Of a DNA stretch of 64,000 nucleotides, positions 1 through 64,000 are shown piece by piece. Under the pieces are notes generated by a model. It ran no database searches. It saw only the letters and a list, made by a program, of their open reading frames with translations, and had not been told where the DNA came from. The stretch is from NCBI RefSeq assembly GCF_000364225.2, contig NZ_AQFT02000001.1, positions 5,328,001-5,392,000 of the forward strand, given 5' to 3'. This stretch comes from Eubacterium plexicaudatum ASF492. Lineage in GTDB: Bacteria; Bacillota; Clostridia; Lachnospirales; Lachnospiraceae. Every line of letters begins with the position of its first letter. The first letter of the stretch is position 1. The translations under genes and the position numbers were made by a program.

Positions 1-479
1 GCAAGAAAAAGCTGACTGCATACAGACGCTATGATATCGGATTTGTGTTTCAGTTTTATAATCTGGTGCAGAATCTGACGGCATTGGAAAATGTGGAGCT
101 GGCTGCACAGATTTGCAAGGATCCGCTGGATGCGATGACAGTGCTTAAAATGGTCGGGCTGGAGGAGCGGGCCGGAAACTTTCCGGCACAGCTGTCGGGA
201 GGAGAACAGCAAAGAGTGGCAATTGCGCGGGCGCTTGCGAAAAATCCAAAGCTTCTTCTTTGTGATGAACCTACAGGGGCATTGGATTATCATACGGGAA
301 AAGCCGTATTAAAGCTGCTGCAGGATGCATGCAGAAAGGACGGGATGACGGTGGTAGTGATTACGCATAACCAGGCGTTAACGGCGATGGCAGATCGAAT
401 TATTACGGTAAAGAACGGCACGGTGCATAGTATGGAGATGAATGAGCAGATTGTGCCGGTGGAAGAGATTGAGTGGTAG
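1..479 (+). CDS. ABC transporter ATP-binding protein, FtsX-partner type (5' end outside window)
   Basis: The frame is open from base 3, so the gene begins upstream and Walker A is missing; about 158 C-terminal residues are present. Visible in order are the Q-loop (GFVFQFYNL), the ABC signature ([15 protein letters not shown]), Walker B with the catalytic Glu ([12 protein letters not shown]) and the H-loop (VVVITHN). This wording is typical of ATPases that drive FtsX/MacB-type permeases. It ends 11 bases before the permease start, so the pair should form one transporter with this subunit hydrolysing ATP on the cytoplasmic face. The substrate cannot be read from the sequence. Confidence 0.9.
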
Positions 480-490
480 AGGGCCGGAAT

Positions 491-3400
491 ATGAACAAGG
501 GAATGTTGAAAACGACAATACGAGAAATCAAAGGAAGCTTTGGACGGTATGTGGCGATTTTTGCAATTGTTATGCTGGGAGTGGCTTTGTTTACCGGATT
601 AAAGTCCACGAAGCCGGCAATGATCGCTACGGAAAACGATTATCTGGCGGAGCAGAATTTTTATGATTTTCGTCTGCTGTCTACAATCGGATTTGAGGAA
701 GCGGACGTCGGTGAACTGGCAAAGACGGATGAAGCAGCCGATGTGGAAGGAGCGGTATCGGTCGATGCGGTCTGTACGGTGAATAATGAAAATGAATCCG
801 TATATAAATTCCATACGGTGCCGGAAGCGGTAAATCAGGTGGTGCTTACGGCCGGAAGGATGCCGCAGCGGGCAGACGAGTGTGTACTGGATTCTGCGAG
901 GTATGGGCAGGATATGATCGGCGCGCAGATTACCGTGACGGACAATAATGTGGAAGATACGCTGGAAATGTTTGGAGAGCGGACATTTACTGCGGTTGGT
1001 ATTGTGCATTCGCCTTATTATATTAATATTGAACGGGGAACGACTTCGGTTGGAGATGGGAAAATTAACGCTTTTTTATACGTGCCACGAGAGGCGTTTG
1101 CCATAGATGAGCTGACGGAGATTTATATTAAAACGAAACAGAAATTTGATGTATACACGGATGCATACAAAGATTATATAGACGGCATGCAGGAAGAAGT
1201 GGAGAAAAAAACGGAGGAGCTTGTGCTGGCGCGTTACGGGCAGATTACGAATGATGCACAGTCCGAAATCAAAGAGGCGCAGGCCGAACTGGATGAGAAG
1301 ATGGCAGATGCAAAACAGGAGCTTGCAGATGCGTGGAAAAAAATTACGAACGGCGAACAGGAGATTGTAGACGGCGAGCATGAACTGAACGATGGAAAAC
1401 GAAAAGCAGCGGAAGGCGAACGGGAAATTACTGCAAATGAAAAAAAACTGGCAGACAGTGAGCGGCAGTTAAACGATGGTGAACGGGAAATCCGGGAGAA
1501 AGAACAGGAAATCTGGGATGCGGAAACAAAGATTCGGCAGGCAGAACAGGAAATTACATCAAATGAAAAGAAGCTGGCAGATGGAAGCAGGCAGCTTCGG
1601 CAGGCGAAGGCTCAATTATTGAAAAAAGAAGAAGAACTACGCAAACAGCAGGCAGCTTTGCCGGGGCAGGAAGCGCAGTTGAAACGGCAGGAGGAGGAAT
1701 TAACCCAAAAAGAAGCGGAACTGAAACAGCAGGAAACGGAGCTTGCGGAACAGGAAACGCAGTTAAAGCAGCAGGAGTCGGAACTTACCCAAAAAGAAGT
1801 GGAACTGGTGCGGCAGGAGTCGGAACTTGTAAAAAAGAATCCGATCTGACAGAACAAATGACGGCATTACAACGACAGGAAAAGGAGCTGGACGATCAGG
1901 AACAAGAGCTGAACGGCCAGGAAACGGCATTGCATGCGCAGAAACAGCAGTTGGAACAGGCTTACAGCGCGCAGCAGATATCACGAAACCAGTATGAAAC
2001 AAGGTTTAGGGAGATTCAGGCAGGACTGCAGCAGATTGATGCAGGCAGGGAAGAGGCTGCGGAGGCAAAAAAACAGCTGCAGAATGGTGAAAAACAGGCA
2101 GAGGACGGTTTACAGCAGGTGCATACAGGTCTGGCGCAGGTGCGGGACGGCCTGGTGCAGGTCCGGGACGGGCAGAAACAGGTACAGGACGGGCTGACAC
2201 AGCTGCAGGCAGGATTGAAACAGGTCCGGGACGGTCAGATGCAGGTTCGTGAAGGATTGAAACAGGTCCGAGACGGTCAGATGCAACTGCAGGCAGGAAC
2301 AAAGGAAATAGAGTCCGGAGAGAAGCAGCTGCAGGCAGCAAAAGTGGAAATTGAAAAAAAGAAAAAACGATGAACGAATCGGAACGGGAGCTTGCAGCGG
2401 GTAAAACGGAAACGGTGCAGGCACGCAAAGAGCTGGAAGATGGAAAACGGGAGCTTGAGAAAGGAAAAACGGAAATTCAAAATGGCAGACAGGAGCTTGC
2501 GGACGGCAGACAGAAATTGGAGGAAGCGAAAACAGAACTTGCAGATGCGAAAGAAGAGCTGAAAAAGGGAAGGAAAGATCTGGACGAGGGGAAAGCCGAG
2601 CTTGCGGATGCAAGGAAAGAGTATACCGATGCAAAAGCTGATTTTGAAAAAGAAACGAAAGATGCGCAGAAAAAAATTGACGATGCATGGCGCGAACTGG
2701 ACGAACTGGAAGAGCCTGATTTTTATGTGCTGACAAGAAATACAAATATCGGTTATGCTTGTTATGAAAGTGATTCGAATATTGTAGCGGGAATTGCAAA
2801 TGTGTTTCCGGTGTTCTTTTTTCTGGTGGCGGCGTTAATCTGCATGACAACGATGAACCGAATGGTGGAAGAACAACGTACACAGATCGGAGTGCTTAAG
2901 GCACTTGGATATGGAAACGGCGCAATTATGGGGAAGTATCTGTTTTATGCGGGTTCTGCGGCAGCAGCAGGTGCGGTGGCAGGCTGTATTATCGGCACCT
3001 GGCTGTTTCCAAAAGTAATCTGGATGGGTTACAGCATTATGTACTGCATGGGTTAGATTACTTATTATTTTGACGTATGGTCCGCATTTTTTTCCATGTT
3101 GGCGGCGCTTGTCTGCTCCATGGGAGCGGTATATTTTTCTTGCAGATATGAGCTGTATGGTGTGCCTGCCAGTCTGATCCGGCCAAAAGCGCCAAAGAGC
3201 GGCAAACGGATTTTTCTGGAAAATATTGATTTTATCTGGGGCAGAATGAAATTTTTGCATAAAGTGTCGATCCGCAATATTTTCAGATATAAAAAGCGTT
3301 TTTTATGATGATTCTTGGAATCAGCGGATGTACCGCACTGCTTGTAACGGGTTTTGGGGTAAAGGATTCCGTTACAAATGTTGCGGATATGCAGTATGAT

Positions 3401-4378
3401 GAGATTCAGATTTATGATATCGGAATTACTTTTTCGGGAGAAGTGCGGCCAGCGGATGAGCATTCATGGAATCGGAACATAGAAGATCGGCTGGAACGGT
3501 ATACATATATGTCCGAGGAAAGCATGGATCTGGATTTTGCCGGAAAAACGAAATCTGTATATATGGGAATCCCACAGGATGTGGAGGAAATGGGTGAGTT
3601 TTTAAAGCTCCATACGACAGATGGACAGGAAATTCCTTTCCCGGGCGAGAATGAAGCCGTGTTGTCAGATAAAATAGCGGATACGATGGGAATCCGTGTA
3701 GGCGACAGTGTGGTATTGCGGGACAGTGAGATGAACAGTCTGACAGTGAACGTCAGTGCGATCTGTGAAAATTTTATTTATAATTATGCATATATCAGTA
3801 AAGAAACTTATCAGGCGCAGACCGGAAAGGAACCGGAATTTAAAAGCGCCTATGTAGTAGTGAAAGAAGGAGAGGATATCCATGAGGTGGCTGCTGCAAT
3901 AGCCGATTCGGACCAGGTGCTGTCGGTTTCGCTTACCGGTGATATGCGGGAACGGATTGCGTCTATGATGAAAAGTATGGATTATATTGTGCTGTTAATT
4001 ATAGTGTGTGCGGGAAGTCTTGCATTTATCGTGCTCTATAATCTGACCAATATTAACATTACGGAGCGGATGCGGGAGATTGCAACGATTAAGGTACTTG
4101 GTTTTTATGCACGGGAAACGGCAGATTATGTGTTCCGGGAAAATCTGGCGCTTACGGGACTGGGTGCGCTTGCAGGACTGGGACTTGGGAAATGGCTGCA
4201 TTGGTTTGTGATGGATCAGGTAAAAATTGATATGCTTTCATTTAAAACGATGATTGTGCCGGGCAGCTACATAATCAGTCTGCTGTTTACATTTGGCTTT
4301 GCCATGCTGGTCAATGGTCTGATGTATGTGAAGCTGGAGCATATTCATATGGCAGAGGCATTAAAATCGATTGAATAG
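491..4378 (+). CDS. FtsX-type ABC permease with giant coiled-coil ectodomain (frame broken)
   Basis: Restored length is about 1296 residues. A first membrane segment near residues 19-37 (RYVAIFAIVMLGVALF) is followed by an ectodomain that becomes a very long Gln/Glu/Lys-rich coiled coil (about residues 255-740, ELADG-like heptads). FtsX domains and further membrane segments follow (bases about 2790-3140, 3300-3360, 3980-4340). ATG 491 is preferred because AGAGGG precedes it; an in-frame GTG at 473 overlaps the ATPase stop. The frame is lost by one base in A/T runs at 1831-1836, 2354-2367 and 3299-3304, and an in-frame TAG lies at 3054-3056. All pieces join in order, so sequencing error is likelier than true decay. 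The coil suggests an envelope-spanning role, but substrate and partner are unknown. Confidence 0.8.
2212..2295 (+). repeat. 42-bp tandem repeat in the coiled coil
   Basis: The word GGATTGAAACAGGTCCG recurs with a 42-base (14-residue) period, at 2212 and 2254, with close relatives upstream from about 2125. The protein reads as repeats of the type KQVRDGQMQ. A period of two heptads keeps the coiled-coil register, so copy number can change length without breaking the fold. Confidence 0.7.
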
Positions 4379-4398
4379 GTATTGGGTTTAATATCCCA

Positions 4399-4427
4399 TT
4401 GACATACTAGGAAAACAGGGATATACT
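4399..4427 (+). promoter_or_regulatory. Sigma-A promoter of cysK
   Basis: TTGACA (4399-4404), a 17-base spacer and TATACT (4422-4427) lie 39 bases upstream of the cysK ATG. A weak TGGG/CCCA stem (about 4383-4398) touches the -35 box and may end the upstream transcript. Confidence 0.75.
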
Positions 4428-4465
4428 TAAGCTAATAAAGATTAGGAAGGAAGGAAGTAAGCAGA

Positions 4466-5394
4466 ATGGCAATATATAAAATGTTACGGAATTGGTTGGC
4501 AATACACCGGTACTGGAGCTGAATCAATATGGAAAAAGCAACGGTTTGGAGGCAGTTATACTTGCAAAGCTGGAGTATTTTAATCCGGCGGGAAGTGTAA
4601 AGGATCGCATTGCAAAGAAGATTTTGCTGGATGCCTGGGAAAGCGGCAGGATTCATAAAGGTTCGGTTATTATTGAGCCGACAAGCGGCAATACGGGCAT
4701 TGGGCTGGCATCGGTTGCAGCTTCATTTGGATTGCGGGTAATTATTACGATGCCGGAGACCATGAGTGTGGAGCGGCGCAATTTGATGAAAGCATACGGA
4801 GCCGAACTGGTATTGACAGACGGTGCCAAAGGGATGAAAGGTGCGATTGCAAAAGCAGAAGAACTGGCGGCAGAGCTGGAAGGCAGCTTTCTTCCGGGGC
4901 AGTTTGTCAATCAGCTGAATCCGCAGGCACACCGGGAGACAACCGGGCCGGAAATCTGGAAAGATACGGATGGAAAGGTGGATATTCTGGTAGCCGGTGT
5001 TGGAACGGGAGGAACGATTACAGGCACCGGAGAATATTTAAAATCAAAAAATGCCGACATTAAAATTGTGGCGGTGGAACCGTCTGCTTCTCCGGTCTTA
5101 TCGGAAGGAAAACCGGGTGCGCATAAGATACAGGGAATCGGTGCAGGATTTGTACCGGATACGTTAAATACGTCTGTTTACGACGAGATTATAAAAGTTG
5201 AAAATGAAGATGCATTTGAGAAGGGCAGAGAAGTTGCAAGAACCGAAGGCATTCTTGTGGGCATATCTTCAGGGGCGTCTCTTTGGGCTGCGACAGAGCT
5301 GGCGAAGCGGCCGGAAAATAAAGGAAAAACAATTGTTGTCATATTTCCGGACACGGGAGAACGATATTTGTCTACACCAATGTTTGATCATTAA
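4466..5394 (+). CDS. cysK: Cysteine synthase (O-acetylserine sulfhydrylase), one-base loss near the start
   Basis: Makes cysteine and acetate from O-acetylserine and sulfide with pyridoxal phosphate, in the cytoplasm. Restored length 309 residues, normal for the family. Visible are the PLP lysine motif ([11 protein letters not shown]), the substrate loop ([11 protein letters not shown]), the phosphate-binding glycine loop ([10 protein letters not shown]) and the C-terminal SSGASLWA segment. Translation should start at ATG 4466, after AAGGAAGG, but the A-run at 4478-4481 is one base short, which shifts the first six codons out of frame; adding one A gives the usual N-terminus running into [13 protein letters not shown]. 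It has its own promoter and is followed by a dehydrogenase on the same strand. Confidence 0.92.
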
Positions 5395-5415
5395 AAGAAA
5401 GATGAGGGGACAGGA

Positions 5416-6144
5416 ATTAAGACGGTATTTATATCAGGGGCATCGCACGGGATAGGCAGGGCGATTGCATGTAAACTGGCATCGGAAGGATGTCAGCTGG
5501 CTTTAAACTGTAAAAACAGCAAAGATGCGTTGTATGATTTGTGTATGGAGCTGGGAAACCGGTATGGTGTTATGACGCTTCCGGTGCTGGGAGATATTGG
5601 TGATGCGGCAGCAGTCGATCAGATGTTCACCGAAGTAAAAGAACATCTGGGACAGGTAGACTGGCTGGTTAATAATGCGGGAATATCGCAGATCGGATTG
5701 CTGAGTGAACTGTCGGTTCCGGACTGGCAGACGATGCTGGATACGAATCTGTCATCGGTATTTTATTGCTGCCGGCAGGTAATTCCTGACATGGTGCGGA
5801 AACAATCCGGAAAGATCATAAACATTTCTTCCGTATGGGGCGAAGTAGGCGCATCCTGCGAAGCAGCATATTCTGCGGCAAAAGGCGGTATGAATGCACT
5901 GACAAAAGCATTGGCAAAAGAACTGGCGCCGAGTGGAATTCAGGTAAATGCAATTGCCTGCGGATGTATTGATACACGTATGAATGCTTGTTTCAGTAAA
6001 GAGGAAAAGGCAGCATTGGAAAGTGAGATTCCGGCAGGCAGATACGGCACCGCAGAAGAGGTGGCACATCTGGCGTGGCAGTTAATGTCAGGAAATGATT
6101 ATCTGACGGGACAGATTATCAGATTGGATGGAGGTTGGATTTGA
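5416..6144 (+). CDS. Short-chain dehydrogenase/reductase, FabG-like
   Basis: A classical NAD(P)-dependent short-chain dehydrogenase of about 242 residues. Seen are the cofactor motif SGASHGIG, the structural NNAG motif, the catalytic serine in INISSVWG, the YSAAK pair of Tyr and Lys, and a C-terminal LDGGWI ending common in FabG-like enzymes. The start is odd: MKTVFISGASHGIG is the natural N-terminus, but its first codon reads ATT (5416), well placed 6 bases after GAGGGG. Either ATT is used or it is an error for ATG; an alternative is ATG 5402 with a lost G. It follows cysK by about 20 bases, so co-transcription is likely. The substrate is unknown; 3-oxoacyl-ACP or a sugar/steroid are possible. 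Confidence 0.85.
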   Translation: MKTVFISGASHGIGRAIACKLASEGCQLALNCKNSKDALYDLCMELGNRYGVMTLPVLGDIGDAAAVDQMFTEVKEHLGQVDWLVNNAGISQIGLLSELSVPDWQTMLDTNLSSVFYCCRQVIPDMVRKQSGKIINISSVWGEVGASCEAAYSAAKGGMNALTKALAKELAPSGIQVNAIACGCIDTRMNACFSKEEKAALESEIPAGRYGTAEEVAHLAWQLMSGNDYLTGQIIRLDGGWI

Positions 6145-6169
6145 CTTTTGTCACAGGTTACGGTATGCT
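6141..6169 (+). promoter_or_regulatory. Sigma-A promoter of the XRE regulator
   Basis: TTGACT (6141-6146), 17 bases, TATGCT (6164-6169). It overlaps the stop codon of the dehydrogenase gene and gives the regulator its own start of transcription. Confidence 0.5.
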
Positions 6170-6224
6170 AAAATAAATTACCCTGTTAATCCGGAACAGA
6201 AACTGCTGGAGGGACGTGATATTT

Positions 6225-6596
6225 ATGGCTATGGCAGAGCGAATTCGTTACCTGGTAAAGAGACATCCGAAAAATCGGCAGGAAATTGCAAATGATCTGC
6301 ATATTTCTGCTGACAGTCTTGGAAACTATATTACCGGAAGGCGATGCCCGGATGTAACGATGGTCAGAGATATGGCAATATATTTTCAGGTGTCGGCAGA
6401 CTATATTTTATGTGTAACCGCGGCAAAGGAAGATTCACTGTCTGTGCCTTCCGAGAAACAGGAGCAAAGTTTGCTGCATCTGTTTCGTGCTATGACACCG
6501 ATACAGAGAGAATTCTTTTTGCACAGCGGATATGGAATTGCAAACTACGCTTCCATACAAAATGTAATACCTGTGCTGGAAGTTCCATGGGAGTAG
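6225..6596 (+). CDS. XRE-family helix-turn-helix regulator
   Basis: A 123-residue DNA-binding protein. The N-terminal half holds a Cro/CI-type helix-turn-helix (RQEIANDLHISADSLGNYI followed by GRRCPDVTMV and MAIYFQVSADYIL). The C-terminal 55 residues resemble no domain I can name. ATG 6225 was chosen because GGAGGG ends 11 bases upstream; a GTG at 6216 is too close to that site and an ATG at 6231 is possible. It follows cysK and the dehydrogenase but has its own promoter. The target is unknown. Confidence 0.85.
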   Translation: MAMAERIRYLVKRHPKNRQEIANDLHISADSLGNYITGRRCPDVTMVRDMAIYFQVSADYILCVTAAKEDSLSVPSEKQEQSLLHLFRAMTPIQREFFLHSGYGIANYASIQNVIPVLEVPWE

Positions 6597-6619
6597 CCAT
6601 ATGACCGCATACATCTGAG

Positions 6620-6682
6620 ACGAACGGGAATATAATGCGAGAACGTGTTAGAAAAAGTGCTTCGCATTATATTCCCGTTCGT
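6620..6682. repeat. 21-bp perfect inverted repeat between convergent genes
   Basis: Arms 6620-6640 and 6662-6682 are perfect reverse complements (they start ACGAACGGGAATATAATG) around a 21-base loop. The element sits between the end of the XRE gene and the end of the HAD gene, which face each other. No T-run follows on either strand, so it is not a standard intrinsic terminator; a transcript-end stabiliser or a small mobile palindrome are alternatives. Confidence 0.8.
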
Positions 6683-6703
6683 TAGTGGCAGAAGCGGATC
6701 CGA

Positions 6704-7354
6704 TTATCCTCGAATCCGTTCATAGACCTGCTGTGGTGTGTCCGCAATGACAGAGGCACCGCATTGCCGTAAAAATTCCGCATCACGAAATCCCCAGGAA
6801 ACCGAGATACAATCCAGCCCCGAATTTGCAGCTGTCTGAATATCGACGTCGGAATCGCCGATATAGACAGTTTCTTTTTTGCTGGTATTTAATTCGGACA
6901 GAGCATGTTCTACCATGTCCGGGGCAGGCTTTCTCAGCACACCTTCTTTTTCGCCAATGGCAACTTGGACATAATTACTGAAATAAGTACGATTCAGTTC
7001 TTTCACAGCGCTGTCGGGCTTATTTGATACAATTGCTAATTTACATCCGTCTGCTTTCAGTGTATGCATTAATTCCAATACGCCATCATAGGCGTGTGTC
7101 TTGTTTTCGCAGTGAGCGGTATAATAAGAACGAAACGCAGACAATACGTCTTCAAATTTTGGATTTGCAGTTCCTTTTGGCAGTGCGTGCTCAATCAGCC
7201 TGCGTGCACCGTTTCCGACAAAGCGACGTATTTCTTCGAGCGTACGAGCCGGATAGTCATATTGCGTCAATGCATAATTGACGGCATCCATAAGGTCTTC
7301 CAGTGTATTCAGTAACGTCCCGTCCAGATCAAAAATAACAGCCGAATATTTCAT
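6704..7354 (-). CDS. HAD-superfamily hydrolase, phosphoglycolate-phosphatase-like
   Basis: A cytoplasmic phosphatase of 216 residues. Motif I with the nucleophile and acid/base aspartates is FDLDGTLLNT, motif II is IVSNKPD, the lysine motif lies at LRKPAPD, and motif IV is GDSDVDI. Between motifs I and II lies a helical cap (type C1), as in Gph and pyrophosphatase PpaX. The start at 7354 was chosen because AAGCAGGAAC precedes it and the core fold begins at residue 2; a longer reading adds 17 unlikely residues. It lies 37 bases after the SGNH hydrolase gene, so the two probably share a transcript. The substrate cannot be decided from sequence. Confidence 0.9.
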   Translation of the reverse strand: MKYSAVIFDLDGTLLNTLEDLMDAVNYALTQYDYPARTLEEIRRFVGNGARRLIEHALPKGTANPKFEDVLSAFRSYYTAHCENKTHAYDGVLELMHTLKADGCKLAIVSNKPDSAVKELNRTYFSNYVQVAIGEKEGVLRKPAPDMVEHALSELNTSKKETVYIGDSDVDIQTAANSGLDCISVSWGFRDAEFLRQCGASVIADTPQQVYERIRG

Positions 7355-7391
7355 TTGTATGTTCCTGCTTTCTTTTGGTTTGTAAAAATAA

Positions 7392-8423
7392 TCAGACAAT
7401 GGCATGGTGCAGCAGATAATCTACCCAGAGTGTATAATAATCCGGGATCACATGCAGGCCGTCGCTTGTATAGCAGGACTGCAGATGACCGTTTTCATCG
7501 GCATAAATCTTGTCAATATCCAGATAGAAAATCGTTTTTTTATCTGCCAGAGCACGGGAAGCCTCATTGCGCAGCGACAGATTTTTATTATTCAGAGCAC
7601 CGTTTGGATCCTGCTTGCCGTAACTCATAGGAATATTTCCCTGTATATAGACGACAGCGTCCGGCTGAGTGCTGTGAATCGTATCCAAAATGGCCTGGTA
7701 CTGCTGTGTGAACCATTCCGTATCACCGCTTGAAATGTCATTGATACCGATCATAATATATATTTTGCCGAATGTATGCAGGTGCAGTGCATCACTGACC
7801 GAGATCATGCGGCCGCCTTCGTTGACAATGCGTTCGGACAGGATGCTTCCGATACCAATTCCTGTTTTGGCATAATAGGCGGCATTGGACAGCAAATGAC
7901 TTTGCAGCATTCCAACGGTTCGGGAATCGCCGATGAACAGTGCATCGGAAAAGTAGTCTTCCGTAACCGTGTGGAACCGTTTGCTTTTTTTGTTGGATTT
8001 CTTATGCTGTTGTTTTTTTGTGTCATTTGAAATTGTGTTATCCGAAGTTATTTCTTCCTGGCCGGATGGACTCGGATTGTCAGTTGATTCCGTATCCTGG
8101 CCGGATGGATTCGGATTGTCAGCTGATTCCATATCCTGGTCGGATGGCAGCGAGTCTGCTGCTTGAGAAGGGGAGGTATCCTGCGGCTGAAAGAGCATAT
8201 GCCGTTCACTCATACCGATCGAAAGATTTTCGTCTTTTGTATTTAAAGAAGATTCTTTGGCAAGCGACGCCTGATCTGCAGCCGTAGAGTCAGCCTGCGC
8301 TGCCGAGTGCGAAGCTGCCTGATCTGCAGAATAAATGTTGGAGGCAAACAAAATGAATGATGTTAATGCGGCGGTGCTGAGAAAGCCGAACACAATTCGT
8401 ATTATAATGTTTGCTTTTTTCAT
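7392..8423 (-). CDS. Membrane-anchored SGNH/GDSL hydrolase
   Basis: A 343-residue extracytoplasmic esterase-type protein. Residues 1-30 form a signal anchor (positive KK then IIIRIVFGFLSTAALTSFIL). Residues about 30-165 are a low-complexity Ser/Asp/Gln/Pro linker with 13-residue repeats and a Lys-rich end. The catalytic domain shows block I with the nucleophile (FIGDSRTVGM), a GIND block for the oxyanion hole and the Asp/His pair in DGLHV. Such proteins often remove acetyl groups from cell-wall polysaccharide, but the substrate here is unproven. The start at 8423 follows GGGTGAAAT; upstream frame is open but lacks coding character. It heads a two-gene unit with the HAD phosphatase. Confidence 0.87.
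   Translation of the reverse strand: MKKANIIIRIVFGFLSTAALTSFILFASNIYSADQAASHSAAQADSTAADQASLAKESSLNTKDENLSIGMSERHMLFQPQDTSPSQAADSLPSDQDMESADNPNPSGQDTESTDNPSPSGQEEITSDNTISNDTKKQQHKKSNKKSKRFHTVTEDYFSDALFIGDSRTVGMLQSHLLSNAAYYAKTGIGIGSILSERIVNEGGRMISVSDALHLHTFGKIYIMIGINDISSGDTEWFTQQYQAILDTIHSTQPDAVVYIQGNIPMSYGKQDPNGALNNKNLSLRNEASRALADKKTIFYLDIDKIYADENGHLQSCYTSDGLHVIPDYYTLWVDYLLHHAIV
8057..8148 (-). repeat. 39-bp tandem repeat coding the hydrolase linker
   Basis: The word CCTGGCCGGATGGA (or a one-base variant) recurs at 8057, 8096 and 8135, a 39-base period. It codes 13-residue Ser/Asp/Pro units (SGQDTESTDNPSP) in the linker between membrane anchor and hydrolase domain. Copy number could set the reach of the enzyme into the wall. 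Confidence 0.75.
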
Positions 8424-8805
8424 TCTTTTGATTTCACCCTTTCTTGTTTGTGCGTACCGGTTAGGAACGTCACATGTTTGCCGGACAATGGTTTCTGATA
8501 TGATCATAACATAAAAGAGCAGTCAGATAAAGACTTGTGGACAATTATGAAAATATTTACATGTTTATTGACAAATAGTCCTATCATTCTGCTTTTGCAA
8601 ATCCCATTATAATATTTTTTCGGCAGAAATAAAAAGATATGTTAGGCTCAGCGGCATATTTTTTCAGTTTTGTGAATATTGTTACAAAAATATATAAAAA
8701 AATTTTCGGCTTTTTGACAAAATGTTCCATAGTTCCTATATACAAAAACCGGTTGGACACTTCGTGAGAATGTGCCTGACCGGTTTTTGTGTACATAAGA
8801 CGGAT
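8424..8805. other. Gene-free stretch upstream of the SGNH gene
   Basis: About 380 AT-rich bases. Apart from the hairpin at 8742-8790 I see no gene, RNA or clear promoter. Short open frames here lack ribosome sites. A TTATGAT box near 8500 on the minus strand is a weak -10 candidate for the hydrolase gene. Confidence 0.5.
8742..8790 (-). terminator. Hairpin terminator of the FtsW-like gene
   Basis: Arms ACAAAAACCGGT (8742-8753) and ACCGGTTTTTGT (8779-8790) are a perfect 12-bp pair just past the end of the minus-strand FtsW-like gene; a T-rich stretch lies within the arm on that strand. Confidence 0.65.
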
Positions 8806-10227
8806 TTATGGTTTTGCCTGAAGAAAGCAGGTGTTTTCTGTCTGTACCGGCTGCGGTTCGGAAACGACGTTTTCATAACGATAGATACTCAGCATGATGC
8901 CAAGCAGCATACACGTTTGCAGCATACCACTGCCACCGAATGAAACAAGCGGTAAATACAGACCGCTTTCCGGCAGCAGAGTTAAATTTACCAAAATATA
9001 TTCCACTGACTGAATCAGAAAGACAAGGCTGCATCCAAGTCCCATGATCATACCAAGCTGGTTTTTTTGGTGAATGGAAATATTCAGCAGTTTGATGCCA
9101 AGCAGTACAATCAGAGTAATCAGTGTTGCTCCGGCCAGAATACCGAATGTACCAATTACATAGGTTAGCAGGAAATCGGTCTCTATGTTCGGAAAAATTG
9201 TCAATGTCGGATCGGTATGTTTGCCGATGAGCTGACTGGAACGTATGATTTTGCGCAGAAGATTAGTGGTATATCCGATGGTGCTTTTATAAGCGCCAGG
9301 ATGCAGCCATGCCTGTATCCGGTACATTTGATAAGAAGGCATACGGATAAAGAGCAGAGCAGCTACAGCTAACAACGCGGTCAGAATCAACAAAATTCCT
9401 TTTCGATGAAAGAATCTGCCTGTATGCGGAAGATATTTAAGGTATGATGTTTGATCCGTTTTTTTTGCTTTCATCGGCAGCCAGCCTTTTATGAATGCTG
9501 TGCAGAATATAAGTGCGATAATAATAAACACATTTATACGGGTTGACAGATGCGTTAGTCGGAATGCAAAAAAAATCGGAAGAAACGTATATAAAATAAC
9601 TTTCCATATATGCTGAACGGTGCAGTTACGATAGGAATGCAGTACGGCACCATATAATGGCAGATAAAGGTAAAAGAGTACACCAATTCCGATCCAATGT
9701 CCGAAAATACCAATCAGTTCATAATGAGGTATGAAAGGCAGATTCAAAAAAGAAGCCGCATTGCTTTCGAGTAAAAACAGGTACAGCAGGATGCCGGAAC
9801 ATAAGTATCTGCTATATTTTGCAATTCGTGTATAGTCAATCAGGTAAACGATGCATATCATGAAAAAACCGGCCAGGCCGTACATACATTGCTTTTTCAA
9901 ATAATAGGATCCCATACGTGAGGAAAGGCCTTCCGCATAAACGGCATATTGAAGCAAAACACCAACAGCGCATAACAAGGCGATGACGGCAAGCATACTC
10001 CATGCAGGTTTTGGCCGGTGGATCCGGTCTAAGGCCATGCCTGTCTCTATCGGATCGCCCATATCCATTACTGCTTTTTCTTCGGCGTCTTCGGCTGTCA
10101 TGCCGTCAGTGATGTAGTTGCTTTTCTGATCCTCGATATGTGAACTTATTTCCTTGCGAATCTGTTCTTTTGCCCGTTTTTCACGAATTTGAGAAAGCAG
10201 CGATTCGATATAACAGTCTTTTTTCAT
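8806..10227 (-). CDS. FtsW/RodA/SpoVE-family protein with permease-prefix (HAAS-like) domain
   Basis: A 473-residue polytopic membrane protein. Residues 1-75 form a cytoplasmic helical domain of the HAAS/permease-prefix type (IESLLSQIREKRAKEQIRKE, then a DGMTAEDAEEKAV and MGDPIETGMALD pattern). About ten membrane segments follow, and the C-terminal part carries the SEDS hallmark of a late Pro/Gly-rich loop (LLPESGLYLPLVSFGGSGML). The family polymerises glycan strands or shapes septum/elongation synthesis. The start at 10227 follows AAGGAGA. It overlaps the PadR gene by 47 bases, so both are translated from one message. The prefix domain is usually fused to FtsX permeases under PadR control, so its fusion to an FtsW fold is notable. 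Confidence 0.85.
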   Translation of the reverse strand: MKKDCYIESLLSQIREKRAKEQIRKEISSHIEDQKSNYITDGMTAEDAEEKAVMDMGDPIETGMALDRIHRPKPAWSMLAVIALLCAVGVLLQYAVYAEGLSSRMGSYYLKKQCMYGLAGFFMICIVYLIDYTRIAKYSRYLCSGILLYLFLLESNAASFLNLPFIPHYELIGIFGHWIGIGVLFYLYLPLYGAVLHSYRNCTVQHIWKVILYTFLPIFFAFRLTHLSTRINVFIIIALIFCTAFIKGWLPMKAKKTDQTSYLKYLPHTGRFFHRKGILLILTALLAVAALLFIRMPSYQMYRIQAWLHPGAYKSTIGYTTNLLRKIIRSSQLIGKHTDPTLTIFPNIETDFLLTYVIGTFGILAGATLITLIVLLGIKLLNISIHQKNQLGMIMGLGCSLVFLIQSVEYILVNLTLLPESGLYLPLVSFGGSGMLQTCMLLGIMLSIYRYENVVSEPQPVQTENTCFLQAKP

Positions 10228-10582
10228 AATGTTGGTCTCCTTTCCGTTCGGTTTTATTTGGCTCATGGATGCATAACACATCCGCAACTGCTTTGGAGAA
10301 CATCTCCCATTCCTGTTTTTTTTCATCCAGATAACGCTTTCCATTTTTTGTAAGCTTATAATACTTGCGTATTTTGCCATTGTATTCGCTCTCATAAGAG
10401 GTTACCAGGTTTTTCACTTCCAGAGAATGAAGCAGCGGGTACAGGGTACCTGCTTTTAATTCAAATACGTTGCTCGAACGTTGCCGAAGCAGGTCGATCA
10501 TTTCATAGCCATACAGATCTTTTTCATCCAACAGTCGGAGAATCAGCATAGCCGTACTGCCGGATACCATATTTTTATTCAT
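10181..10582 (-). CDS. PadR-family transcriptional regulator
   Basis: 133 residues; winged-helix PadR domain at residues 8-90 (LRLLDEKDLYGYEMIDLL, LKAGTLYPLLHSLE, and the wing KIRKYYKLTKNGKRYL). About 23 residues at the end lie in the overlap with the FtsW-like gene and may be a tail or the effect of a lost base; the usual PadR stops near residue 110. AAAGGAG precedes the ATG. The promoter upstream lies inside a 29-bp palindrome, which fits the usual autorepression by a PadR dimer. The inducer is unknown; cell-wall stress agents are common for this family. Confidence 0.9.
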   Translation of the reverse strand: MNKNMVSGSTAMLILRLLDEKDLYGYEMIDLLRQRSSNVFELKAGTLYPLLHSLEVKNLVTSYESEYNGKIRKYYKLTKNGKRYLDEKKQEWEMFSKAVADVLCIHEPNKTERKGDQHYEKRLLYRIAAFSNS

Positions 10583-10600
10583 GGCAGGTTATCTCCTTTC

Positions 10601-10670
10601 TTATTGACATAGATAGATTATCGATATATGATGATCTTATTATATATCGATAATCTATCTATGTCAATAA
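10601..10670. promoter_or_regulatory. 29-bp perfect palindrome, candidate PadR operator
   Basis: Arms 10601-10629 and 10642-10670 are perfect reverse complements around a 12-base loop. Each arm contains TTGACA and a TATCGATATAT core. The element begins 18 bases upstream of the PadR start codon and encloses its promoter, so a dimeric repressor could bind both arms. A second outward reading, TTGACA-17-TATGAT, points right towards the insertion sequence. Confidence 0.8.
10639..10667 (-). promoter_or_regulatory. Consensus sigma-A promoter of padR-ftsW unit
   Basis: On the minus strand TTGACA (complement of 10662-10667), a 17-base spacer and TATAAT (complement of 10639-10644). Both boxes match the consensus exactly. 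Transcription would start near 10632 and run through the second palindrome arm into the PadR leader. Confidence 0.85.
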
Positions 10671-10698
10671 AAATTTAAAATGTAATAACGGAGAGGGA

Positions 10699-10706
10699 AT
10701 TGATTT
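10699..10706 (+). repeat. Left 8-bp target duplication of the insertion sequence
   Basis: ATTGATTT directly abuts the left terminal inverted repeat and matches the copy at 12154-12161. Confidence 0.8.
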
Positions 10707-10772
10707 TCACGGTAAACGCAAGCTTTTATGTATTCCCAAGTTTCAAATTTTCTGTTATATTGAATTTAGTCA

Positions 10773-10801
10773 AAGACAATCTTTACACATTCGTGTATAA
10801 T
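10773..10801 (+). promoter_or_regulatory. Transposase promoter
   Basis: AAGACA (10773-10778), 17 bases, TATAAT (10796-10801), 31 bases before the transposase ATG; GAAAGGAAAT gives the ribosome site. Confidence 0.55.
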
Positions 10802-10832
10802 TATTTCCAAACTCTGAAAGGAAATAATTATT

Positions 10833-11993
10833 ATGGAAAAAGAGAAAAAAGATATTTTACTGATCGATTGTATGCGTGAAATCCCAGATCCAAGGGCTCC
10901 ATACAACCAAAGACACAAATTTCTTGATATTATCATTATCGCTGTCACAGCTGTCCTTGCAGGGATGGATACCTGGAATGAGATTGCAGACTGGGCGGTT
11001 TCTAAAAAACAATGGCTGGGAACGTTCCTTGAACTGCCAGGCGGCATTCCTTCCCATGATACGATAAACAGGGTTTTCCAGATGATCGAGCCGGAAAAAT
11101 TCCATGATGCATTTTTCCGGTGGGCCAGCGCCGTGTCAGGCAAAGTAAAAGGCGTAGTGGCGATTGATGGTAAAACAGCAAGGCGCAGCAGGGAAGAAGC
11201 AGGGGATATCAAACCGATCCACACGGTCAGCGCATGGGCAGTAGAATCATCCCTTGTACTGGGCCAGTTGTGTGTGGATGAAAAAACAAACGAGATAAAG
11301 ACAATACCAGAGCTTTTGGACATTCTGTGCCTGGAAGGGTGTATTGTCACAATGGATGCGATGGGAACGCAGAAAGAGATCGCCCGCAAGATCATTCACA
11401 AAAACGCAGATTATATCCTGCAGGTGAAAGGGAACCAGCAGACACTTATGGACGATATCCGGGAGTATTTTGAAAAAGATGTATTTACGGAAAAGAAAGA
11501 TGCCCTGGAAAAGGCGGAGCGTTACTATAAAGATCTGTGTAAGGAGCACGGGAGGATAGAAAAGAGGGAGTATTACGTTGAAAATGATATTGAATGGCTC
11601 AGGCAGAGGCATCCGGAGTGGGAGGGCCTTGCAGGTATTGGGGCATGTGTATCTACAGTAACGGAAAAAGGGAATACCGTAACAGCTGTAAATTACGCCA
11701 TATACAGCAGGAAAGGAATGACAGCCGCAGAATATGGGAAAAGTGAAAGGGCACACTGGGGGATTGAAAACAGCCTGCACTGGGTGCTTGATATCGCGTT
11801 CAGGGAGGATGAAAGCCGGATCAGGGCTGGAAATGCAGCAGAAAACATGAATATGGCACGCCATATAGGAGTAAATCTGCTAAAACAGGAAAAAAGCTGT
11901 AAGATGGGGATTGCCAGCAAAAGAAAGAAATGCGGGTATGACATGGCTTACCTTTATAAAGTATTGGGCGGATTAAATACTGGAATAAAATAG
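10833..11993 (+). CDS. ISAs1-family transposase
   Basis: 386 residues, full length. An N-terminal associated domain (IPDPRAPYNQRHKFLDIIII and LPGGIPSHDTINRVF) is followed by a DDE catalytic domain: first Asp in VVAIDGKTARRS, second in VTMDAMGTQKEIA, and the Glu in a HWGIENSLHWVLDIAF-R-EDESR context. These blocks are diagnostic for ISAs1. It cuts and joins DNA at the element's ends. Its codon use and frame show no decay. Confidence 0.93.
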   Translation: MEKEKKDILLIDCMREIPDPRAPYNQRHKFLDIIIIAVTAVLAGMDTWNEIADWAVSKKQWLGTFLELPGGIPSHDTINRVFQMIEPEKFHDAFFRWASAVSGKVKGVVAIDGKTARRSREEAGDIKPIHTVSAWAVESSLVLGQLCVDEKTNEIKTIPELLDILCLEGCIVTMDAMGTQKEIARKIIHKNADYILQVKGNQQTLMDDIREYFEKDVFTEKKDALEKAERYYKDLCKEHGRIEKREYYVENDIEWLRQRHPEWEGLAGIGACVSTVTEKGNTVTAVNYAIYSRKGMTAAEYGKSERAHWGIENSLHWVLDIAFREDESRIRAGNAAENMNMARHIGVNLLKQEKSCKMGIASKRKKCGYDMAYLYKVLGGLNTGIK

Positions 11994-12153
11994 AGGGTAC
12001 GAATTAAATACATCGTTTAACACATGGCAGAACCCCATGTCTAGTTATTATACGCAAAATAATTTAACCATCGCATCTTTACGTATAGTTTTAATCGTGA
12101 AAACTGATATCTCCAAATTTATAAAAAGTTTATAAAACCTGCGTTTACCGTGA

Positions 12154-12161
12154 ATTGATTT
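12154..12161 (+). repeat. Right 8-bp target duplication of the insertion sequence
   Basis: ATTGATTT directly follows the right terminal inverted repeat and matches the copy at 10699-10706. Confidence 0.8.
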
Positions 12162-12240
12162 TTAAATTGTATATACTTCTGATCCTAGATGTGATATACT
12201 ATAACTGTCTATACGCAAAATGAGAAACGAGGTGATCCTT

Positions 12241-13050
12241 ATGAGTAAAGCTGAACAATATATAGCAAAAATAATTTTTCGTAATCGTATACTGGCATAT
12301 AAAGGGCAACAATTTGAGGATTTTTTCGTTTCAGTTATGACAAAATTCAATCCTAATTTCCAGCCCGTAAAGGCTTATGGAAATATTGGAGATCAAAAAA
12401 ATGATGGGTTTGATCGAACAACCGGTACATATTATCAAGTTTTTGCTCCGGAAGATATTACTAAGGATAAAACTATCAACGACGGTGTCAAAAAATTAAA
12501 AAATGATTTTGAGGGATTATATGAACATTGGGATAATATTTGTCCCATAAAATATTATTTCTTTGTAACGAATGATAAATATAATGGGATACCTGCTCCT
12601 ATTATCCGGATGGCAATTGATTTAGATAATAATCCTTTATATAAGAACATAAACATTAAAACATTTTCAGCAAAAGACTAAAAACCGAGTTGCCGGAGAC
12701 GTTTCCGGATAGTCTAATCGTACCGGATTTCGATGAAAAAATTACTTTTAATAATTTGAGTGGTGTTGTTAATCATCAATTGGTAATGGGGAGTTATCAA
12801 GAAAACTTATTAATGCAATATTTTAATGAAAATCCTGGTATTAAGGAAATTTTGCAAAAAAAGTTTCATGCTTTCTATGAGCAGGCAAAAAAAGACATAC
12901 CGGAATCAAAAGAGCATTATGCGGATTCCCGTTTTTTTTTATATTCTTGAGCACGCTTGTTCTAAAAGAACCATCTCAATTCAGACAAGTATACTTGTGT
13001 TAATGGCATATTACTTTTCAAGTTGTGATATTTTTGAAGAACCGGAATAA
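12241..13050 (+). CDS. ABC-3C system effector-type protein (two indels)
   Basis: Restored length 269 residues. The N-terminal half resembles a restriction-endonuclease-like fold (GQQFEDFFVSVM, then NIGDQKNDGFD and TYYQVFAPED, where Asp and a beta-strand with YYQV could form the active site); the C-terminal half matches the conserved ABC-3C tail, ending in SCDIFEEP. By analogy it would be the toxic or DNA-acting component triggered by the partner ATPase. ATG 12241 follows GAGGTGAT. One base is missing at about 12679 and one T is extra in the nine-T run at 12932-12940; fixing both gives a single protein. Assignment rests on gene order and motif wording, so it is tentative. Confidence 0.65.
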
Positions 13051-13086
13051 TAAAATGACTACTCTGAAATTGGAAAGGAGGAAAAT

Positions 13087-13334
13087 ATGATATTACCTAA
13101 AAAGCAATTATCTCTAAATGAATCTTTTTTGGATTTGGTGCGTTCTTGCTGGAGTATATCAAAAACCCCATTTCAGTAGATGAACTATGGGGATATTACA
13201 AAGACTCATATGAAAGCAAGAAATATCCGGTTAAGTTTTCCTTTGACCAATTTATAATGGCGCTAGATTATCTTTTTATCATTGGTGCAATCAAAGAAAA
13301 TGAGAGGGGGTTACTTTGCTATGAAATTGCTTAG
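13087..13334 (+). CDS. ABC-3C middle component, MC6-like (one indel)
   Basis: Restored length 82 residues. It begins MILPKKQLSLNES and continues LLEYIKNPISVDELW, FSFDQFIMALDYLFIIGAI; this small helical (winged-helix-like) pattern is that of the ABC-3C middle components. It would bridge the ATPase and the effector. AAAGGAGG precedes the ATG. One base is missing near 13144-13147. The last 14 bases overlap the ATPase gene, a sign of translational coupling. Confidence 0.7.
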
Positions 13335-15074
13335 TTTAAGAGCAAATCAATCATCTTTCCACCCTGTTATATTTAAAGAAGGTATTAATATTATTGTTGG
13401 AAAGCAAGTAGCTCCACACAATGAAAATGATGGTAATACTTATAATGGTGTTGGAAAGTCTTTGACACTCCATCTTATACATTTTTGCTTGGGATCGAAT
13501 AAAATTGATTCATTTACAGCAAAATTACCCGATTGGGAATTTACCCTTGAATTTGAAATTGATGGTGAAAAGTATTATTCAACAAGATGTACAACTGAAC
13601 AAAACAAAGTTAATTTTTGTGGAGAAAAAATAACTACTAAAGGAATGCGGAAAAAAATGCTTGAGTTATGTTTTGGAATTACTAATCCACTCCCAAATTT
13701 AACATGGACTACACTTTTTTCAAGATTTGCGCGCAGATACAGATCGTGTTATGGAACTTTTGACTCATTTGTACCAAAAGAATCAGATTACAGCAAAATT
13801 CTGAATAATTGTTATCTGCTAGGTATTGATATTGACTTGATTGTAGGAAAAAAGAATCTTCGCGATAAACAAACTGCAGCAAGAGATACAGAGAGAGCAA
13901 TCAAAAAAGATCCATTATTTAGACAATATTATTTAGGAAAAAATGATACCGAACTTGATGTCGCAGATTTAGAATATCGAATCGAAGAACTTCAAAAAGA
14001 AATTTCACAATTTAAGGTATCAAATAATTATCATGAATTAGAGAAAGAAGCTGATGATAAAAGTTACCAAAAAAGCGTCTTGAAAATCAACGTACCCTTA
14101 TAAGTAACAATATAAAAAATATCGAAGAGGCGTTTACAGAAACGGCTCAAGTTAAAGAAGAAAAATTGCTTGAGATTTATGAGGCTGCCAATATTGAAAT
14201 TCCTGAGATGATAAAAAAAAATATTAATGAAGTTCTTCAGTTTCATAGCAATTTATTAAAGACCAGAAATTCACGTTTAAGAAAAGAGTTAAATAAACAA
14301 AAGGCTCAATTAAAAGAAGTTGACGAACAGATCATGTCCTTGGGGAAACGTATGGACGAACTTCTTGATTATTTAAACTCTCATGGAGCTCTGGAAGAAT
14401 ATGTTGCACTAACAAAGCAACTTTCGTCTTTAAATAGTGAATTGAATCGCATTCAAGAATATCAAAAAATTTTAAAGGCATATCGTGATACGGAACTGGA
14501 TATTAAAGCAAACTTAATTGCAGAAGATAAGCAGACGGAAGATTATTTGGAGGCTGAAAAAGAATATCTAACTTCTCTACGCAACAAGTACTGGAATTAT
14601 GCAAAAAGGTTTTATCCTAAAAAAAGAAGCGGGCTTGTAATTAAAAACAACTCCGGAGAGAATATGCTTAGATATACTTTGGATGCCCGTATTGAAGATG
14701 ATTCTTCTGATGGAGTTAATGAAGTACGTATTTTCTGTTTTGATTTACTTCTTTTAGTATGTAAACAAAGTAAAATGCGTTTTACTATGCACGATAGCAG
14801 ACTTTTTGCCAATATGGATCCTCGTCAAAGAGAGACTCTATTCCGTATAGCTCATGATATATGCCAGGAAGATAGTTTTCAATATATATGTTCTATCAAT
14901 GAAGATGCCATAAATTCTTTCCAAACACTAATGTCTGCTGAAGAATATACGCAAATAGTAGAAGATAATATTATCCTTGAATTAAATGATGACTCTCCGG
15001 AAAGCAAACTTTTGGGTATACAAATTGATATTGATTTGGAAGATAAAAATAAAATTACGGAAGATATATGCTAA
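13321..15074 (+). CDS. ABC-3C SMC-like ATPase, DUF2326 family (one indel)
   Basis: Restored length 584 residues. Walker A is NGVGKSLTLHLIHFC near residue 45. A long coiled coil occupies about residues 215-430, as in SMC/RecN-type ATPases, and the C-terminal part shows EVRIFCFDLLLLVC and MHDSRLFANMDPRQR, the DUF2326 signature with the Walker B/D-loop region. The start, ATG 13321, follows GAGAGGGGG. One A is missing in the run at 14069-14074. Together with the two genes upstream it forms a three-gene module of the type proposed to sense foreign DNA or stress and fire an effector. Base composition is clearly lower in G+C than the neighbours, which fits transfer. Confidence 0.8.
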
Positions 15075-15091
15075 TAGGTTCGGAATAGTAG

Positions 15092-15179
15092 CCGGATACA
15101 ATAAAAAGAAAAATATCAATAAAAAACAGAATGTTTTCTTATTGATATTTTTCTTTTTATTGATTCATCCGTTATCCGG
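15092..15179. terminator. Nested bidirectional terminator
   Basis: A 23-bp perfect inverted repeat (15100-15122 with 15139-15161, AT-rich, T-rich on both strands) is enclosed by an outer CCGGATA/TATCCGG pair (15092-15098, 15173-15179). It lies between the ends of the convergent ATPase and DUF2085 genes and can stop transcripts from both sides. Confidence 0.8.
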
Positions 15180-15185
15180 TTATTT

Positions 15186-15578
15186 TTAAGGCAAAAACTG
15201 CTGCATGATCCGATCAACCGCATCGGGTTGGAAGCCCAGCAGTTTTAATAACACTCCTGCAATCCGGATACAGACCTGGTGAAAATAAAGAAAAGCATAA
15301 ACAAGTGCAATGCCAAACAAAATGCCGGTGATCAGTCTGCGTATATTGTTGCTTTCATAAGACGTCAGACGCTGAAGTGTGCCATCTGCAATTAAAGGCA
15401 GCATCATAAGTGCTGCTATTTGAAAGTCGGGAATGCCATAAATACATGTAATTGGAATTCCTGCAAGGATGCCAATCAGCTCGCCTGTGCATCTTGCACA
15501 AATCGGAAACGGCTTCCCATGAAAGTGGAAAGATCGTTCCGGCATGGCGTGACAGCCGCATAAAATACGCAGAAACAT
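15186..15578 (-). CDS. DUF2085 membrane protein
   Basis: About 130 residues from ATG 15578. The diagnostic family motif is present: CGCHAMPERSF, then FPICARCTGELIGI, with four cysteines/histidine that could hold a metal or haem. Three hydrophobic segments follow (ILAGIPITCIYGI, AALMMLPLIAD, LITGILFGIALVYAFLYF). A longer reading from TTG 15668 would overlap the upstream gene by 32 bases; the cysteine motif sits at the expected place near the N-terminus with the shorter start. Function is unknown. Confidence 0.75.
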   Translation of the reverse strand: MFLRILCGCHAMPERSFHFHGKPFPICARCTGELIGILAGIPITCIYGIPDFQIAALMMLPLIADGTLQRLTSYESNNIRRLITGILFGIALVYAFLYFHQVCIRIAGVLLKLLGFQPDAVDRIMQQFLP

Positions 15579-15636
15579 GCCTGCTTTTCTGCAAGCATTA
15601 GAGTGACCGGAGTCGTATCTGAGGGGAATTCTTCGC

Positions 15637-15852
15637 TTATACACCGAAAGCAACCGCGGATGCACCAATAATTACAAATACAACAATATAACTTAAAACA
15701 CCGAGGATTACGCTTACCAAAGCTCCGATGCCGGCTGCTTTTGCTGTTTTTGGTTTTTGATCTTTCCAAACAAGGAACAGAATCAAACCTACGATAGGGA
15801 TACAGCAGCCTAATAATCCCCATAAGAATCCGCCATTATCATTTGAATCCAT
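15637..15852 (-). CDS. Small two-helix membrane protein
   Basis: 71 residues with a short acidic N-terminus and two hydrophobic segments (FLWGLLGCCIPIVGLILFLV and LVSVILGVLSYIVVFVIIG) joined by a basic loop DQKPKTAKAAG. AAAGGAG precedes the ATG. It resembles many small DUF-type inner-membrane proteins of clostridia. It lies just before the DUF2085 gene on the same strand, so the two may be co-expressed. No function can be assigned. Confidence 0.75.
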   Translation of the reverse strand: MDSNDNGGFLWGLLGCCIPIVGLILFLVWKDQKPKTAKAAGIGALVSVILGVLSYIVVFVIIGASAVAFGV

Positions 15853-16027
15853 AACTTACTCCTTTCCATTTCAAGAACAAATTAAGCAACGATGAAGTTT
15901 ATAAAAAATTATAAACTCAAACTATTATACAGGATGTGTCGATAAATGTCAATTATGCAATTTTAAAGATTTCAATATTATAACAGATCATATTTATGAC
16001 AGAGGTTCCGGTTTTTCGCGCAACAAA

Positions 16028-16050
16028 CCTGTTTTTTCACAAAAAACAGG
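16028..16050 (-). terminator. Hairpin terminator of the nadA-DUF2520 transcript
   Basis: CCTGTTTTTT and AAAAAACAGG form a perfect 10-bp stem with a 3-base loop, 24 bases past the stop codon of the minus-strand DUF2520 gene, followed on that strand by a T-rich stretch. The remaining 175 bases up to 15852 hold no gene that I can see. Confidence 0.7.
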
Positions 16051-16073
16051 CTGTCCGACGGTTTCAAATCATT

Positions 16074-16916
16074 TTATTTTTTCAGTAAATTGTCAAGTCC
16101 TGTATAATCCCGATCGGGATTTTTCTGCTTCGCAATCCGGACGAGTTTCAGACCAAGTGTCTGATATAATGCCAGATCTTCCGGCGGCAGACAATCCAGA
16201 TGTTTTTGTACGGTACGGATATCATTACGCTCAATCGGTCCGGTCAGAGCAGATGCACAGTCTCTGAGCAGGATATTGCGGATGTTTTTCAGTACCAGTT
16301 CTTTTGTTGCGGTTCTGGCTTCGTCTCTGGAAAAGCCGCATTGCTCAAGCAGACGGTATCCTGTATCCAGGACAGCTACTACTTGATTGCTGAGAATACT
16401 TGCGGCTGCATGATATTTTGGCTTGCAGCTGCTGTGAATGCGGCAGACCGTATTTCCAAGTCCGGTAAACAGATCCGATACGGTCCGTACGGCTGATTCC
16501 TGTCCTTCGATTGTAAAAAACGAATGGCTGAGCTGTTCATAGGAAGTAAACCGATCACTGAACGGCAGCATCGGATGCAGCGAACAGCCGGTGGCATTCG
16601 TCTGTGCAATTCCGGTAAATGCGTCGGATGGCAGCGCACCGCTGCAGTGGCAGATAATCTTGCCGGTAATTGGCAGAAGGCGTATTTCTTCCCACATGCG
16701 CGTAATAATACCGTCCGGTGTTGTAAGAAAAAGAAGGCTGCTTGCAGAGACGAGATCCGGGAGAGATGTAAAAGCTTCGGAAGATGTAAATGCGGCAGCG
16801 CTGTCAGCCGATTCTTTTTCCGTATCGTAATAACCGGCAATGGAAATGCCGGATTCTTTTAAATATTTTCCGAGGGAGCAGCCGACGCGGCCGGCTCCGA
16901 TAAATCCTATTTTCAT
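16074..16916 (-). CDS. Rossmann-fold oxidoreductase with DUF2520 domain
   Basis: 280 residues. The N-terminal dinucleotide-binding fold starts MKIGFIGAGRVGCSLG with the GxGxxG-type turn; a LLFLTTPDGIITRMW strand and the HCSGAL and SLHPMLPF blocks mark the DUF2520 group. The C-terminal half is helical (KYHAAASILSNQVVAVLDTG). Family members are 6-phosphogluconate-dehydrogenase-like; one branch has been linked to ketopantoate reduction (PanG), which is only a possibility here. It lies 54 bases after nadA on the same strand and probably shares its transcript, so an NAD(P)-linked role is plausible. Confidence 0.8.
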   Translation of the reverse strand: MKIGFIGAGRVGCSLGKYLKESGISIAGYYDTEKESADSAAAFTSSEAFTSLPDLVSASSLLFLTTPDGIITRMWEEIRLLPITGKIICHCSGALPSDAFTGIAQTNATGCSLHPMLPFSDRFTSYEQLSHSFFTIEGQESAVRTVSDLFTGLGNTVCRIHSSCKPKYHAAASILSNQVVAVLDTGYRLLEQCGFSRDEARTATKELVLKNIRNILLRDCASALTGPIERNDIRTVQKHLDCLPPEDLALYQTLGLKLVRIAKQKNPDRDYTGLDNLLKK

Positions 16917-16970
16917 AATAGCGCCTTTTCCGTAAGATTTTTTGCGGAGAACCCTTGTTTTTTCATATGG

Positions 16971-17888
16971 TTATCCAAGTGTCAGCATGGTGTCAATGCA
17001 CCGGCGGGCCTGTTTCATTACCTGTTCGGAAAGTGTGATTTCCTCGCCGCCTGTTCCGTGCAGACAATGCCAGACATCCATTAACGTCGTCAGTTTCATA
17101 TTACTGCAGATACAATCTTTGGAAAGCGGATAAAACCGTTTATCCGGACATGCGAACTGCAGATGTTCGACGATGCTGTTTTCGGTTCCGATAATAAAAG
17201 ACTTTGCCGAGCTGTTTTTTGCGTACTCCATAATACCGGTTGTGCTTCCGACATAGTCAGCCAGCTCGGTAACCTCGGCCTTGCATTCCGGATGAACCAG
17301 CAGTTTGGCTTCCGGAAAGAGCGATTTCATTTGCCGTACCTGATCGGCATGCATGGCTGCATGAGCAGGACAGCCGCCTGCAACCGGCCGGATAATTTTC
17401 TCCGGAACCTGTCTGGCAATCCATCCGCCCAGATTGCAGTCCGGGATAAACAAAATATGGTCGTTTTCAATATTTTGAATAATCTTTACCGCGGAGGATG
17501 AAGTAACGCATACATCACAAAGCGTTTTCAGCTCGGATGTCGTATTGATATAAGCCGCTACCGTATAATCCGGATATGTTTCTTTTAAGGCGGCAAGTTC
17601 GGCAACCGAGATCTGTTGCGCCATTGGACAGCCTGCCTGCGGATGTGATAGCAGCACTTTTTTTTCGGGAGATAAGATTTTTACGGTTTCAGCCATAAAG
17701 CGGACGCCGCACAGTAATACCGTTTGTTGACCGGTTTTGGCGGCTTGCAGACTGAGCCCGTAAGAATCGCCGACATAATCGGCAACTTCCCATATATCCT
17801 GACTCTGGTATGCGTGAGCCAGAATGCAGACATCATGTTCTTTTTTCAGCTTCAGGATTTCGTCCCGAATCGTTTGGGTAGTATTCAT
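16971..17888 (-). CDS. nadA: Quinolinate synthase
   Basis: Condenses iminoaspartate with dihydroxyacetone phosphate to quinolinate using a 4Fe-4S cluster. 305 residues, normal for the family. Three conserved cysteine regions are visible: LLCGVRFMAETVKIL, the central VAGGCPAH block and CICSNMKLTTL near the C-terminus; the three pseudo-symmetric domains carry HPEC and GTENSI motifs. AAGG precedes the ATG. It is transcribed divergently from nadB-nadC-niaR from a shared 216-base region, the usual arrangement for coordinated NAD control. Confidence 0.95.
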   Translation of the reverse strand: MNTTQTIRDEILKLKKEHDVCILAHAYQSQDIWEVADYVGDSYGLSLQAAKTGQQTVLLCGVRFMAETVKILSPEKKVLLSHPQAGCPMAQQISVAELAALKETYPDYTVAAYINTTSELKTLCDVCVTSSSAVKIIQNIENDHILFIPDCNLGGWIARQVPEKIIRPVAGGCPAHAAMHADQVRQMKSLFPEAKLLVHPECKAEVTELADYVGSTTGIMEYAKNSSAKSFIIGTENSIVEHLQFACPDKRFYPLSKDCICSNMKLTTLMDVWHCLHGTGGEEITLSEQVMKQARRCIDTMLTLG

Positions 17889-17941
17889 TGGTCATGCCTT
17901 TCTTGCTGTGAATCAGGTGAAATAATTTTCAGATTGCATTG

Positions 17942-17970
17942 ATTATATATAATGGGGTTGGTTCTGTCAA
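17942..17970 (-). promoter_or_regulatory. nadA promoter
   Basis: On the minus strand TTGACA (complement of 17965-17970), 17 bases, TATAAT (complement of 17942-17947), both boxes perfect. TGTCA words near both divergent promoters are candidate NiaR contacts, but I cannot define the operator. Confidence 0.8.
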
Positions 17971-18034
17971 TAGTGGGATGGTGTAGAATGCCATAGGATG
18001 ACAATGTGTATATTGCATTGTATTGCTATGTGTC

Positions 18035-18063
18035 TTGTCAGGTTGAAGGAGTTGTGTTATAAT
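18035..18063 (+). promoter_or_regulatory. nadB-nadC-niaR promoter
   Basis: TTGTCA (18035-18040), 17 bases, TATAAT (18058-18063), 41 bases before the nadB ATG. The -35 region overlaps a TGTCTTGTCA word that could be part of a NiaR site. Confidence 0.8.
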
Positions 18064-18104
18064 GGGCGTGCTGTGGGTGGACATGGAGAAAGAGGAAGGG
18101 ATTT

Positions 18105-19337
18105 ATGAGAACGGATATTTTAATTGTCGGGTGTGGATGCAGCGGACTGTATTGTGCGCTGCATCTGCCGAAAGATATGCAGATTACGATCATTACAAAA
18201 TCGGATTTGGAGAGCAGTGATTCGTTTCTGGCGCAGGGTGGGATTTGTATGCTCAAAGATGAGACGGATTATGCGGATTATTTTGAAGATACCATGCGTG
18301 CGGGGCATTATGAGAATGACCGGACATCTGTAGAAATTATGATACGGTCTTCAGGTCAGGTTGTTCGGGAACTTTTAGGGTACGGTGTGGATTTTCAAAG
18401 AGAAGCGGATGGGAATCTGGCATTTACGAAGGAAGGGGCGCATTCGAAAAACAGGATATTATTTCATAAGGACATTACCGGAAAAGAGATTACAGGTAAG
18501 CTGCTGGAGCAGGTAAAGCAATGTGCGCATATTCAGCTTTTGGAATATACGGAAATGCTGGATATTATAACGAAAGATCATAGTTGTTCCGGTGCGGTTG
18601 TCCGGCGGGCAGATGGTGCGGTGGAAGAAGTTGAGGCCGCATGCACGGTGCTTGCAACGGGAGGAGTCGGCGGACTGTATGAGCGTTCTACCAATTATCG
18701 GCATTTGACAGGGGATGCGGTGGCAGCAGCGCTGCGGCATAAGATTGCGGTGCGGGACATTCATGAGGTTCAGATTCATCCGACGACTTTGTATACGCCG
18801 GACAAAGAAGACAGGTGTTTTTTGATTTCGGAGTCGGTACGGGGAGAAGGAGCGAAACTTTATAATAAAAATATGCGGCGGTTTGTGGACGAACTTCTTC
18901 CAAGAGATGAGCTGACGGCGGCGATACTGGCGCAGATGGAAGAGGATGGTATGCCGTATGTATGGGAAGATTTGCGGACGATTCCCGTAAAAGAACTGCA
19001 GACGCATTTTCCAAATATTATTGCGCATTGCGCTCAAATGGGGTATGATGTTGCAAAAGAATGCATTCCGGTTGTACCCGCCCAGCATTATTTTATGGGT
19101 GGTATCCGTACGGATTATGAAGGGCGCACATCCATGTCCGATCTGTATGCGATAGGAGAAACCGCCTGCAACGGCGTGCATGGCAGAAATCGTCTGGCCA
19201 GTAATTCCCTGTTGGAAAGCCTTGTATTTGCAAAAAGGGCGGCGGATGATATTGCCGTGAAGCGACATGTGAAAAAGCCGGATCGGAATGGAACGGAGAA
19301 TTTGAAAAGAGAGGAACGGAAAGGAGCCGGAAAATGA
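18105..19337 (+). CDS. nadB: L-aspartate oxidase
   Basis: FAD enzyme that oxidises aspartate to iminoaspartate for NadA. 410 residues. The FAD dinucleotide fold opens the protein (DILIVGCGCSGLYCALHL); further motifs are FLAQGGIC, TVLATGGVGGLY, the active-site block EVQIHPTTLY and SESVRGEGAKLY, and the second FAD block LYAIGETACNGVHGRNRLAS. It lacks the C-terminal helical domain of the longer proteobacterial enzyme, as is common in clostridia. GAGGAAGGG precedes the ATG. Its stop codon overlaps the nadC start by four bases. Confidence 0.95.
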   Translation: MRTDILIVGCGCSGLYCALHLPKDMQITIITKSDLESSDSFLAQGGICMLKDETDYADYFEDTMRAGHYENDRTSVEIMIRSSGQVVRELLGYGVDFQREADGNLAFTKEGAHSKNRILFHKDITGKEITGKLLEQVKQCAHIQLLEYTEMLDIITKDHSCSGAVVRRADGAVEEVEAACTVLATGGVGGLYERSTNYRHLTGDAVAAALRHKIAVRDIHEVQIHPTTLYTPDKEDRCFLISESVRGEGAKLYNKNMRRFVDELLPRDELTAAILAQMEEDGMPYVWEDLRTIPVKELQTHFPNIIAHCAQMGYDVAKECIPVVPAQHYFMGGIRTDYEGRTSMSDLYAIGETACNGVHGRNRLASNSLLESLVFAKRAADDIAVKRHVKKPDRNGTENLKREERKGAGK

Positions 19338-20197
19338 TGTTTGATCCGATAACAATGAGACTGAATGTTGATCCGCTCATTTTAAGCGCATTGCGCGAAG
19401 ATATTACGAGCGATGATGCATCGACAAATAGTGTGATGCCTTATGCACAGACAGGGGAAGCGGAACTGATCTGCAAACAGGACGGGGTTCTCTGTGGTCT
19501 GCAGGTTTTTGAAAGGGTTTTTACTTTGCTGGATCAGGAGGTGAAGACCGAGTTTTTTGCCGCAGACGCAGACACGATAACGAACGGACAGCTGATTGCG
19601 AAAGTGCGCGGCGATATCCGTACGCTGCTGTGCGGAGAACGAACGGCGCTGAATTATCTGCAGCGGATGAGCGGAATTGCCACTTATACACATGCGGTTG
19701 CCAGCCTGTTGGAAGGGACGAATATCCGGCTGCTGGATACGAGAAAAACATCGCCGAATAATCGCATTTTTGAAAAATATGCGGTGCGTACGGGCGGCGG
19801 AAATAACCACAGGTATAATCTTTCGGACGGGGTTTTACTGAAAGATAATCATATAGGCGCTGCGGGAAGTGTGAAAAAGGCTGTCCGGATGGCGAAAGAA
19901 TATGCTCCGTTTGTACGCAAGATTGAAGTCGAGGTAGAAACGATGGAGATGGTAAACGAAGCTGTGGAAGCGGGAGCGGATATTATTATGCTGGATAATA
20001 TGACACGGGAACAGGTAAAGGAAGCGATTGTCCTGATTGCAGGCAGGGCGGAAGTAGAGGTGTCCGGCAATGTAACAAAAGAAAATATTGAGAAATTAAA
20101 GGACTTGGGAATTGATTATATATCCAGCGGTGCGTTGACGCATTCGGCGCCGATACTGGATCTTTCTTTAAAAAATCTGCATGTGGTATCTGTATAG
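19334..20197 (+). CDS. nadC: Nicotinate-nucleotide pyrophosphorylase (carboxylating)
   Basis: Makes nicotinate mononucleotide, CO2 and PPi from quinolinate and PRPP, closing the de novo route begun by NadB and NadA. 287 residues. Conserved blocks are EDITSDDAS, CGERTALNYLQRMSGIAT, DTRKTSPNNRIFEKYAV with the quinolinate-binding Arg/Lys, DGVLLKDNHIG, VEVETMEM and the C-terminal ISSGALTHSAPILDLSL. GGAGCC precedes the ATG, which overlaps the nadB stop (ATGA), so the two are translationally coupled. Confidence 0.95.
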   Translation: MMFDPITMRLNVDPLILSALREDITSDDASTNSVMPYAQTGEAELICKQDGVLCGLQVFERVFTLLDQEVKTEFFAADADTITNGQLIAKVRGDIRTLLCGERTALNYLQRMSGIATYTHAVASLLEGTNIRLLDTRKTSPNNRIFEKYAVRTGGGNNHRYNLSDGVLLKDNHIGAAGSVKKAVRMAKEYAPFVRKIEVEVETMEMVNEAVEAGADIIMLDNMTREQVKEAIVLIAGRAEVEVSGNVTKENIEKLKDLGIDYISSGALTHSAPILDLSLKNLHVVSV

Positions 20198-20218
20198 TGA
20201 TATAACAGGAGAGGGGAG

Positions 20219-20791
20219 ATGCGGCAGATGAATGGAGAAGAACGCAGAAAACAGCTGCTTGCGATGCTGTCAGACAGTAAGACGCCGATTTCCGGAACCG
20301 CGCTTGCACATAAGCTGCACGTCAGCCGGCAGGTCATTGTTCAGGATATTGCACTTTTGCGTGCGAATGGGGAAGAAATACTATCTGCAAGCCGCGGCTA
20401 TCTGATGATGCACAGGGAGCATGAGATCAGCAGGGTGTTTAAAATGCTGCATGCTGACGCCGAGACGGAGGAAGAGCTGACAATGATCATAGATCTGGGC
20501 GGAAAAGTACGGGATGTCTTTATTTACCATAAAGTATACGGTGTGGTACGTGCAGATATGAAAATACGTTCGCGGAAAGATATTTATGAGTTTATGGAAA
20601 GTATCCGGTCCGGAAAGTCGAGGCTGTTAAAAAATACAACGTCAGGATATCATTATCACACAATATTTGCGGACGACGAGCAGACATTGGATGTGATTCA
20701 GGCGGAACTGGCAAAACGGGGAATGCTGGCTCCGCTGCAGGATGATGAGCCGGTTGATTTTTGGAATAGAAGGAAGGTTGGCCGGCAGTGA
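20219..20791 (+). CDS. niaR: NiaR-type nicotinate-responsive repressor (HTH plus 3H domain)
   Basis: 190 residues. An N-terminal HTH_11 winged helix (RKQLLAMLSDSKTPISGTAL, HVSRQVIVQDIALLR) is followed by the metal- and nicotinate-binding 3H domain with its histidines in FIYHKVYG and TSGYHYHTIF. NiaR represses NAD genes when nicotinate is available. Its place as third gene behind nadB and nadC gives feedback of the operon on itself, and the divergent nadA promoter lies within reach. GGAGAGGGGAG precedes the start. Confidence 0.92.
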   Translation: MRQMNGEERRKQLLAMLSDSKTPISGTALAHKLHVSRQVIVQDIALLRANGEEILSASRGYLMMHREHEISRVFKMLHADAETEEELTMIIDLGGKVRDVFIYHKVYGVVRADMKIRSRKDIYEFMESIRSGKSRLLKNTTSGYHYHTIFADDEQTLDVIQAELAKRGMLAPLQDDEPVDFWNRRKVGRQ

Positions 20792-20820
20792 GAGCCGGAT
20801 AACGGAAGAAAGGAAAGAGG

Positions 20821-21507
20821 ATGCGGACAGCTTACCAGGTACTTTTTTTGGAAGACGAGCCTACCATTCGGGAGGTGTTAAAAGAATATATGACAATATC
20901 CGGTTATGTGGTAACGACAGCCGAACGGGGTGATGATGCAATAGCATTACTGAAACGCAATACATTTGATGTCGCCGTTTTAGATATTATGGTGCCTGGA
21001 AAAAACGGATTTGAAGTGCTTGGATATATTCGAAGTCATATGCCGGATATGGCAGTCATTATGCTGACGGCGTTAGAGGATGAGAAAACGCAGGTGCAGG
21101 CATTTAATCTTTATGCGGATGACTATATTATAAAGCCGGTGTCGCCAATTATATTGCTGAAACGAATGGAAACGGTGCTGCGCCGTACGGTCGGGAAGAT
21201 GCATACAACAGCTGAGAACGCGCATGGAGGAATTTATCTGCAGCAGGAAGCATATTGTGCTTATTATAAAGGAGAAAAACTGCCACTGACACTTAGCGAA
21301 TATCTGCTTTTACAGACGCTTTATGAAGAGCCAAACCGTGTTTTTACGAGAGAACAGTTAATTCTGCATATTTTTAATGAAGACTATATTGGCAATGACC
21401 GGATTATTGATGCGCACGTAAAAAATCTGAGAAAGAAATTGCCGGTTCCATGTATTAAAACGGTGATAGGTGTTGGCTATCGGTATGACAGGGAGGCTGA
21501 CAGATGA
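20821..21507 (+). CDS. OmpR-family response regulator
   Basis: 228 residues. Receiver domain: acidic pair EDEP near residue 12, phospho-acceptor Asp in DVAVLDIMVPGKNGFEVL (about residue 52), Thr in VIMLTALED and the conserved Lys in DDYIIKPVSP. The C-terminal winged helix (LSEYLLLQTLYEEPNRVFTR, DRIIDAHVKNLRKKL, IKTVIGVGYRYD) binds DNA. It overlaps the kinase gene by four bases. GGAAAGAGG precedes the ATG. The following ABC-2 exporter genes are a likely target, a common pairing, but this is inference. Confidence 0.93.
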   Translation: MRTAYQVLFLEDEPTIREVLKEYMTISGYVVTTAERGDDAIALLKRNTFDVAVLDIMVPGKNGFEVLGYIRSHMPDMAVIMLTALEDEKTQVQAFNLYADDYIIKPVSPIILLKRMETVLRRTVGKMHTTAENAHGGIYLQQEAYCAYYKGEKLPLTLSEYLLLQTLYEEPNRVFTREQLILHIFNEDYIGNDRIIDAHVKNLRKKLPVPCIKTVIGVGYRYDREADR

Positions 21508-22949
21508 AAGAGCTTGATCGAAAAAATCTCTGGTACAGTTTGCTGCTCGCGGCAATTATGCTGCTACTGTTGATCTGTTATTTCAGCTTCATGCTGCCGT
21601 CGCTGTATGTAGCTTATGCGGAAGAACAAAATCTGGAAGCAATTAAAAACCAGCATCGCACATTTCTGGAAACAGGTTCTTATGACCGGGTACATGTAAA
21701 AAATCCGACGGCCTGTATGTCGGTAAAGATTCCCTATGAAGAAAATTATCTGGAAGCGGCTTCTAAAATGCTTTCAATAAAAATTATACCAACGGATACG
21801 GAAACGGAAGAACTTATGGGCGACATTCGTTCCTTTGTTCGTAATTTTGACCTGAAAGACCCAAAAGCGGCAAATTTACAGATCGCAGACGAACTGAATG
21901 GTTTTCGAATGAAACTGGAAAAAATTTTTGAAAAGAAAGTGCGACTTCCAATACGGGCTGAAATTTGTCTGACAAATCCGGAGCAGGGTTTGTATCGTGA
22001 AGAATCTCTGCGAATACATGCGGGAAGCGGGCAGGAAATGATTGTGGAGACAACGATATTTGACCATAATAATCAATATACCAATTATCTGGCATTGGAA
22101 CGGGTGTCGGACGGCATGGTATTTTCGATACTTCCGGTAGTTACACCGCAGATGGAGCAGATTCGTCCGATTGTAATGCAAAGCGTGCCGATGCTCTGCG
22201 CGGTGCTTTTTATGCTGGTATTGCTGTTCTCACGGCTGTATTCGAATGGAATCGTGCATCCGGTCTATCAAAAGCTGCAGGATGTGAATCAGAGCCTGCT
22301 GGAAGAAAATGAACGGCAGGAAATGTTTATGAGAGCAACGTCCCATCAGCTGAAAACGCCGGTGACGGCAGCGCTTTTATTGCTGGATGGAATGATTGGC
22401 CGGATTGGAAAGTATAAAGACCGTGAGAGATATTTACCAAAAGTGAAAGAGCAGTTGCTGTTTATGCGCAGGATGATAGAAGAAATACTGTCATTGAATA
22501 AAAACCGCAGCAGTGATCCGTGCCGTATGTGTTTGTATGAAACGGTTATGGCGCTTGCAGACTCTTATCGGGTAGCGGCAGCGGATAAGCAGCTGGAAAT
22601 TACCGTGGAAGGAGACCAGGAAACATATATATGGACAGATAGCGGGATGCTGGTAAAAATAGTGGATAATTTACTGTCCAATGCCGTAACATATACGCCG
22701 CAGGCAGGACGGATTGCTGTCCGCATTTCGCAGCAGAGCCTTATGATACGAAATGAAGACGTAACAATTCCGCAGAGCCTGATACCACACATTTTTGAAC
22801 CGTTTGTATGCGGAGAACACAGGCAGGCGTCGCATGGACTCGGATTGTATATTGCGGCGTATTATGCAAAAATAATTCATGCTCAACTCAATATTTGCAA
22901 TCGGGAAAACGCAGTGGAGGCGGTACTGGCGTTTAATTCAAAGCGGTGA
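21504..22949 (+). CDS. Sensor histidine kinase
   Basis: 481 residues. Two membrane segments (residues about 10-35 and 230-250) bracket a 190-residue extracytoplasmic sensor domain of no type I recognise. The cytoplasmic part has the H-box (ATSHQLKTPVTAALLLL), N-box (IVDNLLSNAVTY), a short F-box (IFEPFV) and G2 loop (SHGLGLYIA). The G1 box is degenerate (no clear DxGxG between N-box and F-box), so ATP binding may be altered. Its end overlaps the convergent acetyltransferase gene by 12 bases. Confidence 0.92.
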   Translation: MKELDRKNLWYSLLLAAIMLLLLICYFSFMLPSLYVAYAEEQNLEAIKNQHRTFLETGSYDRVHVKNPTACMSVKIPYEENYLEAASKMLSIKIIPTDTETEELMGDIRSFVRNFDLKDPKAANLQIADELNGFRMKLEKIFEKKVRLPIRAEICLTNPEQGLYREESLRIHAGSGQEMIVETTIFDHNNQYTNYLALERVSDGMVFSILPVVTPQMEQIRPIVMQSVPMLCAVLFMLVLLFSRLYSNGIVHPVYQKLQDVNQSLLEENERQEMFMRATSHQLKTPVTAALLLLDGMIGRIGKYKDRERYLPKVKEQLLFMRRMIEEILSLNKNRSSDPCRMCLYETVMALADSYRVAAADKQLEITVEGDQETYIWTDSGMLVKIVDNLLSNAVTYTPQAGRIAVRISQQSLMIRNEDVTIPQSLIPHIFEPFVCGEHRQASHGLGLYIAAYYAKIIHAQLNICNRENAVEAVLAFNSKR

Positions 22950-23450
22950 CCGGTCAGGCAGGAGCTGTTTCTGATAAGCAATTCGGGGACTGCCGTTTGC
23001 AACGTATATTCGCCCGCATTTTTGATATCCGCTGCGTTCTAGTAAATGCCGCATGATGTGATTACGTTCATGTGTGTCTATTCGGATATTTGGCGCTTTG
23101 GCTTCGCAAAATGCAAGACAATGACCAAGTATCCCTTTTTTTATTCCGCTGCTGGCAATCCGGTGTATCGTTCCGTAAGTATCGTTATTCAGCCAGTGTC
23201 CGTTTTCGATGTGGGCGTAAGTAGGATCATCTCCAATGATAAAACTAAAGACAGCGGCTATTTCTGCCGTGTCAGGGGTTATAATAACATAACTGTCTCC
23301 ATTTTCAATATCCATTTTAATAAGCTCCTCAGAAGGTTTGTCATTTCCCCACTGATCGGCATTACCGGAGCGGCGCATCTGTTCACGTGCATACGCATAA
23401 ATGGAAAAAATCCGTTCCAGGTCGTCCGGGGTTGTTTGTCGTATATGCAT
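22938..23450 (-). CDS. GNAT-family N-acetyltransferase
   Basis: 170 residues beginning MHIRQTTPDDLERIFSIYAY, the usual GNAT N-terminus. The acetyl-CoA loop region reads IASSGIKKGILGHCL, followed by IRIDTHERNHIMRHLLERSG, the typical C-terminal Asn/helix segment. It probably transfers an acetyl group to a small molecule or protein amine; substrate unknown. CAAGGAGT precedes the ATG. It converges with the histidine kinase gene and shares its last 12 bases; no terminator separates them. Confidence 0.85.
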   Translation of the reverse strand: MHIRQTTPDDLERIFSIYAYAREQMRRSGNADQWGNDKPSEELIKMDIENGDSYVIITPDTAEIAAVFSFIIGDDPTYAHIENGHWLNNDTYGTIHRIASSGIKKGILGHCLAFCEAKAPNIRIDTHERNHIMRHLLERSGYQKCGRIYVANGSPRIAYQKQLLPDRSPL

Positions 23451-23594
23451 GTCTGACTCCTTGTAATTTGGTGTGTTGTGTATAGAGTTGCTTCGGGTTT
23501 TATTTTAACATGACTGCATAGAGATATCTACATCGTATCTTCATACGAATTTCATATGATAAGTGTATGATATGGAAGAGAAAGGAGATGGCTT

Positions 23595-24485
23595 ATGTTG
23601 TTGGAAATTGAAAATCTGAATGTGAAGTTCGGTGAGTATACTGCTTTGGATATTCAGACGCCGATTGTAATTGAAAGAGGGGACAGGATTGGTATCATTG
23701 GCTCTAACGGTGCCGGGAAAAGTACAATGATTAAAAGTATTTTAGGACTTGTAGCGTATGACGGAACGATTCGCAGCAGTCTGAGACCGGATCAGATTGC
23801 TACGCATATGCAGTTTAACGAATATACGGACAATGTCCCGATCCGGTATATTATGGAAGCCATACTGCATACGGATATAGCGAAAAATCAAAAGCTGCGA
23901 AACCTGATTGATTATTTTGAATTTGAAGGATGTCTGAAAAAGAAATACGGAAAATTATCCGGAGGACAGAAACAACGGTTCACAATTATTATGATTTTAA
24001 TGCAGGACGCGCCGCTTACTATTTACGATGAAGTAACATCCGGCCTGGATTTTGAAACAAGGCAAAAACTGGTGGAAAAGCTGGTGGAGTGGTACCGGGG
24101 AAAAGATGCTGCTCTTTGTATCGTGTCACATTATTATGAGGAACTGGAGCAGCTTGCGGATAAACTGTTAATTTTAGATAAAGGCAGGGTGATTGATTAC
24201 GGATACAGGGAAGCCCTGTTTCAAAAGTACTGTCAAAGGGCGGTTATTGTGCTGGATGCCTGTGAAAAAAATGAAAGACTGACCGAAAAATACACAAAGC
24301 TGGAATCGCCGGAACATCTGCTTGTACTGGCCTGCGCATCGGAAGAAGAAGAGCGGGAAATTACAGCGTCCCTGATTGCACACAATGTGAACTTTAAACG
24401 CAGCAATCATGATATTGAAAGCATATATATTAATGCGAAACGAGCATATGAAATGAGACAGGAGGAAAGTCGCTATGCAGGATAG
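23595..24485 (+). CDS. ABC transporter ATP-binding protein
   Basis: 296 residues. Walker A GSNGAGKSTM, Q-loop region MQFNEYTDN, signature LSGGQKQRFTII, Walker B LTIYDEVTSGLD and H-loop IVSHYYEE. The C-terminal 90 residues form an accessory domain like that of drug or lantibiotic exporters. AAAGGAG precedes the ATG. It overlaps the permease gene by 11 bases. Position after the two-component genes suggests a regulated exporter, perhaps for a toxic peptide or antibiotic. No strong promoter could be assigned in the 144 bases upstream. Confidence 0.92.
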   Translation: MLLEIENLNVKFGEYTALDIQTPIVIERGDRIGIIGSNGAGKSTMIKSILGLVAYDGTIRSSLRPDQIATHMQFNEYTDNVPIRYIMEAILHTDIAKNQKLRNLIDYFEFEGCLKKKYGKLSGGQKQRFTIIMILMQDAPLTIYDEVTSGLDFETRQKLVEKLVEWYRGKDAALCIVSHYYEELEQLADKLLILDKGRVIDYGYREALFQKYCQRAVIVLDACEKNERLTEKYTKLESPEHLLVLACASEEEEREITASLIAHNVNFKRSNHDIESIYINAKRAYEMRQEESRYAG

Positions 24486-25278
24486 AAAAGGAGACAGGAT
24501 AACGTCGCAGATGTTAAGATTTCAGCTGCTGAACGTACTTGGAAATCCCTATGTGCATATTTTCGGAGTCGGCCTGCCGATTGTTCTGGCTTTGCTGATT
24601 ACGAGGGTGGCAGTATCGGAGCTGCCGGCAGATGATATGGAGCCGATGATTTCGACTACGATCTATCTGGGAATGGGAGCGTTGATTCCAATGGCAGTTT
24701 TATTAATGGGATATGCGGTGAGTTATGCACAGGAACTGTCAAAAGGGATACCGGAACGAATGCAGCTTTTTGGGATTAAAAAAAGTGTGTTGTTCGGCAG
24801 TAATGTAATTGTGCAGATGCTGTTTTTAATTGCCGCATTTTTACTTTTTTTCCTGTTCGGATGTATGTTTGCAAAAATTGAACGACCGACTCTGTCCGGA
24901 CTGATCTGCTATATTTTATGCATGTTTGTGTTTAGCATTATTTGCCTTGCGCTTGCACATGGAATCGCATGTCTTTGCAAAAACTTCGGAAGGACGTATT
25001 GCGTCAGTATGATCTTGTATTTTGCATTTATGATATTGGGCGGTATGATGGGCATTTCGTATGAAGATTTGCCGAAATGGGCGAAAATAATTGCAAAGCT
25101 GCTGCCGGTTACTTATATAAACAGAGACTTTTATCAGATTTGGACAGGAAAGCAATATCACTATATGCCCATGCTTCAGTCGTATTTATTTTTGGGAGCG
25201 GTTTCGGTAATTGTTTTGTTTTTGGTATTCGGAAGGCCTTCGGCGGGGTGTAAAATAAAAATTTCCGAGGAAAGATAA
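24475..25278 (+). CDS. ABC-2 type permease
   Basis: 267 residues with six predicted membrane segments (for example VGLPIVLALLITRVAV, LGMGALIPMAVLLMGYAV, IVQMLFLIAAFLLFFLFG and YLFLGAVSVIVLFLVFG) and the short cytoplasmic pattern GIPERMQLFGI that contacts the ATPase in ABC-2 exporters. Gene overlap with the ATPase shows that they are made together. It ends 166 bases before the giant flagellin gene. Confidence 0.88.
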   Translation: MQDRKGDRITSQMLRFQLLNVLGNPYVHIFGVGLPIVLALLITRVAVSELPADDMEPMISTTIYLGMGALIPMAVLLMGYAVSYAQELSKGIPERMQLFGIKKSVLFGSNVIVQMLFLIAAFLLFFLFGCMFAKIERPTLSGLICYILCMFVFSIICLALAHGIACLCKNFGRTYCVSMILYFAFMILGGMMGISYEDLPKWAKIIAKLLPVTYINRDFYQIWTGKQYHYMPMLQSYLFLGAVSVIVLFLVFGRPSAGCKIKISEER

Positions 25279-25338
25279 GAGTGTGTGTCAGACCTTGTTT
25301 GTGGTTTGTTTTGTGTGAGCTGCTTTGTTATATTTATA

Positions 25339-25367
25339 TTTACAATGCCAGTTTGAGGGCGTATAAT
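25339..25367 (+). promoter_or_regulatory. Promoter of flagellin 1
   Basis: TTTACA (25339-25344), 17 bases, TATAAT (25362-25367), 77 bases before the flagellin ATG. It is a sigma-A type promoter; no CCGATAT box of the flagellar sigma factor was seen. The second flagellin uses identical boxes and spacing. Confidence 0.75.
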
Positions 25368-25381
25368 AAATATATTGGAAA

Positions 25382-25413
25382 AATTACAAATGTAACAAAA
25401 AGGATTTGTAATT
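25382..25413 (+). promoter_or_regulatory. Leader hairpin of flagellin 1
   Basis: AATTACAAAT (25382-25391) and ATTTGTAATT (25404-25413) pair perfectly in the 5' leader. The second flagellin leader shares the word AAATTACAAATGTA (29951-29964). A role in mRNA stability or CsrA-type control is possible but unproven. Confidence 0.55.
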
Positions 25414-25444
25414 GTTTTTAAATTACGAAAGGGGACACACGACC

Positions 25445-28400
25445 ATGCAGATCTTACACAATATGTCTGCTGTTATGGCCTCTGAACAGCATGGCATAAA
25501 TGCAAGTAATTTTCAGAAGAGCACAAAAAAGCTGGCAAGCGGTTATCAGATCAATACGGCTGCGGATGACCCTGCGCGGCTTAGTATTTCCGAAAAAATG
25601 CGGGCACAGATCCGCGGATTAAACAAAGCGGTAAATAACGCGGAAGAAGGTGCAAGCTATATTCAAGTCGCGGATGGGGCAATGAATGAGATACACAGCA
25701 TGCTGCAGCGAATGCGGGAATTATCCGTGCAGTCATTAAACGATACGAATACGCCGGAGGACCGGATGGCAATGGCGATGGAAATGGATAAGATTCAGGC
25801 GGAAATCGATCGGATTGACACAACGACTTATTACAACAACATGCCGGTATTTCAGGAACATGAACCTTCGTATTATCAGATTGCAGGGAACCGGATATGG
25901 GCGTCGAATCAGCAGCACGCAATTATGGCTCCGGATAACAGCCTGAACATTCATCTGCCGGTTGGAGAATATGTACCGGATACGTATACGATTTCCGTAC
26001 CGGACGGTATTTATACGACACAGGAGCTGATGGATGAGATTGACGATGCATTTGCGCAAATGAACCCTTCGAACCCCGGATTTGTACTGGAATATATGCA
26101 GGACGGACGCTGCAGCCTGAACTTTGAAGGAGCGGATGGGCAGCCGACAAAAATTGATTCGGTAGACGGCAGCCTGGCTTACCTTCTTTATGATTGTTAT
26201 AATGGTTTTTCTTCGACAAGTCTGCTGGGAACGACTGCTTTTGACGGTAACTGGCCGCTTAAAATTACGACCAATCAAAATGATGAAATGCAGTTTAACA
26301 TTGAGCCGGCGGATGGGTCACCGTCAACTACGGTAACTATAAAAATTCCGGCCGGGGAATATAAGAGGGCGGAACTGATTGACCTGCTGAATCAGAAACT
26401 TGCGGCTTATCCGGGTGTGGAAGCAAAAGAATATGGACAAAGCTGTATTCAGATTACAGGAGGATTTGACAGCAGCATCACCGGGTTAAAAGGGAATATG
26501 TTTAAACTGGAGATGGGTACGGAGCATGCATATACTTCGATCTTTTATGATAACATCCGGTATGGCATTTCAAGCGGAACGCCTGCGACTATGACAGGAA
26601 AGGCATATTATAACGCTACTTACACGGAGAAAATTAAAATAGATCATACAAATAACATGCTAAAGTTTGCGTATAACGGAAGCCAAATTACCGTGCAGAT
26701 ACCACCGGGCGAATATATCATAGACAGCGTGTCCAATACAAGTCAGGATAATTTAACTTATGTTCTGAACAACTTATTTCAAAATACGACAGGTGCGGAT
26801 ATTTCCGTTAATGCGTCCTCCATTTACGACAATATTAATGAAATATATGCTACATATAATTATCTGCATCTGACAAGTAAGGCGACAGGTAGTGATTTGA
26901 AGTTTGAGTTTGATAAAACCGGCATTTATGGCAAGACATTTGAAGCCTTATTTGAGACTACAAAGTATGATTTTCAAAAGGATCCGAGTTATATTGCAGG
27001 AAAGATGCAGATTACCGGATCCGCATATCTGACCGGGCAGATTCAGATTCCAAGTGGAACAAATACGTTGTCTCTGGCGATAAATAAAGCAGCGCCGTTT
27101 ACGATAACAATTCCTCCGGGTTCCTATTCAAATCTGTCGGATTTGGTTGCCGAACTGAATAATCAGCTGCCAGCCGCTCAGAAAGGAATGATTGAATTTG
27201 CCGCGGCGAATAATAAACTGGTGATCAAAAGCATATCAAGCGGTATTTCCGATCTTGCGTTTGGTAATACGTCAGGCGCTTATACGCAGCTGTTTACTGG
27301 TCAGACGGAAGTGGCAAAGTATGACGATCAAACCGTATATGGAGAGGAACATTATCCACAGGGAGCGACTGCGCCGGACAAGCAGGATATGGCATCTTAT
27401 ACACTCAAATATGAGATTCCGCAAAGCAGCACGAAGATCAACAATCAAAATAATGTGTTTGCTTTTTATTTAAATGGTTCCTATAAATCCGTGACATTAG
27501 CGGATGGCACCTATTCGAGGCAGGGACTGATTGATGAGCTGAACAGAAACTTTGCAAATAATGGTTATGAGATAAAAGCATCTTTGACGGGAAATCGCCT
27601 GACACTTACGACGACATTAACAGGTATATCACAACGGCTGTCGATTGATGTGGATACGCACCGCAGCAATGCGTGGAAGGCATTTGTCGGAACGGAGTTA
27701 CAGACAACCGGTCCAAGTATGCCGGGATTTTCAAAACTGCACGGAACGCATGAATTTACGAGTATTCAACTGGATCAGACTAATAACCACTTTGCGTTTA
27801 CATTAACGGATGGAACAAGCTGCAATGTGACGCTGCCTCCAAAGGTTTATACGACTCAGGAATTGGCAAAAGTGCTTCAAGATGCGATAGATTTGCAGAT
27901 CGGAGCGGGAAAAATAAAAATATCGAATAATGGTAACAAGCTGAATATGGAAGCAATCGCGTTAAATGGAAATTTTAATGACCCGGATGTGGAAAACAGC
28001 AGTCTATACAATGCGGTGTTTGGAAAAAATGTGAAAGGTACACATACAGGACAGCCAATTAACAGGGTAGGAGATCATGATTATAACGAAGCATTTATTG
28101 TCGGACGCTCCGACGTTACAAGCGGCCCGATCGAAATCGTAAGCGGCGTGAACGACAAATTTATTCTGGATCTTACTTATAAAAGCCGTCCGTCCGATCC
28201 GACAAAAGACTATACCAAACCACTGGAAGTAACTATTCCGGCAAAGACTTATACCGGCAGCGAAATCGCAGATTTGCTGACGAAGGAATTAAATGCACAG
28301 CTGGCAGCAAACAATATTACCGGATTTGTACTGACAGCCGGAATTGGAACGCATAATACCCAGGTTTCAGGAGCGATTGATGATAAAGCATTGCAGATAA

Positions 28401-29248
28401 CGCTTTCGGAAGCTTTGAAACCGGGAAGCAGCACGCAGTATATAGACTCCGCACCAGGTACATACATATTGGAAGGCGTTCGCGGCAGCGCTGCAGGCTC
28501 GATATTTTACAAGACCATCGGAAAGCCCGAAGCTTCCTATGTAACCGGAGCACAGGTTCTTACCGGCGGCGTTATCTTTCCGCCTGACAAACGTACGCTG
28601 ACGTTAAAAACAGACGGTGTAGAGCATAGTTATACATTTCCAAAGGAATTTTACAATGCAGATGAAATCGTAGACTTTTTAAACGATAAATTTGAACATG
28701 GAGATGATAACGGGCAGACAGCCCCGCTTGTTGCATCGCTGGAAAACGGACGGTTGAAAATCAAACATAAAGCGGTTGGCAGTCATACGATCACAGAAAT
28801 CGGCGGCAGTGCGAAGGGAATTGTTTTTTATTGTGAAAACAATCGAAAAAGCCAGGACAGCTTTATGCTGCAGGTTGGCGCTTTGGGCCATCAGGGACTG
28901 GAACTGCCAAGACTGCGTGTCGGTACTGCAGCGTTGAAAATCAATTCCATCACAATTACAAAACCAAAATACGCAGAAAAAGCGCTGCAGCGGCTGGATG
29001 AAGCGATTGATATGCTCAGCGCCAAACGAAGCACTTACGGCGCTTTACACAACCGGATTGAGCATTTGACTGCAAATAACAGAAATACATCTGAAAATGT
29101 TCAGGCCAGTGAGTCCCGCATACGAGACGCGGACATGGCTGCGGAAATGGTAGAATATTTAAAACATAAAATATTAACCCAAGTATCGGATTCTGTCCTT
29201 GCACAGGCGAACCAGCTGCCAAACAGGCTGTTAAATCTGCTGAATTAG
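25445..29248 (+). CDS. Giant flagellin 1 with repeated beta-domains
   Basis: 1267 residues against 270-500 for usual flagellins. Residues 1-140 are a normal flagellin N-domain (MQILHNMSAVMASEQHGIN, LASGYQINTAADDPARLSIS, ADGAMNEIHSMLQRMRELSV); about 1175-1267 are the C-domain (ASESRIRDADMAAEMVEYLK, LAQANQLPNRLLNLLN). Both pack in the filament core. Between them lie about eight copies of a roughly 120-residue beta-rich unit, each with a NNxFxFxxNG-like strand, an IPPGEY/IPAGEY turn, an ELxDxLN helix and an LxI strand; these would stand out on the filament surface. AAAGGGG precedes ATG 25445. Intact reading frame, unlike its paralogue downstream. Confidence 0.93.
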   Translation: MQILHNMSAVMASEQHGINASNFQKSTKKLASGYQINTAADDPARLSISEKMRAQIRGLNKAVNNAEEGASYIQVADGAMNEIHSMLQRMRELSVQSLNDTNTPEDRMAMAMEMDKIQAEIDRIDTTTYYNNMPVFQEHEPSYYQIAGNRIWASNQQHAIMAPDNSLNIHLPVGEYVPDTYTISVPDGIYTTQELMDEIDDAFAQMNPSNPGFVLEYMQDGRCSLNFEGADGQPTKIDSVDGSLAYLLYDCYNGFSSTSLLGTTAFDGNWPLKITTNQNDEMQFNIEPADGSPSTTVTIKIPAGEYKRAELIDLLNQKLAAYPGVEAKEYGQSCIQITGGFDSSITGLKGNMFKLEMGTEHAYTSIFYDNIRYGISSGTPATMTGKAYYNATYTEKIKIDHTNNMLKFAYNGSQITVQIPPGEYIIDSVSNTSQDNLTYVLNNLFQNTTGADISVNASSIYDNINEIYATYNYLHLTSKATGSDLKFEFDKTGIYGKTFEALFETTKYDFQKDPSYIAGKMQITGSAYLTGQIQIPSGTNTLSLAINKAAPFTITIPPGSYSNLSDLVAELNNQLPAAQKGMIEFAAANNKLVIKSISSGISDLAFGNTSGAYTQLFTGQTEVAKYDDQTVYGEEHYPQGATAPDKQDMASYTLKYEIPQSSTKINNQNNVFAFYLNGSYKSVTLADGTYSRQGLIDELNRNFANNGYEIKASLTGNRLTLTTTLTGISQRLSIDVDTHRSNAWKAFVGTELQTTGPSMPGFSKLHGTHEFTSIQLDQTNNHFAFTLTDGTSCNVTLPPKVYTTQELAKVLQDAIDLQIGAGKIKISNNGNKLNMEAIALNGNFNDPDVENSSLYNAVFGKNVKGTHTGQPINRVGDHDYNEAFIVGRSDVTSGPIEIVSGVNDKFILDLTYKSRPSDPTKDYTKPLEVTIPAKTYTGSEIADLLTKELNAQLAANNITGFVLTAGIGTHNTQVSGAIDDKALQITLSEALKPGSSTQYIDSAPGTYILEGVRGSAAGSIFYKTIGKPEASYVTGAQVLTGGVIFPPDKRTLTLKTDGVEHSYTFPKEFYNADEIVDFLNDKFEHGDDNGQTAPLVASLENGRLKIKHKAVGSHTITEIGGSAKGIVFYCENNRKSQDSFMLQVGALGHQGLELPRLRVGTAALKINSITITKPKYAEKALQRLDEAIDMLSAKRSTYGALHNRIEHLTANNRNTSENVQASESRIRDADMAAEMVEYLKHKILTQVSDSVLAQANQLPNRLLNLLN

Positions 29249-29260
29249 TTTTGTAGAAAT

Positions 29261-29333
29261 GAACCACCGCACCTGCATGCACGTAACAGTTCAAATGCAC
29301 AAATTGTTACGCGGCATGCAGGTGCGGTGGTTC
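29261..29333. repeat. Long inverted repeat after flagellin 1
   Basis: A 20-bp perfect GC-rich pair (29261-29280 with 29314-29333; starts GAACCACCGCACCTGCATGC) plus an inner GTAACA/TGTTAC pair (29283-29288, 29305-29310) sit between the convergent flagellin 1 and ferritin-like genes. There is no T-run on either side, so it is a very stable hairpin but not a textbook terminator; transcript-end protection is likely. Confidence 0.8.
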
Positions 29334-29347
29334 CGGCGATGTCAGAA

Positions 29348-29806
29348 TTAAGCCATGCCGTTTACGGTTTTGTATTTATACAGCATTTCCGCATGATTCT
29401 GTTCTTCAATCTGGATATCGGCCAGTAATTTTCGAAGGCTTGGTTCGGAGAATTTGAAAACATTGGAGTTATATTCGGAAGAAACCATCTTTTCGGTGCC
29501 GATACAGTCTGTTGCAAGGAAACAGTCATTTTTCTTGTCTTCGTTATCAGTGAGCGCACTGTACGTTGCCTGTGGACTGTAGTTTTTACCGTCTCTGTCG
29601 TTGCAGTTGCATGTCGGCACATTGCCGGAAAGCACTTTACCAAGAGACTGATAGTGTTCTTTTTCTTCTTTTTCCAGATTTTGGAACAGCTCTTTTAATA
29701 CGGTATCTTTTGCTTCTTTCCCATATCGGTTGTATTTTTCAATGCAGCTTTGTTCCTGGGTCTGTAAATCTTTGATTGCGGTTGTTTCTTTTTCTGTTAA
29801 AATCAT
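29348..29806 (-). CDS. Ferritin-like / spore-coat-type protein
   Basis: 152 residues. Two helical segments resemble the four-helix ferritin-like fold: LQTQEQSCIEKYNRYGKEAK with LFQNLEKEEKEHYQSLGKVL, and a C-terminal LLADIQIEEQNHAEMLYKYK carrying the EExxH pattern. A Cys/Asn-rich loop (TCNCNDRDGKNY) sits between. Similar clostridial proteins are annotated as spore coat CotF-like. GAGGT precedes the ATG. It lies alone on the minus strand between the two flagellin genes. Metal binding is possible; function is not known. Confidence 0.7.
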   Translation of the reverse strand: MILTEKETTAIKDLQTQEQSCIEKYNRYGKEAKDTVLKELFQNLEKEEKEHYQSLGKVLSGNVPTCNCNDRDGKNYSPQATYSALTDNEDKKNDCFLATDCIGTEKMVSSEYNSNVFKFSEPSLRKLLADIQIEEQNHAEMLYKYKTVNGMA

Positions 29807-29908
29807 GTTTTTGTACCTCTTTCTTATTGTGGATTAGGATAACTTTAATACGGAATGTATTATGTGTAAGAAATATTTTTTATGTGTGAAAAAATATTTT
29901 TTTCCATG

Positions 29909-29937
29909 TTTACAAAAGTAATTCCCTATTATATAAT
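29909..29937 (+). promoter_or_regulatory. Promoter of flagellin 2
   Basis: TTTACA (29909-29914), 17 bases, TATAAT (29932-29937), 110 bases before the ATG. Boxes and spacing equal those of flagellin 1. A GACAGTT/AACTGTT stem follows in the leader near 29994. Confidence 0.75.
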
Positions 29938-30046
29938 GAACGGATACGATAAATTACAAATGTATAAGAGAAAATTTGAAAACAGGTTTTTTCGACAGTT
30001 TGCTGAACTGTTTACAAAATCTTCTCACGAAAGGAGACAAACGACC

Positions 30047-33000
30047 ATGCAGATTTTACACAATATGTCCGCTGTTATGGCCGCTGAACAGCATGGCATT
30101 AACACAAGTAATTATCAGAAGAGTACAAAAAAGCTGGGAAGCGGATATCAGATTAATACGGCTGCGGATGGTCCTGCGCAGTTGAGTATTTCTGAAAAAA
30201 TGCGGGCACAGATTCGCGGCTTAAACAAAGCGGTAAATAATGGAGAAGAAGGTGCAAGCTACATTCAGGTTGCGGACGGGGCTATGAATGAGATACATAG
30301 TATGCTGCAGCGAATGCGGGAATTATCCGTACAGGCTTTAAATGATACGAATACACAGGAAGACCGAATGGCAATGGCGACGGAGATGGATAAGATTCAG
30401 GCGGAAATCGACCGGATAGATACGTCGACTTATTACAACAACATGCCGGTATTTCAGGAGCACGAACCGTCTTACTATCAGATTGCCGGGAACCGGGTAT
30501 GGGCTTCAAACCAGCAGCATGCGGTCATGGCGCCGGATAACAGTCTAAACATTCACCTGCCGGCCGGTGAATATGTTCCGGATACTTATACGATTACGGT
30601 GCCGGACGGTATTTATACGACACAGGAACTGATTGATGAAATTGACGATGCGTTTGCACGGATGAGTCCGGCCAATCCCGGATTTGTACTGGAATATATG
30701 CAGGACGGACGCTGCAGCCTGAACTTTGAAGGAGCAAACGGGCAGCCGACGAAAATTGATTCGGTAGACGGGAGCCTTGCTTATCTGATCTATGACTGCT
30801 ATAATGGACTGTCTACGATGAATCTGCTAGGAACGACTGCGTTTGATTCCAGCTGGCCGCTTAAAATTACGAAAGATCAGAATGATGAAATACAGTTTCA
30901 GATCGAGCCAACGGATGGATCACCATCAACAACGGTATCTATGAAAATAAAGCCAGGAGAATATACGCGGGCGGAATTAATTAAACTGCTGAATCAGGAA
31001 CTTGTGAAATATCCTGGTGTGGAAGCAAAAGAGTATGGACAAAGCTGTATTCAGATTACGGGAGGTTATGATAATAATATTACCGGACTGAAAGGGAACA
31101 TGTTTAAGCTGGAACTGGGTACGGAACATGTTTATACGTCTGTGTTTTATGATAATATTCGGTATGGGACGACTATAGGCACGCCTGCGATGACTACCGG
31201 GAAGACGTATTATAATGAAGATTATACGAATAAAATTAAAATAGATCGGTCAAATGATACATTACGATTTAAATATAATGGAAATCAGATTACGGTGAAG
31301 ATACCGGCCGGAGAGTATATTATAGATGATATTTCCAATACAAGCAAAGATAATCTGACGTATTTTTTGAATGAGGAGTTTAAGAAGATAGCCGGGGCAG
31401 ATATTTCTGTTACAGCGCCAAGCGTTTATGATAGCTCAAATGGCACATATGAGTGATATCGTTACTTAGTTATGACAAGTGAAACAACCGGTAAGGATAT
31501 TAAGTTTGAATTTGATACTTCCGGTGTTTACGGCGAGACATTTAAAACTTTGTTTGAGGATACAAATTATGACTTTATCGACAAAGCATATTACGAGCCC
31601 GGGGATATGCAAATTTATGGAAAGGCTGATCTGAGAGGGCAGATTAAAATTCCAAATGGTGCAAATACGTTGTCGCTATCAGTAAAAAAGGAGCTGCATT
31701 TACGATAACGATTCCTCCGCGTACTTATAATTCATTGGCCGATCTGGTTACAGAGCTGAATCAGCAGTTGCCAGCCAGTCAGAAAGGAATGATTGAATTT
31801 ACTGCGTCAGGTAATCGGCTTGTTATACAGGGAATATCGAATAAAATAACGGACTTAGGTTTTGCCAGCACTTCAGGAGCATATACGCAGTTGTTTACCG
31901 GCAGGGAAATAAATGATATGCATCTTACTGCAACCGGAGAAGAACACTATCTTCAGGGGTCAACCGCACCGGATATTAATCAGATGGCATCAGTTACGAT
32001 GAAGGAAGAAATTCCGCTTAGTAGTACTACTATTAATAGTTATAATAATAACCTTCGTTTTGAGTTAAATGGTCAAACGGTTTGGATCTACTTAGATCCT
32101 GGCACTTATTCCAGAGCCGGACTGATTGATGAGTTGAATAAGCAGTTTGCTAAAGGTGGGCATAATGTAAAAGCATCGTTAACCGGTAATCATTTAACGC
32201 TTACGACTACATTGTCCGGTACGTCTCAAAAACTTTCGCTGGATGTAAGAACCAGATATAATGGAGGTGGCTGGGAGGCATTTGTAGGACTGGATCCAAC
32301 ACCGGTAGCGCCTTCAATGCCAGATTATGCGCATTTGCGTGGTGAAAACGAATTTACAAATATTACATTGGATAACACAAATAATAATTTTGAATTTGAA
32401 TTGGATGACGGTACAAAATGTAACGTAACACTGCCGGCAAAAGCGTATACACTTCAGCAGCTTGCTATCGAACTGCAGGTTGTCATAGATTCGCAGATTG
32501 GACGTGGAAAGATAGAAATATCGACGTTAGGTAATGCACTGCAGATGGACGCTATATCTTTAGATGGAAATTTTAAGAATCCGAATATACAAAACAGTAG
32601 TTTTTACAAAAATGTATTTTGTAAAAACACTTCCGGTACACATACGGGCCAGCCAGTTCATCAGGTAGGGGAGCACAGTTATGATGAAGCATTTATCATC
32701 GGACGTTACGATGTTACAAGCGACCCGATTGAAATTGCGAGTGGTGTAAATGACAAATTTATTATTGACCTTACTTATAAAAGCCATCCGTCCGACCCGA
32801 AAAAAGATTATTCCAAACCGCTCGAAGTCACAATACCGCCAGGTACTTATACGGGCAATCAGCTTGCTGCACTGCTTACACCGCAATTAAATGCACAGTT
32901 GGCGGCAAACAATATTACCGGATTTGAGCTGAAAGCTGAAGTTGGCGGACATAATACCGGCGTTGCGGGAGCCATAGATGCCAATGCTTTGCAGATTACA

Positions 33001-33842
33001 CTTTTGGAAGCTACGAAGCCGGGAAGTTCACAGAAATTTGAATCCGCACCTGGTACATACGTGCTGGAAGGTGTACGCGGCAGCGCTGCAAGCTCGATTT
33101 TTATAAGACAAACGGAAAGCCGGAGCCTTCTTATGTAACGGGAGCGCAGAGTCTTACCGGCGGGGTGATTTTTCCGCCTGACAAACGTACACTTACACTA
33201 AAGACAGATGGTGTCTCGCATAGTTATACATTTACCAAGGAATTTTACAATGCGAATGAAGTCGTAGATTTTTTAAACGATAAATTTGAACATGGAGATG
33301 ATAATGGAAAAACGGCGCCGCTTGTAGCGTCGCTGGAAAACGGACGGCTGAAAATAACGCACAAAGTAGTCGGCAGCCATACGATTACGGAAATTGGCGG
33401 CAGCGCCAAAGGTGTTGTTTTTTATTATGAAAACGGACGAAAAGGTCAGGATGGTTTTATGCTGCAGGTCGGCGCTTTGGGCAATCAGGGACTCGAATTG
33501 CCGAGGCTCCGCGTTGGTACGGCTTCACTGAAAATAAACTCCATAACGATTTCCAAGCCGAAATATGCGGAAAAAGCACTGCGCCGCTTAGATGAAGCGA
33601 TTAATATGCTCAGTGAAAGGCGCAGCACTTACGGTGCTTTGCAGAACCGGATAGAGTATTTGAACGCAAACAATCGGAATATTGCGCAAAATGTCCAGGC
33701 CAGTGAATCCAGGATAAGGGATGCGGATATGGCGAAGGAAATGGTAGAACATCTCAAAAACAAGCTTTTAACGCAGGTATCGGAATCGGTGCTTGCACAG
33801 GCAAATCAGGTTCCGAATCGGTTGTTGAATCTGCTGCAATAG
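30047..33842 (+). CDS. Giant flagellin 2, paralogue (two indels and one in-frame stop)
   Basis: Restored length 1265 residues, aligned along its whole length with flagellin 1. N-domain (GSGYQINTAADGPAQLSIS) and C-domain (ASESRIRDADMAKEMVEHLK) are complete. The same eight-unit beta-rich surface region lies between. The N-domain has AADGPAQ where flagellin 1 has AADDPAR. GAAAGGAG precedes ATG 30047; reading further upstream is open but has no flagellin character. One A is missing at 31684-31689, one T at 33098-33102, and TGA at 31454-31456 replaces a codon that is Thr in the paralogue. Error is favoured for the indels; the stop needs checking because a truncated flagellin would not assemble. 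Confidence 0.88.
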
Positions 33843-33858
33843 AGAATCGGACAAAAAG

Positions 33859-33901
33859 GTGTAAAGTCTCATGAAATGATGAAGGCTTTACATCTTTTTT
33901 A
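33859..33901 (+). terminator. Terminator of flagellin 2
   Basis: GGTGTAAAG (33859-33867) pairs with CTTTACATC (33887-33895) and is followed at once by six T, a standard intrinsic terminator 17 bases after the stop codon. Confidence 0.85.
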
Positions 33902-33999
33902 TTTGGTTATGCATTTTTAAAAATTCTGATATATTGGCTTTCCGGAGCGTGTTTGTGTATGAAAAATATGGCAAAATAGAACTGGCAGCGAGTTTGTAA

Positions 34000-34671
<672 letters not shown>

Positions 34672-34676
34672 ATAGA

Positions 34677-34722
34677 AAACACAGAACTATCAAAAAGTGT
34701 ACTTTTTGATAGTTCTGTGTTT
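34677..34722 (+). terminator. Perfect 22-bp hairpin after the invertase gene
   Basis: Arms 34677-34698 and 34701-34722 pair perfectly around the dinucleotide GT. The hairpin contains crossover site 1 and is followed by a broken T-rich run (TTTCTTCC). Half of the stem lies inside the invertible segment, so it can only form in the orientation shown. Confidence 0.6.
34687..34712 (+). other. Crossover site 1 (hix-like, centre GT)
   Basis: 26 bp: half-sites CTATCAAAAAGT and ACTTTTTGATAG around the central dinucleotide GT. The half-site differs from the classical Hin half-site TTATCAAAAACC at only three positions. Confidence 0.7.
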
Positions 34723-34870
34723 CTTCCTAAATTTACCATATTATTTGCGTAGATGCAAGTTTTTTGACGAATTTGAGCAATATAAATGGATATATATGAT
34801 TTTTTGGAAATTTACCGGAATGTTGGGAGAAAACATACGCATTTTTGCTATGAATCAATTATCAAAAAGT
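34701..34870. other. Candidate invertible segment (~170 bp)
   Basis: The DNA between the two oppositely oriented hix-like sites. It holds a promoter candidate (34773-34800) pointing at the secretion locus and one arm of the hairpin at 34677-34722, and no gene. Inversion would point the promoter back at the invertase gene and dissolve the hairpin. Confidence 0.65.
34773..34800 (+). promoter_or_regulatory. Promoter candidate inside the invertible segment
   Basis: TTGAGC (34773-34778), 16 bases, TATGAT (34795-34800), directed towards the gene at 34931. A TTGACG at 34764 is a better -35 word but has no -10 at normal spacing. This is the only plausible promoter I find before the 21-kb locus. Confidence 0.45.
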
Positions 34871-34883
34871 ACACTTTTGATAA
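34859..34883 (-). other. Crossover site 2 (hix-like, centre AC, inverted)
   Basis: TTATCAAAAAGT, central AC, ACTTTTGATAA. Its reverse complement equals site 1 over 24 bp except for one missing base in a homopolymer, so the two sites are in inverted orientation, as required for inversion and not deletion. Confidence 0.7.
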
Positions 34884-34930
34884 ACGATACTAATTTGAAA
34901 CAAAAGAAAAGAAGGCGAGAAAGGAGAAGT

Positions 34931-35650
34931 ATGAGAATGGTATTAAGCATGAGAAAAACAAAATATTTTTTTGCGGTAGCAATAAGCCTGCTTGCAGTTT
35001 TGTTTTTTGGGGTAAACAAGGCAGAGGCGGCTTCCGGACTGGCGCTTTTTAATTTTGAAACTGCGAATGATATGAAAGTTGCAAAAGGCACAAAGATTGA
35101 TCTGGCGGGAGATAAAAATGCGTCTTCCTGGACGTCCGACAATCCAAAAGTTGTAAAAGTTTCCTCAAAAGGGGTAGCAACCGCAGTGAAAACCGGAAAG
35201 GCAGTTGTTTCAGCCAAAATCAACGGGCAGAAAAAAGAATGCACAATAACGGTTGTTAAGGATGTGGTAAAAGGAAGCAGTTATATTAAAAAGATATATA
35301 AAACATGGGAGAATCCGGAAAGTGGTAAAAAGGTCGTAATAAAATCCGGAAATTTAAAAAAGGGATTGGATGACTTTTTATCTTATGTAGAAAGAGAAAA
35401 TGATGATGAGGTTGTCTATAAAAAATGCACAAAGATTATTGCGGTAGAAGAAGACAGTGCAGGAGCAACCGTTTACTTTGAAGCTTTGGGAGTTCTTGAT
35501 GGAAAAGAACAGAAGTTTCCTTGTGTTGCCGTCTTTACAAATGATTATGAACATGAAGAGTATGATTATGCTCTTATGCTTCAGCCGGTGATTTGGATTA
35601 CGGATGACAATCAGCTGCTGTATGGGGCAGGCTGCTTCTGGTATGCGTAA
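34931..35650 (+). CDS. Secreted protein with bacterial Ig-like (BIG2) domain
   Basis: 239 residues. A signal peptide at residues 1-33 (KYFFAVAISLLAVLFFGV, cleavage after AEA) precedes a BIG2 domain of about 75 residues (SSWTSDNPKVVKVSSKGVAT, GKAVVSAKINGQKKECTITV). The remaining 130 residues are unassigned. AAGGAG precedes ATG 34931; the same frame is open back to 34697 but upstream codons fall in the invertible segment and lack gene character. It is the first gene behind the invertible segment, and its stop overlaps the start of the kinase gene (TAATG). Confidence 0.8.
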   Translation: MRMVLSMRKTKYFFAVAISLLAVLFFGVNKAEAASGLALFNFETANDMKVAKGTKIDLAGDKNASSWTSDNPKVVKVSSKGVATAVKTGKAVVSAKINGQKKECTITVVKDVVKGSSYIKKIYKTWENPESGKKVVIKSGNLKKGLDDFLSYVERENDDEVVYKKCTKIIAVEEDSAGATVYFEALGVLDGKEQKFPCVAVFTNDYEHEEYDYALMLQPVIWITDDNQLLYGAGCFWYA

Positions 35651-37653
35651 TGGCGGGCAAGATTTGTTTTTGGTGCTTTAAGTCAAAAGGAAATCAGGCG
35701 GTATGTCCACACTGCGGTTATGCACAGGGCAGTGAGCCGGAGCAGGCATATCAGCTTGCGCCTGGAACGGTGCTGCATAAGCGGTATGTAATAGGCGTCA
35801 GCATTGGTATCGGCGGGTTTGGCATTACTTATAAAGCATTTGATGCTATGCTTCGAATGATTGTAGCTGTCAAGGAATTCTATCCGGCGGGACTTGTGAA
35901 CAGGGGCGGCGGAGAGAAAAAGTAGGTATTTTTTCGGGTGAAAAAAAAGCGGAATTTCAAAGACAGCTGGCGCGTTTTCTGGAAGAAGCCAGAAATATGG
36001 CTCTTTTTTCAAAGGAACAGGATATTGTTAATGTCTATGATTATTTTGCGGAAAACCAGACCGCTTATATTATTATGGAATATGTGAATGCGCCGCTTTT
36101 GAAGGATGAACTGAAAAAGCGGCGGTTTTCGCCGCAGGAAGCAGGCGGATATATGCTGGCGATCCTTGAAGCACTGGAGAAAGTTCATAAGAACAATATT
36201 ATACATAAGGACATCAGTCCTGATAATATTTTTTGACAGGCCCGGGTACGATAAAGTTGTTTGACTTTGGAGCCGCAAGGCTTCAGGGATCGGAACGCAC
36301 CGAGGCAGTTGTTGTAAAGGCTGGCTATACACCGCCGGAGCAGTATACGTCGCAGGATGTGCAGAGTCTTAGCATGGACATCTATGCGGCTGGGGCGGTA
36401 TTTTATGAAATGCTCGCAGGTATCAAGCCGGTGGATTCCAGAGATCGCGTAGTAAAAGATGAATTAAAGACGCTGAGTGAGTGCGGAACACGTACGGATG
36501 AATATTTGCAAAGAATTGTTTTTAAGGCAATGGCGTTGGAACCGCGGCTGAGATTTCAAACTGCCGCCGAATTTAAAGAAGCTCTGATTCATCATAAAAA
36601 AGTGCTTCTGCCGCAGGAAGAACTTCGAAAACATCGAAGAATGAAGCGGATTTTGGCGGCAGTGCTGGCAGTGGTTTTTATTGGAGCGGGAGGCGCGCTG
36701 ACGCTTGGACTGACTGTTTTTTCGGGCAGAGGGAAAATAGACGTGGCAAAACTCGAAGAGGAAGAACTTTCGGTATGGCTTTCGGTGCCGGATGCTGCAT
36801 CCGCAGAGGCATTGGCTGAGACGTTTTTGGAAAGTATACGGCGGGTATGTCCGCAGCTTACGGTAAAGACGGAAATTGTGGATAGAGAGAGTTATGCACA
36901 AAAGATTGCAAGTGCCGCAGAGCAGGGGATGCTGCCGGATGTATTCTGTACGGATGAACTGGATCCGTCTTTTTTGAAAGAGCAGCAATGTGCGGAACTT
37001 TCCAAATTGCTGCGCACGATGGAACTTTCAGATTATCTGTATTTGGAAGACTTAAAAAAGAGGGAGACGTGTATGCGCTTCCGACAGCTGTGCAGACAGG
37101 TATTGTATATGGCAGCCAGGCAAAAACAGAACTTTTACAGTCGTCTGTTACGCTGGATACGCTGGCGCAATGGGGCGGCAGTCTGGGCTATGCGGATACG
37201 CAGGATGCGTTTGCGAGGTTTCAAGATCCGGATGACCCGATTGCCTGGATTGTAGGCGATCTGTCAGATATGGACGCGATAGAAGAGGTTACGGTAGAAG
37301 CGGTGCCATCTACCGATTTTTCAGCAGTGCCGCTTGTAAAAGAAGAAAAACTGATCGGAAGCATGGAGCATTGGTATGCTGTCAAAAAGAGTGAAGATGA
37401 AAACAGGCAGGATGCATGCATGACGGTGCTGTCGCTGTTATTGAGCGAAGGCATGCAGAGTGCCGCGTACATGAATAACAGAGATGGACTGCCGTTAAAC
37501 CGGGCAGTGCTGGACAGTTATAAAGAAAACAAACTGACTACCTATTTGAATTTTCTTAAGGACTATAATCCGGAAGAAATACAGTTTTATAATGGAGACG
37601 ATTTATGCAGCACAGTCAGGCAGGAGACTGAAAAACTGTTAAATAACAGGTAA
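35650..37653 (+). CDS. Transmembrane Ser/Thr kinase with extracellular solute-binding-like domain (three indels)
   Basis: Restored length 668 residues. A zinc ribbon opens the protein (CFWCFKSKGNQAVCPHCG). The kinase domain (about 35-290) shows the glycine loop IGIGGFGITYKA, the lysine in IVAVKEFYP, a catalytic HKDISPDNIF (Lys in place of the HRD Arg), DFGAAR and YTPPEQYTS. A membrane segment (ILAAVLAVVFIGAGGALTLG) leads to an extracytoplasmic domain of about 300 residues that resembles ABC solute-binding proteins (MLPDVFCTDELDPSFLKE, VYALPTAVQTGIVYGSQ). One base each is missing at 35917-35921, 36229-36234 and 37054-37059. An outside ligand may thus control phosphorylation of the secretion apparatus. 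Confidence 0.85.
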
Positions 37654-37669
37654 AAGGACGGAGAAATTA

Positions 37670-38649
37670 ATGAAATATCGGATTCATATCAGAGGATCTA
37701 ATGTAACGATCAAAGCGAAACTGGCGCTTGGTGAAAAAATTAATGAAAGAGAAGTAGATTACTTGCAGAAAAATTCCGTACCCGGATTTTTTCAGATCAC
37801 ATATGATGGAAAAAAGCAGCTGATGTATGACGCACCATGCTCGTTATCGTTGGAAAAATATTTAAAAGATACGAAAAGCACGATAGAAGAAAAGGATTTT
37901 GGAAAATGATGACGCAGATGCTTGATGTGGAAATCGCAGCGCAAAGCAGGGGGTTGTATCCGGATCATATGCTGATGAAGCCGGATGCGATATTTATGGA
38001 AGAAGATACGTTAAGGATGTACTTTGTATACGAGCCGGTGACAGGGGCAAAAGATCTGTCATACAATCTGTTTGCGCTGATTCAGGATATCATATATCAG
38101 GAAATGAAAAAAAACGGCGGAAAAGGGCCGGATTATCTGATTGATTTTCAAGATTATCTGCAGCAGGGAGATTATCGGCTGGAACATGTCCGACAGTATA
38201 TTGGCCAGGCATCTGCAGGAAGGCGGCCGGGCATTGGCAGTCAGGCAATGCAGCAGCCGGTCAGGGAAACGGATTCGGAAGAACCGGAGCAATATACGGT
38301 TATGTTAGGCAGCAGAGGCAATGCAGAGCCTGCTGTGCAGCCGGTGAAGAAGAATATGCAGCTGATCCGGGTGCGGACAAGAGAGCGTACGGTATTCTCT
38401 GGTGATATTGTAAAAATAGGCAGATCCGTTCAAAATACATACTGCATTACCGGAAATACATCTATTGGAAGGAATCATGCGGCGATCGTAAGGCGCGGAG
38501 ATGTCTGTTACTTAAAAGATATGGGTTCTGTAAACGGGACGTCGGTAAATGGAAAGCGGCTGGCAGAAAATCAGGCATGCAAGCTGCACAGCGGAGACAG
38601 GATTCAGCTGGCTGACGAGGAATTTGTATTTGAACTTCAGTTACGGTAA
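37670..38649 (+). CDS. DUF6382-like plus FHA protein, candidate EssB counterpart (one indel)
   Basis: Restored length 326 residues. Residues 1-185 resemble DUF6382 and have a shape like the pseudokinase domain of EssB/YukC (LMKPDAIFMEEDTLRMYFVY, a helix-rich LIQDIIYQEM). Residues about 235-326 form an FHA domain with GRS, the GRNHAAIV loop and SVNGTSVNG, the residues that bind phosphothreonine. One A is missing at 37903-37906. It lacks a membrane segment, unlike EssB. ACGGAG precedes the ATG. It may dock on kinase-marked partners of the secretion machine. Confidence 0.75.
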
Positions 38650-38675
38650 ACACGTACGGCAAAAGAGAGGTAGTT

Positions 38676-38879
38676 ATGAATATAGAAGATATTGCGCAGC
38701 TTTTGCTGTCGCAGCAGGCAATTTTTATTTACGAAATCATTATTTTGGCTGTATTGGTTATATCAATTATTCTGCTGTCTAAAAAGCGGAAGCTGAGAAA
38801 GCAGATTCAGATATCTGCACAGCAGAGGCAGGTAAAAAGATCTTTAGATGACTCGCTCGCAAACCAGAGGCGGAGGTAA
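38676..38879 (+). CDS. Small single-span membrane protein
   Basis: 67 residues: one membrane helix (IFIYEIIILAVLVISIILLS) near residues 17-35, then a highly basic tail (KKRKLRKQ). AGAGAGGTAG precedes the ATG. It lies between the FHA protein and EssC with almost no spacing, so it is probably a subunit of the secretion membrane complex, filling the place of EssA-like small proteins. No family could be named. Confidence 0.7.
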   Translation: MNIEDIAQLLLSQQAIFIYEIIILAVLVISIILLSKKRKLRKQIQISAQQRQVKRSLDDSLANQRRR

Positions 38880-38886
38880 TGGCCAG

Positions 38887-41800
38887 ATGAACATTATTTT
38901 ATCAGTATATGCAAAGGATGCATTTCGGGAATTTCAGCTTCCGTCTGTGAATAATGCTGATTATACACTTACGCTTCGAAGCGATTTTTTTCACTTAAAG
39001 AAAAACAGAAATATTTATCTGGAAGTGATGGACCATGTGTGGAGCTTTAAGCATAACAGGGGTTACAGCATTCGAAAGAACGGAGCGGCATATGAGGGAT
39101 ATGAGCTGGCGGATCAGGATGTTTTAAGCCTGCTTATTGAAGAAGAAAAAGAGATTGTTTTTATTGTAAAGTATGTGGGTTCGCTGTTTCATGCATATGA
39201 AAAATTTTCTTTGGCCGGTGTGAGTCAGATTACGATTGGCGAACAGGCAGACAATGATATTGTTTATGATTTTATGAAGCTTGTTTCACGCAGACATGCG
39301 GCGTTTGTTCGTGAAGGGGCAGGCTTTAAGCTGCTGAATAACAGCCTGAACGGTACTTATGTCAATTCTTACCGGATTGATAAGGAACGGCTGTTAAGTC
39401 CTGGTGCATGCATTGATATTATGGGACTGCGCATGATTTACTTAGGAAGCTGTCTTGCAGTTGATACAAAAGGAAGCAAAGCGCGGATTAATGTAAAGAA
39501 GCTAAAGGCAATGCCGAAAAAGCAGACAGCAGATTCCGGACAGGCGCGTGAGACAACGTTGCTGTCTCACGGAAAAACAGTCTATCACCGTTCTCCGCGT
39601 ACATTTCACGAACTGTCGGATGGGGAGATAGAGATTGAAGAGCCGCCGCAGGTAGAACGGGAAAAACCGCAGCCGCTCCTGCTTACGATTGGGCCTTCTT
39701 TTACCATGACACTTCCTATGATTGCAGGATGTATCCTTATGATGTCGCCGTCTTCGGGCGGCAGTGCCATGTCTATGTATTCAGGACTTGTTATGTCAGT
39801 GTCATCCGCGGTACTCGGTGTATTCTGGGCAGTCCAGAATATCCGGCATCAAAAGAAGCAAGAAGCGGAGAACAGTAAAGTAAGGTTTGAAAGCTACAGC
39901 GAATATTTGCTAAAGAAAACAGATGAGATTAAGGATAAGTATGAAAATGCTTCCCGCAGCTTGTTTGACATGTATCCGGATGCCGGAACATGTCTGTCTT
40001 ATGATGAGAGCAGCGGTCTTTTGTGGAATCGGAATACGACACACAGAGATTATTTAAAGCATCGGCTTGGCATGGGAAATGTACCGTTTCAGATTTCGAT
40101 TCAGGCACCAAAAGAAAGGTTTTCGATTTACAAAGATGAGCTGGCGGATAAGCCTCGTTTTATAAAAGAAAATTACGATGTGCTTTATGATGTCCCGGTA
40201 GTGCTAGATCTGGCAAAGCATCAGCTGATCGGCATCGTAGGCGGTGCACAGAAGGCCGGTGCGATTGAAATTGCCAAGCTGCTGGCTGCTCAGATGGCGG
40301 CAAATAACTGTTATACGGATGTAAAGCTTGGCTTTATTTATGACGGGGAAGCTTCCAATGAGGAAAAAGAATGGGCATTTGCAAAGTGGCTGCCGCATGT
40401 GTGGTCAGAGGATAAGAAAACACGTTACTGCGCTGCAAGCGCCGAACAGGCGAGTGATGTATTTTATGAGCTGACCAAAGTGTTTCGTACCAGGCTGGAG
40501 GAAGAGCAGCAAAATCTCGGAACGAAAGAACAGCTTCCAAAGCCTTATTATGTGCTGTTTGTGTCTGATATGCACATTCTGGAAGGCGAGCTGATTGCCA
40601 GATATATTTTTGATAAAGACCATGCGGCCGGACTTACGACATTTATTTTGGCAGAGCGTTATGAGGATCTGCCGAATGCCTGTGATTTTGTCATTGAAAA
40701 TACGGCCAGATATCAGGGCATGTATGAAGTTGTCCTTGGAGAAGAAAAGGGACAAAAAATCCGGTTTGACCAGGTGGATAGTTTTCGCCTGGAACGCTTT
40801 TCCAGACATCTGGCAACGCTGCAGGTACAGGAGATGGAAAAGGGCGGAGAGATACCGAATGCACTGACGTTTTTCGAAATGCTTGGCGTGTCAAAGCCGC
40901 AGGAGCTTCCGGTCAAAGAACTGTGGGCGAAAAACCGGACATATGACAATATCAGGGGCATGATAGGCGCGAAAGCCGGAGGCGTGCCGTGTTATCTGGA
41001 CGTACATGAAAAATACCATGGGCCGCACGGACTGGTTGCCGGTACGACAGGTTCCGGAAAATCAGAGACGCTTCAGACATATATGCTGTCATTGGCGGTT
41101 AACTACAGTCCGGATGATATAGGATTTTTATTATAGACTATAAGGGCGGCGGTATGGCAAATCTGTTTGACGGACTGCCGCATATGGTCGGACAGATTTC
41201 GAATCTGTCCGGCAACCAGGTCAGACGTGCGATGATTTCGATTAAGAGTGAAAACCGCAGGCGTCAGCGTGTTTTTACGGAACATGGCGTGAATAATATT
41301 AATCTGTATACAAGGCTGTATAAAAACGGAGAAGCCACGCTGCCGGTGCCGCATTTATTTATAATTATAGACGAATTTGCAGAATTAAAGAGAGAAGAAC
41401 CCGATTTTATGAGGGAGCTTATCTCTGTGGCACAGGTTGGACGAAGCCTTGGCGTACATATGATTCTGGCGACGCAAAAGCCAAGCGGTACGGTAGACGA
41501 TAACATATGGAGCAATTCCAAGTTCCGTCTTTGTCTGCGTGTGCAGGACAGACAGGACAGCAACGATATGCTGCATAAGCCGGACGCGGCGTATATTACG
41601 CAGGCAGGCCGCTGCTATCTGCAGGTCGGCAATGATGAGGTGTACGAGCTGTTTCAGTCCGGCTACAGCGGGGCGGCTTACGAAGAAAATGTCAATATGG
41701 GCAATACGGAAATTGCCAAAATGCTCAGCCTGAATGGAACCGTGGAGATGACAGGCAATTCGGCAAAGCTTTCACAGAAGCAGAAAGTAGAATATCTGTG

Positions 41801-43870
41801 GCTGGAAGTACTGGCAGAATGTATGGACCTGGCACAAAAAGCGGCTAAAATAACGGTGGAAGAGTGCCAGAACAAGCAGCAGCTTGGCCGTCTGGTTCAT
41901 GCGATGTATAAGGCGATGTGGTTTGAAAAGCTGGATTATCCGGTCAGCAGGTACAATACGGACCGGCTGTGCGATTTTTTGCTGCTGTATAAAAAGTATG
42001 GGCGGTGAAGCCAGACCACCATGCCGTCTTATCAGAGATGATGGAGCAGTCGGTTGCGGGCAAAGTGAAGATGCCGCAGAAAAAGGAAAAAACACAGCTG
42101 GATGCCGTGAAAGAATATCTTGCCCGGATGGCAAAAGAATGTGGGTATGATTATCACATGCAGTTATGGATGCCGGTGTTGCCGGGGCATATTTATTTGC
42201 AGGAATTTGCGGAGTTTGCCGGCCGCTGTTATAAAGACAGAAGCTGGCCAGGACAAAGCGGGGCATGGAGTCTTGAGATCGTAACAGGCAAAATCGACGA
42301 TCCGGCAAACCAGAATCAGATGCCGTTATTTTTGGATTTTGCGAAAACGGGACATCTAGCTGTTTTTGGGAGCATTGTAAGCGGAAAGAGTACGATGATG
42401 CAGACGATTGCTTATGCGCTGATTCACCGCTATACACCGGATCTGATACATTTGTATGCGCTGGATTTCAGCAGTAAGATGATGTCCGCGTTTGAAGAAG
42501 CTCCGCATGTGGGCGGTGTCATGTATGAAAATGATATGGAGAAAATCAGCAAATTTTTAACATGATGGAAAGTATTCTGCAGGAACGAAAGACTTTGCTG
42601 CGTGGTGGAAATTACAGCCAGTATGTACAAAAAAACGGTGTGACAATGCCGGCGATCGTAATCTTTGTAGATAATTACGCAGCATTCAAAGAAAAGACAG
42701 ATGAGAAATATGAAGATATTATGATTACGCTGTCAAAAGAAGGCGTCAGCCAGGGTATTTCCTTGTAGTTTCAGGAAATGGCGTCGGCATGAATGATGTT
42801 ACTTCCCGCGTATGTGAAAATATTTCAACGGGTTACTGTCTGCAGTTGCAGGAAAATATGAATATACGGACCTGCTGCATACAAACCAAATCGAGGTAAT
42901 GCCGGAAAGCGGCATGAAGGGCAGAGGACTTATTGACTATGAGGGACGTATTCTGGAATTCCAGGCAGTGCTGGCAGTCAAGGCGGAAAACGATTATGAA
43001 CGTATGGAAATGATACGTGCACAATGCGAAGAGATGAAACTGGCATGGACAGGAAAACCGGCGCGTCCTGTGCCTGAAATACCGAAAAAGCCGGTATGGT
43101 CAGAGTTTCATAAGCTGGACGATTACAGAAAGCAGCTTGCAGATAAAAATGTGCTGCCGGTAGCATATGATATGTCAAATGCACAGGTGTATGGAATTCA
43201 CTTGCGAAACAATTACTGTTATACGGTATATGGAACGGCACACTCCGGAAAGACGAATTTCTTAAAAGTATGTCTGCAGGCAGCGCTGGAGAAACGTGCG
43301 AATATTTGCGCTATTGACAATGAAGCGCATGATTTTCACAGCTATGCATCCGCAGGTATACATTATGTGGAAGATGATAAGGGGCTGTATGAATTTTTTG
43401 CACAGCTTCTGCCGGTGTTTAAGGAAAGAAATCAGAAAAAGCATGAACTGCAAAGACAGGACTGCGAGGAAGATGAAATATATGAGATTATGTCAGCATA
43501 TGAGCCGTATTTTATCTTTATAGCAGACTTAAAGTCTCTGGTAATGCTGATCAATGATTCTGAGTATGAGATGAAAGGATTTTTCAGAAATATTTTGGAA
43601 AAAGGAAGCATGCATCATATTTTCTTTTTCGGGGCCATTTCGTTAAAAGATCATCAGGAGATTTTTGGCGATGAGCTGTATGAAGCGTTTACCGGATATA
43701 AGACAGGTGTTCATTTCGGTGGAAATACAGCTGAGAACCGGGTGCTGAATTTTGAGTATGTTCCGTATATGGAGCAGACAAAAGTACAGCCGCCGGGTGT
43801 GGGCTGTCTGCCGGATGCCGGAGCCGGGGTGGATACGGCAAAGATCGTCGTGCCGCTGGCCAGGAGGTAG
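38887..43870 (+). CDS. essC: EssC-type FtsK/SpoIIIE ATPase of the WXG100 secretion system (five indels)
   Basis: Restored length 1662 residues. The N-terminus has two FHA-type domains; the second ([33 protein letters not shown]) keeps the Ser/Arg/His and NGT elements. Two membrane helices follow (bases about 39690-39835). Three FtsK-like ATPase domains come next: D1 with Walker [11 protein letters not shown] (41041) and Walker [13 protein letters not shown]2 with [10 protein letters not shown] (42368); D3 with [10 protein letters not shown] (43232). D1 has the Asp/Glu pair and is likely the main motor; D2 (IVIFVDN) and D3 (FIFIADL) lack the Glu. Losses of one base at 41131, 42004, 42554-42558, 42758-42760 and 42851-42856 break the frame. 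GGAGGT precedes ATG 38887. It drives export of the WXG100 proteins encoded downstream. Confidence 0.93.
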
Positions 43871-43876
43871 ATAGCA

Positions 43877-44625
43877 ATGGTTACCATGATCATATACGGA
43901 CCGAGGCGCAGAGAAGCAGAGAGTTTTGGACAGGTCACCAAAGACCTGTTCGCGTATTTGTCAGAAGAAGAGCTTACGATGTATTGTTTTTCCGCATTGG
44001 ATACGGTTCGTAAGTTTCTGAAAAAGAGTGCGCTGCTGGACATGGCATGCGTAGGCATCAGAGGACGCGAAGAAATTGATTTGCTGCATCAGATTCGAAC
44101 ATTATATGCAAAGGCGGAGCTGCTGCTCGTTGCAGATGCGACCGTCTCACCAATGGAATATTTAACGCCGGAGGTGCGTGCGGCGTCTCTGCTGCTGTAT
44201 CCTTATGAGGAAAAGCAGATGAAGCAGGTGCTGCGGGCATTTTTAGGAAGCTGTTTAAAAGACAGGATGCAGGATTCCACAGAAGAAAAAGATTTTTGGT
44301 CATAGAAAACCGGGATGGAAGAACGGCGATTCCATTCAGTCAGATATATTATATCGAGGTAAGAGAACGAAAAATCTTTATCCGGGTCAGAAACAGGGAA
44401 TACAGCAGATATGATTCTATGGAGCATATCATGCAGCAGCTTCCGGAAATATTTGTACGCTGTCACAGGAGCTTTGCGTTTAATATGCATCATCTGGACC
44501 GGGTGCGGCTTTCGGAAAATACGGTTTATCTGGAAGATGGCATGTCGGTTCCGTTATCAAGAAGCTATAAGTCGGCGGTGAAGGAGTATATGCATGGACG
44601 ACATACAAAACGGGAGCAGATCTGA
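43877..44625 (+). CDS. LytTR-family response-regulator-like protein (one indel)
   Basis: Restored length 249 residues. An N-terminal receiver-like domain (VTMIIYGPRRREAESFGQVT, DMACVGIRGREEIDLL) lacks a clear acidic pocket and phospho-acceptor, so it may not be phosphorylated. The C-terminal LytTR domain is complete (IPFSQIYYIEVRERKIFIR, VRCHRSFAFNMHHLDRV, VPLSRSYKSAVKEYM) and binds DNA through beta-strands. One T is missing at 44293-44297. AGGAGGT precedes the ATG. No histidine kinase lies near. It may control the locus itself. The next gene starts inside its last 32 bases. Confidence 0.85.
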
Positions 44626-45241
44626 CAGCTGTCAGCACAGCGATAATGATTATGACATTTATTATATAAAAGAAGAGCAGTTAAAGCTGCTTTTGGCAGG
44701 GCTTGGACAGACAGAATGGTATGGGCTGTTTTCCGATGCGCATGTGTCTGAGCGTCCACTTAATGTGATGCTTGCGGATCTGTATCAAAATGGTGTTGTC
44801 GACTGGGACGGAGAGGGTGTAATAGTCAGGCAGCCATACGCAGATATGCTTTCCGTGATGCTGGAAAAAAAGACGTGTGTGACGCTGCAGACTGCCGGCT
44901 GCAAGACAGCTTATGTGCGCTGCTGCTATTTTTCGGATACCAGTGCTGTGTTAACGGTAAAAAGCCAGCGGGAAGCGAAAACAATTGGAATGGCACCGAT
45001 GCCTGTACACAATTGGCTCAGGCAGCTGGAAGAAGTGTGTATTCGGCTCGAAGATGAAGAGTGCTGTACACTGACATGCCGAAACAGTGTGAATGGAAAG
45101 GTATATCAGACAGTGCGGATTCGAAAATATGGACTGCGGGAGTTTCAAATAGATCAGAGTAAATATAAAAACGCAAGAAGGCATTGCATGCGTGAGCAAT
45201 TGGGCGCAGCCGTTTGGGAACTGCTTTGCACGGATGACTGA
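44594..45241 (+). CDS. Unassigned secretion-locus protein
   Basis: 215 residues, soluble, no signal peptide or membrane segment. Mixed alpha/beta with a beta-rich middle (CVTLQTAGCKTAYVRCCYF, AVLTVKSQREAKTI). The start overlaps the LytTR gene by 32 bases with its own AAGGAG, so the pair is coupled. Size, cysteine content and place before the EsaB gene recall cytosolic accessory or chaperone-like factors of WXG100 loci, but I recognise no family and claim none. Confidence 0.7.
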   Translation: MDDIQNGSRSDSCQHSDNDYDIYYIKEEQLKLLLAGLGQTEWYGLFSDAHVSERPLNVMLADLYQNGVVDWDGEGVIVRQPYADMLSVMLEKKTCVTLQTAGCKTAYVRCCYFSDTSAVLTVKSQREAKTIGMAPMPVHNWLRQLEEVCIRLEDEECCTLTCRNSVNGKVYQTVRIRKYGLREFQIDQSKYKNARRHCMREQLGAAVWELLCTDD

Positions 45242-45256
45242 AAGGGGACACTGACA

Positions 45257-45505
45257 ATGATACTGACAGATATTTACATACCGGCAGTAGATGCGAATTA
45301 TGATTTTATGCTGGATGAAAACGTGCCTGTGGTACAGGTTATGGAGGAGATCAGTGAAATGATTTCTAAAAAGGTGAAAGAAAAGAAGCCGGAGCAGATC
45401 AACGATTTTGTGCTGTATTCGATGGATACAGGTACATTGTTAGATCATAATCTAAGCCTTTATACAAATGGAATCCATGACGGAAGCAGACTGATTTTTG
45501 TATAA
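45257..45505 (+). CDS. esaB: EsaB/YukD-like ubiquitin-fold protein
   Basis: 82 residues with the ubiquitin-like pattern of YukD/EsaB: first strand ILTDIYIPAVDANYDFMLDE, helix VVQVMEEISEMISKKV, then YSMDTGTLLDHNLSLY, and the final GIHDGSRLIFV that closes the beta-grasp fold. EsaB proteins regulate or assist EssC-dependent secretion from the cytoplasm. AAGGGGAC precedes the ATG. It is one of the best markers that this is a type-VII-like locus of the Firmicute kind. Confidence 0.88.
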   Translation: MILTDIYIPAVDANYDFMLDENVPVVQVMEEISEMISKKVKEKKPEQINDFVLYSMDTGTLLDHNLSLYTNGIHDGSRLIFV

Positions 45506-45644
45506 TCGGCTGAAAATATGTTATTTGGACATACAAACAGGTCAAGTAATGCAAAACTGTGTCAGCAGTGAGAAATCCTGTTATAGTAATCATCAGCAGG
45601 AGCGATGAAAAACAAAACAGCCGAAAGGTGCCGGAGGATTATGA

Positions 45645-46001
45645 ATGGAAGCTAAGGTACGGTTAAGGCAGGTAATGCGTCTGGCACAGGAGCTGGAGCA
45701 GTGCGAAAAAAAGCTTTCGTCCAATATCGAACGGCTGGACGCTTTGTGCAAAGGCAGATGCAGCCGGCAGATCAAAAAAAAGATGTGTGAACAGAGCGAG
45801 ACTTTAAAAAAGCAGGCCAGCTTATGTAAGGATCTGGCGGCAGTGCTGGAACAGGCAGTGTATCTGTATGAAAAGACGGAAGAGTCTGTCATACAGGCGG
45901 CAGAGACAGATCCAAGACGATATGAAGAAACGCTTCGGGCAGTAAGCCTTGTGGAATGGACGCATATTCCGGTGACATTAGACATAGGGGAGAGACTGTG
46001 A
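45645..46001 (+). CDS. Coiled-coil protein of the secretion locus
   Basis: 118 residues, almost entirely helical, Lys/Glu/Gln-rich (RQVMRLAQELEQCEKKL, ETLKKQASLCKDLAAVLEQA). No WXG turn. GGAGG precedes the ATG, and its stop overlaps the first WXG100 start (TGATG). It may be a partner that pairs with a WXG100 protein or the helical head of an exported complex. The 139 bases before it hold no gene or promoter that I can support. Confidence 0.7.
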   Translation: MEAKVRLRQVMRLAQELEQCEKKLSSNIERLDALCKGRCSRQIKKKMCEQSETLKKQASLCKDLAAVLEQAVYLYEKTEESVIQAAETDPRRYEETLRAVSLVEWTHIPVTLDIGERL

Positions 46002-46303
46002 TGGCAGACAGGATCAGGATCAATACAGACAGGCTGGGAACAGATGCCAGCCGCGTGCAGGGCTATATCGGAAATATTACAAAAGAAATAGCCAATATGA
46101 AGCAGAGCGTTTCCGCATTGGAAAACATGTGGGACGGCCCCGGTCGGAGCGCGTTCCATAAGGCGTTTTGGGATGGTATGCAGGCCATAGAAACGGCGGT
46201 CAAGAGCATGGAAGAGCTGTGCGCGTATAATAAAAATGCAAAAAAACAATACGAAGCCTGTGACAGAAAAGTAGCTTCTCTGATCGCTGAGATCAGGATA
46301 TAA
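46001..46303 (+). CDS. WXG100 protein 1
   Basis: 100 residues beginning MADRIRINTDRLG. The two-helix hairpin is marked by the turn MWDGPGRSAF at mid-length, with WDG as the W-x-G motif. WXG100 proteins dimerise and are exported by EssC. The start overlaps the preceding stop. First of five tandem WXG100 genes. Confidence 0.88.
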   Translation: MADRIRINTDRLGTDASRVQGYIGNITKEIANMKQSVSALENMWDGPGRSAFHKAFWDGMQAIETAVKSMEELCAYNKNAKKQYEACDRKVASLIAEIRI

Positions 46304-46336
46304 AAGAATCAAAATAATGATCGGGAGGGATATAAA

Positions 46337-46654
46337 ATGGCAGATGTTCAATTAAAGGTATCTCCGGATGAACTCAGACGTGCCGCAGATCAGATTGAAG
46401 GACAGATTGCGGCAATTCAGAGAAACTGGAACAATCTGTGTGAAGTAGTGGGTGCCTCCGGACATTACTGGCAGGGAGATGCGGCAGATTATGGACGCAG
46501 GCTGTTGGAAGAGACAAAGCAGGAAGTACTGGAAGCATGCGGCCGGTTAAAAGAGCATCCGTCCAATTTGCTCGAAATGGCAGGCGTTTATGCAGATACA
46601 CAGATAAAAGCAGCTGAGATCATCCGTTCACTGCCGGACAATGCGATTTTGTAA
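46337..46654 (+). CDS. WXG100 protein 2
   Basis: 105 residues. First helix LRRAADQIEGQIAAIQRNW, turn with WQG (HYWQGDAADYG), second helix LEACGRLKEHPSNLLEMA, and a tail VYADTQIKAAEII near the C-terminus. GGGAGGG precedes the ATG. Likely secreted or a chaperone for a larger partner. Confidence 0.87.
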   Translation: MADVQLKVSPDELRRAADQIEGQIAAIQRNWNNLCEVVGASGHYWQGDAADYGRRLLEETKQEVLEACGRLKEHPSNLLEMAGVYADTQIKAAEIIRSLPDNAIL

Positions 46655-46670
46655 AGTGAGGGCATAGTAT

Positions 46671-46985
46671 ATGGCGAAGACAATGTATACGATTGAAATG
46701 GATTTTCAGAATGCCAAAAAGCAGGCAGATGAACTGGAACAGATCGCGCAGAATCTGCTTATGCTTGCGGAACAGGAATTTCAAACATGCCTGACAGGAA
46801 TCGCAGCGAACTGGAAAGGCGAAAATGCAGCTGCATTTTGCAAAAAAGGCGCTATCGTAGAAGACAGAATAAAAAACTCTGCGCTGAACTTAAGAAATAC
46901 AGCGGAAGTGATACGCCAGACAGCGAAAAATACATACGATGCCGAAAAGACAAGCTATGAAATCGTTCAAAGAACTTTGAATTAA
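46671..46985 (+). CDS. WXG100 protein 3
   Basis: 104 residues. The turn motif is WKG (IAANWKGENAAAFC) between helices AKKQADELEQIAQNLLMLAE and IKNSALNLRNTAEVIRQTA. It diverges from the others in its start (MAKTMYTIEMDFQNAKK) and has a Cys beside the turn. GTGAGG precedes the ATG. Confidence 0.85.
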   Translation: MAKTMYTIEMDFQNAKKQADELEQIAQNLLMLAEQEFQTCLTGIAANWKGENAAAFCKKGAIVEDRIKNSALNLRNTAEVIRQTAKNTYDAEKTSYEIVQRTLN

Positions 46986-47052
46986 CAAGCAGAATCTTAG
47001 ATGTAGCACATACATTTCAAGATAAATAAAAAATTAAAGGAGGTCATAACAC

Positions 47053-47358
47053 ATGGCAAACCAATTTACAGTAACTACAGCAGAACTGAACCAGAAAGCA
47101 GGAGAATTACGCGCAAATAACCGCAATCTGACAACACAGATCGAAAATCTCAAAAATCAGCACAGTGCACTGCATGGCATGTGGGAAGGTGAGGCAAAGA
47201 ACGCATTTGATAAAGCATTTAATCAGGATATTCAGCAGATGCACGACTTCTACACCGAAATTAACAAATATGTAGATAAACTGGCAGAGATTGCAAAAAC
47301 CTATGAACAGGCAGAAGCAAGAAACGTAGAGACAGCCCATATAAGAACTTATAAATGA
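47053..47358 (+). CDS. WXG100 protein 4
   Basis: 101 residues as read, the most typical of the set: first helix ELNQKAGELRANNRNLTTQ, turn LHGMWEGEAKNAFDKAF, second helix IQQMHDFYTEINKYVDKLAE. It has the strongest ribosome site of the cluster (AAAGGAGGT), so it may be the most abundant. The frame after its stop codes a plausible 23-residue tail (to 47425) if one A is missing near 47355; I keep the short form because it already has family length. Confidence 0.9.
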   Translation: MANQFTVTTAELNQKAGELRANNRNLTTQIENLKNQHSALHGMWEGEAKNAFDKAFNQDIQQMHDFYTEINKYVDKLAEIAKTYEQAEARNVETAHIRTYK

Positions 47359-47460
47359 GGCGGAGGCTGTAAAAGATATAAATAAACAAACGCTTTCGGT
47401 TATGATGGATTTGGACAAAAAATGATGATGGACACGTTAAAAGAAAGAGAGGACAGATAA

Positions 47461-47778
47461 ATGACAGGAACATTAAAGGTATCAACAGCGAAATTAAGAA
47501 GTACGGCAAGTAATTTTCAGTCAACAGGACAGCATATTCAGAGAATGACATCTGCGATGACAAACATTGTGAATCAGTTATCCGGACGCGTATGGAGCGG
47601 CGAAGCGGCTGATGCATATAAGAGAAAATTCGGACAGCTGCAGGATGATATAAACCGCATGGTGAAAATGATCAACGAGCATGTGACCGACCTGAATGCA
47701 ATGGCAGGTGAATATGAACGTGCAGAGAATGCTAACAAAAATATGATCAATTCATTAAAGGATGATATAATATCATAA
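47461..47778 (+). CDS. WXG100 protein 5
   Basis: 105 residues: first helix STAKLRSTASNFQSTGQHIQ, turn GRVWSGEAADAYKRKF, second helix LQDDINRMVKMINEHVTDLN, ending YERAENANKNMINSLKDD. AAGAGAGGAC precedes the ATG. It is the last WXG100 gene before a strong hairpin, which may raise its message stability over downstream genes. Confidence 0.88.
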   Translation: MTGTLKVSTAKLRSTASNFQSTGQHIQRMTSAMTNIVNQLSGRVWSGEAADAYKRKFGQLQDDINRMVKMINEHVTDLNAMAGEYERAENANKNMINSLKDDIIS

Positions 47779-47795
47779 TTTCAAAAAAGACTACA

Positions 47796-47827
47796 ACAAT
47801 AGGACGCTTGCAAAAGCGTCTTATTGT
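47796..47827 (+). promoter_or_regulatory. Hairpin inside the operon after the WXG100 genes
   Basis: ACAATAGGACGCTT (47796-47809) pairs with AAGCGTCTTATTGT (47814-47827) over 14 bp, with one G-U pair and a GCAA tetraloop of the GNRA type. No T-run follows. It lies between WXG100 gene 5 and the trypsin-like gene and could set unequal expression by stopping or protecting part of the transcript. Confidence 0.6.
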
Positions 47828-47849
47828 GGCAGTTATGGGGAAGCGTAAG

Positions 47850-49475
47850 ATGGCAAATTTAAAAAAATCAGGCATACACATATGCCTGGCGACACTCTTA
47901 TTATGTATCAGCCTGTTTGGCCAGGTGCATGCTGCGGATTTTTCAGATGCACTGCAGCAAAGCAGCGCAGATGCACAGATGACACAAGATATGAATATAG
48001 AACCGACACAGGCTGCGGATGTACGTGCCGTAAGGCCGGAGGCAGGTATTATCGAGGTACGGAGCGGTTTTGTAGATCCGAAGGGGACATTTTGGATGAT
48101 GAAATCCGGCAGCGGGTTTCTGATTGCAAATAAAGAAAGCGCCACTTATATGATCACAAACAGCAGCAGTGTGTCCAATACACCACGTGCAATAAAAAAA
48201 TTTTGCAAAAAACATAAGATTGATACGGAAAACATGCAGCTGACAAATGTGATTCAGGTAGTGATCACAGGAGATGTAACAGCAGAGGCGGAAGTTGTGG
48301 TAAAAAGTGCGGAAAAAGATTACTGCATATTGTCTGCTGCGAATGTAGTCAGCCAAAAAGAATCGTTAAAACTGGGAGACAGCGCGGGTATTGCAGTCAA
48401 TGATCTGGTCTATGCATATGGATTTCCGGTACAGGCGGATACGCAGGAGAGTGCGTTGGAATATTCTGAGCTGGATGTCCGGTCTATGCAGGGAGCAGTT
48501 GTACAGACAGAGGCATACCTGGACAGCGGAATATATTTGTCACATTCGGCTCCGGTTATACAGGGGCTGGAAGGCGGCCCCTTACTGGACGCGGATGGAT
48601 ATGTTATCGGACTCAACTGTAAGCAGTCGCCGGAAGATGACAGCGGAATAACCTATGCGCTGCCGATCAATGAGGTCAGTGCGATTCTGGATAATTTTTC
48701 TATTTATTATGGCAGCAGAGCGATAGATGAAGCAAGTACACAGCTTAAGGCTGTCTATCAGGAGTGTATGGATCTTCAGGCGGCAGGCGGATATAAAAAA
48801 GCATCTGCGGAAATGCTGGAACAGGCATTAGAGTCTGCGGCAGAGATCATGCGGAAAGAAGAACCGGGCGCAGCCGAACTGTCAGCTATGACACAAATGC
48901 TTACCGATGCAAAAAATATGCTGGAGCCAAAGACGGCAACAATTACGATAGCAGTGTTTGTGCTGGGTGTTATTGATTTGCTGCTGTTTATCCGGATGAT
49001 TGTACTTGCTGTAAAAAATGCCCAGGAAAAGAAAGAAATGGAGATGCGCAGCATGCAGCCGGATAGACAGGAAGTCGGCGCAGCAGGCGCACAGCAGCAT
49101 GCAGCGTCATATGCAGGTGTACGGAGCCGGCCGCAGCAAAGTCCTGATCAGTTCGGAAGGCCTGCAGCACCGCCGGCGGGCAGGCGGCTGCATATGATCC
49201 GGCAGAAGACGGGACAGACCATTGTATTGAATAAAAATCAGTTTATTCTTGGCAAGAGCCAGGCACAAGCAGATTTTTGCATGGCGGACAATCAGACGAT
49301 CAGCAGAAAGCACGCGCTGCTGTTTGAAGATCATGGCGGGTGGTATGTGGATGACCTGAATTCACTGAATGGTACTTGTGTAAACGGAAAAAAGGTAATT
49401 CCTGGCCAGCCTGTGCGGTTAAAAAGCGGTGACCAGATTTCGTTGTCTGACGAGACGTTTTTAGTACAGGATTAG
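47850..49475 (+). CDS. Membrane trypsin-like pseudoprotease with cytoplasmic FHA domain
   Basis: 541 residues from ATG 47850 (ATG 47835 is possible). A signal sequence (HICLATLLLCISLFGQVHA) sends a trypsin/HtrA-fold domain outside (GSGFLI, GDSAGIAVNDLVYAYGFPV, LDADGYVIGLN). The catalytic His is absent (TNSSSV where HtrA has TNNHVV) and the nucleophile Ser is replaced (GLEGGPLL for GNSGGPLL); only the Asp region (DYCIL) remains, so it should not cut. A membrane helix (TATITIAVFVLGVIDLLLFI) leads to a cytoplasmic FHA domain (FILGKSQAQ, TISRKHALLF, SLNGTCVNG). It may be a structural or sensor subunit of the secretion complex. Confidence 0.85.
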   Translation: MANLKKSGIHICLATLLLCISLFGQVHAADFSDALQQSSADAQMTQDMNIEPTQAADVRAVRPEAGIIEVRSGFVDPKGTFWMMKSGSGFLIANKESATYMITNSSSVSNTPRAIKKFCKKHKIDTENMQLTNVIQVVITGDVTAEAEVVVKSAEKDYCILSAANVVSQKESLKLGDSAGIAVNDLVYAYGFPVQADTQESALEYSELDVRSMQGAVVQTEAYLDSGIYLSHSAPVIQGLEGGPLLDADGYVIGLNCKQSPEDDSGITYALPINEVSAILDNFSIYYGSRAIDEASTQLKAVYQECMDLQAAGGYKKASAEMLEQALESAAEIMRKEEPGAAELSAMTQMLTDAKNMLEPKTATITIAVFVLGVIDLLLFIRMIVLAVKNAQEKKEMEMRSMQPDRQEVGAAGAQQHAASYAGVRSRPQQSPDQFGRPAAPPAGRRLHMIRQKTGQTIVLNKNQFILGKSQAQADFCMADNQTISRKHALLFEDHGGWYVDDLNSLNGTCVNGKKVIPGQPVRLKSGDQISLSDETFLVQD

Positions 49476-49490
49476 AACAAAGGGGACAGT

Positions 49491-49778
49491 ATGGGAGAAT
49501 TTGAGATTGCTTGTAAAAAATTATCCGGATGGGCAGATAAAATCGACAGCTGCAGTAAAGAAATCAAAAGACAGGAAAACAGGGCAGCGGAGCTCAGCAG
49601 TCAAATGCGGCATCAGGAAGGCAATTACCATGCTGTCGCGCAGGCCTTATTCGGCATTTCACAGGATCTGCACAGGCAGCAGGAACAGATGAAGCAGTAT
49701 GGGAATGTGCTTGAGACGATAGCGAAGGCTTATGAAAGTACGGAAGCGGAGATACAAAACAGCAAAGGGCAGTATTAG
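49491..49778 (+). CDS. Small helical protein, WXG100-like size
   Basis: 95 residues, two long helices (ACKKLSGWADKIDSCSKEIK, FGISQDLHRQQEQMKQYG) around a short turn (HQEGNYHAV) without the W-x-G motif. AAAGGGGACAG precedes the ATG. By size and place it could be a divergent WXG100-fold partner. No firm family. Confidence 0.7.
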   Translation: MGEFEIACKKLSGWADKIDSCSKEIKRQENRAAELSSQMRHQEGNYHAVAQALFGISQDLHRQQEQMKQYGNVLETIAKAYESTEAEIQNSKGQY

Positions 49779-49788
49779 GAGATAACAT

Positions 49789-51650
49789 ATGAAGCGTGAA
49801 AATAATCATAAGATTGTAAAAAATACAAAAAGAAAAACGTATGTCTGATAGCAGTTTTATTTGCACTCATCTGTTTTGCACGGACAGACCGTATGCGGGC
49901 GGAGACGGTTGACGCGGGAGTGCCGCAGGGCCCGCAGTATAATGACGATGCGACGCAGGTTATTTATACAAATATTTTTTTGGAAGTTATCCGCAGTCTG
50001 AGATCAAAGGCTCGGCGCTTACACCTGAGATCACAGGAGCCGCTTATGATAGCTATGGCGACGCCTGGGTAGGTGATGTGAAATACCGTCGAGTCCGTGC
50101 GTCAGATACAAATAATGAGGAACAGTTTGGTACGGAGGAATATCGGTATTTTAAATGGGAACGGATTCGATGGCGTGTATTGTCAAATGATGGAAAAACG
50201 CTGCAGATTCTTTCCGATACCGGACTGGACTGCAAGAGCTATCATGAGATGGGAGCGGCGGTGACATGGGAAGACAGTTCACTGCGCAAATGGCTCAACG
50301 GTGCGTTTTACCGAACTGCGTTTGATAATACCGAGCGCGCAGCGATCGCACGCCAGAGTGTGGACAACTCAGATTATGCAGCCGATGGCAGCGGAGGTGG
50401 TACACAGGATGATATATTTATACCATCTATGGAGGAAATGTCTAATAGAAGCTATGGATTTACCACGGCAGTTCAAAATCCGTCTCCATGCCGCCAAATA
50501 CCGGCAAGCGATTATGCATATGCAATGGGGGCACGCCTTGGTGATGAAGATGGTATGGGAGATCAATGCTGCTGGTGGTGGCTGCGTACACCGGCATCGG
50601 AGGAAAAGGATGCATTTCGATATGCCGCTCTCATAGGCAGTACAGGAGCATTTTCACTGTATGGACTTGTGGAAAATAAATACCGGGCCGTTGTGCCGAT
50701 GCTTCACATTAAGATCGATTCCCGTGCATGGCAGCGGGAAGACGACGCTTCCAGCGGAACCGGAGGCGGAGAAGCAGCGGAAAAGCCGCTGACAGTCAGC
50801 GCACCGAATATGCAGCGCAGCCAGAACGTTGCGGCATTTGATGTCGAGGCCGGCGGCGGGCTTACAGATGACTATGAATACCAGTGGTATTATGCTCCTT
50901 CTGATACGGGAAGCGGACATCCGCTCAGCGAATCGGATTATAAGTCGATCGTATGGCAGGGCAAGGCTTTGTACATTGACTTAAAGGCGGATGACGTGCC
51001 GGACGGACTGTATTTGTACTGTGCGGTCAGCGACGGCAGAACGACAGTGGAAAGCAGCCGTATCTGGTTTTCAAAAAGAAAAAAAGCCAGACGATTACAT
51101 ATAATAAAGGAACGATGGAAAACGACCGGCTGGAATATGGAGCCAGCTTCAGCCTGAAAGCAAAAAGCAACGGGGAAGCGTCTGTGATTTCATATAAAAG
51201 CAGCAATTCTAAAATTGTTTCTGTCAGTAAAACAGGAAAATTAAAAGCAAAAAATTATGGCAAGGCAACGATTACGATTACAGCATCGGATTCACCGACG
51301 GACGAGTACGGAAAAACGACGAAAAAAATAGCGCTGACCGTAGTTCCGCGTCAGGTGCAACTGCAGAAAATTGTCCGCACAAGAAACAGTCAGGGAAAAC
51401 TGGAAAGTGTTTATGTAGAATGGAAAAAGATAAAACGATAGACGGCTGTCAGTACAATATCGCATACAATCAAAATTATACAAACAGCACAAACGGAGAG
51501 AAGGCAGGCAAAGATAATTTTGTACGGTTAAAATATCTGGATGTCAGCAAGGATAAATTGTATATCAGAGTGCGTACATATAAAAAGCAGGGAAGAAGAC
51601 TTATTACGGTAAATGGAGCAAAAGTTACATGCTGGCTATTTAAGGCATGA
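49789..51650 (+). CDS. Secreted DUF6273 plus Ig-like protein (four indels)
   Basis: Restored length 621 residues. A signal peptide (VCLIAVLFALICFA) becomes readable when one A is added at 49833-49837. The middle matches DUF6273 (WERIRWRVLSNDGKTLQILS, SLRKWLNGAFYRTAFDNTER, CCWWWLRTPASEEKDAFRYA, NKYRAVVPMLHIKID), a domain of unknown role common in clostridial surface proteins. A BIG2-like stretch (SYKSSNSKIVSVSKTGKLKA) and a C-terminal beta domain follow. Further bases are missing at 49975-49981, 51079-51085 and 51432-51435. AGGAGAT precedes ATG 49789. It may be a cargo or surface subunit of the system. Confidence 0.75.
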
Positions 51651-51684
51651 TGAAAAACGCTAAAAGCGGGATGGTGGAAGTTCT

Positions 51685-52727
51685 GTGCTAGGAAAGAAGA
51701 AAACGAATAAAAATACAGGATATACCCAAAATTCGAAAAAGGCGCAGCGATTTGCAAAAAAGAGAAGTTGGACGTATGGAACGGGCCATTGGATGAGACT
51801 TATGCACAGCTTGGTGAATTATGTGAACAGCCTCAGCTGCCGGACAGTCCGCAGAGCACAGAGCCAGAGGTACGTACGGCAGAGCTTACGGAATCTAAGG
51901 TAGCCACAAAGCAGCTGGCCGGACAAAAGCATGTGGCACAGCAAAGGGCACAGAACCGTAGCCAGATAGAGATTGGAACGGCCAGTATTATCGGAACGAG
52001 AAAATCGCAGCAGGATTCTGTCTTTGGATACGAGTCCGGCGGACGTGCGATTGGCATTGTCTGTGACGGAATGGGCGGACTCAGCGGCGGAGAGGTTGCC
52101 AGTCGTGTAGCGCTGCAAAGTATTGCGGACGCATGGTTTGCGCAGACGGATGTTTTGAATATTCCTGATTTTTTCAGGAGGGAAGCGGTTTGTGCGGATG
52201 AAAAAGTGTATCTGCAGGAAGCGGCAGATGGAAAACGGCTGCAGGCAGGAACGACGGTTGTGGCGGCAATTGTACAAAGGAATGAACTGTATTGGCTATC
52301 GGTTGGCGACAGCAAGCTGTACTTTATCAGGGGACAAGAAATACTTTCTCTGAATGTCGAGCATAATTACAGGCTGGAATTAAATAAGATGCTGCGTCAG
52401 GGAAAAATGACGGCACAGCAGTATGCAGCCGAGGAATACCGGGCGGAGGCGCTGACCAGCTATATCGGCATCGGTAATCTGTCATTGATGGATATTAATA
52501 AACAGCCATACCTGCTGCACGATGGAGACATTATATTGTTAGCCAGCGATGGATTATACCGGAGCCTGAATGAAGAAGAGATAATATCCATTATAAATAA
52601 AAACCGTCAGGAAATGCAGAAGGCGGCACAGGCGCTGACAGCGGCAGTGGAGGGAAGAAAAAAGCAGGATAATACATCGGTAGTGATTCTTCGGTACCGC
52701 ACAGTATCAAGCGCTTATCGCAAATAA
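51685..52727 (+). CDS. PP2C-family protein phosphatase (one indel)
   Basis: Restored length 347 residues. A variable N-terminal 85 residues precede the PP2C domain: TRKSQQDSVFGYE, CDGMGGLSGGEVAS (metal-binding Asp), GTTVVAAIV, SVGDSKLYFI, ASDGLYRSL and QDNTSVVILR. These are the metal-coordinating aspartates of a Mn/Mg-dependent phosphatase. It should reverse phosphorylation by the two kinases in the locus. The start is GTG 51685; one A is missing at 51756-51761, and a shorter reading from TTG 51768 avoids the break. Confidence 0.9.
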
Positions 52728-52740
52728 CGGAGACAAAGAC

Positions 52741-53379
52741 ATGATTTTAAAAAGATGTGAGTATGGACACTATTATGATGGTGAAATATATCAGCAATGC
52801 CCGGACTGCACAGGAACCGGCAGGAAGACGCAGATGGATCTGTCTGGCATGTCCTATGGAGACTATGCAGATGAAGATACGGTGACTGTTGCACTGCCGC
52901 GCGCTCATGGACAGCAGCCACGCGTGCATGTATCGGCAGATGAAGAACCGGTAACGGTTGCTATGCCGCGCCAGCCGGCACCGGCTGCCAGTCCCGTGCG
53001 AAAGCCTACCTTTAAGCCTGTGGTCGGGTGGCTTGTATGCATTCAGGGAAAGGATTTTGGCAACGGCTTTACAATAAAGCTCGGCAAAAATTTTATCGGG
53101 AGATCTCCGGGTATGGATATCGTACTGCGGGGAGACGAAAGCATCGCAGCGGAAAAGCATGCAGCGATTTACTATGTACCAAAGCAGAGAAGATTTGCGG
53201 TGGAACCGGGAACGACCGGAAAAAGATTTTGCATAAACAGAAATACGGTTCTGCGGCCGGTCTGGATCAAACAGCATGATATTTTAACGATTGGCAATTC
53301 CAGCCTGATGTTTTTCCCGTGCTGCGGGGAACATTTCAGCTGGGAAGAGCTGATCCGAAGGCATAGGGAAAAAGGGTGA
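52741..53379 (+). CDS. Zinc-ribbon and FHA protein with two TVTV-type motifs
   Basis: 212 residues. The N-terminus is a zinc ribbon (CEYGHYYDGEIYQQCPDC). A flexible middle carries two near-identical motifs, DEDTVTVALPR and DEEPVTVAMPR, the first a good Ser/Thr kinase target. A C-terminal FHA domain follows (NFIGRSPGMDIVL, ESIAAEKHAAIYY). This layout resembles GarA/Odh-inhibitor type proteins in which a phosphorylated N-terminal Thr binds the protein's own FHA domain. It lies directly between the phosphatase and the PASTA kinase and is a good candidate substrate of both. Confidence 0.83.
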   Translation: MILKRCEYGHYYDGEIYQQCPDCTGTGRKTQMDLSGMSYGDYADEDTVTVALPRAHGQQPRVHVSADEEPVTVAMPRQPAPAASPVRKPTFKPVVGWLVCIQGKDFGNGFTIKLGKNFIGRSPGMDIVLRGDESIAAEKHAAIYYVPKQRRFAVEPGTTGKRFCINRNTVLRPVWIKQHDILTIGNSSLMFFPCCGEHFSWEELIRRHREKG

Positions 53380-53384
53380 CAATC

Positions 53385-55612
53385 ATGGCAAGATGTATGG
53401 GATGCATGGCGGAAATAGCGGAGGAAGAGCGGATTTGCAGATACTGCGGGTATCAGAAAAATACGGATGTAAAAGAAGCTTATTATCTGCTGCCTGGGAC
53501 GATTTTGAAAAATAAATATCTCGTGGGCCGTGTGCTTGGCTACGGCGGATTTGGAGTTACCTACATCGGATGGGATCAGGTACTGCAGCGAAAAGTAGCG
53601 GTCAAAGAATACCTGCCGAGTGATTTTGCAACGAGAAGCTATGGCTCCAGGCGGGTAACCGTATTTTCGGGAGAAGCGGCGGAACAGTTTCAGGCAGGGC
53701 TTGAGAGCTTTTTATTTGAAGCAAGGCGTTTGGCTAAGTTTAATGCGGTTGCGGAGACGGTGGATATTTATGACTGCTTTGAGGAAAACGGCAGCGGCTA
53801 TATTGTTATGGAATATCTGGACGGCGCAACGGTAAAGGAAGTGCTGCGTAAAAGAAGGCGTATTTCGGTCCAACAGGCGCGTGCAATCGCGTTATCTGTT
53901 CTGCGCGGTCTTACGGCTGTCCATAAAGAGGGAATTATCCACCGGGATATCGCACCGGATAATATTTTTATTACAAAAGCCGGGAAAGTCAAGATTCTGG
54001 ACTTTGGTGCGGCCAGATATGCGACTGCTGTACAGTCAAAGAGTCTTTCAGTTATCTTAAAACCAGGATTTGCACCGGAAGAGCAGTATAGGAGCCGGGG
54101 TGAGCAGGGCCCATGGACGGATGTCTATGCGCTGGGCGCGACACTTTACTGTATGATCACAGGCAAACGTCCGGAAGAGTCCATTCAGAGACTTGCGCAG
54201 GACAATGTAAAGCCGCCTTCCGAACTTGGTGTCACGATAGATCCAAACATTGAAAATGCAATTATGAACAGTATGAATGTCCGCAGGGAATACCGGATTC
54301 AGGATGCGGAAAGCTTTTATTTAGCGCTGTGCGGAAAAGAAGAGGTAGAACGCATTGTAGAAAAGACAGACGATAAAATGAACTGGAAGCTGCCGCTTTG
54401 GATGAAATGTACGGCAGCGGCAGCTTGCGTGCTTGTGTGTGTCTGCGTCAGCCTGTTTGTGACCGGAAAATTGGGATTTACAAAAAAGGAAATTACAAGC
54501 GCGGATGGAGTTATGGCTTTAAGCGGAGATCAGAGGTATGTGCCAAACGTGTCCGGGATGAGCTATGAAGAAGCGGAGACATTATTAAAAGAAAAAATTT
54601 AAATCTGATGATCAGCGGTATGAACTACAGCGAAACGATTGAAAAAAATAAAATATTGAGCCAGAATCCGAATGACGGATCAATCGCACTGGCGGACGAA
54701 ACAGTGCAGGTCATTATGAGCGGCGGTCAGGAAGAAGTTATGATGCCTGATTTGGCCGGAATGACGAGGGAAGAAGCGCAGCAGTTGATTACAGGACAGA
54801 ATCTGACAATCGGAGCAGACGGAATAAACGAAGAATACAGTGATGTGGTGGAAAAAGGAAGAGTAATCACGCAGAGCATACCTGCGGATGAACGGATCGC
54901 GGTGCAGACACAGATTACGCTGGCTGTGTCGCTCGGAAGCCTGAATGAAGAAACTGCACTGCTGGAAGTGCCTGATCTGACAGGCATGACGAAGGAAAAG
55001 GCGTTAAAACAGTTAGAAAAGTTAAAGGAGCAGGCAGGGTTTACATTTGTGCTTGGTGAAGTAAAAAATAAATACAGCGCGGAAGTGGAAAAAGGGAAAA
55101 TTATCAGCCAGAAGCCGAAGGCAGGCAAAACCGTACGGACGAATGAGCCGATTCGGGTCGTACTGAGCAAGGGGCCGGAGATGGTGCAGATACCGGAGCT
55201 TGTATATCTGACAAAAGATCAGGCGATCGGAAAACTGGAGAAGGCAGGTCTGCAGGCGGAGGTTGTGACAGAATATAGTGAGCAGGCAGCAGCAGGGCTT
55301 GTGATTCGCCAGAGTGGTGAGGCAGGTGCGAAGGCAGCAAAAGGCAGCAGTGTGACGATTACCGTTAGTCTTGGGAAACAGCCTGTGCAGCAGAGCGGCG
55401 GCAGCGCCGGGAATAGCGGCAATAGTGGAAACACAGGAAACAACAGGCCGTCCGGAGGCAGTACAGGGAACAATGGTGCCGGCAGCAGTAACGGAGGTGG
55501 ACAGTCTTCGTCGGGAAATGTGCAGACGCAGCCGGATAATAGCGACAGAGCTGGTGATTCGGATGGAAACCGGGCGATAATGCCGGATGGCGGAAGTTTT
55601 GTTGTGGAATAG
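53385..55612 (+). CDS. PASTA-domain Ser/Thr protein kinase with zinc ribbon (one indel)
   Basis: Restored length 742 residues. A zinc ribbon (CMGCMAEIAEEERICRYCGY) precedes the kinase domain: glycine loop LGYGGFGVTYIG, VAVKEYLP, HRDIAPDNIF, DFGAAR and FAPEEQYRS, all active-site residues intact. One membrane helix (residues about 343-366) leads outside to four PASTA repeats (VPNVSGMSYEEAETLL, MPDLAGMTREEAQQLI, VPDLTGMTKEKALKQL, IPELVYLTKDQAIGKL), which in PrkC/PknB bind muropeptides. A Gly/Ser/Asn-rich tail ends the protein. One A is missing at 54592-54597. ATG 53385 follows AAAGGGTG. It should couple cell-wall state to the secretion system. Confidence 0.93.
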
Positions 55613-55643
55613 AGAAATACATTTTGGATTGGAGAACTATGGT

Positions 55644-58573
55644 ATGAGAAAGGGCAGAAAGATACTAGCGGCAGTGTTGGTGATTTGTATGGTGGTAGGA
55701 TCTGGTGTTTGTCCTGATGGGAAAGAAAAAGTGCAGGCGGCAGCAGTTTTTGGAGATTATGAGTATGAAGTTTTGGGAGATGGGACTGTTTCTATTACGA
55801 AATATAATGGAATAGATGTTGTGTTGACCATTCCTAAAGAAATAGAAGGAAAACAGGTTACCTGTATAGGAGATGGTGTTTTTGATAATTGTAATAGATT
55901 AAAAGAGATAAAACTTCCGGAAGGAGTTACAAATATTAAAAAAAATGCTTTCTTCCAATGCACTGATTTAAAAGATGTATATTATTCAGGAACTAAAAAG
56001 CAGTGGAGTGAAATAAATATTTTAAAAGAAGGTAACGAAAGTCTATTTGAGGCTATTATACATTGTAGTAATGAGATATTGTCCGATGGAGCTGGAAAGG
56101 AATATGAATATGAAGAGAAAAGCGATGGAACTATAGAGATTACAAAATACAAAGGCACTGATACGGAATTGGAAGTACCGCAAAAAATAGATGATAAGTT
56201 AGTGACCGGCATAGGAATTGAGGCTTTTTCACAAAATAAGAAGCTTACGAAAGTTATCATTCCCTCAGGCATAACAAGCATAGGAGCTGCAGCATTTGAC
56301 GACTGCAGCAGTCTAAGCAGTATAGAGCTTCCATCCGGTTTAACAAGCATAGCAATGGCCACATTTCAAAATTGTATACAACTTACGAGTATCAAAATAC
56401 CGGAGGGAGTAACAGCTATCAAAGGATGGACGTTTGCAGGCTGCAAAAGTTTGTCAAGTATAAATATTCCTGTAAGTGTAACGGAGATAGAATATGCAAC
56501 GATTGGAAATCTCTATAAATATAAACTGAAAGATATCTATTATGCAGGAAGTAAAGAACAGTGGGAAGCAATTGTATTTGACGGAAGCTTGGTAGGGGGA
56601 GATAATGATTTTACTAAGATAAATGTGCATTATGGAATAACGCCACCAGATATGCCAACTATATCAGAAGATCCATGTACTCTAGATGCGAAAGAAGAAC
56701 TTGAACGTTTGAAAGTTGGTGATCCATTTTCATTAAATCAGGACTTTCAGCATTACCTGTCTGAAGAGCAGATCGATATTTTGGAAAGCTACCTTTTTAC
56801 TTGGCTTGCAGAAATCAATTACGTATATCGGTATTCCGATTCTGACCGCATAAAAGAACGCATTATGAAGAAAACAGGCATTGACCCGCAGGGGGATTTT
56901 GCGTCCGGTAGTGAACAGGCAATTACACATATTTGCATAGAGACAAAATACGGACCGAAGACGTTTGAAGTTACGCTTGACCTTGGTAATCCGGATGACA
57001 GCGGCAATCTTTATCCTGCCTATGGCGCTATGCATTATGAAATACTGGAAAAAGGTAATATTCCATCAGATATACGGAAAAGCGGGCAGATTGGGAGAGA
57101 TACTTATGCGGATTTAGGAACGTTAGCGCAATGTGTCAGCAAAGCATCCGAAGAATCGCTCCACAACACATATCAGTGGGAATCTTTGAGTGACGAGATG
57201 ACAAGCGGCGTTCTCATTGACAAGACAGTAACAGAGATTATTGGCAATAAAAACGGTTCTTTTTCCGACGCGACATTTACTATATACGCGAAACCGCTTT
57301 TTACATACAGCAAAAAGTAACGATTGCGTGTCCGGTTGATGTGCATGTGTATGGTATGGATGGGACAGAGGCAGGTTCTATTATCAATAACAAGCCAAAC
57401 GGAGGAAACGGGAATGTCCGTCTGGATGTAAACGGAGATACCAAAACAGTGTATCTGACAGGAAATGATTACTATTTGAACCTGTGCGGTACAGACAACG
57501 GAACAATGCGGTATGAAGTGGAGGAAATTGCAAACGAAGAAGTACGCCGCAATGTGCAGTTTTTGGAATTGCAGCTGCAAAAGGATATGCAGTATGAAGG
57601 GTACGTATTCCGTCCGCTGAACATTGATCGTGATTTATATGCGTTAAGAACAAAGGGCAGTTTTGGACAGGAAGTATTTTATGCAAATTCGGATACGTAT
57701 CAGGCATTATTTAAACAGATCCAGGGACTGTCTTTAAGCAAGGGCCAAACATCTCTGGAGCGAAATACAACTGTACAGTTAAATGCGAGTTTGGTTCCGT
57801 TAGATGCGAGCAATCCGAACCTGCAGTGGAAGACGGACAAAGATTCTGTAGTGAAGGTGGACAGCAGAGGGCTTGTTACGGCAGTTGGTTCCGGGCGTGC
57901 GACAGTTACAGTATCGACAAAGGACGGGAGCTTTTTAAAACAGTATTGCGTGATTGATGTTGCAGATAACAGGAATGATTTTGGCGGCAGCTCATCCGGA
58001 TGGTCCGGAGGGGTTATACAGCCTGTGGAACAGGAGAAAGATCCGATCGTAGTGAATTTGCACTATGTGCTTCAGTTTCAGACAAACGGTGGCACGAACT
58101 TAAGCCGGAAGACAATGACGCTTTTAGCGGATGACAGTCCGGGGATTATGCCGAAAGTACAGCGGAAAGATTACCTGTTTGACGGCTGGTATACGCAGCA
58201 GGACGGTGGAGAAAAAGTAACCGGAGAGCAGCCACTAAAAGAGGCTGTGACATTGTATGCGAGGTGGACAAAAGTATTGACACCGGCAAAGTCGGCGATA
58301 GCGGTACTGAAATCAAAGAAAAAAGGGCAGGTGCAGGTTAGTTTTCAGAATATTAATGGTGTGTCAGGATACCAGATTGAATATGCGTTAGATGAGAAAT
58401 TTACATCATCGAAGACGAAAGAGGCCGGAAAAACGGCAAAGTCGAAGACACTTTCCGGTCTTAAGGCGAAAAAGAAATATTATGTCAGAGTGCGGGCATA
58501 TCAGCTGGATTCTATGAAAAACAGAATTTATGGAAATTACAGTGAGGTAAAGAGTGTGCAGGTAAAAGGCTGA
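55644..58573 (+). CDS. BspA-type leucine-rich repeat surface protein 1 (one indel)
   Basis: Restored length 976 residues. Signal peptide (ILAAVLVICMVVGSGVC), then BspA/LRR_5 repeats of 23 residues in two blocks (AFDDCSSLSSIELPSGLTSI). From about residue 350 follows a 300-residue module that I cannot name (NQDFQHYLSEEQIDILESYL), then a BIG2 domain, a Listeria-Bacteroides type repeat (QRKDYLFDGWYTQQDGGEKV) and a C-terminal fibronectin-III-like domain (VSGYQIEYALDEKF, KKYYVRVRAYQ). No LPxTG anchor. One base is missing near 57312-57318. TGGAG precedes ATG 55644, 31 bases after the kinase stop, so it may belong to the same transcript. Adhesion to host or other bacteria is the usual role. Confidence 0.87.
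56680..58573 (+). repeat. 1.9-kb direct repeat, copy A (C-terminal module of BspA-type protein 1)
   Basis: Protein sequence from AKEELERLKVGDPFSLNQDF to the end is nearly identical to that encoded at 61120-63030. The long direct repeats are about 2.5 kb apart and could recombine, deleting or duplicating the repeat domain between them. Confidence 0.75.
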
Positions 58574-58613
58574 ATATGTCGGATAACGGCAAGTGGGATT
58601 GGAGGAACATAAT

Positions 58614-61600
58614 ATGAGAAGGGGAAAAAAGATACTGGCGGTAGTGCTTGTTCTTTGTATGGTGGCCGGACTTTGTATTTGTCCGGGAAGAAAAGAGAGC
58701 GTGCAGGCGGCAGTTTTTGGAGACTATGAATATATGGATTTGATTGGCGGGACCGTTTCAATTACGAAATATAACGGTTCCGATAATGTGCTGACGGTTC
58801 CGGAGACGATTGACGGGAAACGTGTGACAGATATAGGCGATAGTGCATTTGCAAGAAAAAACGGCATGACGGAAATCAGTCTTCCAACCGGAGTAACCGG
58901 TATAGGGAACAGTGCGTTTGAATCTTGTGTTAATTTGACAAAGATCAATTTTCCAACCGGCTTGAGCAGCATCGGTGAATTTGCGTTTCAGTCATGTAAC
59001 AGCTTAACGGAAATCAGCCTGCCGACAGGGGTAACCAGTATAGGAAACAGTGCGTTTCAGTCTTGCAGCAGTTTGACAAAAATCAGTTTGCCGGCAGGAT
59101 TGGCCAGCATAGGGGATTGGACTTTTGAGCAATGCAGCAGTTTAACAGAAGTCATTCTGCCAGCAGGATTGACCGGTATAGGCAGCGGCGCTTTTTCGTC
59201 TTGCGGTGCTTTGACGCAAATCATTCTGCCGGATGGGGTGACCGGCATAGGGCCGCTGGCCTTTGAGTCCTGCGGCAGCCTGTCAGAAATCAGCTTGCCG
59301 GCTGCATTAACCAGCATAGGGGACAGTGCATTTAAGGCTTGTACAGGATTGAAGGATGTGAACTATGGAGGGACGCAGCAGCAGTGGGATCAAATTCAGA
59401 TTGGATCGGCGGATAATGATTATTTGAAAAATGCAGCGATACATTTTAACAACGGTTCTGCGGATGATCCAAAAACTTTGTATGAATATCAGGAAAAAAA
59501 CGGAACGATAGTAATTACGAAGTACAAGGGAACCAATACGGAGGCGGCAGTACCGGAAACAATAGATAATAAAGCGGTAACCAGTATAGGAAACGAGGCT
59601 TTTTTCTCCTGCCAGAACCTGACGAAGATTACGCTTCCAACGGGTATCACAAACATAGAAGGCGGCGCATTCAGAAGCTGTACAGGTTTAACGCAGATCA
59701 ATCTCCCAGCCGGCCTGCTCAGCCTGGGGGACGGGGCATTTAAGGATTGTATCGGCCTGACGCAAATGGACCTTCCGGCCGGATTAACTGATATGGGGTT
59801 TTCTGTATTTCGAGGTTGTACCAGCTTAGCGCAAATCAATTTACCGACTGGGATAACAAGTATCAATGACGGAGCGTTTGCGGACTGCAGCAGCCTGAAA
59901 AAAATCAGTATTCCGACTGGGGTAACAAGTATAGAAGGCGGAGCGTTTACGGGCTGCAGCAGTTTAACAGAGATCAGCTTGCCGGTCGGTTTGGTCAGCA
60001 TTGGAGATGAAGCGTTTCAAAATTGTGCAGGTTTGACAGATGTATATTATGACGGATCGGAAGAACAGTGGAAGAATCTTACAATTGGCTTAAATAATGA
60101 CAGCTTGAAGAATGCAGCGATGCATTTTAAGATTAATTCCGGTGGAGACAGTGAGTTTTACGAATATACGGAGAAGAGTGACGGCACCATAGAAATTACA
60201 AAATATAAAGGCACCGATACAAAAGTGGAAGTGCCGGAACAAATAAATGGTAAAGTAGTTTCAGGGATTGGAAATTCGGCATTTGCCGGCTGTGTGGATG
60301 TGACTGATATTACCATACCGGCCAGTGTGATCAGCATAAAAAGGAATGCATTTCTTGGCTGCAGCAGTTTGCATTACGTGCATTATGCGGACACGGAACG
60401 ACGCTGGAATGAGATAGAAATAGAATCTGCCGGTAATGAAAATCTGATAAATACGGAGAAGTGTTTTACCTCAAATGATTATGAGTACCGAAATGTAGAT
60501 GAGAATACGGTAAGTATCGTACGGTATAAAGGAAAAGATGCTGTTGTAAATATTCCGGCAAAGATAGATGGAAAAAAGGTAAATGCCATAGGTATTTCTG
60601 CGTTTTCCGAATATAAGGACCTGAGGGAAATCAGTATGCCTGACAGTATTACGGAGATAGAACATACCGCTTTTATCAGATGTGAAAATTTGACGAAAAT
60701 TGTTATTTCACCGAATGTGACCTATTTAGGAAATTCCTGTTTTTCTGAATGCAGCAACCTGGAGGAAATCAGGATACCGGATAGTGTAACCCGTACAGGT
60801 AGTTCTGTTTTTCGGGGATGCCTAAGTCTGAAAAAAGCAACCATTTCATCTAATATGAACGGAATATCTTTAAACTTTTTACAAACTGCACGAATTTGGA
60901 AGAAATCAGGATTCCGGAAAGCATCGGTTTTATAGGGCCGATTGCTTTTACAAATTGCAGCAGCTTAAAAGATGTATATTATTCGGGCAGTAAAGAGCAG
61001 TGGGAAAAAATACACATTAATGATGGTAATAAGGCATTATTAAATGCAACAATACATTTTAAAGAAGAACCCAAACCGCAGCCGCCTCAGGAAGAAAAGC
61101 CGCTGCCAAACACCGTTGATGCCAAAGAAGAACTGCAGCGGTTAAAGGCAGGGGATCCGTTTTTACTGAATCAAGATTTTCAGCATTACCTGTCTGACGA
61201 ACAGATCGACGTGATAGAAAGCTATCTTTTCACATGGCTTGCAGAAATTAATTATGTATATCAATATTCAGGTTCTGCAAGTATAAAAGAACTTATTATG
61301 AAAAAAGCCGGCATTGACCCACATGGTAATTTTGCATCCGGCAAAGAGCAGGCAGTTACGCACCTATGCGTGGATACAAAATATGGGCCAAGAATTTTTT
61401 CCATTACGCTTGATCTTGGAAAACCGGATGACAGCGGTAATTTGTATCCGTCTTATGGAGCCATGCATTATGAAGTGCTGGAAAAAGGAAGTATTCCGTC
61501 GGATCTGCCTAAAAGCGGTCGGATTGGAAGAGAATCTTATACGGATTTGGATACGTTTGTAAAATGTGTCAGCAAAGCGGCCGAAGATTCATTACACGGC

Positions 61601-63030
61601 ACTTACCAATGGGAATCCTTAAGTGCCGAGATGACAAGCGGTGTGCTGGTTGACAAGACGGTGACAGAAATTATCGGAAATAAAAACGGTTCGTTTTCCG
61701 ATGCAATATTAACCGTATATGCAAAACCGCTTCTTACTTACAGCAAAAAGGTTACGATTGCCTGTCCGGTTGATGTACACATATACAGCATGGGCGGCAA
61801 AGAGGAAGGGGCTATTATCAATAATGTACCAAGTGCAGGAAGCGGGAATGTCCGTCTGGATGTAAACGGTGATACAAAAACAGTGTACCTCACAGGAAAT
61901 GATTACTATCTGAACCTGCGCGGCACGGATACCGGAACAATGCGGTATGAAGTAGAGGAAATCGCAAACGAAGAAGTGCGCCGCAACGTGCAGTTTTTGG
62001 AACTGCAGCTGAAAAAAGATATGCAGTATGAGGGATATGTATTCCGTCCGCTGAACATCGACCGTGATTTATATGCGTTAAGGACAAAGGGCGGTTCCGA
62101 ACAGGAAGTGTTCTATGCGGATTCAGATACTTACAAAGCTTTATTTAAACGGATTCAGGGTCTTTCCTTAAGTCAGGGGCAAACATCTTTGGACAGGAAT
62201 AAAACGATGCAGCTGAGTGCAAGCATGATACCATTAGATGCCAGCAATCCAAATCTGCAGTGGACAACGGACAGTGAATCGGTTGTAAAGGTGGATAGCA
62301 ACGGACTTGTCACAGCTGTTGGCTCCGGGCGTGCAACGGTAACGGTATCGACGAAGGACGGAAGCTTTTTAAAGCAGTATTGTGTAATTGATGTTGCAGA
62401 AGTACAAAAAGAGGATGGTCCTTCCGGTGGAGGCAGTTCCGGAGGCAGTTCATCCGGATGGACCGGCGGTTCCGCTCAGCCTGTGGAACAGGATAAAAAT
62501 CCGGTTGTAGTGAATCTGCATTATGTGCTTCAGTTTGACACAAACGGCGGTTCCAATCTGAGCCGAAAGACGATGACACTTTTAGCAGATGACAGTCCGG
62601 GCATTATGCCGAAAGTACAAAGGAAAGATTACCTGTTTGACGGCTGGTATACAAAACAGGACGGCGGAGAGAAGGTAGCCGGGGATAAGCCGCTGAAAGA
62701 GGCTGCGACATTGTATGCGAAGTGGACAAGAGTAACGGCACCGGCGAAGTCAGCGGTATCGGCATTGAAATCGAAGAAAAAAGGGCAGGTGCAGGTTAGC
62801 TTTCAGAATATAAACAGCGTGTCTGGATATCAGATTGAATATGCGTTAAATAATAAATTTACCGCAGCGAAGAAAAAGAAGCAGGAAAAGCGGCGAAATC
62901 AAAGACCATTTCCGGACTTAAGGCGGGAAAAAAGTATTATGTCAGAGTACGTGCATATCAGCTGGATTCTATGAAAAATCGGATTTATGGGGATTATAGT
63001 AAAGTAAAGAGCGTGAAGGTAAAGAGTTGA
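58614..63030 (+). CDS. BspA-type leucine-rich repeat surface protein 2 (two indels)
   Basis: Restored length 1472 residues, an enlarged version of protein 1. After a signal peptide (ILAVVLVLCMVAGLCICP) come four blocks of 23-residue LRR_5 repeats (SAFQSCSSLTKISLPAGLAS), about 23 repeats in all, each block closed by a YYxGSxEQW-type cap. The C-terminal half repeats the module set of protein 1: unnamed 300-residue domain, BIG2, Listeria-Bacteroides repeat and fibronectin-III-like domain. One T is missing at 60876-60880 and one A at 62873-62877. TGGAGG precedes ATG 58614. No wall-sorting signal is visible. Confidence 0.87.
61120..63030 (+). repeat. 1.9-kb direct repeat, copy B (C-terminal module of BspA-type protein 2)
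   Basis: Counterpart of the copy at 56680-58573. Similarity is highest in the unnamed domain (YVFRPLNIDRDLYALRTKG in both). Confidence 0.75.
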
Positions 63031-63057
63031 TACGTACCGAAACGGAGGAATTGGGTT

Positions 63058-64000
63058 ATGAGCAGATGCAGGAAAATGATTGCAGTTATTTTAACAATTT
63101 GTATGGCGCTGGGACCGGTCTACATGCCTGGAGGTGCCAAGAAAGTTTGTGCTGCTGTTTCCGGGGATTATGAGTATGAGGAGCTTTCAGCTACGACGGT
63201 TAAGATAACGAAATATTCCGGATCGGATGCGCAGCTAAAGATTCCGGATCGGATTGGCGGCAAGACAGTGACGGAAATAGGAGCCGGTGCTTTTAGAGGA
63301 AACAGCAGTCTGACAAAAATCGTAGTTCCGAATGGTGTGCAATATTTAAGAGAGGAAGCTTTTTACAACTGCACAAATTTGACGGATGCTGGCCTTCCTG
63401 TAAGTATTGTGCAATTGGGCAGTTATGTGTTTGGCGATTGCAGCAGCCTGAAACAGGTATATTATGCAGGGACACAGAACCAATGGAATCAAATACATAC
63501 TGTTTATCCTGAAAATTCTATCTTATTAAATATAGATATATATTTTAACAGTGATTTGATTTTGGATAAGGCAGAAAAAGATTATGAATATGAGGTTTTA
63601 GACGACGGAACGATTCGAATTACAAAATATATAGGAAAAGACACGATCGTAGACATTCCGGAAGCAATAGATGGGAAACAAGTCACGATTATAGGTGAAA
63701 TGGCTTTTTTTGGGCGCAAAGATCTGACAGAGGTACGGATACCAAATGGAGTGACCGCTATTATGAATGCTGCCTTTTCCGGATGTACAAATCTGAGCAA
63801 AGTTAACATTCCCGAAAAAATTACCAGCATATCGGCATGGACATTTGACAGCTGCGCAGGATTGACCGAAATACATATTCCGGAAGGAGTGACCGGTATC
63901 GGAACGGCTGCTTTCGGAAGCTGCACGGGATTGACGAAAATTAATATCCCGGATGGAGTAACGAATATAGAATCGTCTGCTTTTCATAAGTGCAGCAGTT
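63058..64000 (+). CDS. BspA-type leucine-rich repeat surface protein 3 (3' end outside window)
   Basis: 314 residues are present and the frame is open at the window edge. Signal peptide MIAVILTICMALGPVY after a short basic start, cleavage likely near CAA. Then YEYEEL and ITKYSG, the fixed opening of this family, and LRR_5 repeats (AFYNCTNLTDAGLPVSIV, AFSGCTNLSKVNIPEKITSI, FDSCAGLTEIHIPEGVTGI). GGAGG precedes ATG 63058, 27 bases after protein 2. It is less like 1 and 2 than they are to each other. The frame is intact so far. Confidence 0.88.
   Translation, partial: MSRCRKMIAVILTICMALGPVYMPGGAKKVCAAVSGDYEYEELSATTVKITKYSGSDAQLKIPDRIGGKTVTEIGAGAFRGNSSLTKIVVPNGVQYLREEAFYNCTNLTDAGLPVSIVQLGSYVFGDCSSLKQVYYAGTQNQWNQIHTVYPENSILLNIDIYFNSDLILDKAEKDYEYEVLDDGTIRITKYIGKDTIVDIPEAIDGKQVTIIGEMAFFGRKDLTEVRIPNGVTAIMNAAFSGCTNLSKVNIPEKITSISAWTFDSCAGLTEIHIPEGVTGIGTAAFGSCTGLTKINIPDGVTNIESSAFHKCSS

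What the first reader, a model, noticed from the sequence alone, without database searches (positions are those of the whole stretch)
34931..55612. WXG100 secretion locus wired to a full Ser/Thr phosphorylation circuit
One co-directional locus encodes EssC, EsaB-like, five WXG100 proteins, two transmembrane kinases with different sensor domains, a PP2C phosphatase and FHA domains on four proteins including EssC. EsaA/YueB and EssA homologues are absent here. Established type VIIb systems have FHA domains on EssC but no such dedicated kinase/phosphatase set. This looks like a distinct subtype in which assembly or export is gated by phosphothreonine.
Basis: partly seen in the sequence, partly recalled or inferred. 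Interest (0 to 1): 0.82.

Follow-up and report, generated by a model that had tools for sequence, protein, structure and literature searches.

The report
Five-WXG100 type VII system with kinases
A Lachnospiraceae-type bacterium carries a type VII protein-export locus with five small cargo-type proteins, an EspG-like chaperone and its own kinase and phosphatase genes; related loci share this plan, which the published list of such systems does not appear to describe, although the general idea of phosphorylation control is already in print.

Summary
Window 35650-55612 encodes EssC, YukD, five WXG100-type proteins (one below Pfam's cut-off), two membrane kinases (SBP-like and PASTA ectodomains), a PP2C and four FHA proteins. 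EsaA, EssA and EssB were not found in the genome (92.9% complete). At least 14 frame breaks split six genes; intact relatives and dN/dS of 0.03-0.21 suggest assembly error or very recent damage.

EssC belongs to a clade of mostly Lachnospiraceae loci. Of 56 loci with enough downstream DNA, 51 carry five or more WXG100 genes; a kinase or PP2C lies nearby in 30 of 38, against 0 of 10 regions around EssC in EssB-bearing genomes.

Phospho-controlled T7SS (types e, f, j) were proposed in 2024 (PMC11217815); its read text lacks this combination. None of the window's four FHA domains keeps all four phosphothreonine-contact residues, so gating is only partly supported. New variant of a known kind.

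The parts
34943..35650 (+). Exported-looking protein with an Ig-like stretch (by eye, not scanned) just upstream; orthologue in the same place in L104 and L111
   Evidence: tblastn 66-70% identity to the L111/L104 ORFs adjoining kinase 1
35650..37653 (+). Kinase 1: zinc-ribbon-like start, Ser/Thr kinase, one membrane helix, SBP-like outside domain; 3 frame breaks
   Evidence: PF00069 in two pieces; intact 663-706 aa orthologues in L104, L111, L120, L135; SBP_bac_8 in L104, below cut-off; ribbon, VAVK, HKD..N, DFG and helix read by eye
37670..38649 (+). J: DUF6382 + FHA protein (TseJ/TsfJ/TsjJ type); 1 frame break
   Evidence: FHA 62.6 bits; DUF6382 19.3 bits in the window piece, below cut-off, 39.3 bits over cut-off in intact L104; intact 320-350 aa orthologues
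38677..38877 (+). 'pre': 67-aa protein, one membrane helix and a short basic tail (by eye); in many relatives fused to a degenerate FHA domain
   Evidence: sequence; found in 30 of 38 loci with both flanks
38848..43870 (+). EssC/TsxC: FHA N-terminus, FtsK/SpoIIIE ATPase motor; 5 frame breaks
   Evidence: TIGR03928 pieces, Pfam, contiguous alignment to the intact 1675-aa L104 orthologue
43877..44625 (+). LytTR-domain transcription regulator; 1 frame break
   Evidence: PF04397 74.3 bits; intact orthologue in L104
44594..45241 (+). G: EspG-fold chaperone
   Evidence: AlphaFold2 pLDDT 88.6; all 12 Foldseek hits at E<=1e-3 are EspG; VIA Z 10.4-12.8 for 14 EspG entries, next unrelated 5.5
45257..45505 (+). 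B: YukD/EsaB ubiquitin-like protein
   Evidence: PF08817 38.8 bits, cut-off 27
45645..46001 (+). P: 118-aa helical-hairpin-like protein without W-x-G, possible chaperone client or partner
   Evidence: weak PPE match 20.2 bits, cut-off 26; a P-slot ORF in 42 of 51 loci with G against 2 of 14 without
46001..46303 (+). WXG100 protein W1
   Evidence: PF06013 40.5 bits
46337..46654 (+). WXG100 protein W2
   Evidence: PF06013 31.4 bits
46671..46985 (+). WXG100-like protein W3 (below the curated cut-offs)
   Evidence: 15.2 bits PF06013, 22.6 bits TIGR03930, both below cut-off; conserved third position
47053..47358 (+). WXG100 protein W4
   Evidence: PF06013 54.4 bits
47461..47778 (+). WXG100 protein W5
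   Evidence: PF06013 57.8 bits
47808..49475 (+). Membrane protein: outside trypsin-like domain with degenerate His and Ser sites, one helix (by eye), inside FHA domain
   Evidence: PF13365, PF00498; motif check; K,S,H,N at the FHA sites
49491..49778 (+). Small WXG-less hairpin-like protein (Lap-like?)
   Evidence: orthologues in the same place in L104 and L135
49976..51640 (+). Surface-type protein, DUF6273 + Ig-like, Sec-type signal in intact orthologues (by eye); 3 or 4 frame breaks
   Evidence: PF19789 77 bits; tblastn to L104/L135; Big_2 in L104 below cut-off; orthologue sequences
51768..52727 (+). PP2C/PPM Ser/Thr phosphatase
   Evidence: PF00481, PF13672; NF033484 Stp1/IreP-like 146.1 bits, below its 230 cut-off
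52741..53379 (+). FHA-only protein (fourth FHA), binding residues degenerate (R,A,H,K)
   Evidence: PF00498 27.1 bits
53376..55612 (+). Kinase 2: kinase domain, membrane helix (by eye), four PASTA repeats; 1 frame break
   Evidence: PF00069 122 bits, PASTA x4 165.5 bits

Best explanation
This is a type VII secretion locus of a branch centred on Lachnospiraceae. Shown: the parts, their order, their conservation and the failure to find EsaA, EssA and EssB. Inferred: EssC is the motor that exports the five WXG100-type proteins, probably as hetero-oligomers; YukD assists the motor; the EspG-like chaperone holds a hairpin client, most likely P, as EspG holds PPE proteins; the LytTR protein controls transcription. 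Also inferred: the two receptor kinases sense an extracellular solute and cell-wall fragments and phosphorylate machine parts, FHA proteins (J, the trypsin-like membrane protein, the FHA-only protein, EssC) dock on them, and PP2C resets the state. J, whose DUF6382 domain looks kinase-like, would take the place that the pseudokinase EssB has in T7SSb.
For: Domains. EspG fold. Conservation in the 56 of 80 named loci with at least 9 kb downstream: YukD 55, five or more WXG100 51 (exactly five 46), LytTR 47, G 47. Five conserved WXG100 positions: best match at the same position in 2033 of 2310 comparisons, 22 of the 48 loci with exactly five. LytTR and G come and go together (50 both, 13 neither, 2 mixed of 65) and P tends to follow G. 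EssC clade at 100% SH-aLRT. Kinase or PPM in 30 of 38 loci with both flanks against 0 of 10 control regions. The genome has a separate stp-prkC pair, so this set is extra. DUF6382 matches the kinase profile at P 8e-5, best of nine profiles. Purifying selection in all ten pieces tested.
Against: No secretion, phosphorylation or expression data. No window FHA domain has the full R/S/H/N set. 8 of 38 loci show neither kinase nor PPM in the stretch held. The window's own copy has at least 14 frame breaks while rpoC is intact, so decay in this strain cannot be ruled out. The genome is 92.9% complete, which limits absence claims. DUF6382 against EssB directly is weak (P 0.037). The P-G association ignores relatedness of the loci and rests on an ORF rule: L092's slot ORF looks like a membrane protein, and slot ORFs drawn in L107 and L128 were not counted by it.
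Confidence: 0.6

Rival explanations
1. It is simply T7SSe (or T7SSj) of Garrett et al. 2024, already named, with more WXG100 copies.
For: Shares WXG100, YukD, FHA-EssC, membrane kinase, PPM phosphatase and DUF6382-FHA protein with T7SSe/j.
Against: EssC groups apart from loci with T7SSe composition; five conserved WXG100 positions instead of two or one; EspG-like and LytTR genes are not listed for T7SSe/j. But the T7SSe reference loci here were recognised by gene content, not by name, and the paper's accession lists were not available.
Confidence: 0.2
2. It is an outlying, enlarged form of T7SSi (EssC with FHA, LytR-like regulator, EspG-like chaperone, YukD), reported so far only from Vallitalea.
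For: Same EssC-LytTR-G-YukD order in family f104 loci L220-L224, which fit the T7SSi description, including the poor FHA motif (0 of 5 complete); EssC falls with that group and two other loci (L174, L228) at 88% support, order inside unresolved.
Against: EssC is outside the T7SSi-like clade, not nested, and one search puts T7SSi-like with T7SSe-like loci instead; those five loci show no PPM or kinase in the stretch held and at most three WXG100-like genes, in L223 and L224 none (L223 ends at its contig's end); 9 of 56 clade loci lack LytTR.
Confidence: 0.15
3. The window's copy is a decaying, non-functional locus.
For: At least 14 frame breaks in 20 kb; rpoC unbroken.
Against: The pieces keep 49-100% identity to intact orthologues and dN/dS of 0.03-0.21; the housekeeping prkC of the same assembly is broken too.
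Confidence: 0.15
4. Kinases, PP2C and FHA proteins are general cell-wall signalling genes that only lie beside the secretion genes.
For: Gene content around the core is variable: PPM in 19, kinase in 26 of 38 loci; FHA residues incomplete.
Against: 0 of 10 control regions have them; a stp-prkC pair lies elsewhere; nearly the same order in L104, L111, L120 and L135 as far as the stretches reach (in L135 the FHA-only gene between PP2C and kinase 2 is missing).
Confidence: 0.2

Closest known systems
T7SSe / T7SSj (Garrett, Higginson, Palmer 2024, PMC11217815)
   Same: WXG100, YukD, FHA-EssC, membrane Ser/Thr kinase, PPM phosphatase, DUF6382-FHA protein J, single-helix small protein
   Different: Five conserved WXG100 positions, EspG-fold chaperone, LytTR regulator, P hairpin, trypsin-like/FHA membrane protein, two kinases with SBP-like and PASTA outside parts; EssC apart from loci of T7SSe composition; no clear TseI in the window
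T7SSi (same paper, Vallitalea)
   Same: FHA-EssC, LytR-like regulator, EspG-like chaperone, YukD; same gene order in the presumed T7SSi loci
   Different: Added PPM, kinases, J and other FHA proteins; five WXG100 genes in fixed order after YukD
T7SSb (Ess/Yuk)
   Same: EssC with an FHA N-terminus, EsaB/YukD, WXG100
   Different: No EsaA, EssA or EssB found in the genome; has kinases, PP2C and an EspG-like chaperone
T7SSa / ESX
   Same: EspG-fold chaperone; weak PPE-like match of P; several WXG100 proteins
   Different: EssC type with FHA, not EccC; no EccB/EccE-type Pfam match among the ORFs scanned, not searched genome-wide
T6SS threonine-phosphorylation pathway (recalled; compared in PMC11217815)
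   Same: Kinase, phosphatase and FHA protein beside a secretion machine
   Different: Unrelated secretion machine

Membership tests
T7SS in general | EssC/EccC-type membrane ATPase with WXG100 proteins | tested here: met
T7SSb | EsaA, EssA and EssB encoded in the genome | tested here: not met
   each search is over the cut-off in one of 14 control genomes; genome 92.9% complete
T7SSe | Kinase, PPM phosphatase, YukD and DUF6382-FHA protein J | tested here: met
T7SSe | Two core WXG100 genes (TseA, TseA2) | tested here: not met
   five conserved positions; 51 of 56 loci with five or more
T7SSe | EssC with conserved phosphothreonine motif in the FHA domain | tested here: not met
   window E,S,H,N; clade Arg in 10 of 78, full set in 7 of 78; loci of T7SSe composition 3 of 3 full
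T7SSe | EssC within the TseC clade | tested here: inconclusive
   apart from loci of T7SSe composition, but no named T7SSe reference was at hand
T7SSe | TseI, large Ig-like envelope protein | tested here: inconclusive
   DUF6273-Ig protein of about 650 aa in the window's orthologues; about 2000-aa proteins upstream in some relatives, not analysed
T7SSj | Kinase with TPR C-terminus | tested here: not met
   no TPR match; SBP-like and PASTA outside parts
T7SSi | EspG-like chaperone, LytR-like regulator, YukD, FHA-EssC | tested here: met
T7SSi | EssC within the TsiC clade | tested here: inconclusive
   beside presumed T7SSi loci, not inside; reference identity inferred
T7SSi | TsiM-type component | not tested
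   no TsiM sequence available
EspG chaperone family | EspG fold | tested here: met
EspG chaperone family | Binding of a PPE-type client | not testable with these tools
   only co-occurrence of G and P

The most novel reading that the evidence does not exclude
An unnamed T7SS type of Lachnospiraceae and relatives in which five obligate WXG100 paralogues, and an EspG-chaperoned sixth hairpin, form one multi-subunit secreted or envelope assembly whose export is switched by two receptor kinases (solute and peptidoglycan sensing) and PP2C through FHA docking, with the DUF6382 pseudokinase-FHA protein standing in for EssB.
Probability: 0.3. Interest if true: 0.78.

Novelty: new variant of a known kind. 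Interest (0 to 1): 0.56.

Why it matters
Type VII systems are known mainly from mycobacteria and a few Bacillota (recalled). This branch occurs in 17 of 200 sampled genomes of the window's family, our own included; the family is inferred to be Lachnospiraceae, a major gut family. It is missing from the text that I read of the 2024 catalogue. Its conserved set of five WXG100 genes with an EspG-like chaperone makes a concrete question testable: do WXG100 proteins work as one multi-subunit assembly? It also joins ESX-type chaperone logic with kinase, phosphatase and FHA genes in one locus, so phosphorylation control of type VII export could be tested directly.

Tried and rejected
EssB homology of DUF6382 by direct profile comparison: weak (P 0.037); the kinase profile fits better (P 8e-5). 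The J model's structure searches were filled by FHA domains, so the fold of DUF6382 remains untested; a sequence profile of J reached StkP kinase only at E 0.5. LXG substrate in the genome: none at E<=0.01. Trypsin-like protein as an active MycP-like enzyme: not supported for the window, because the catalytic His and Ser positions look replaced (a crude motif check; a few relatives such as L142 keep the Ser motif). The DUF6273-Ig protein as a T7 substrate: set aside, because intact orthologues carry a Sec-type signal (by eye). Plasmid collection for named references: best hits were EssC of other Bacillota and EccC-type proteins of Actinobacteria, all under 60% identity. Literature for this exact variant: nine searches gave none beyond PMC11217815; one search listed 30 of 131 papers. 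Of PMC11217815 I saw the abstract, Results, Discussion and passages, not the Introduction, Methods, figures or supplements; every other paper I saw only as a search listing with the start of its abstract. Preprints and most subscription papers are not in the library.

Limits of the counts. The 80 named loci are the best 80 of 341 confirmed; 46 of the 80 titles say Lachnospiraceae, the rest are mostly Clostridium, Eubacterium, Blautia or unnamed. Flanks stop at about 10 kb, so kinase and PPM counts are lower bounds (in the window PP2C lies 8 kb past essC). L138 and L140 come from one strain. The ten control regions are 13-20 kb, smaller than most of the 38 loci (about 25 kb), and come from nine genomes; in L270 EssC and in L265 EssB was not labelled. 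One search got 44 of the 45 other genomes that matched (G092 left out) plus G472 and G473. Trees used thinned rows: one search took 70 rows (own clade thinned to about every fourth named locus plus a few chosen ones; short EssC and most G-handle copies left out); one search took 34 of those. Tree references for T7SSe and T7SSi were labelled by gene content. The FHA contact residues are recalled from known FHA structures.


Full report
What is there. The window is bases 5328001-5392000 of contig 1 of a 6.74-Mb, six-contig genome rated 92.9% complete with 7.1% contamination. From 35650 to 55612 the + strand carries, in order: a membrane kinase, a DUF6382-FHA protein (J), a 67-aa one-helix protein ('pre'), EssC, a LytTR regulator, an EspG-like protein (G), YukD, a WXG-less hairpin (P), five WXG100-type genes, a trypsin-like/FHA membrane protein, a small hairpin-like protein, a DUF6273-Ig surface-type protein, PP2C, an FHA-only protein and a PASTA kinase. 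Four of the five WXG100 proteins pass Pfam's cut-off; the third does not (15.2 against 27.3 bits).

Frame breaks. EssC, both kinases, J, LytTR and the DUF6273 protein are split over several frames, at least 14 breaks in all. Intact orthologues in L104, L111, L120 and L135 align from one frame to the next with continuous query positions, at 49-100% identity per piece (kinase 2 was not covered there). dN/dS is 0.03-0.21 in the ten pieces tested. The housekeeping prkC of the same assembly is broken as well, while rpoC is whole. Assembly error is likely; recent decay of this copy is not excluded.

Absent parts. EsaA (TIGR03929) and EssB (PF10140) give no match in the genome at E<=1, EssA (PF10661) only three chance-level matches (best E 0.32). 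Among 46 relatives, EssB passes the cut-off in 0 of 19 genomes with this type of EssC (one weak match of 18.8 bits in G147) and in 9 of 27 with other EssC types (two more weak ones). No LXG protein was found in the genome at E<=0.01. TIGR03928 finds no second EssC, only one other FtsK/SpoIIIE-like match of 111 bits against a cut-off of 778.

The G protein. AlphaFold2 gives pLDDT 88.6. All 12 Foldseek hits at E<=1e-3 are EspG proteins. VIA-align gives Z 10.4-12.8 over 176-189 residues, rmsd 4.3-4.8, for 14 EspG entries; the next unrelated entry has Z 5.5. P tends to follow G: a P-slot ORF is seen in 42 of 51 loci with G and in 2 of 14 without (Fisher p 5e-6, relatedness ignored); LytTR and G agree in 63 of 65 loci. 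P has only a weak PPE match (20.2 bits, cut-off 26). In four of the nine 'G without P' loci the slot holds a gene that the WXG100 models pick up (L098, L124, L125, L133).

Distribution. In 200 genomes of the family, 46 have an EssC match at E<=1e-30, and 17 (our own included) stand apart at E<1e-157. That the family is Lachnospiraceae is inferred: contigs of G143, G142 and G147 have the same lengths as named records titled Lachnospiraceae (L112, L100, L123). The named scan kept 80 of 341 confirmed loci; 46 of the 80 titles say Lachnospiraceae, and titles that tell a source often name rumen, cecum, rectum or faeces. Of 56 with at least 9 kb downstream, YukD is in 55, five or more WXG100 in 51 (exactly five in 46), LytTR in 47, G in 47. 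In 22 of the 48 loci with exactly five WXG100, the best match of each protein lies at the same position in 2033 of 2310 comparisons: five old paralogue groups in a mostly fixed order.

Phosphorylation genes. Of 38 loci with at least 9 kb on both sides, 26 have a kinase, 19 a PPM, 30 either, 15 both, 32 an FHA protein besides EssC, and 8 neither kinase nor PPM. Ten regions of 13-20 kb around EssC in nine EssB-bearing genomes have neither (0 of 10; in L270 EssC itself was not recognised by the model). The genome's stp-prkC pair lies elsewhere, at C1:1122288. Active-site motifs of both kinases and PP2C look intact by eye. FHA contact residues (R, S, H, N; recalled) are K,S,H,N in the trypsin-like protein, E,S,H,N in EssC, R,G,H,N in J and R,A,H,K in the FHA-only protein: none complete. 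In the clade, EssC keeps S/T,H,N in 75 of 78 but Arg in 10 (Lys in 32); other FHA ORFs in the 80 loci are complete in 37 of 52. So EssC binding may be phospho-independent or weakened, while separate FHA proteins of relatives look competent.

Place among known systems. PMC11217815 (abstract, Results, Discussion and passages read) defines T7SSc-j. T7SSe/j have kinase, PPM and DUF6382-FHA protein, and that paper already proposes threonine-phosphorylation control and compares it with T6SS. T7SSi has EssC with FHA, EspG-like and LytR-like genes, and is reported only from Vallitalea. Our locus combines both sets and adds five WXG100 genes. In one search its EssC forms a clade with 100% SH-aLRT; it falls with presumed T7SSi loci and two others at 88%, order inside unresolved, and loci of T7SSe composition lie outside. 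The fasttree version instead groups the T7SSi-like and T7SSe-like loci together beside our clade, so the order of these branches is not settled. A word search of the paper's main text finds no 'Lachno', 'Blautia', 'Roseburia', 'Ruminococc' or 'PASTA', and 'Eubacterium' only in a reference. Nine paper searches found no description of this variant.

Mechanism. Export by EssC with YukD is well grounded by homology. The chaperone role of G is likely from the fold. Kinase, FHA and PP2C control is plausible from co-location and intact-looking active sites, but unproven. DUF6382 looks kinase-like (P 8e-5, best of nine profiles), so J may stand where EssB's pseudokinase stands; the direct EssB comparison is weak (P 0.037), and the fold search did not test this part.

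Noticed in passing
L244 (own genome, C1:4686556): A further kinase gene (445-aa frame with an extra C-terminal part) beside genes that read like CpaB/SAF and TadZ-type pilus proteins (by eye).
   Followed up: no
L090-L094, L103, L113, L149, upstream of 'pre': Proteins of about 1870-2720 aa directly upstream of the pre-essC genes in some relatives; possible TsxI-type envelope proteins.
   Followed up: no
L248 (Agathobacter rectalis plasmid): A T7SS on a plasmid where YukD and a separate FHA protein precede an EssC of 1169 aa, with Imm59-type immunity genes upstream.
   Followed up: partly
window 55587-62974: Two leucine-rich-repeat, BspA-like surface proteins downstream, both apparently split by frame breaks (by eye).
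   Followed up: no
window 34012-34671: Serine recombinase-like gene (by eye) upstream of the locus; an orthologue (80% identity) lies in the same place in L104.
   Followed up: partly
L229, L231, L232: Other families of the order carry EssC-LytTR-(G)-YukD loci with PPM and FHA genes, so the EssC-LytTR arrangement is not limited to the presumed Vallitalea loci.
   Followed up: partly
window 29882-33842: A row of + strand frames ending in a flagellin-type C-terminus, apparently one long broken gene (by eye).
   Followed up: no
   Followed up: no
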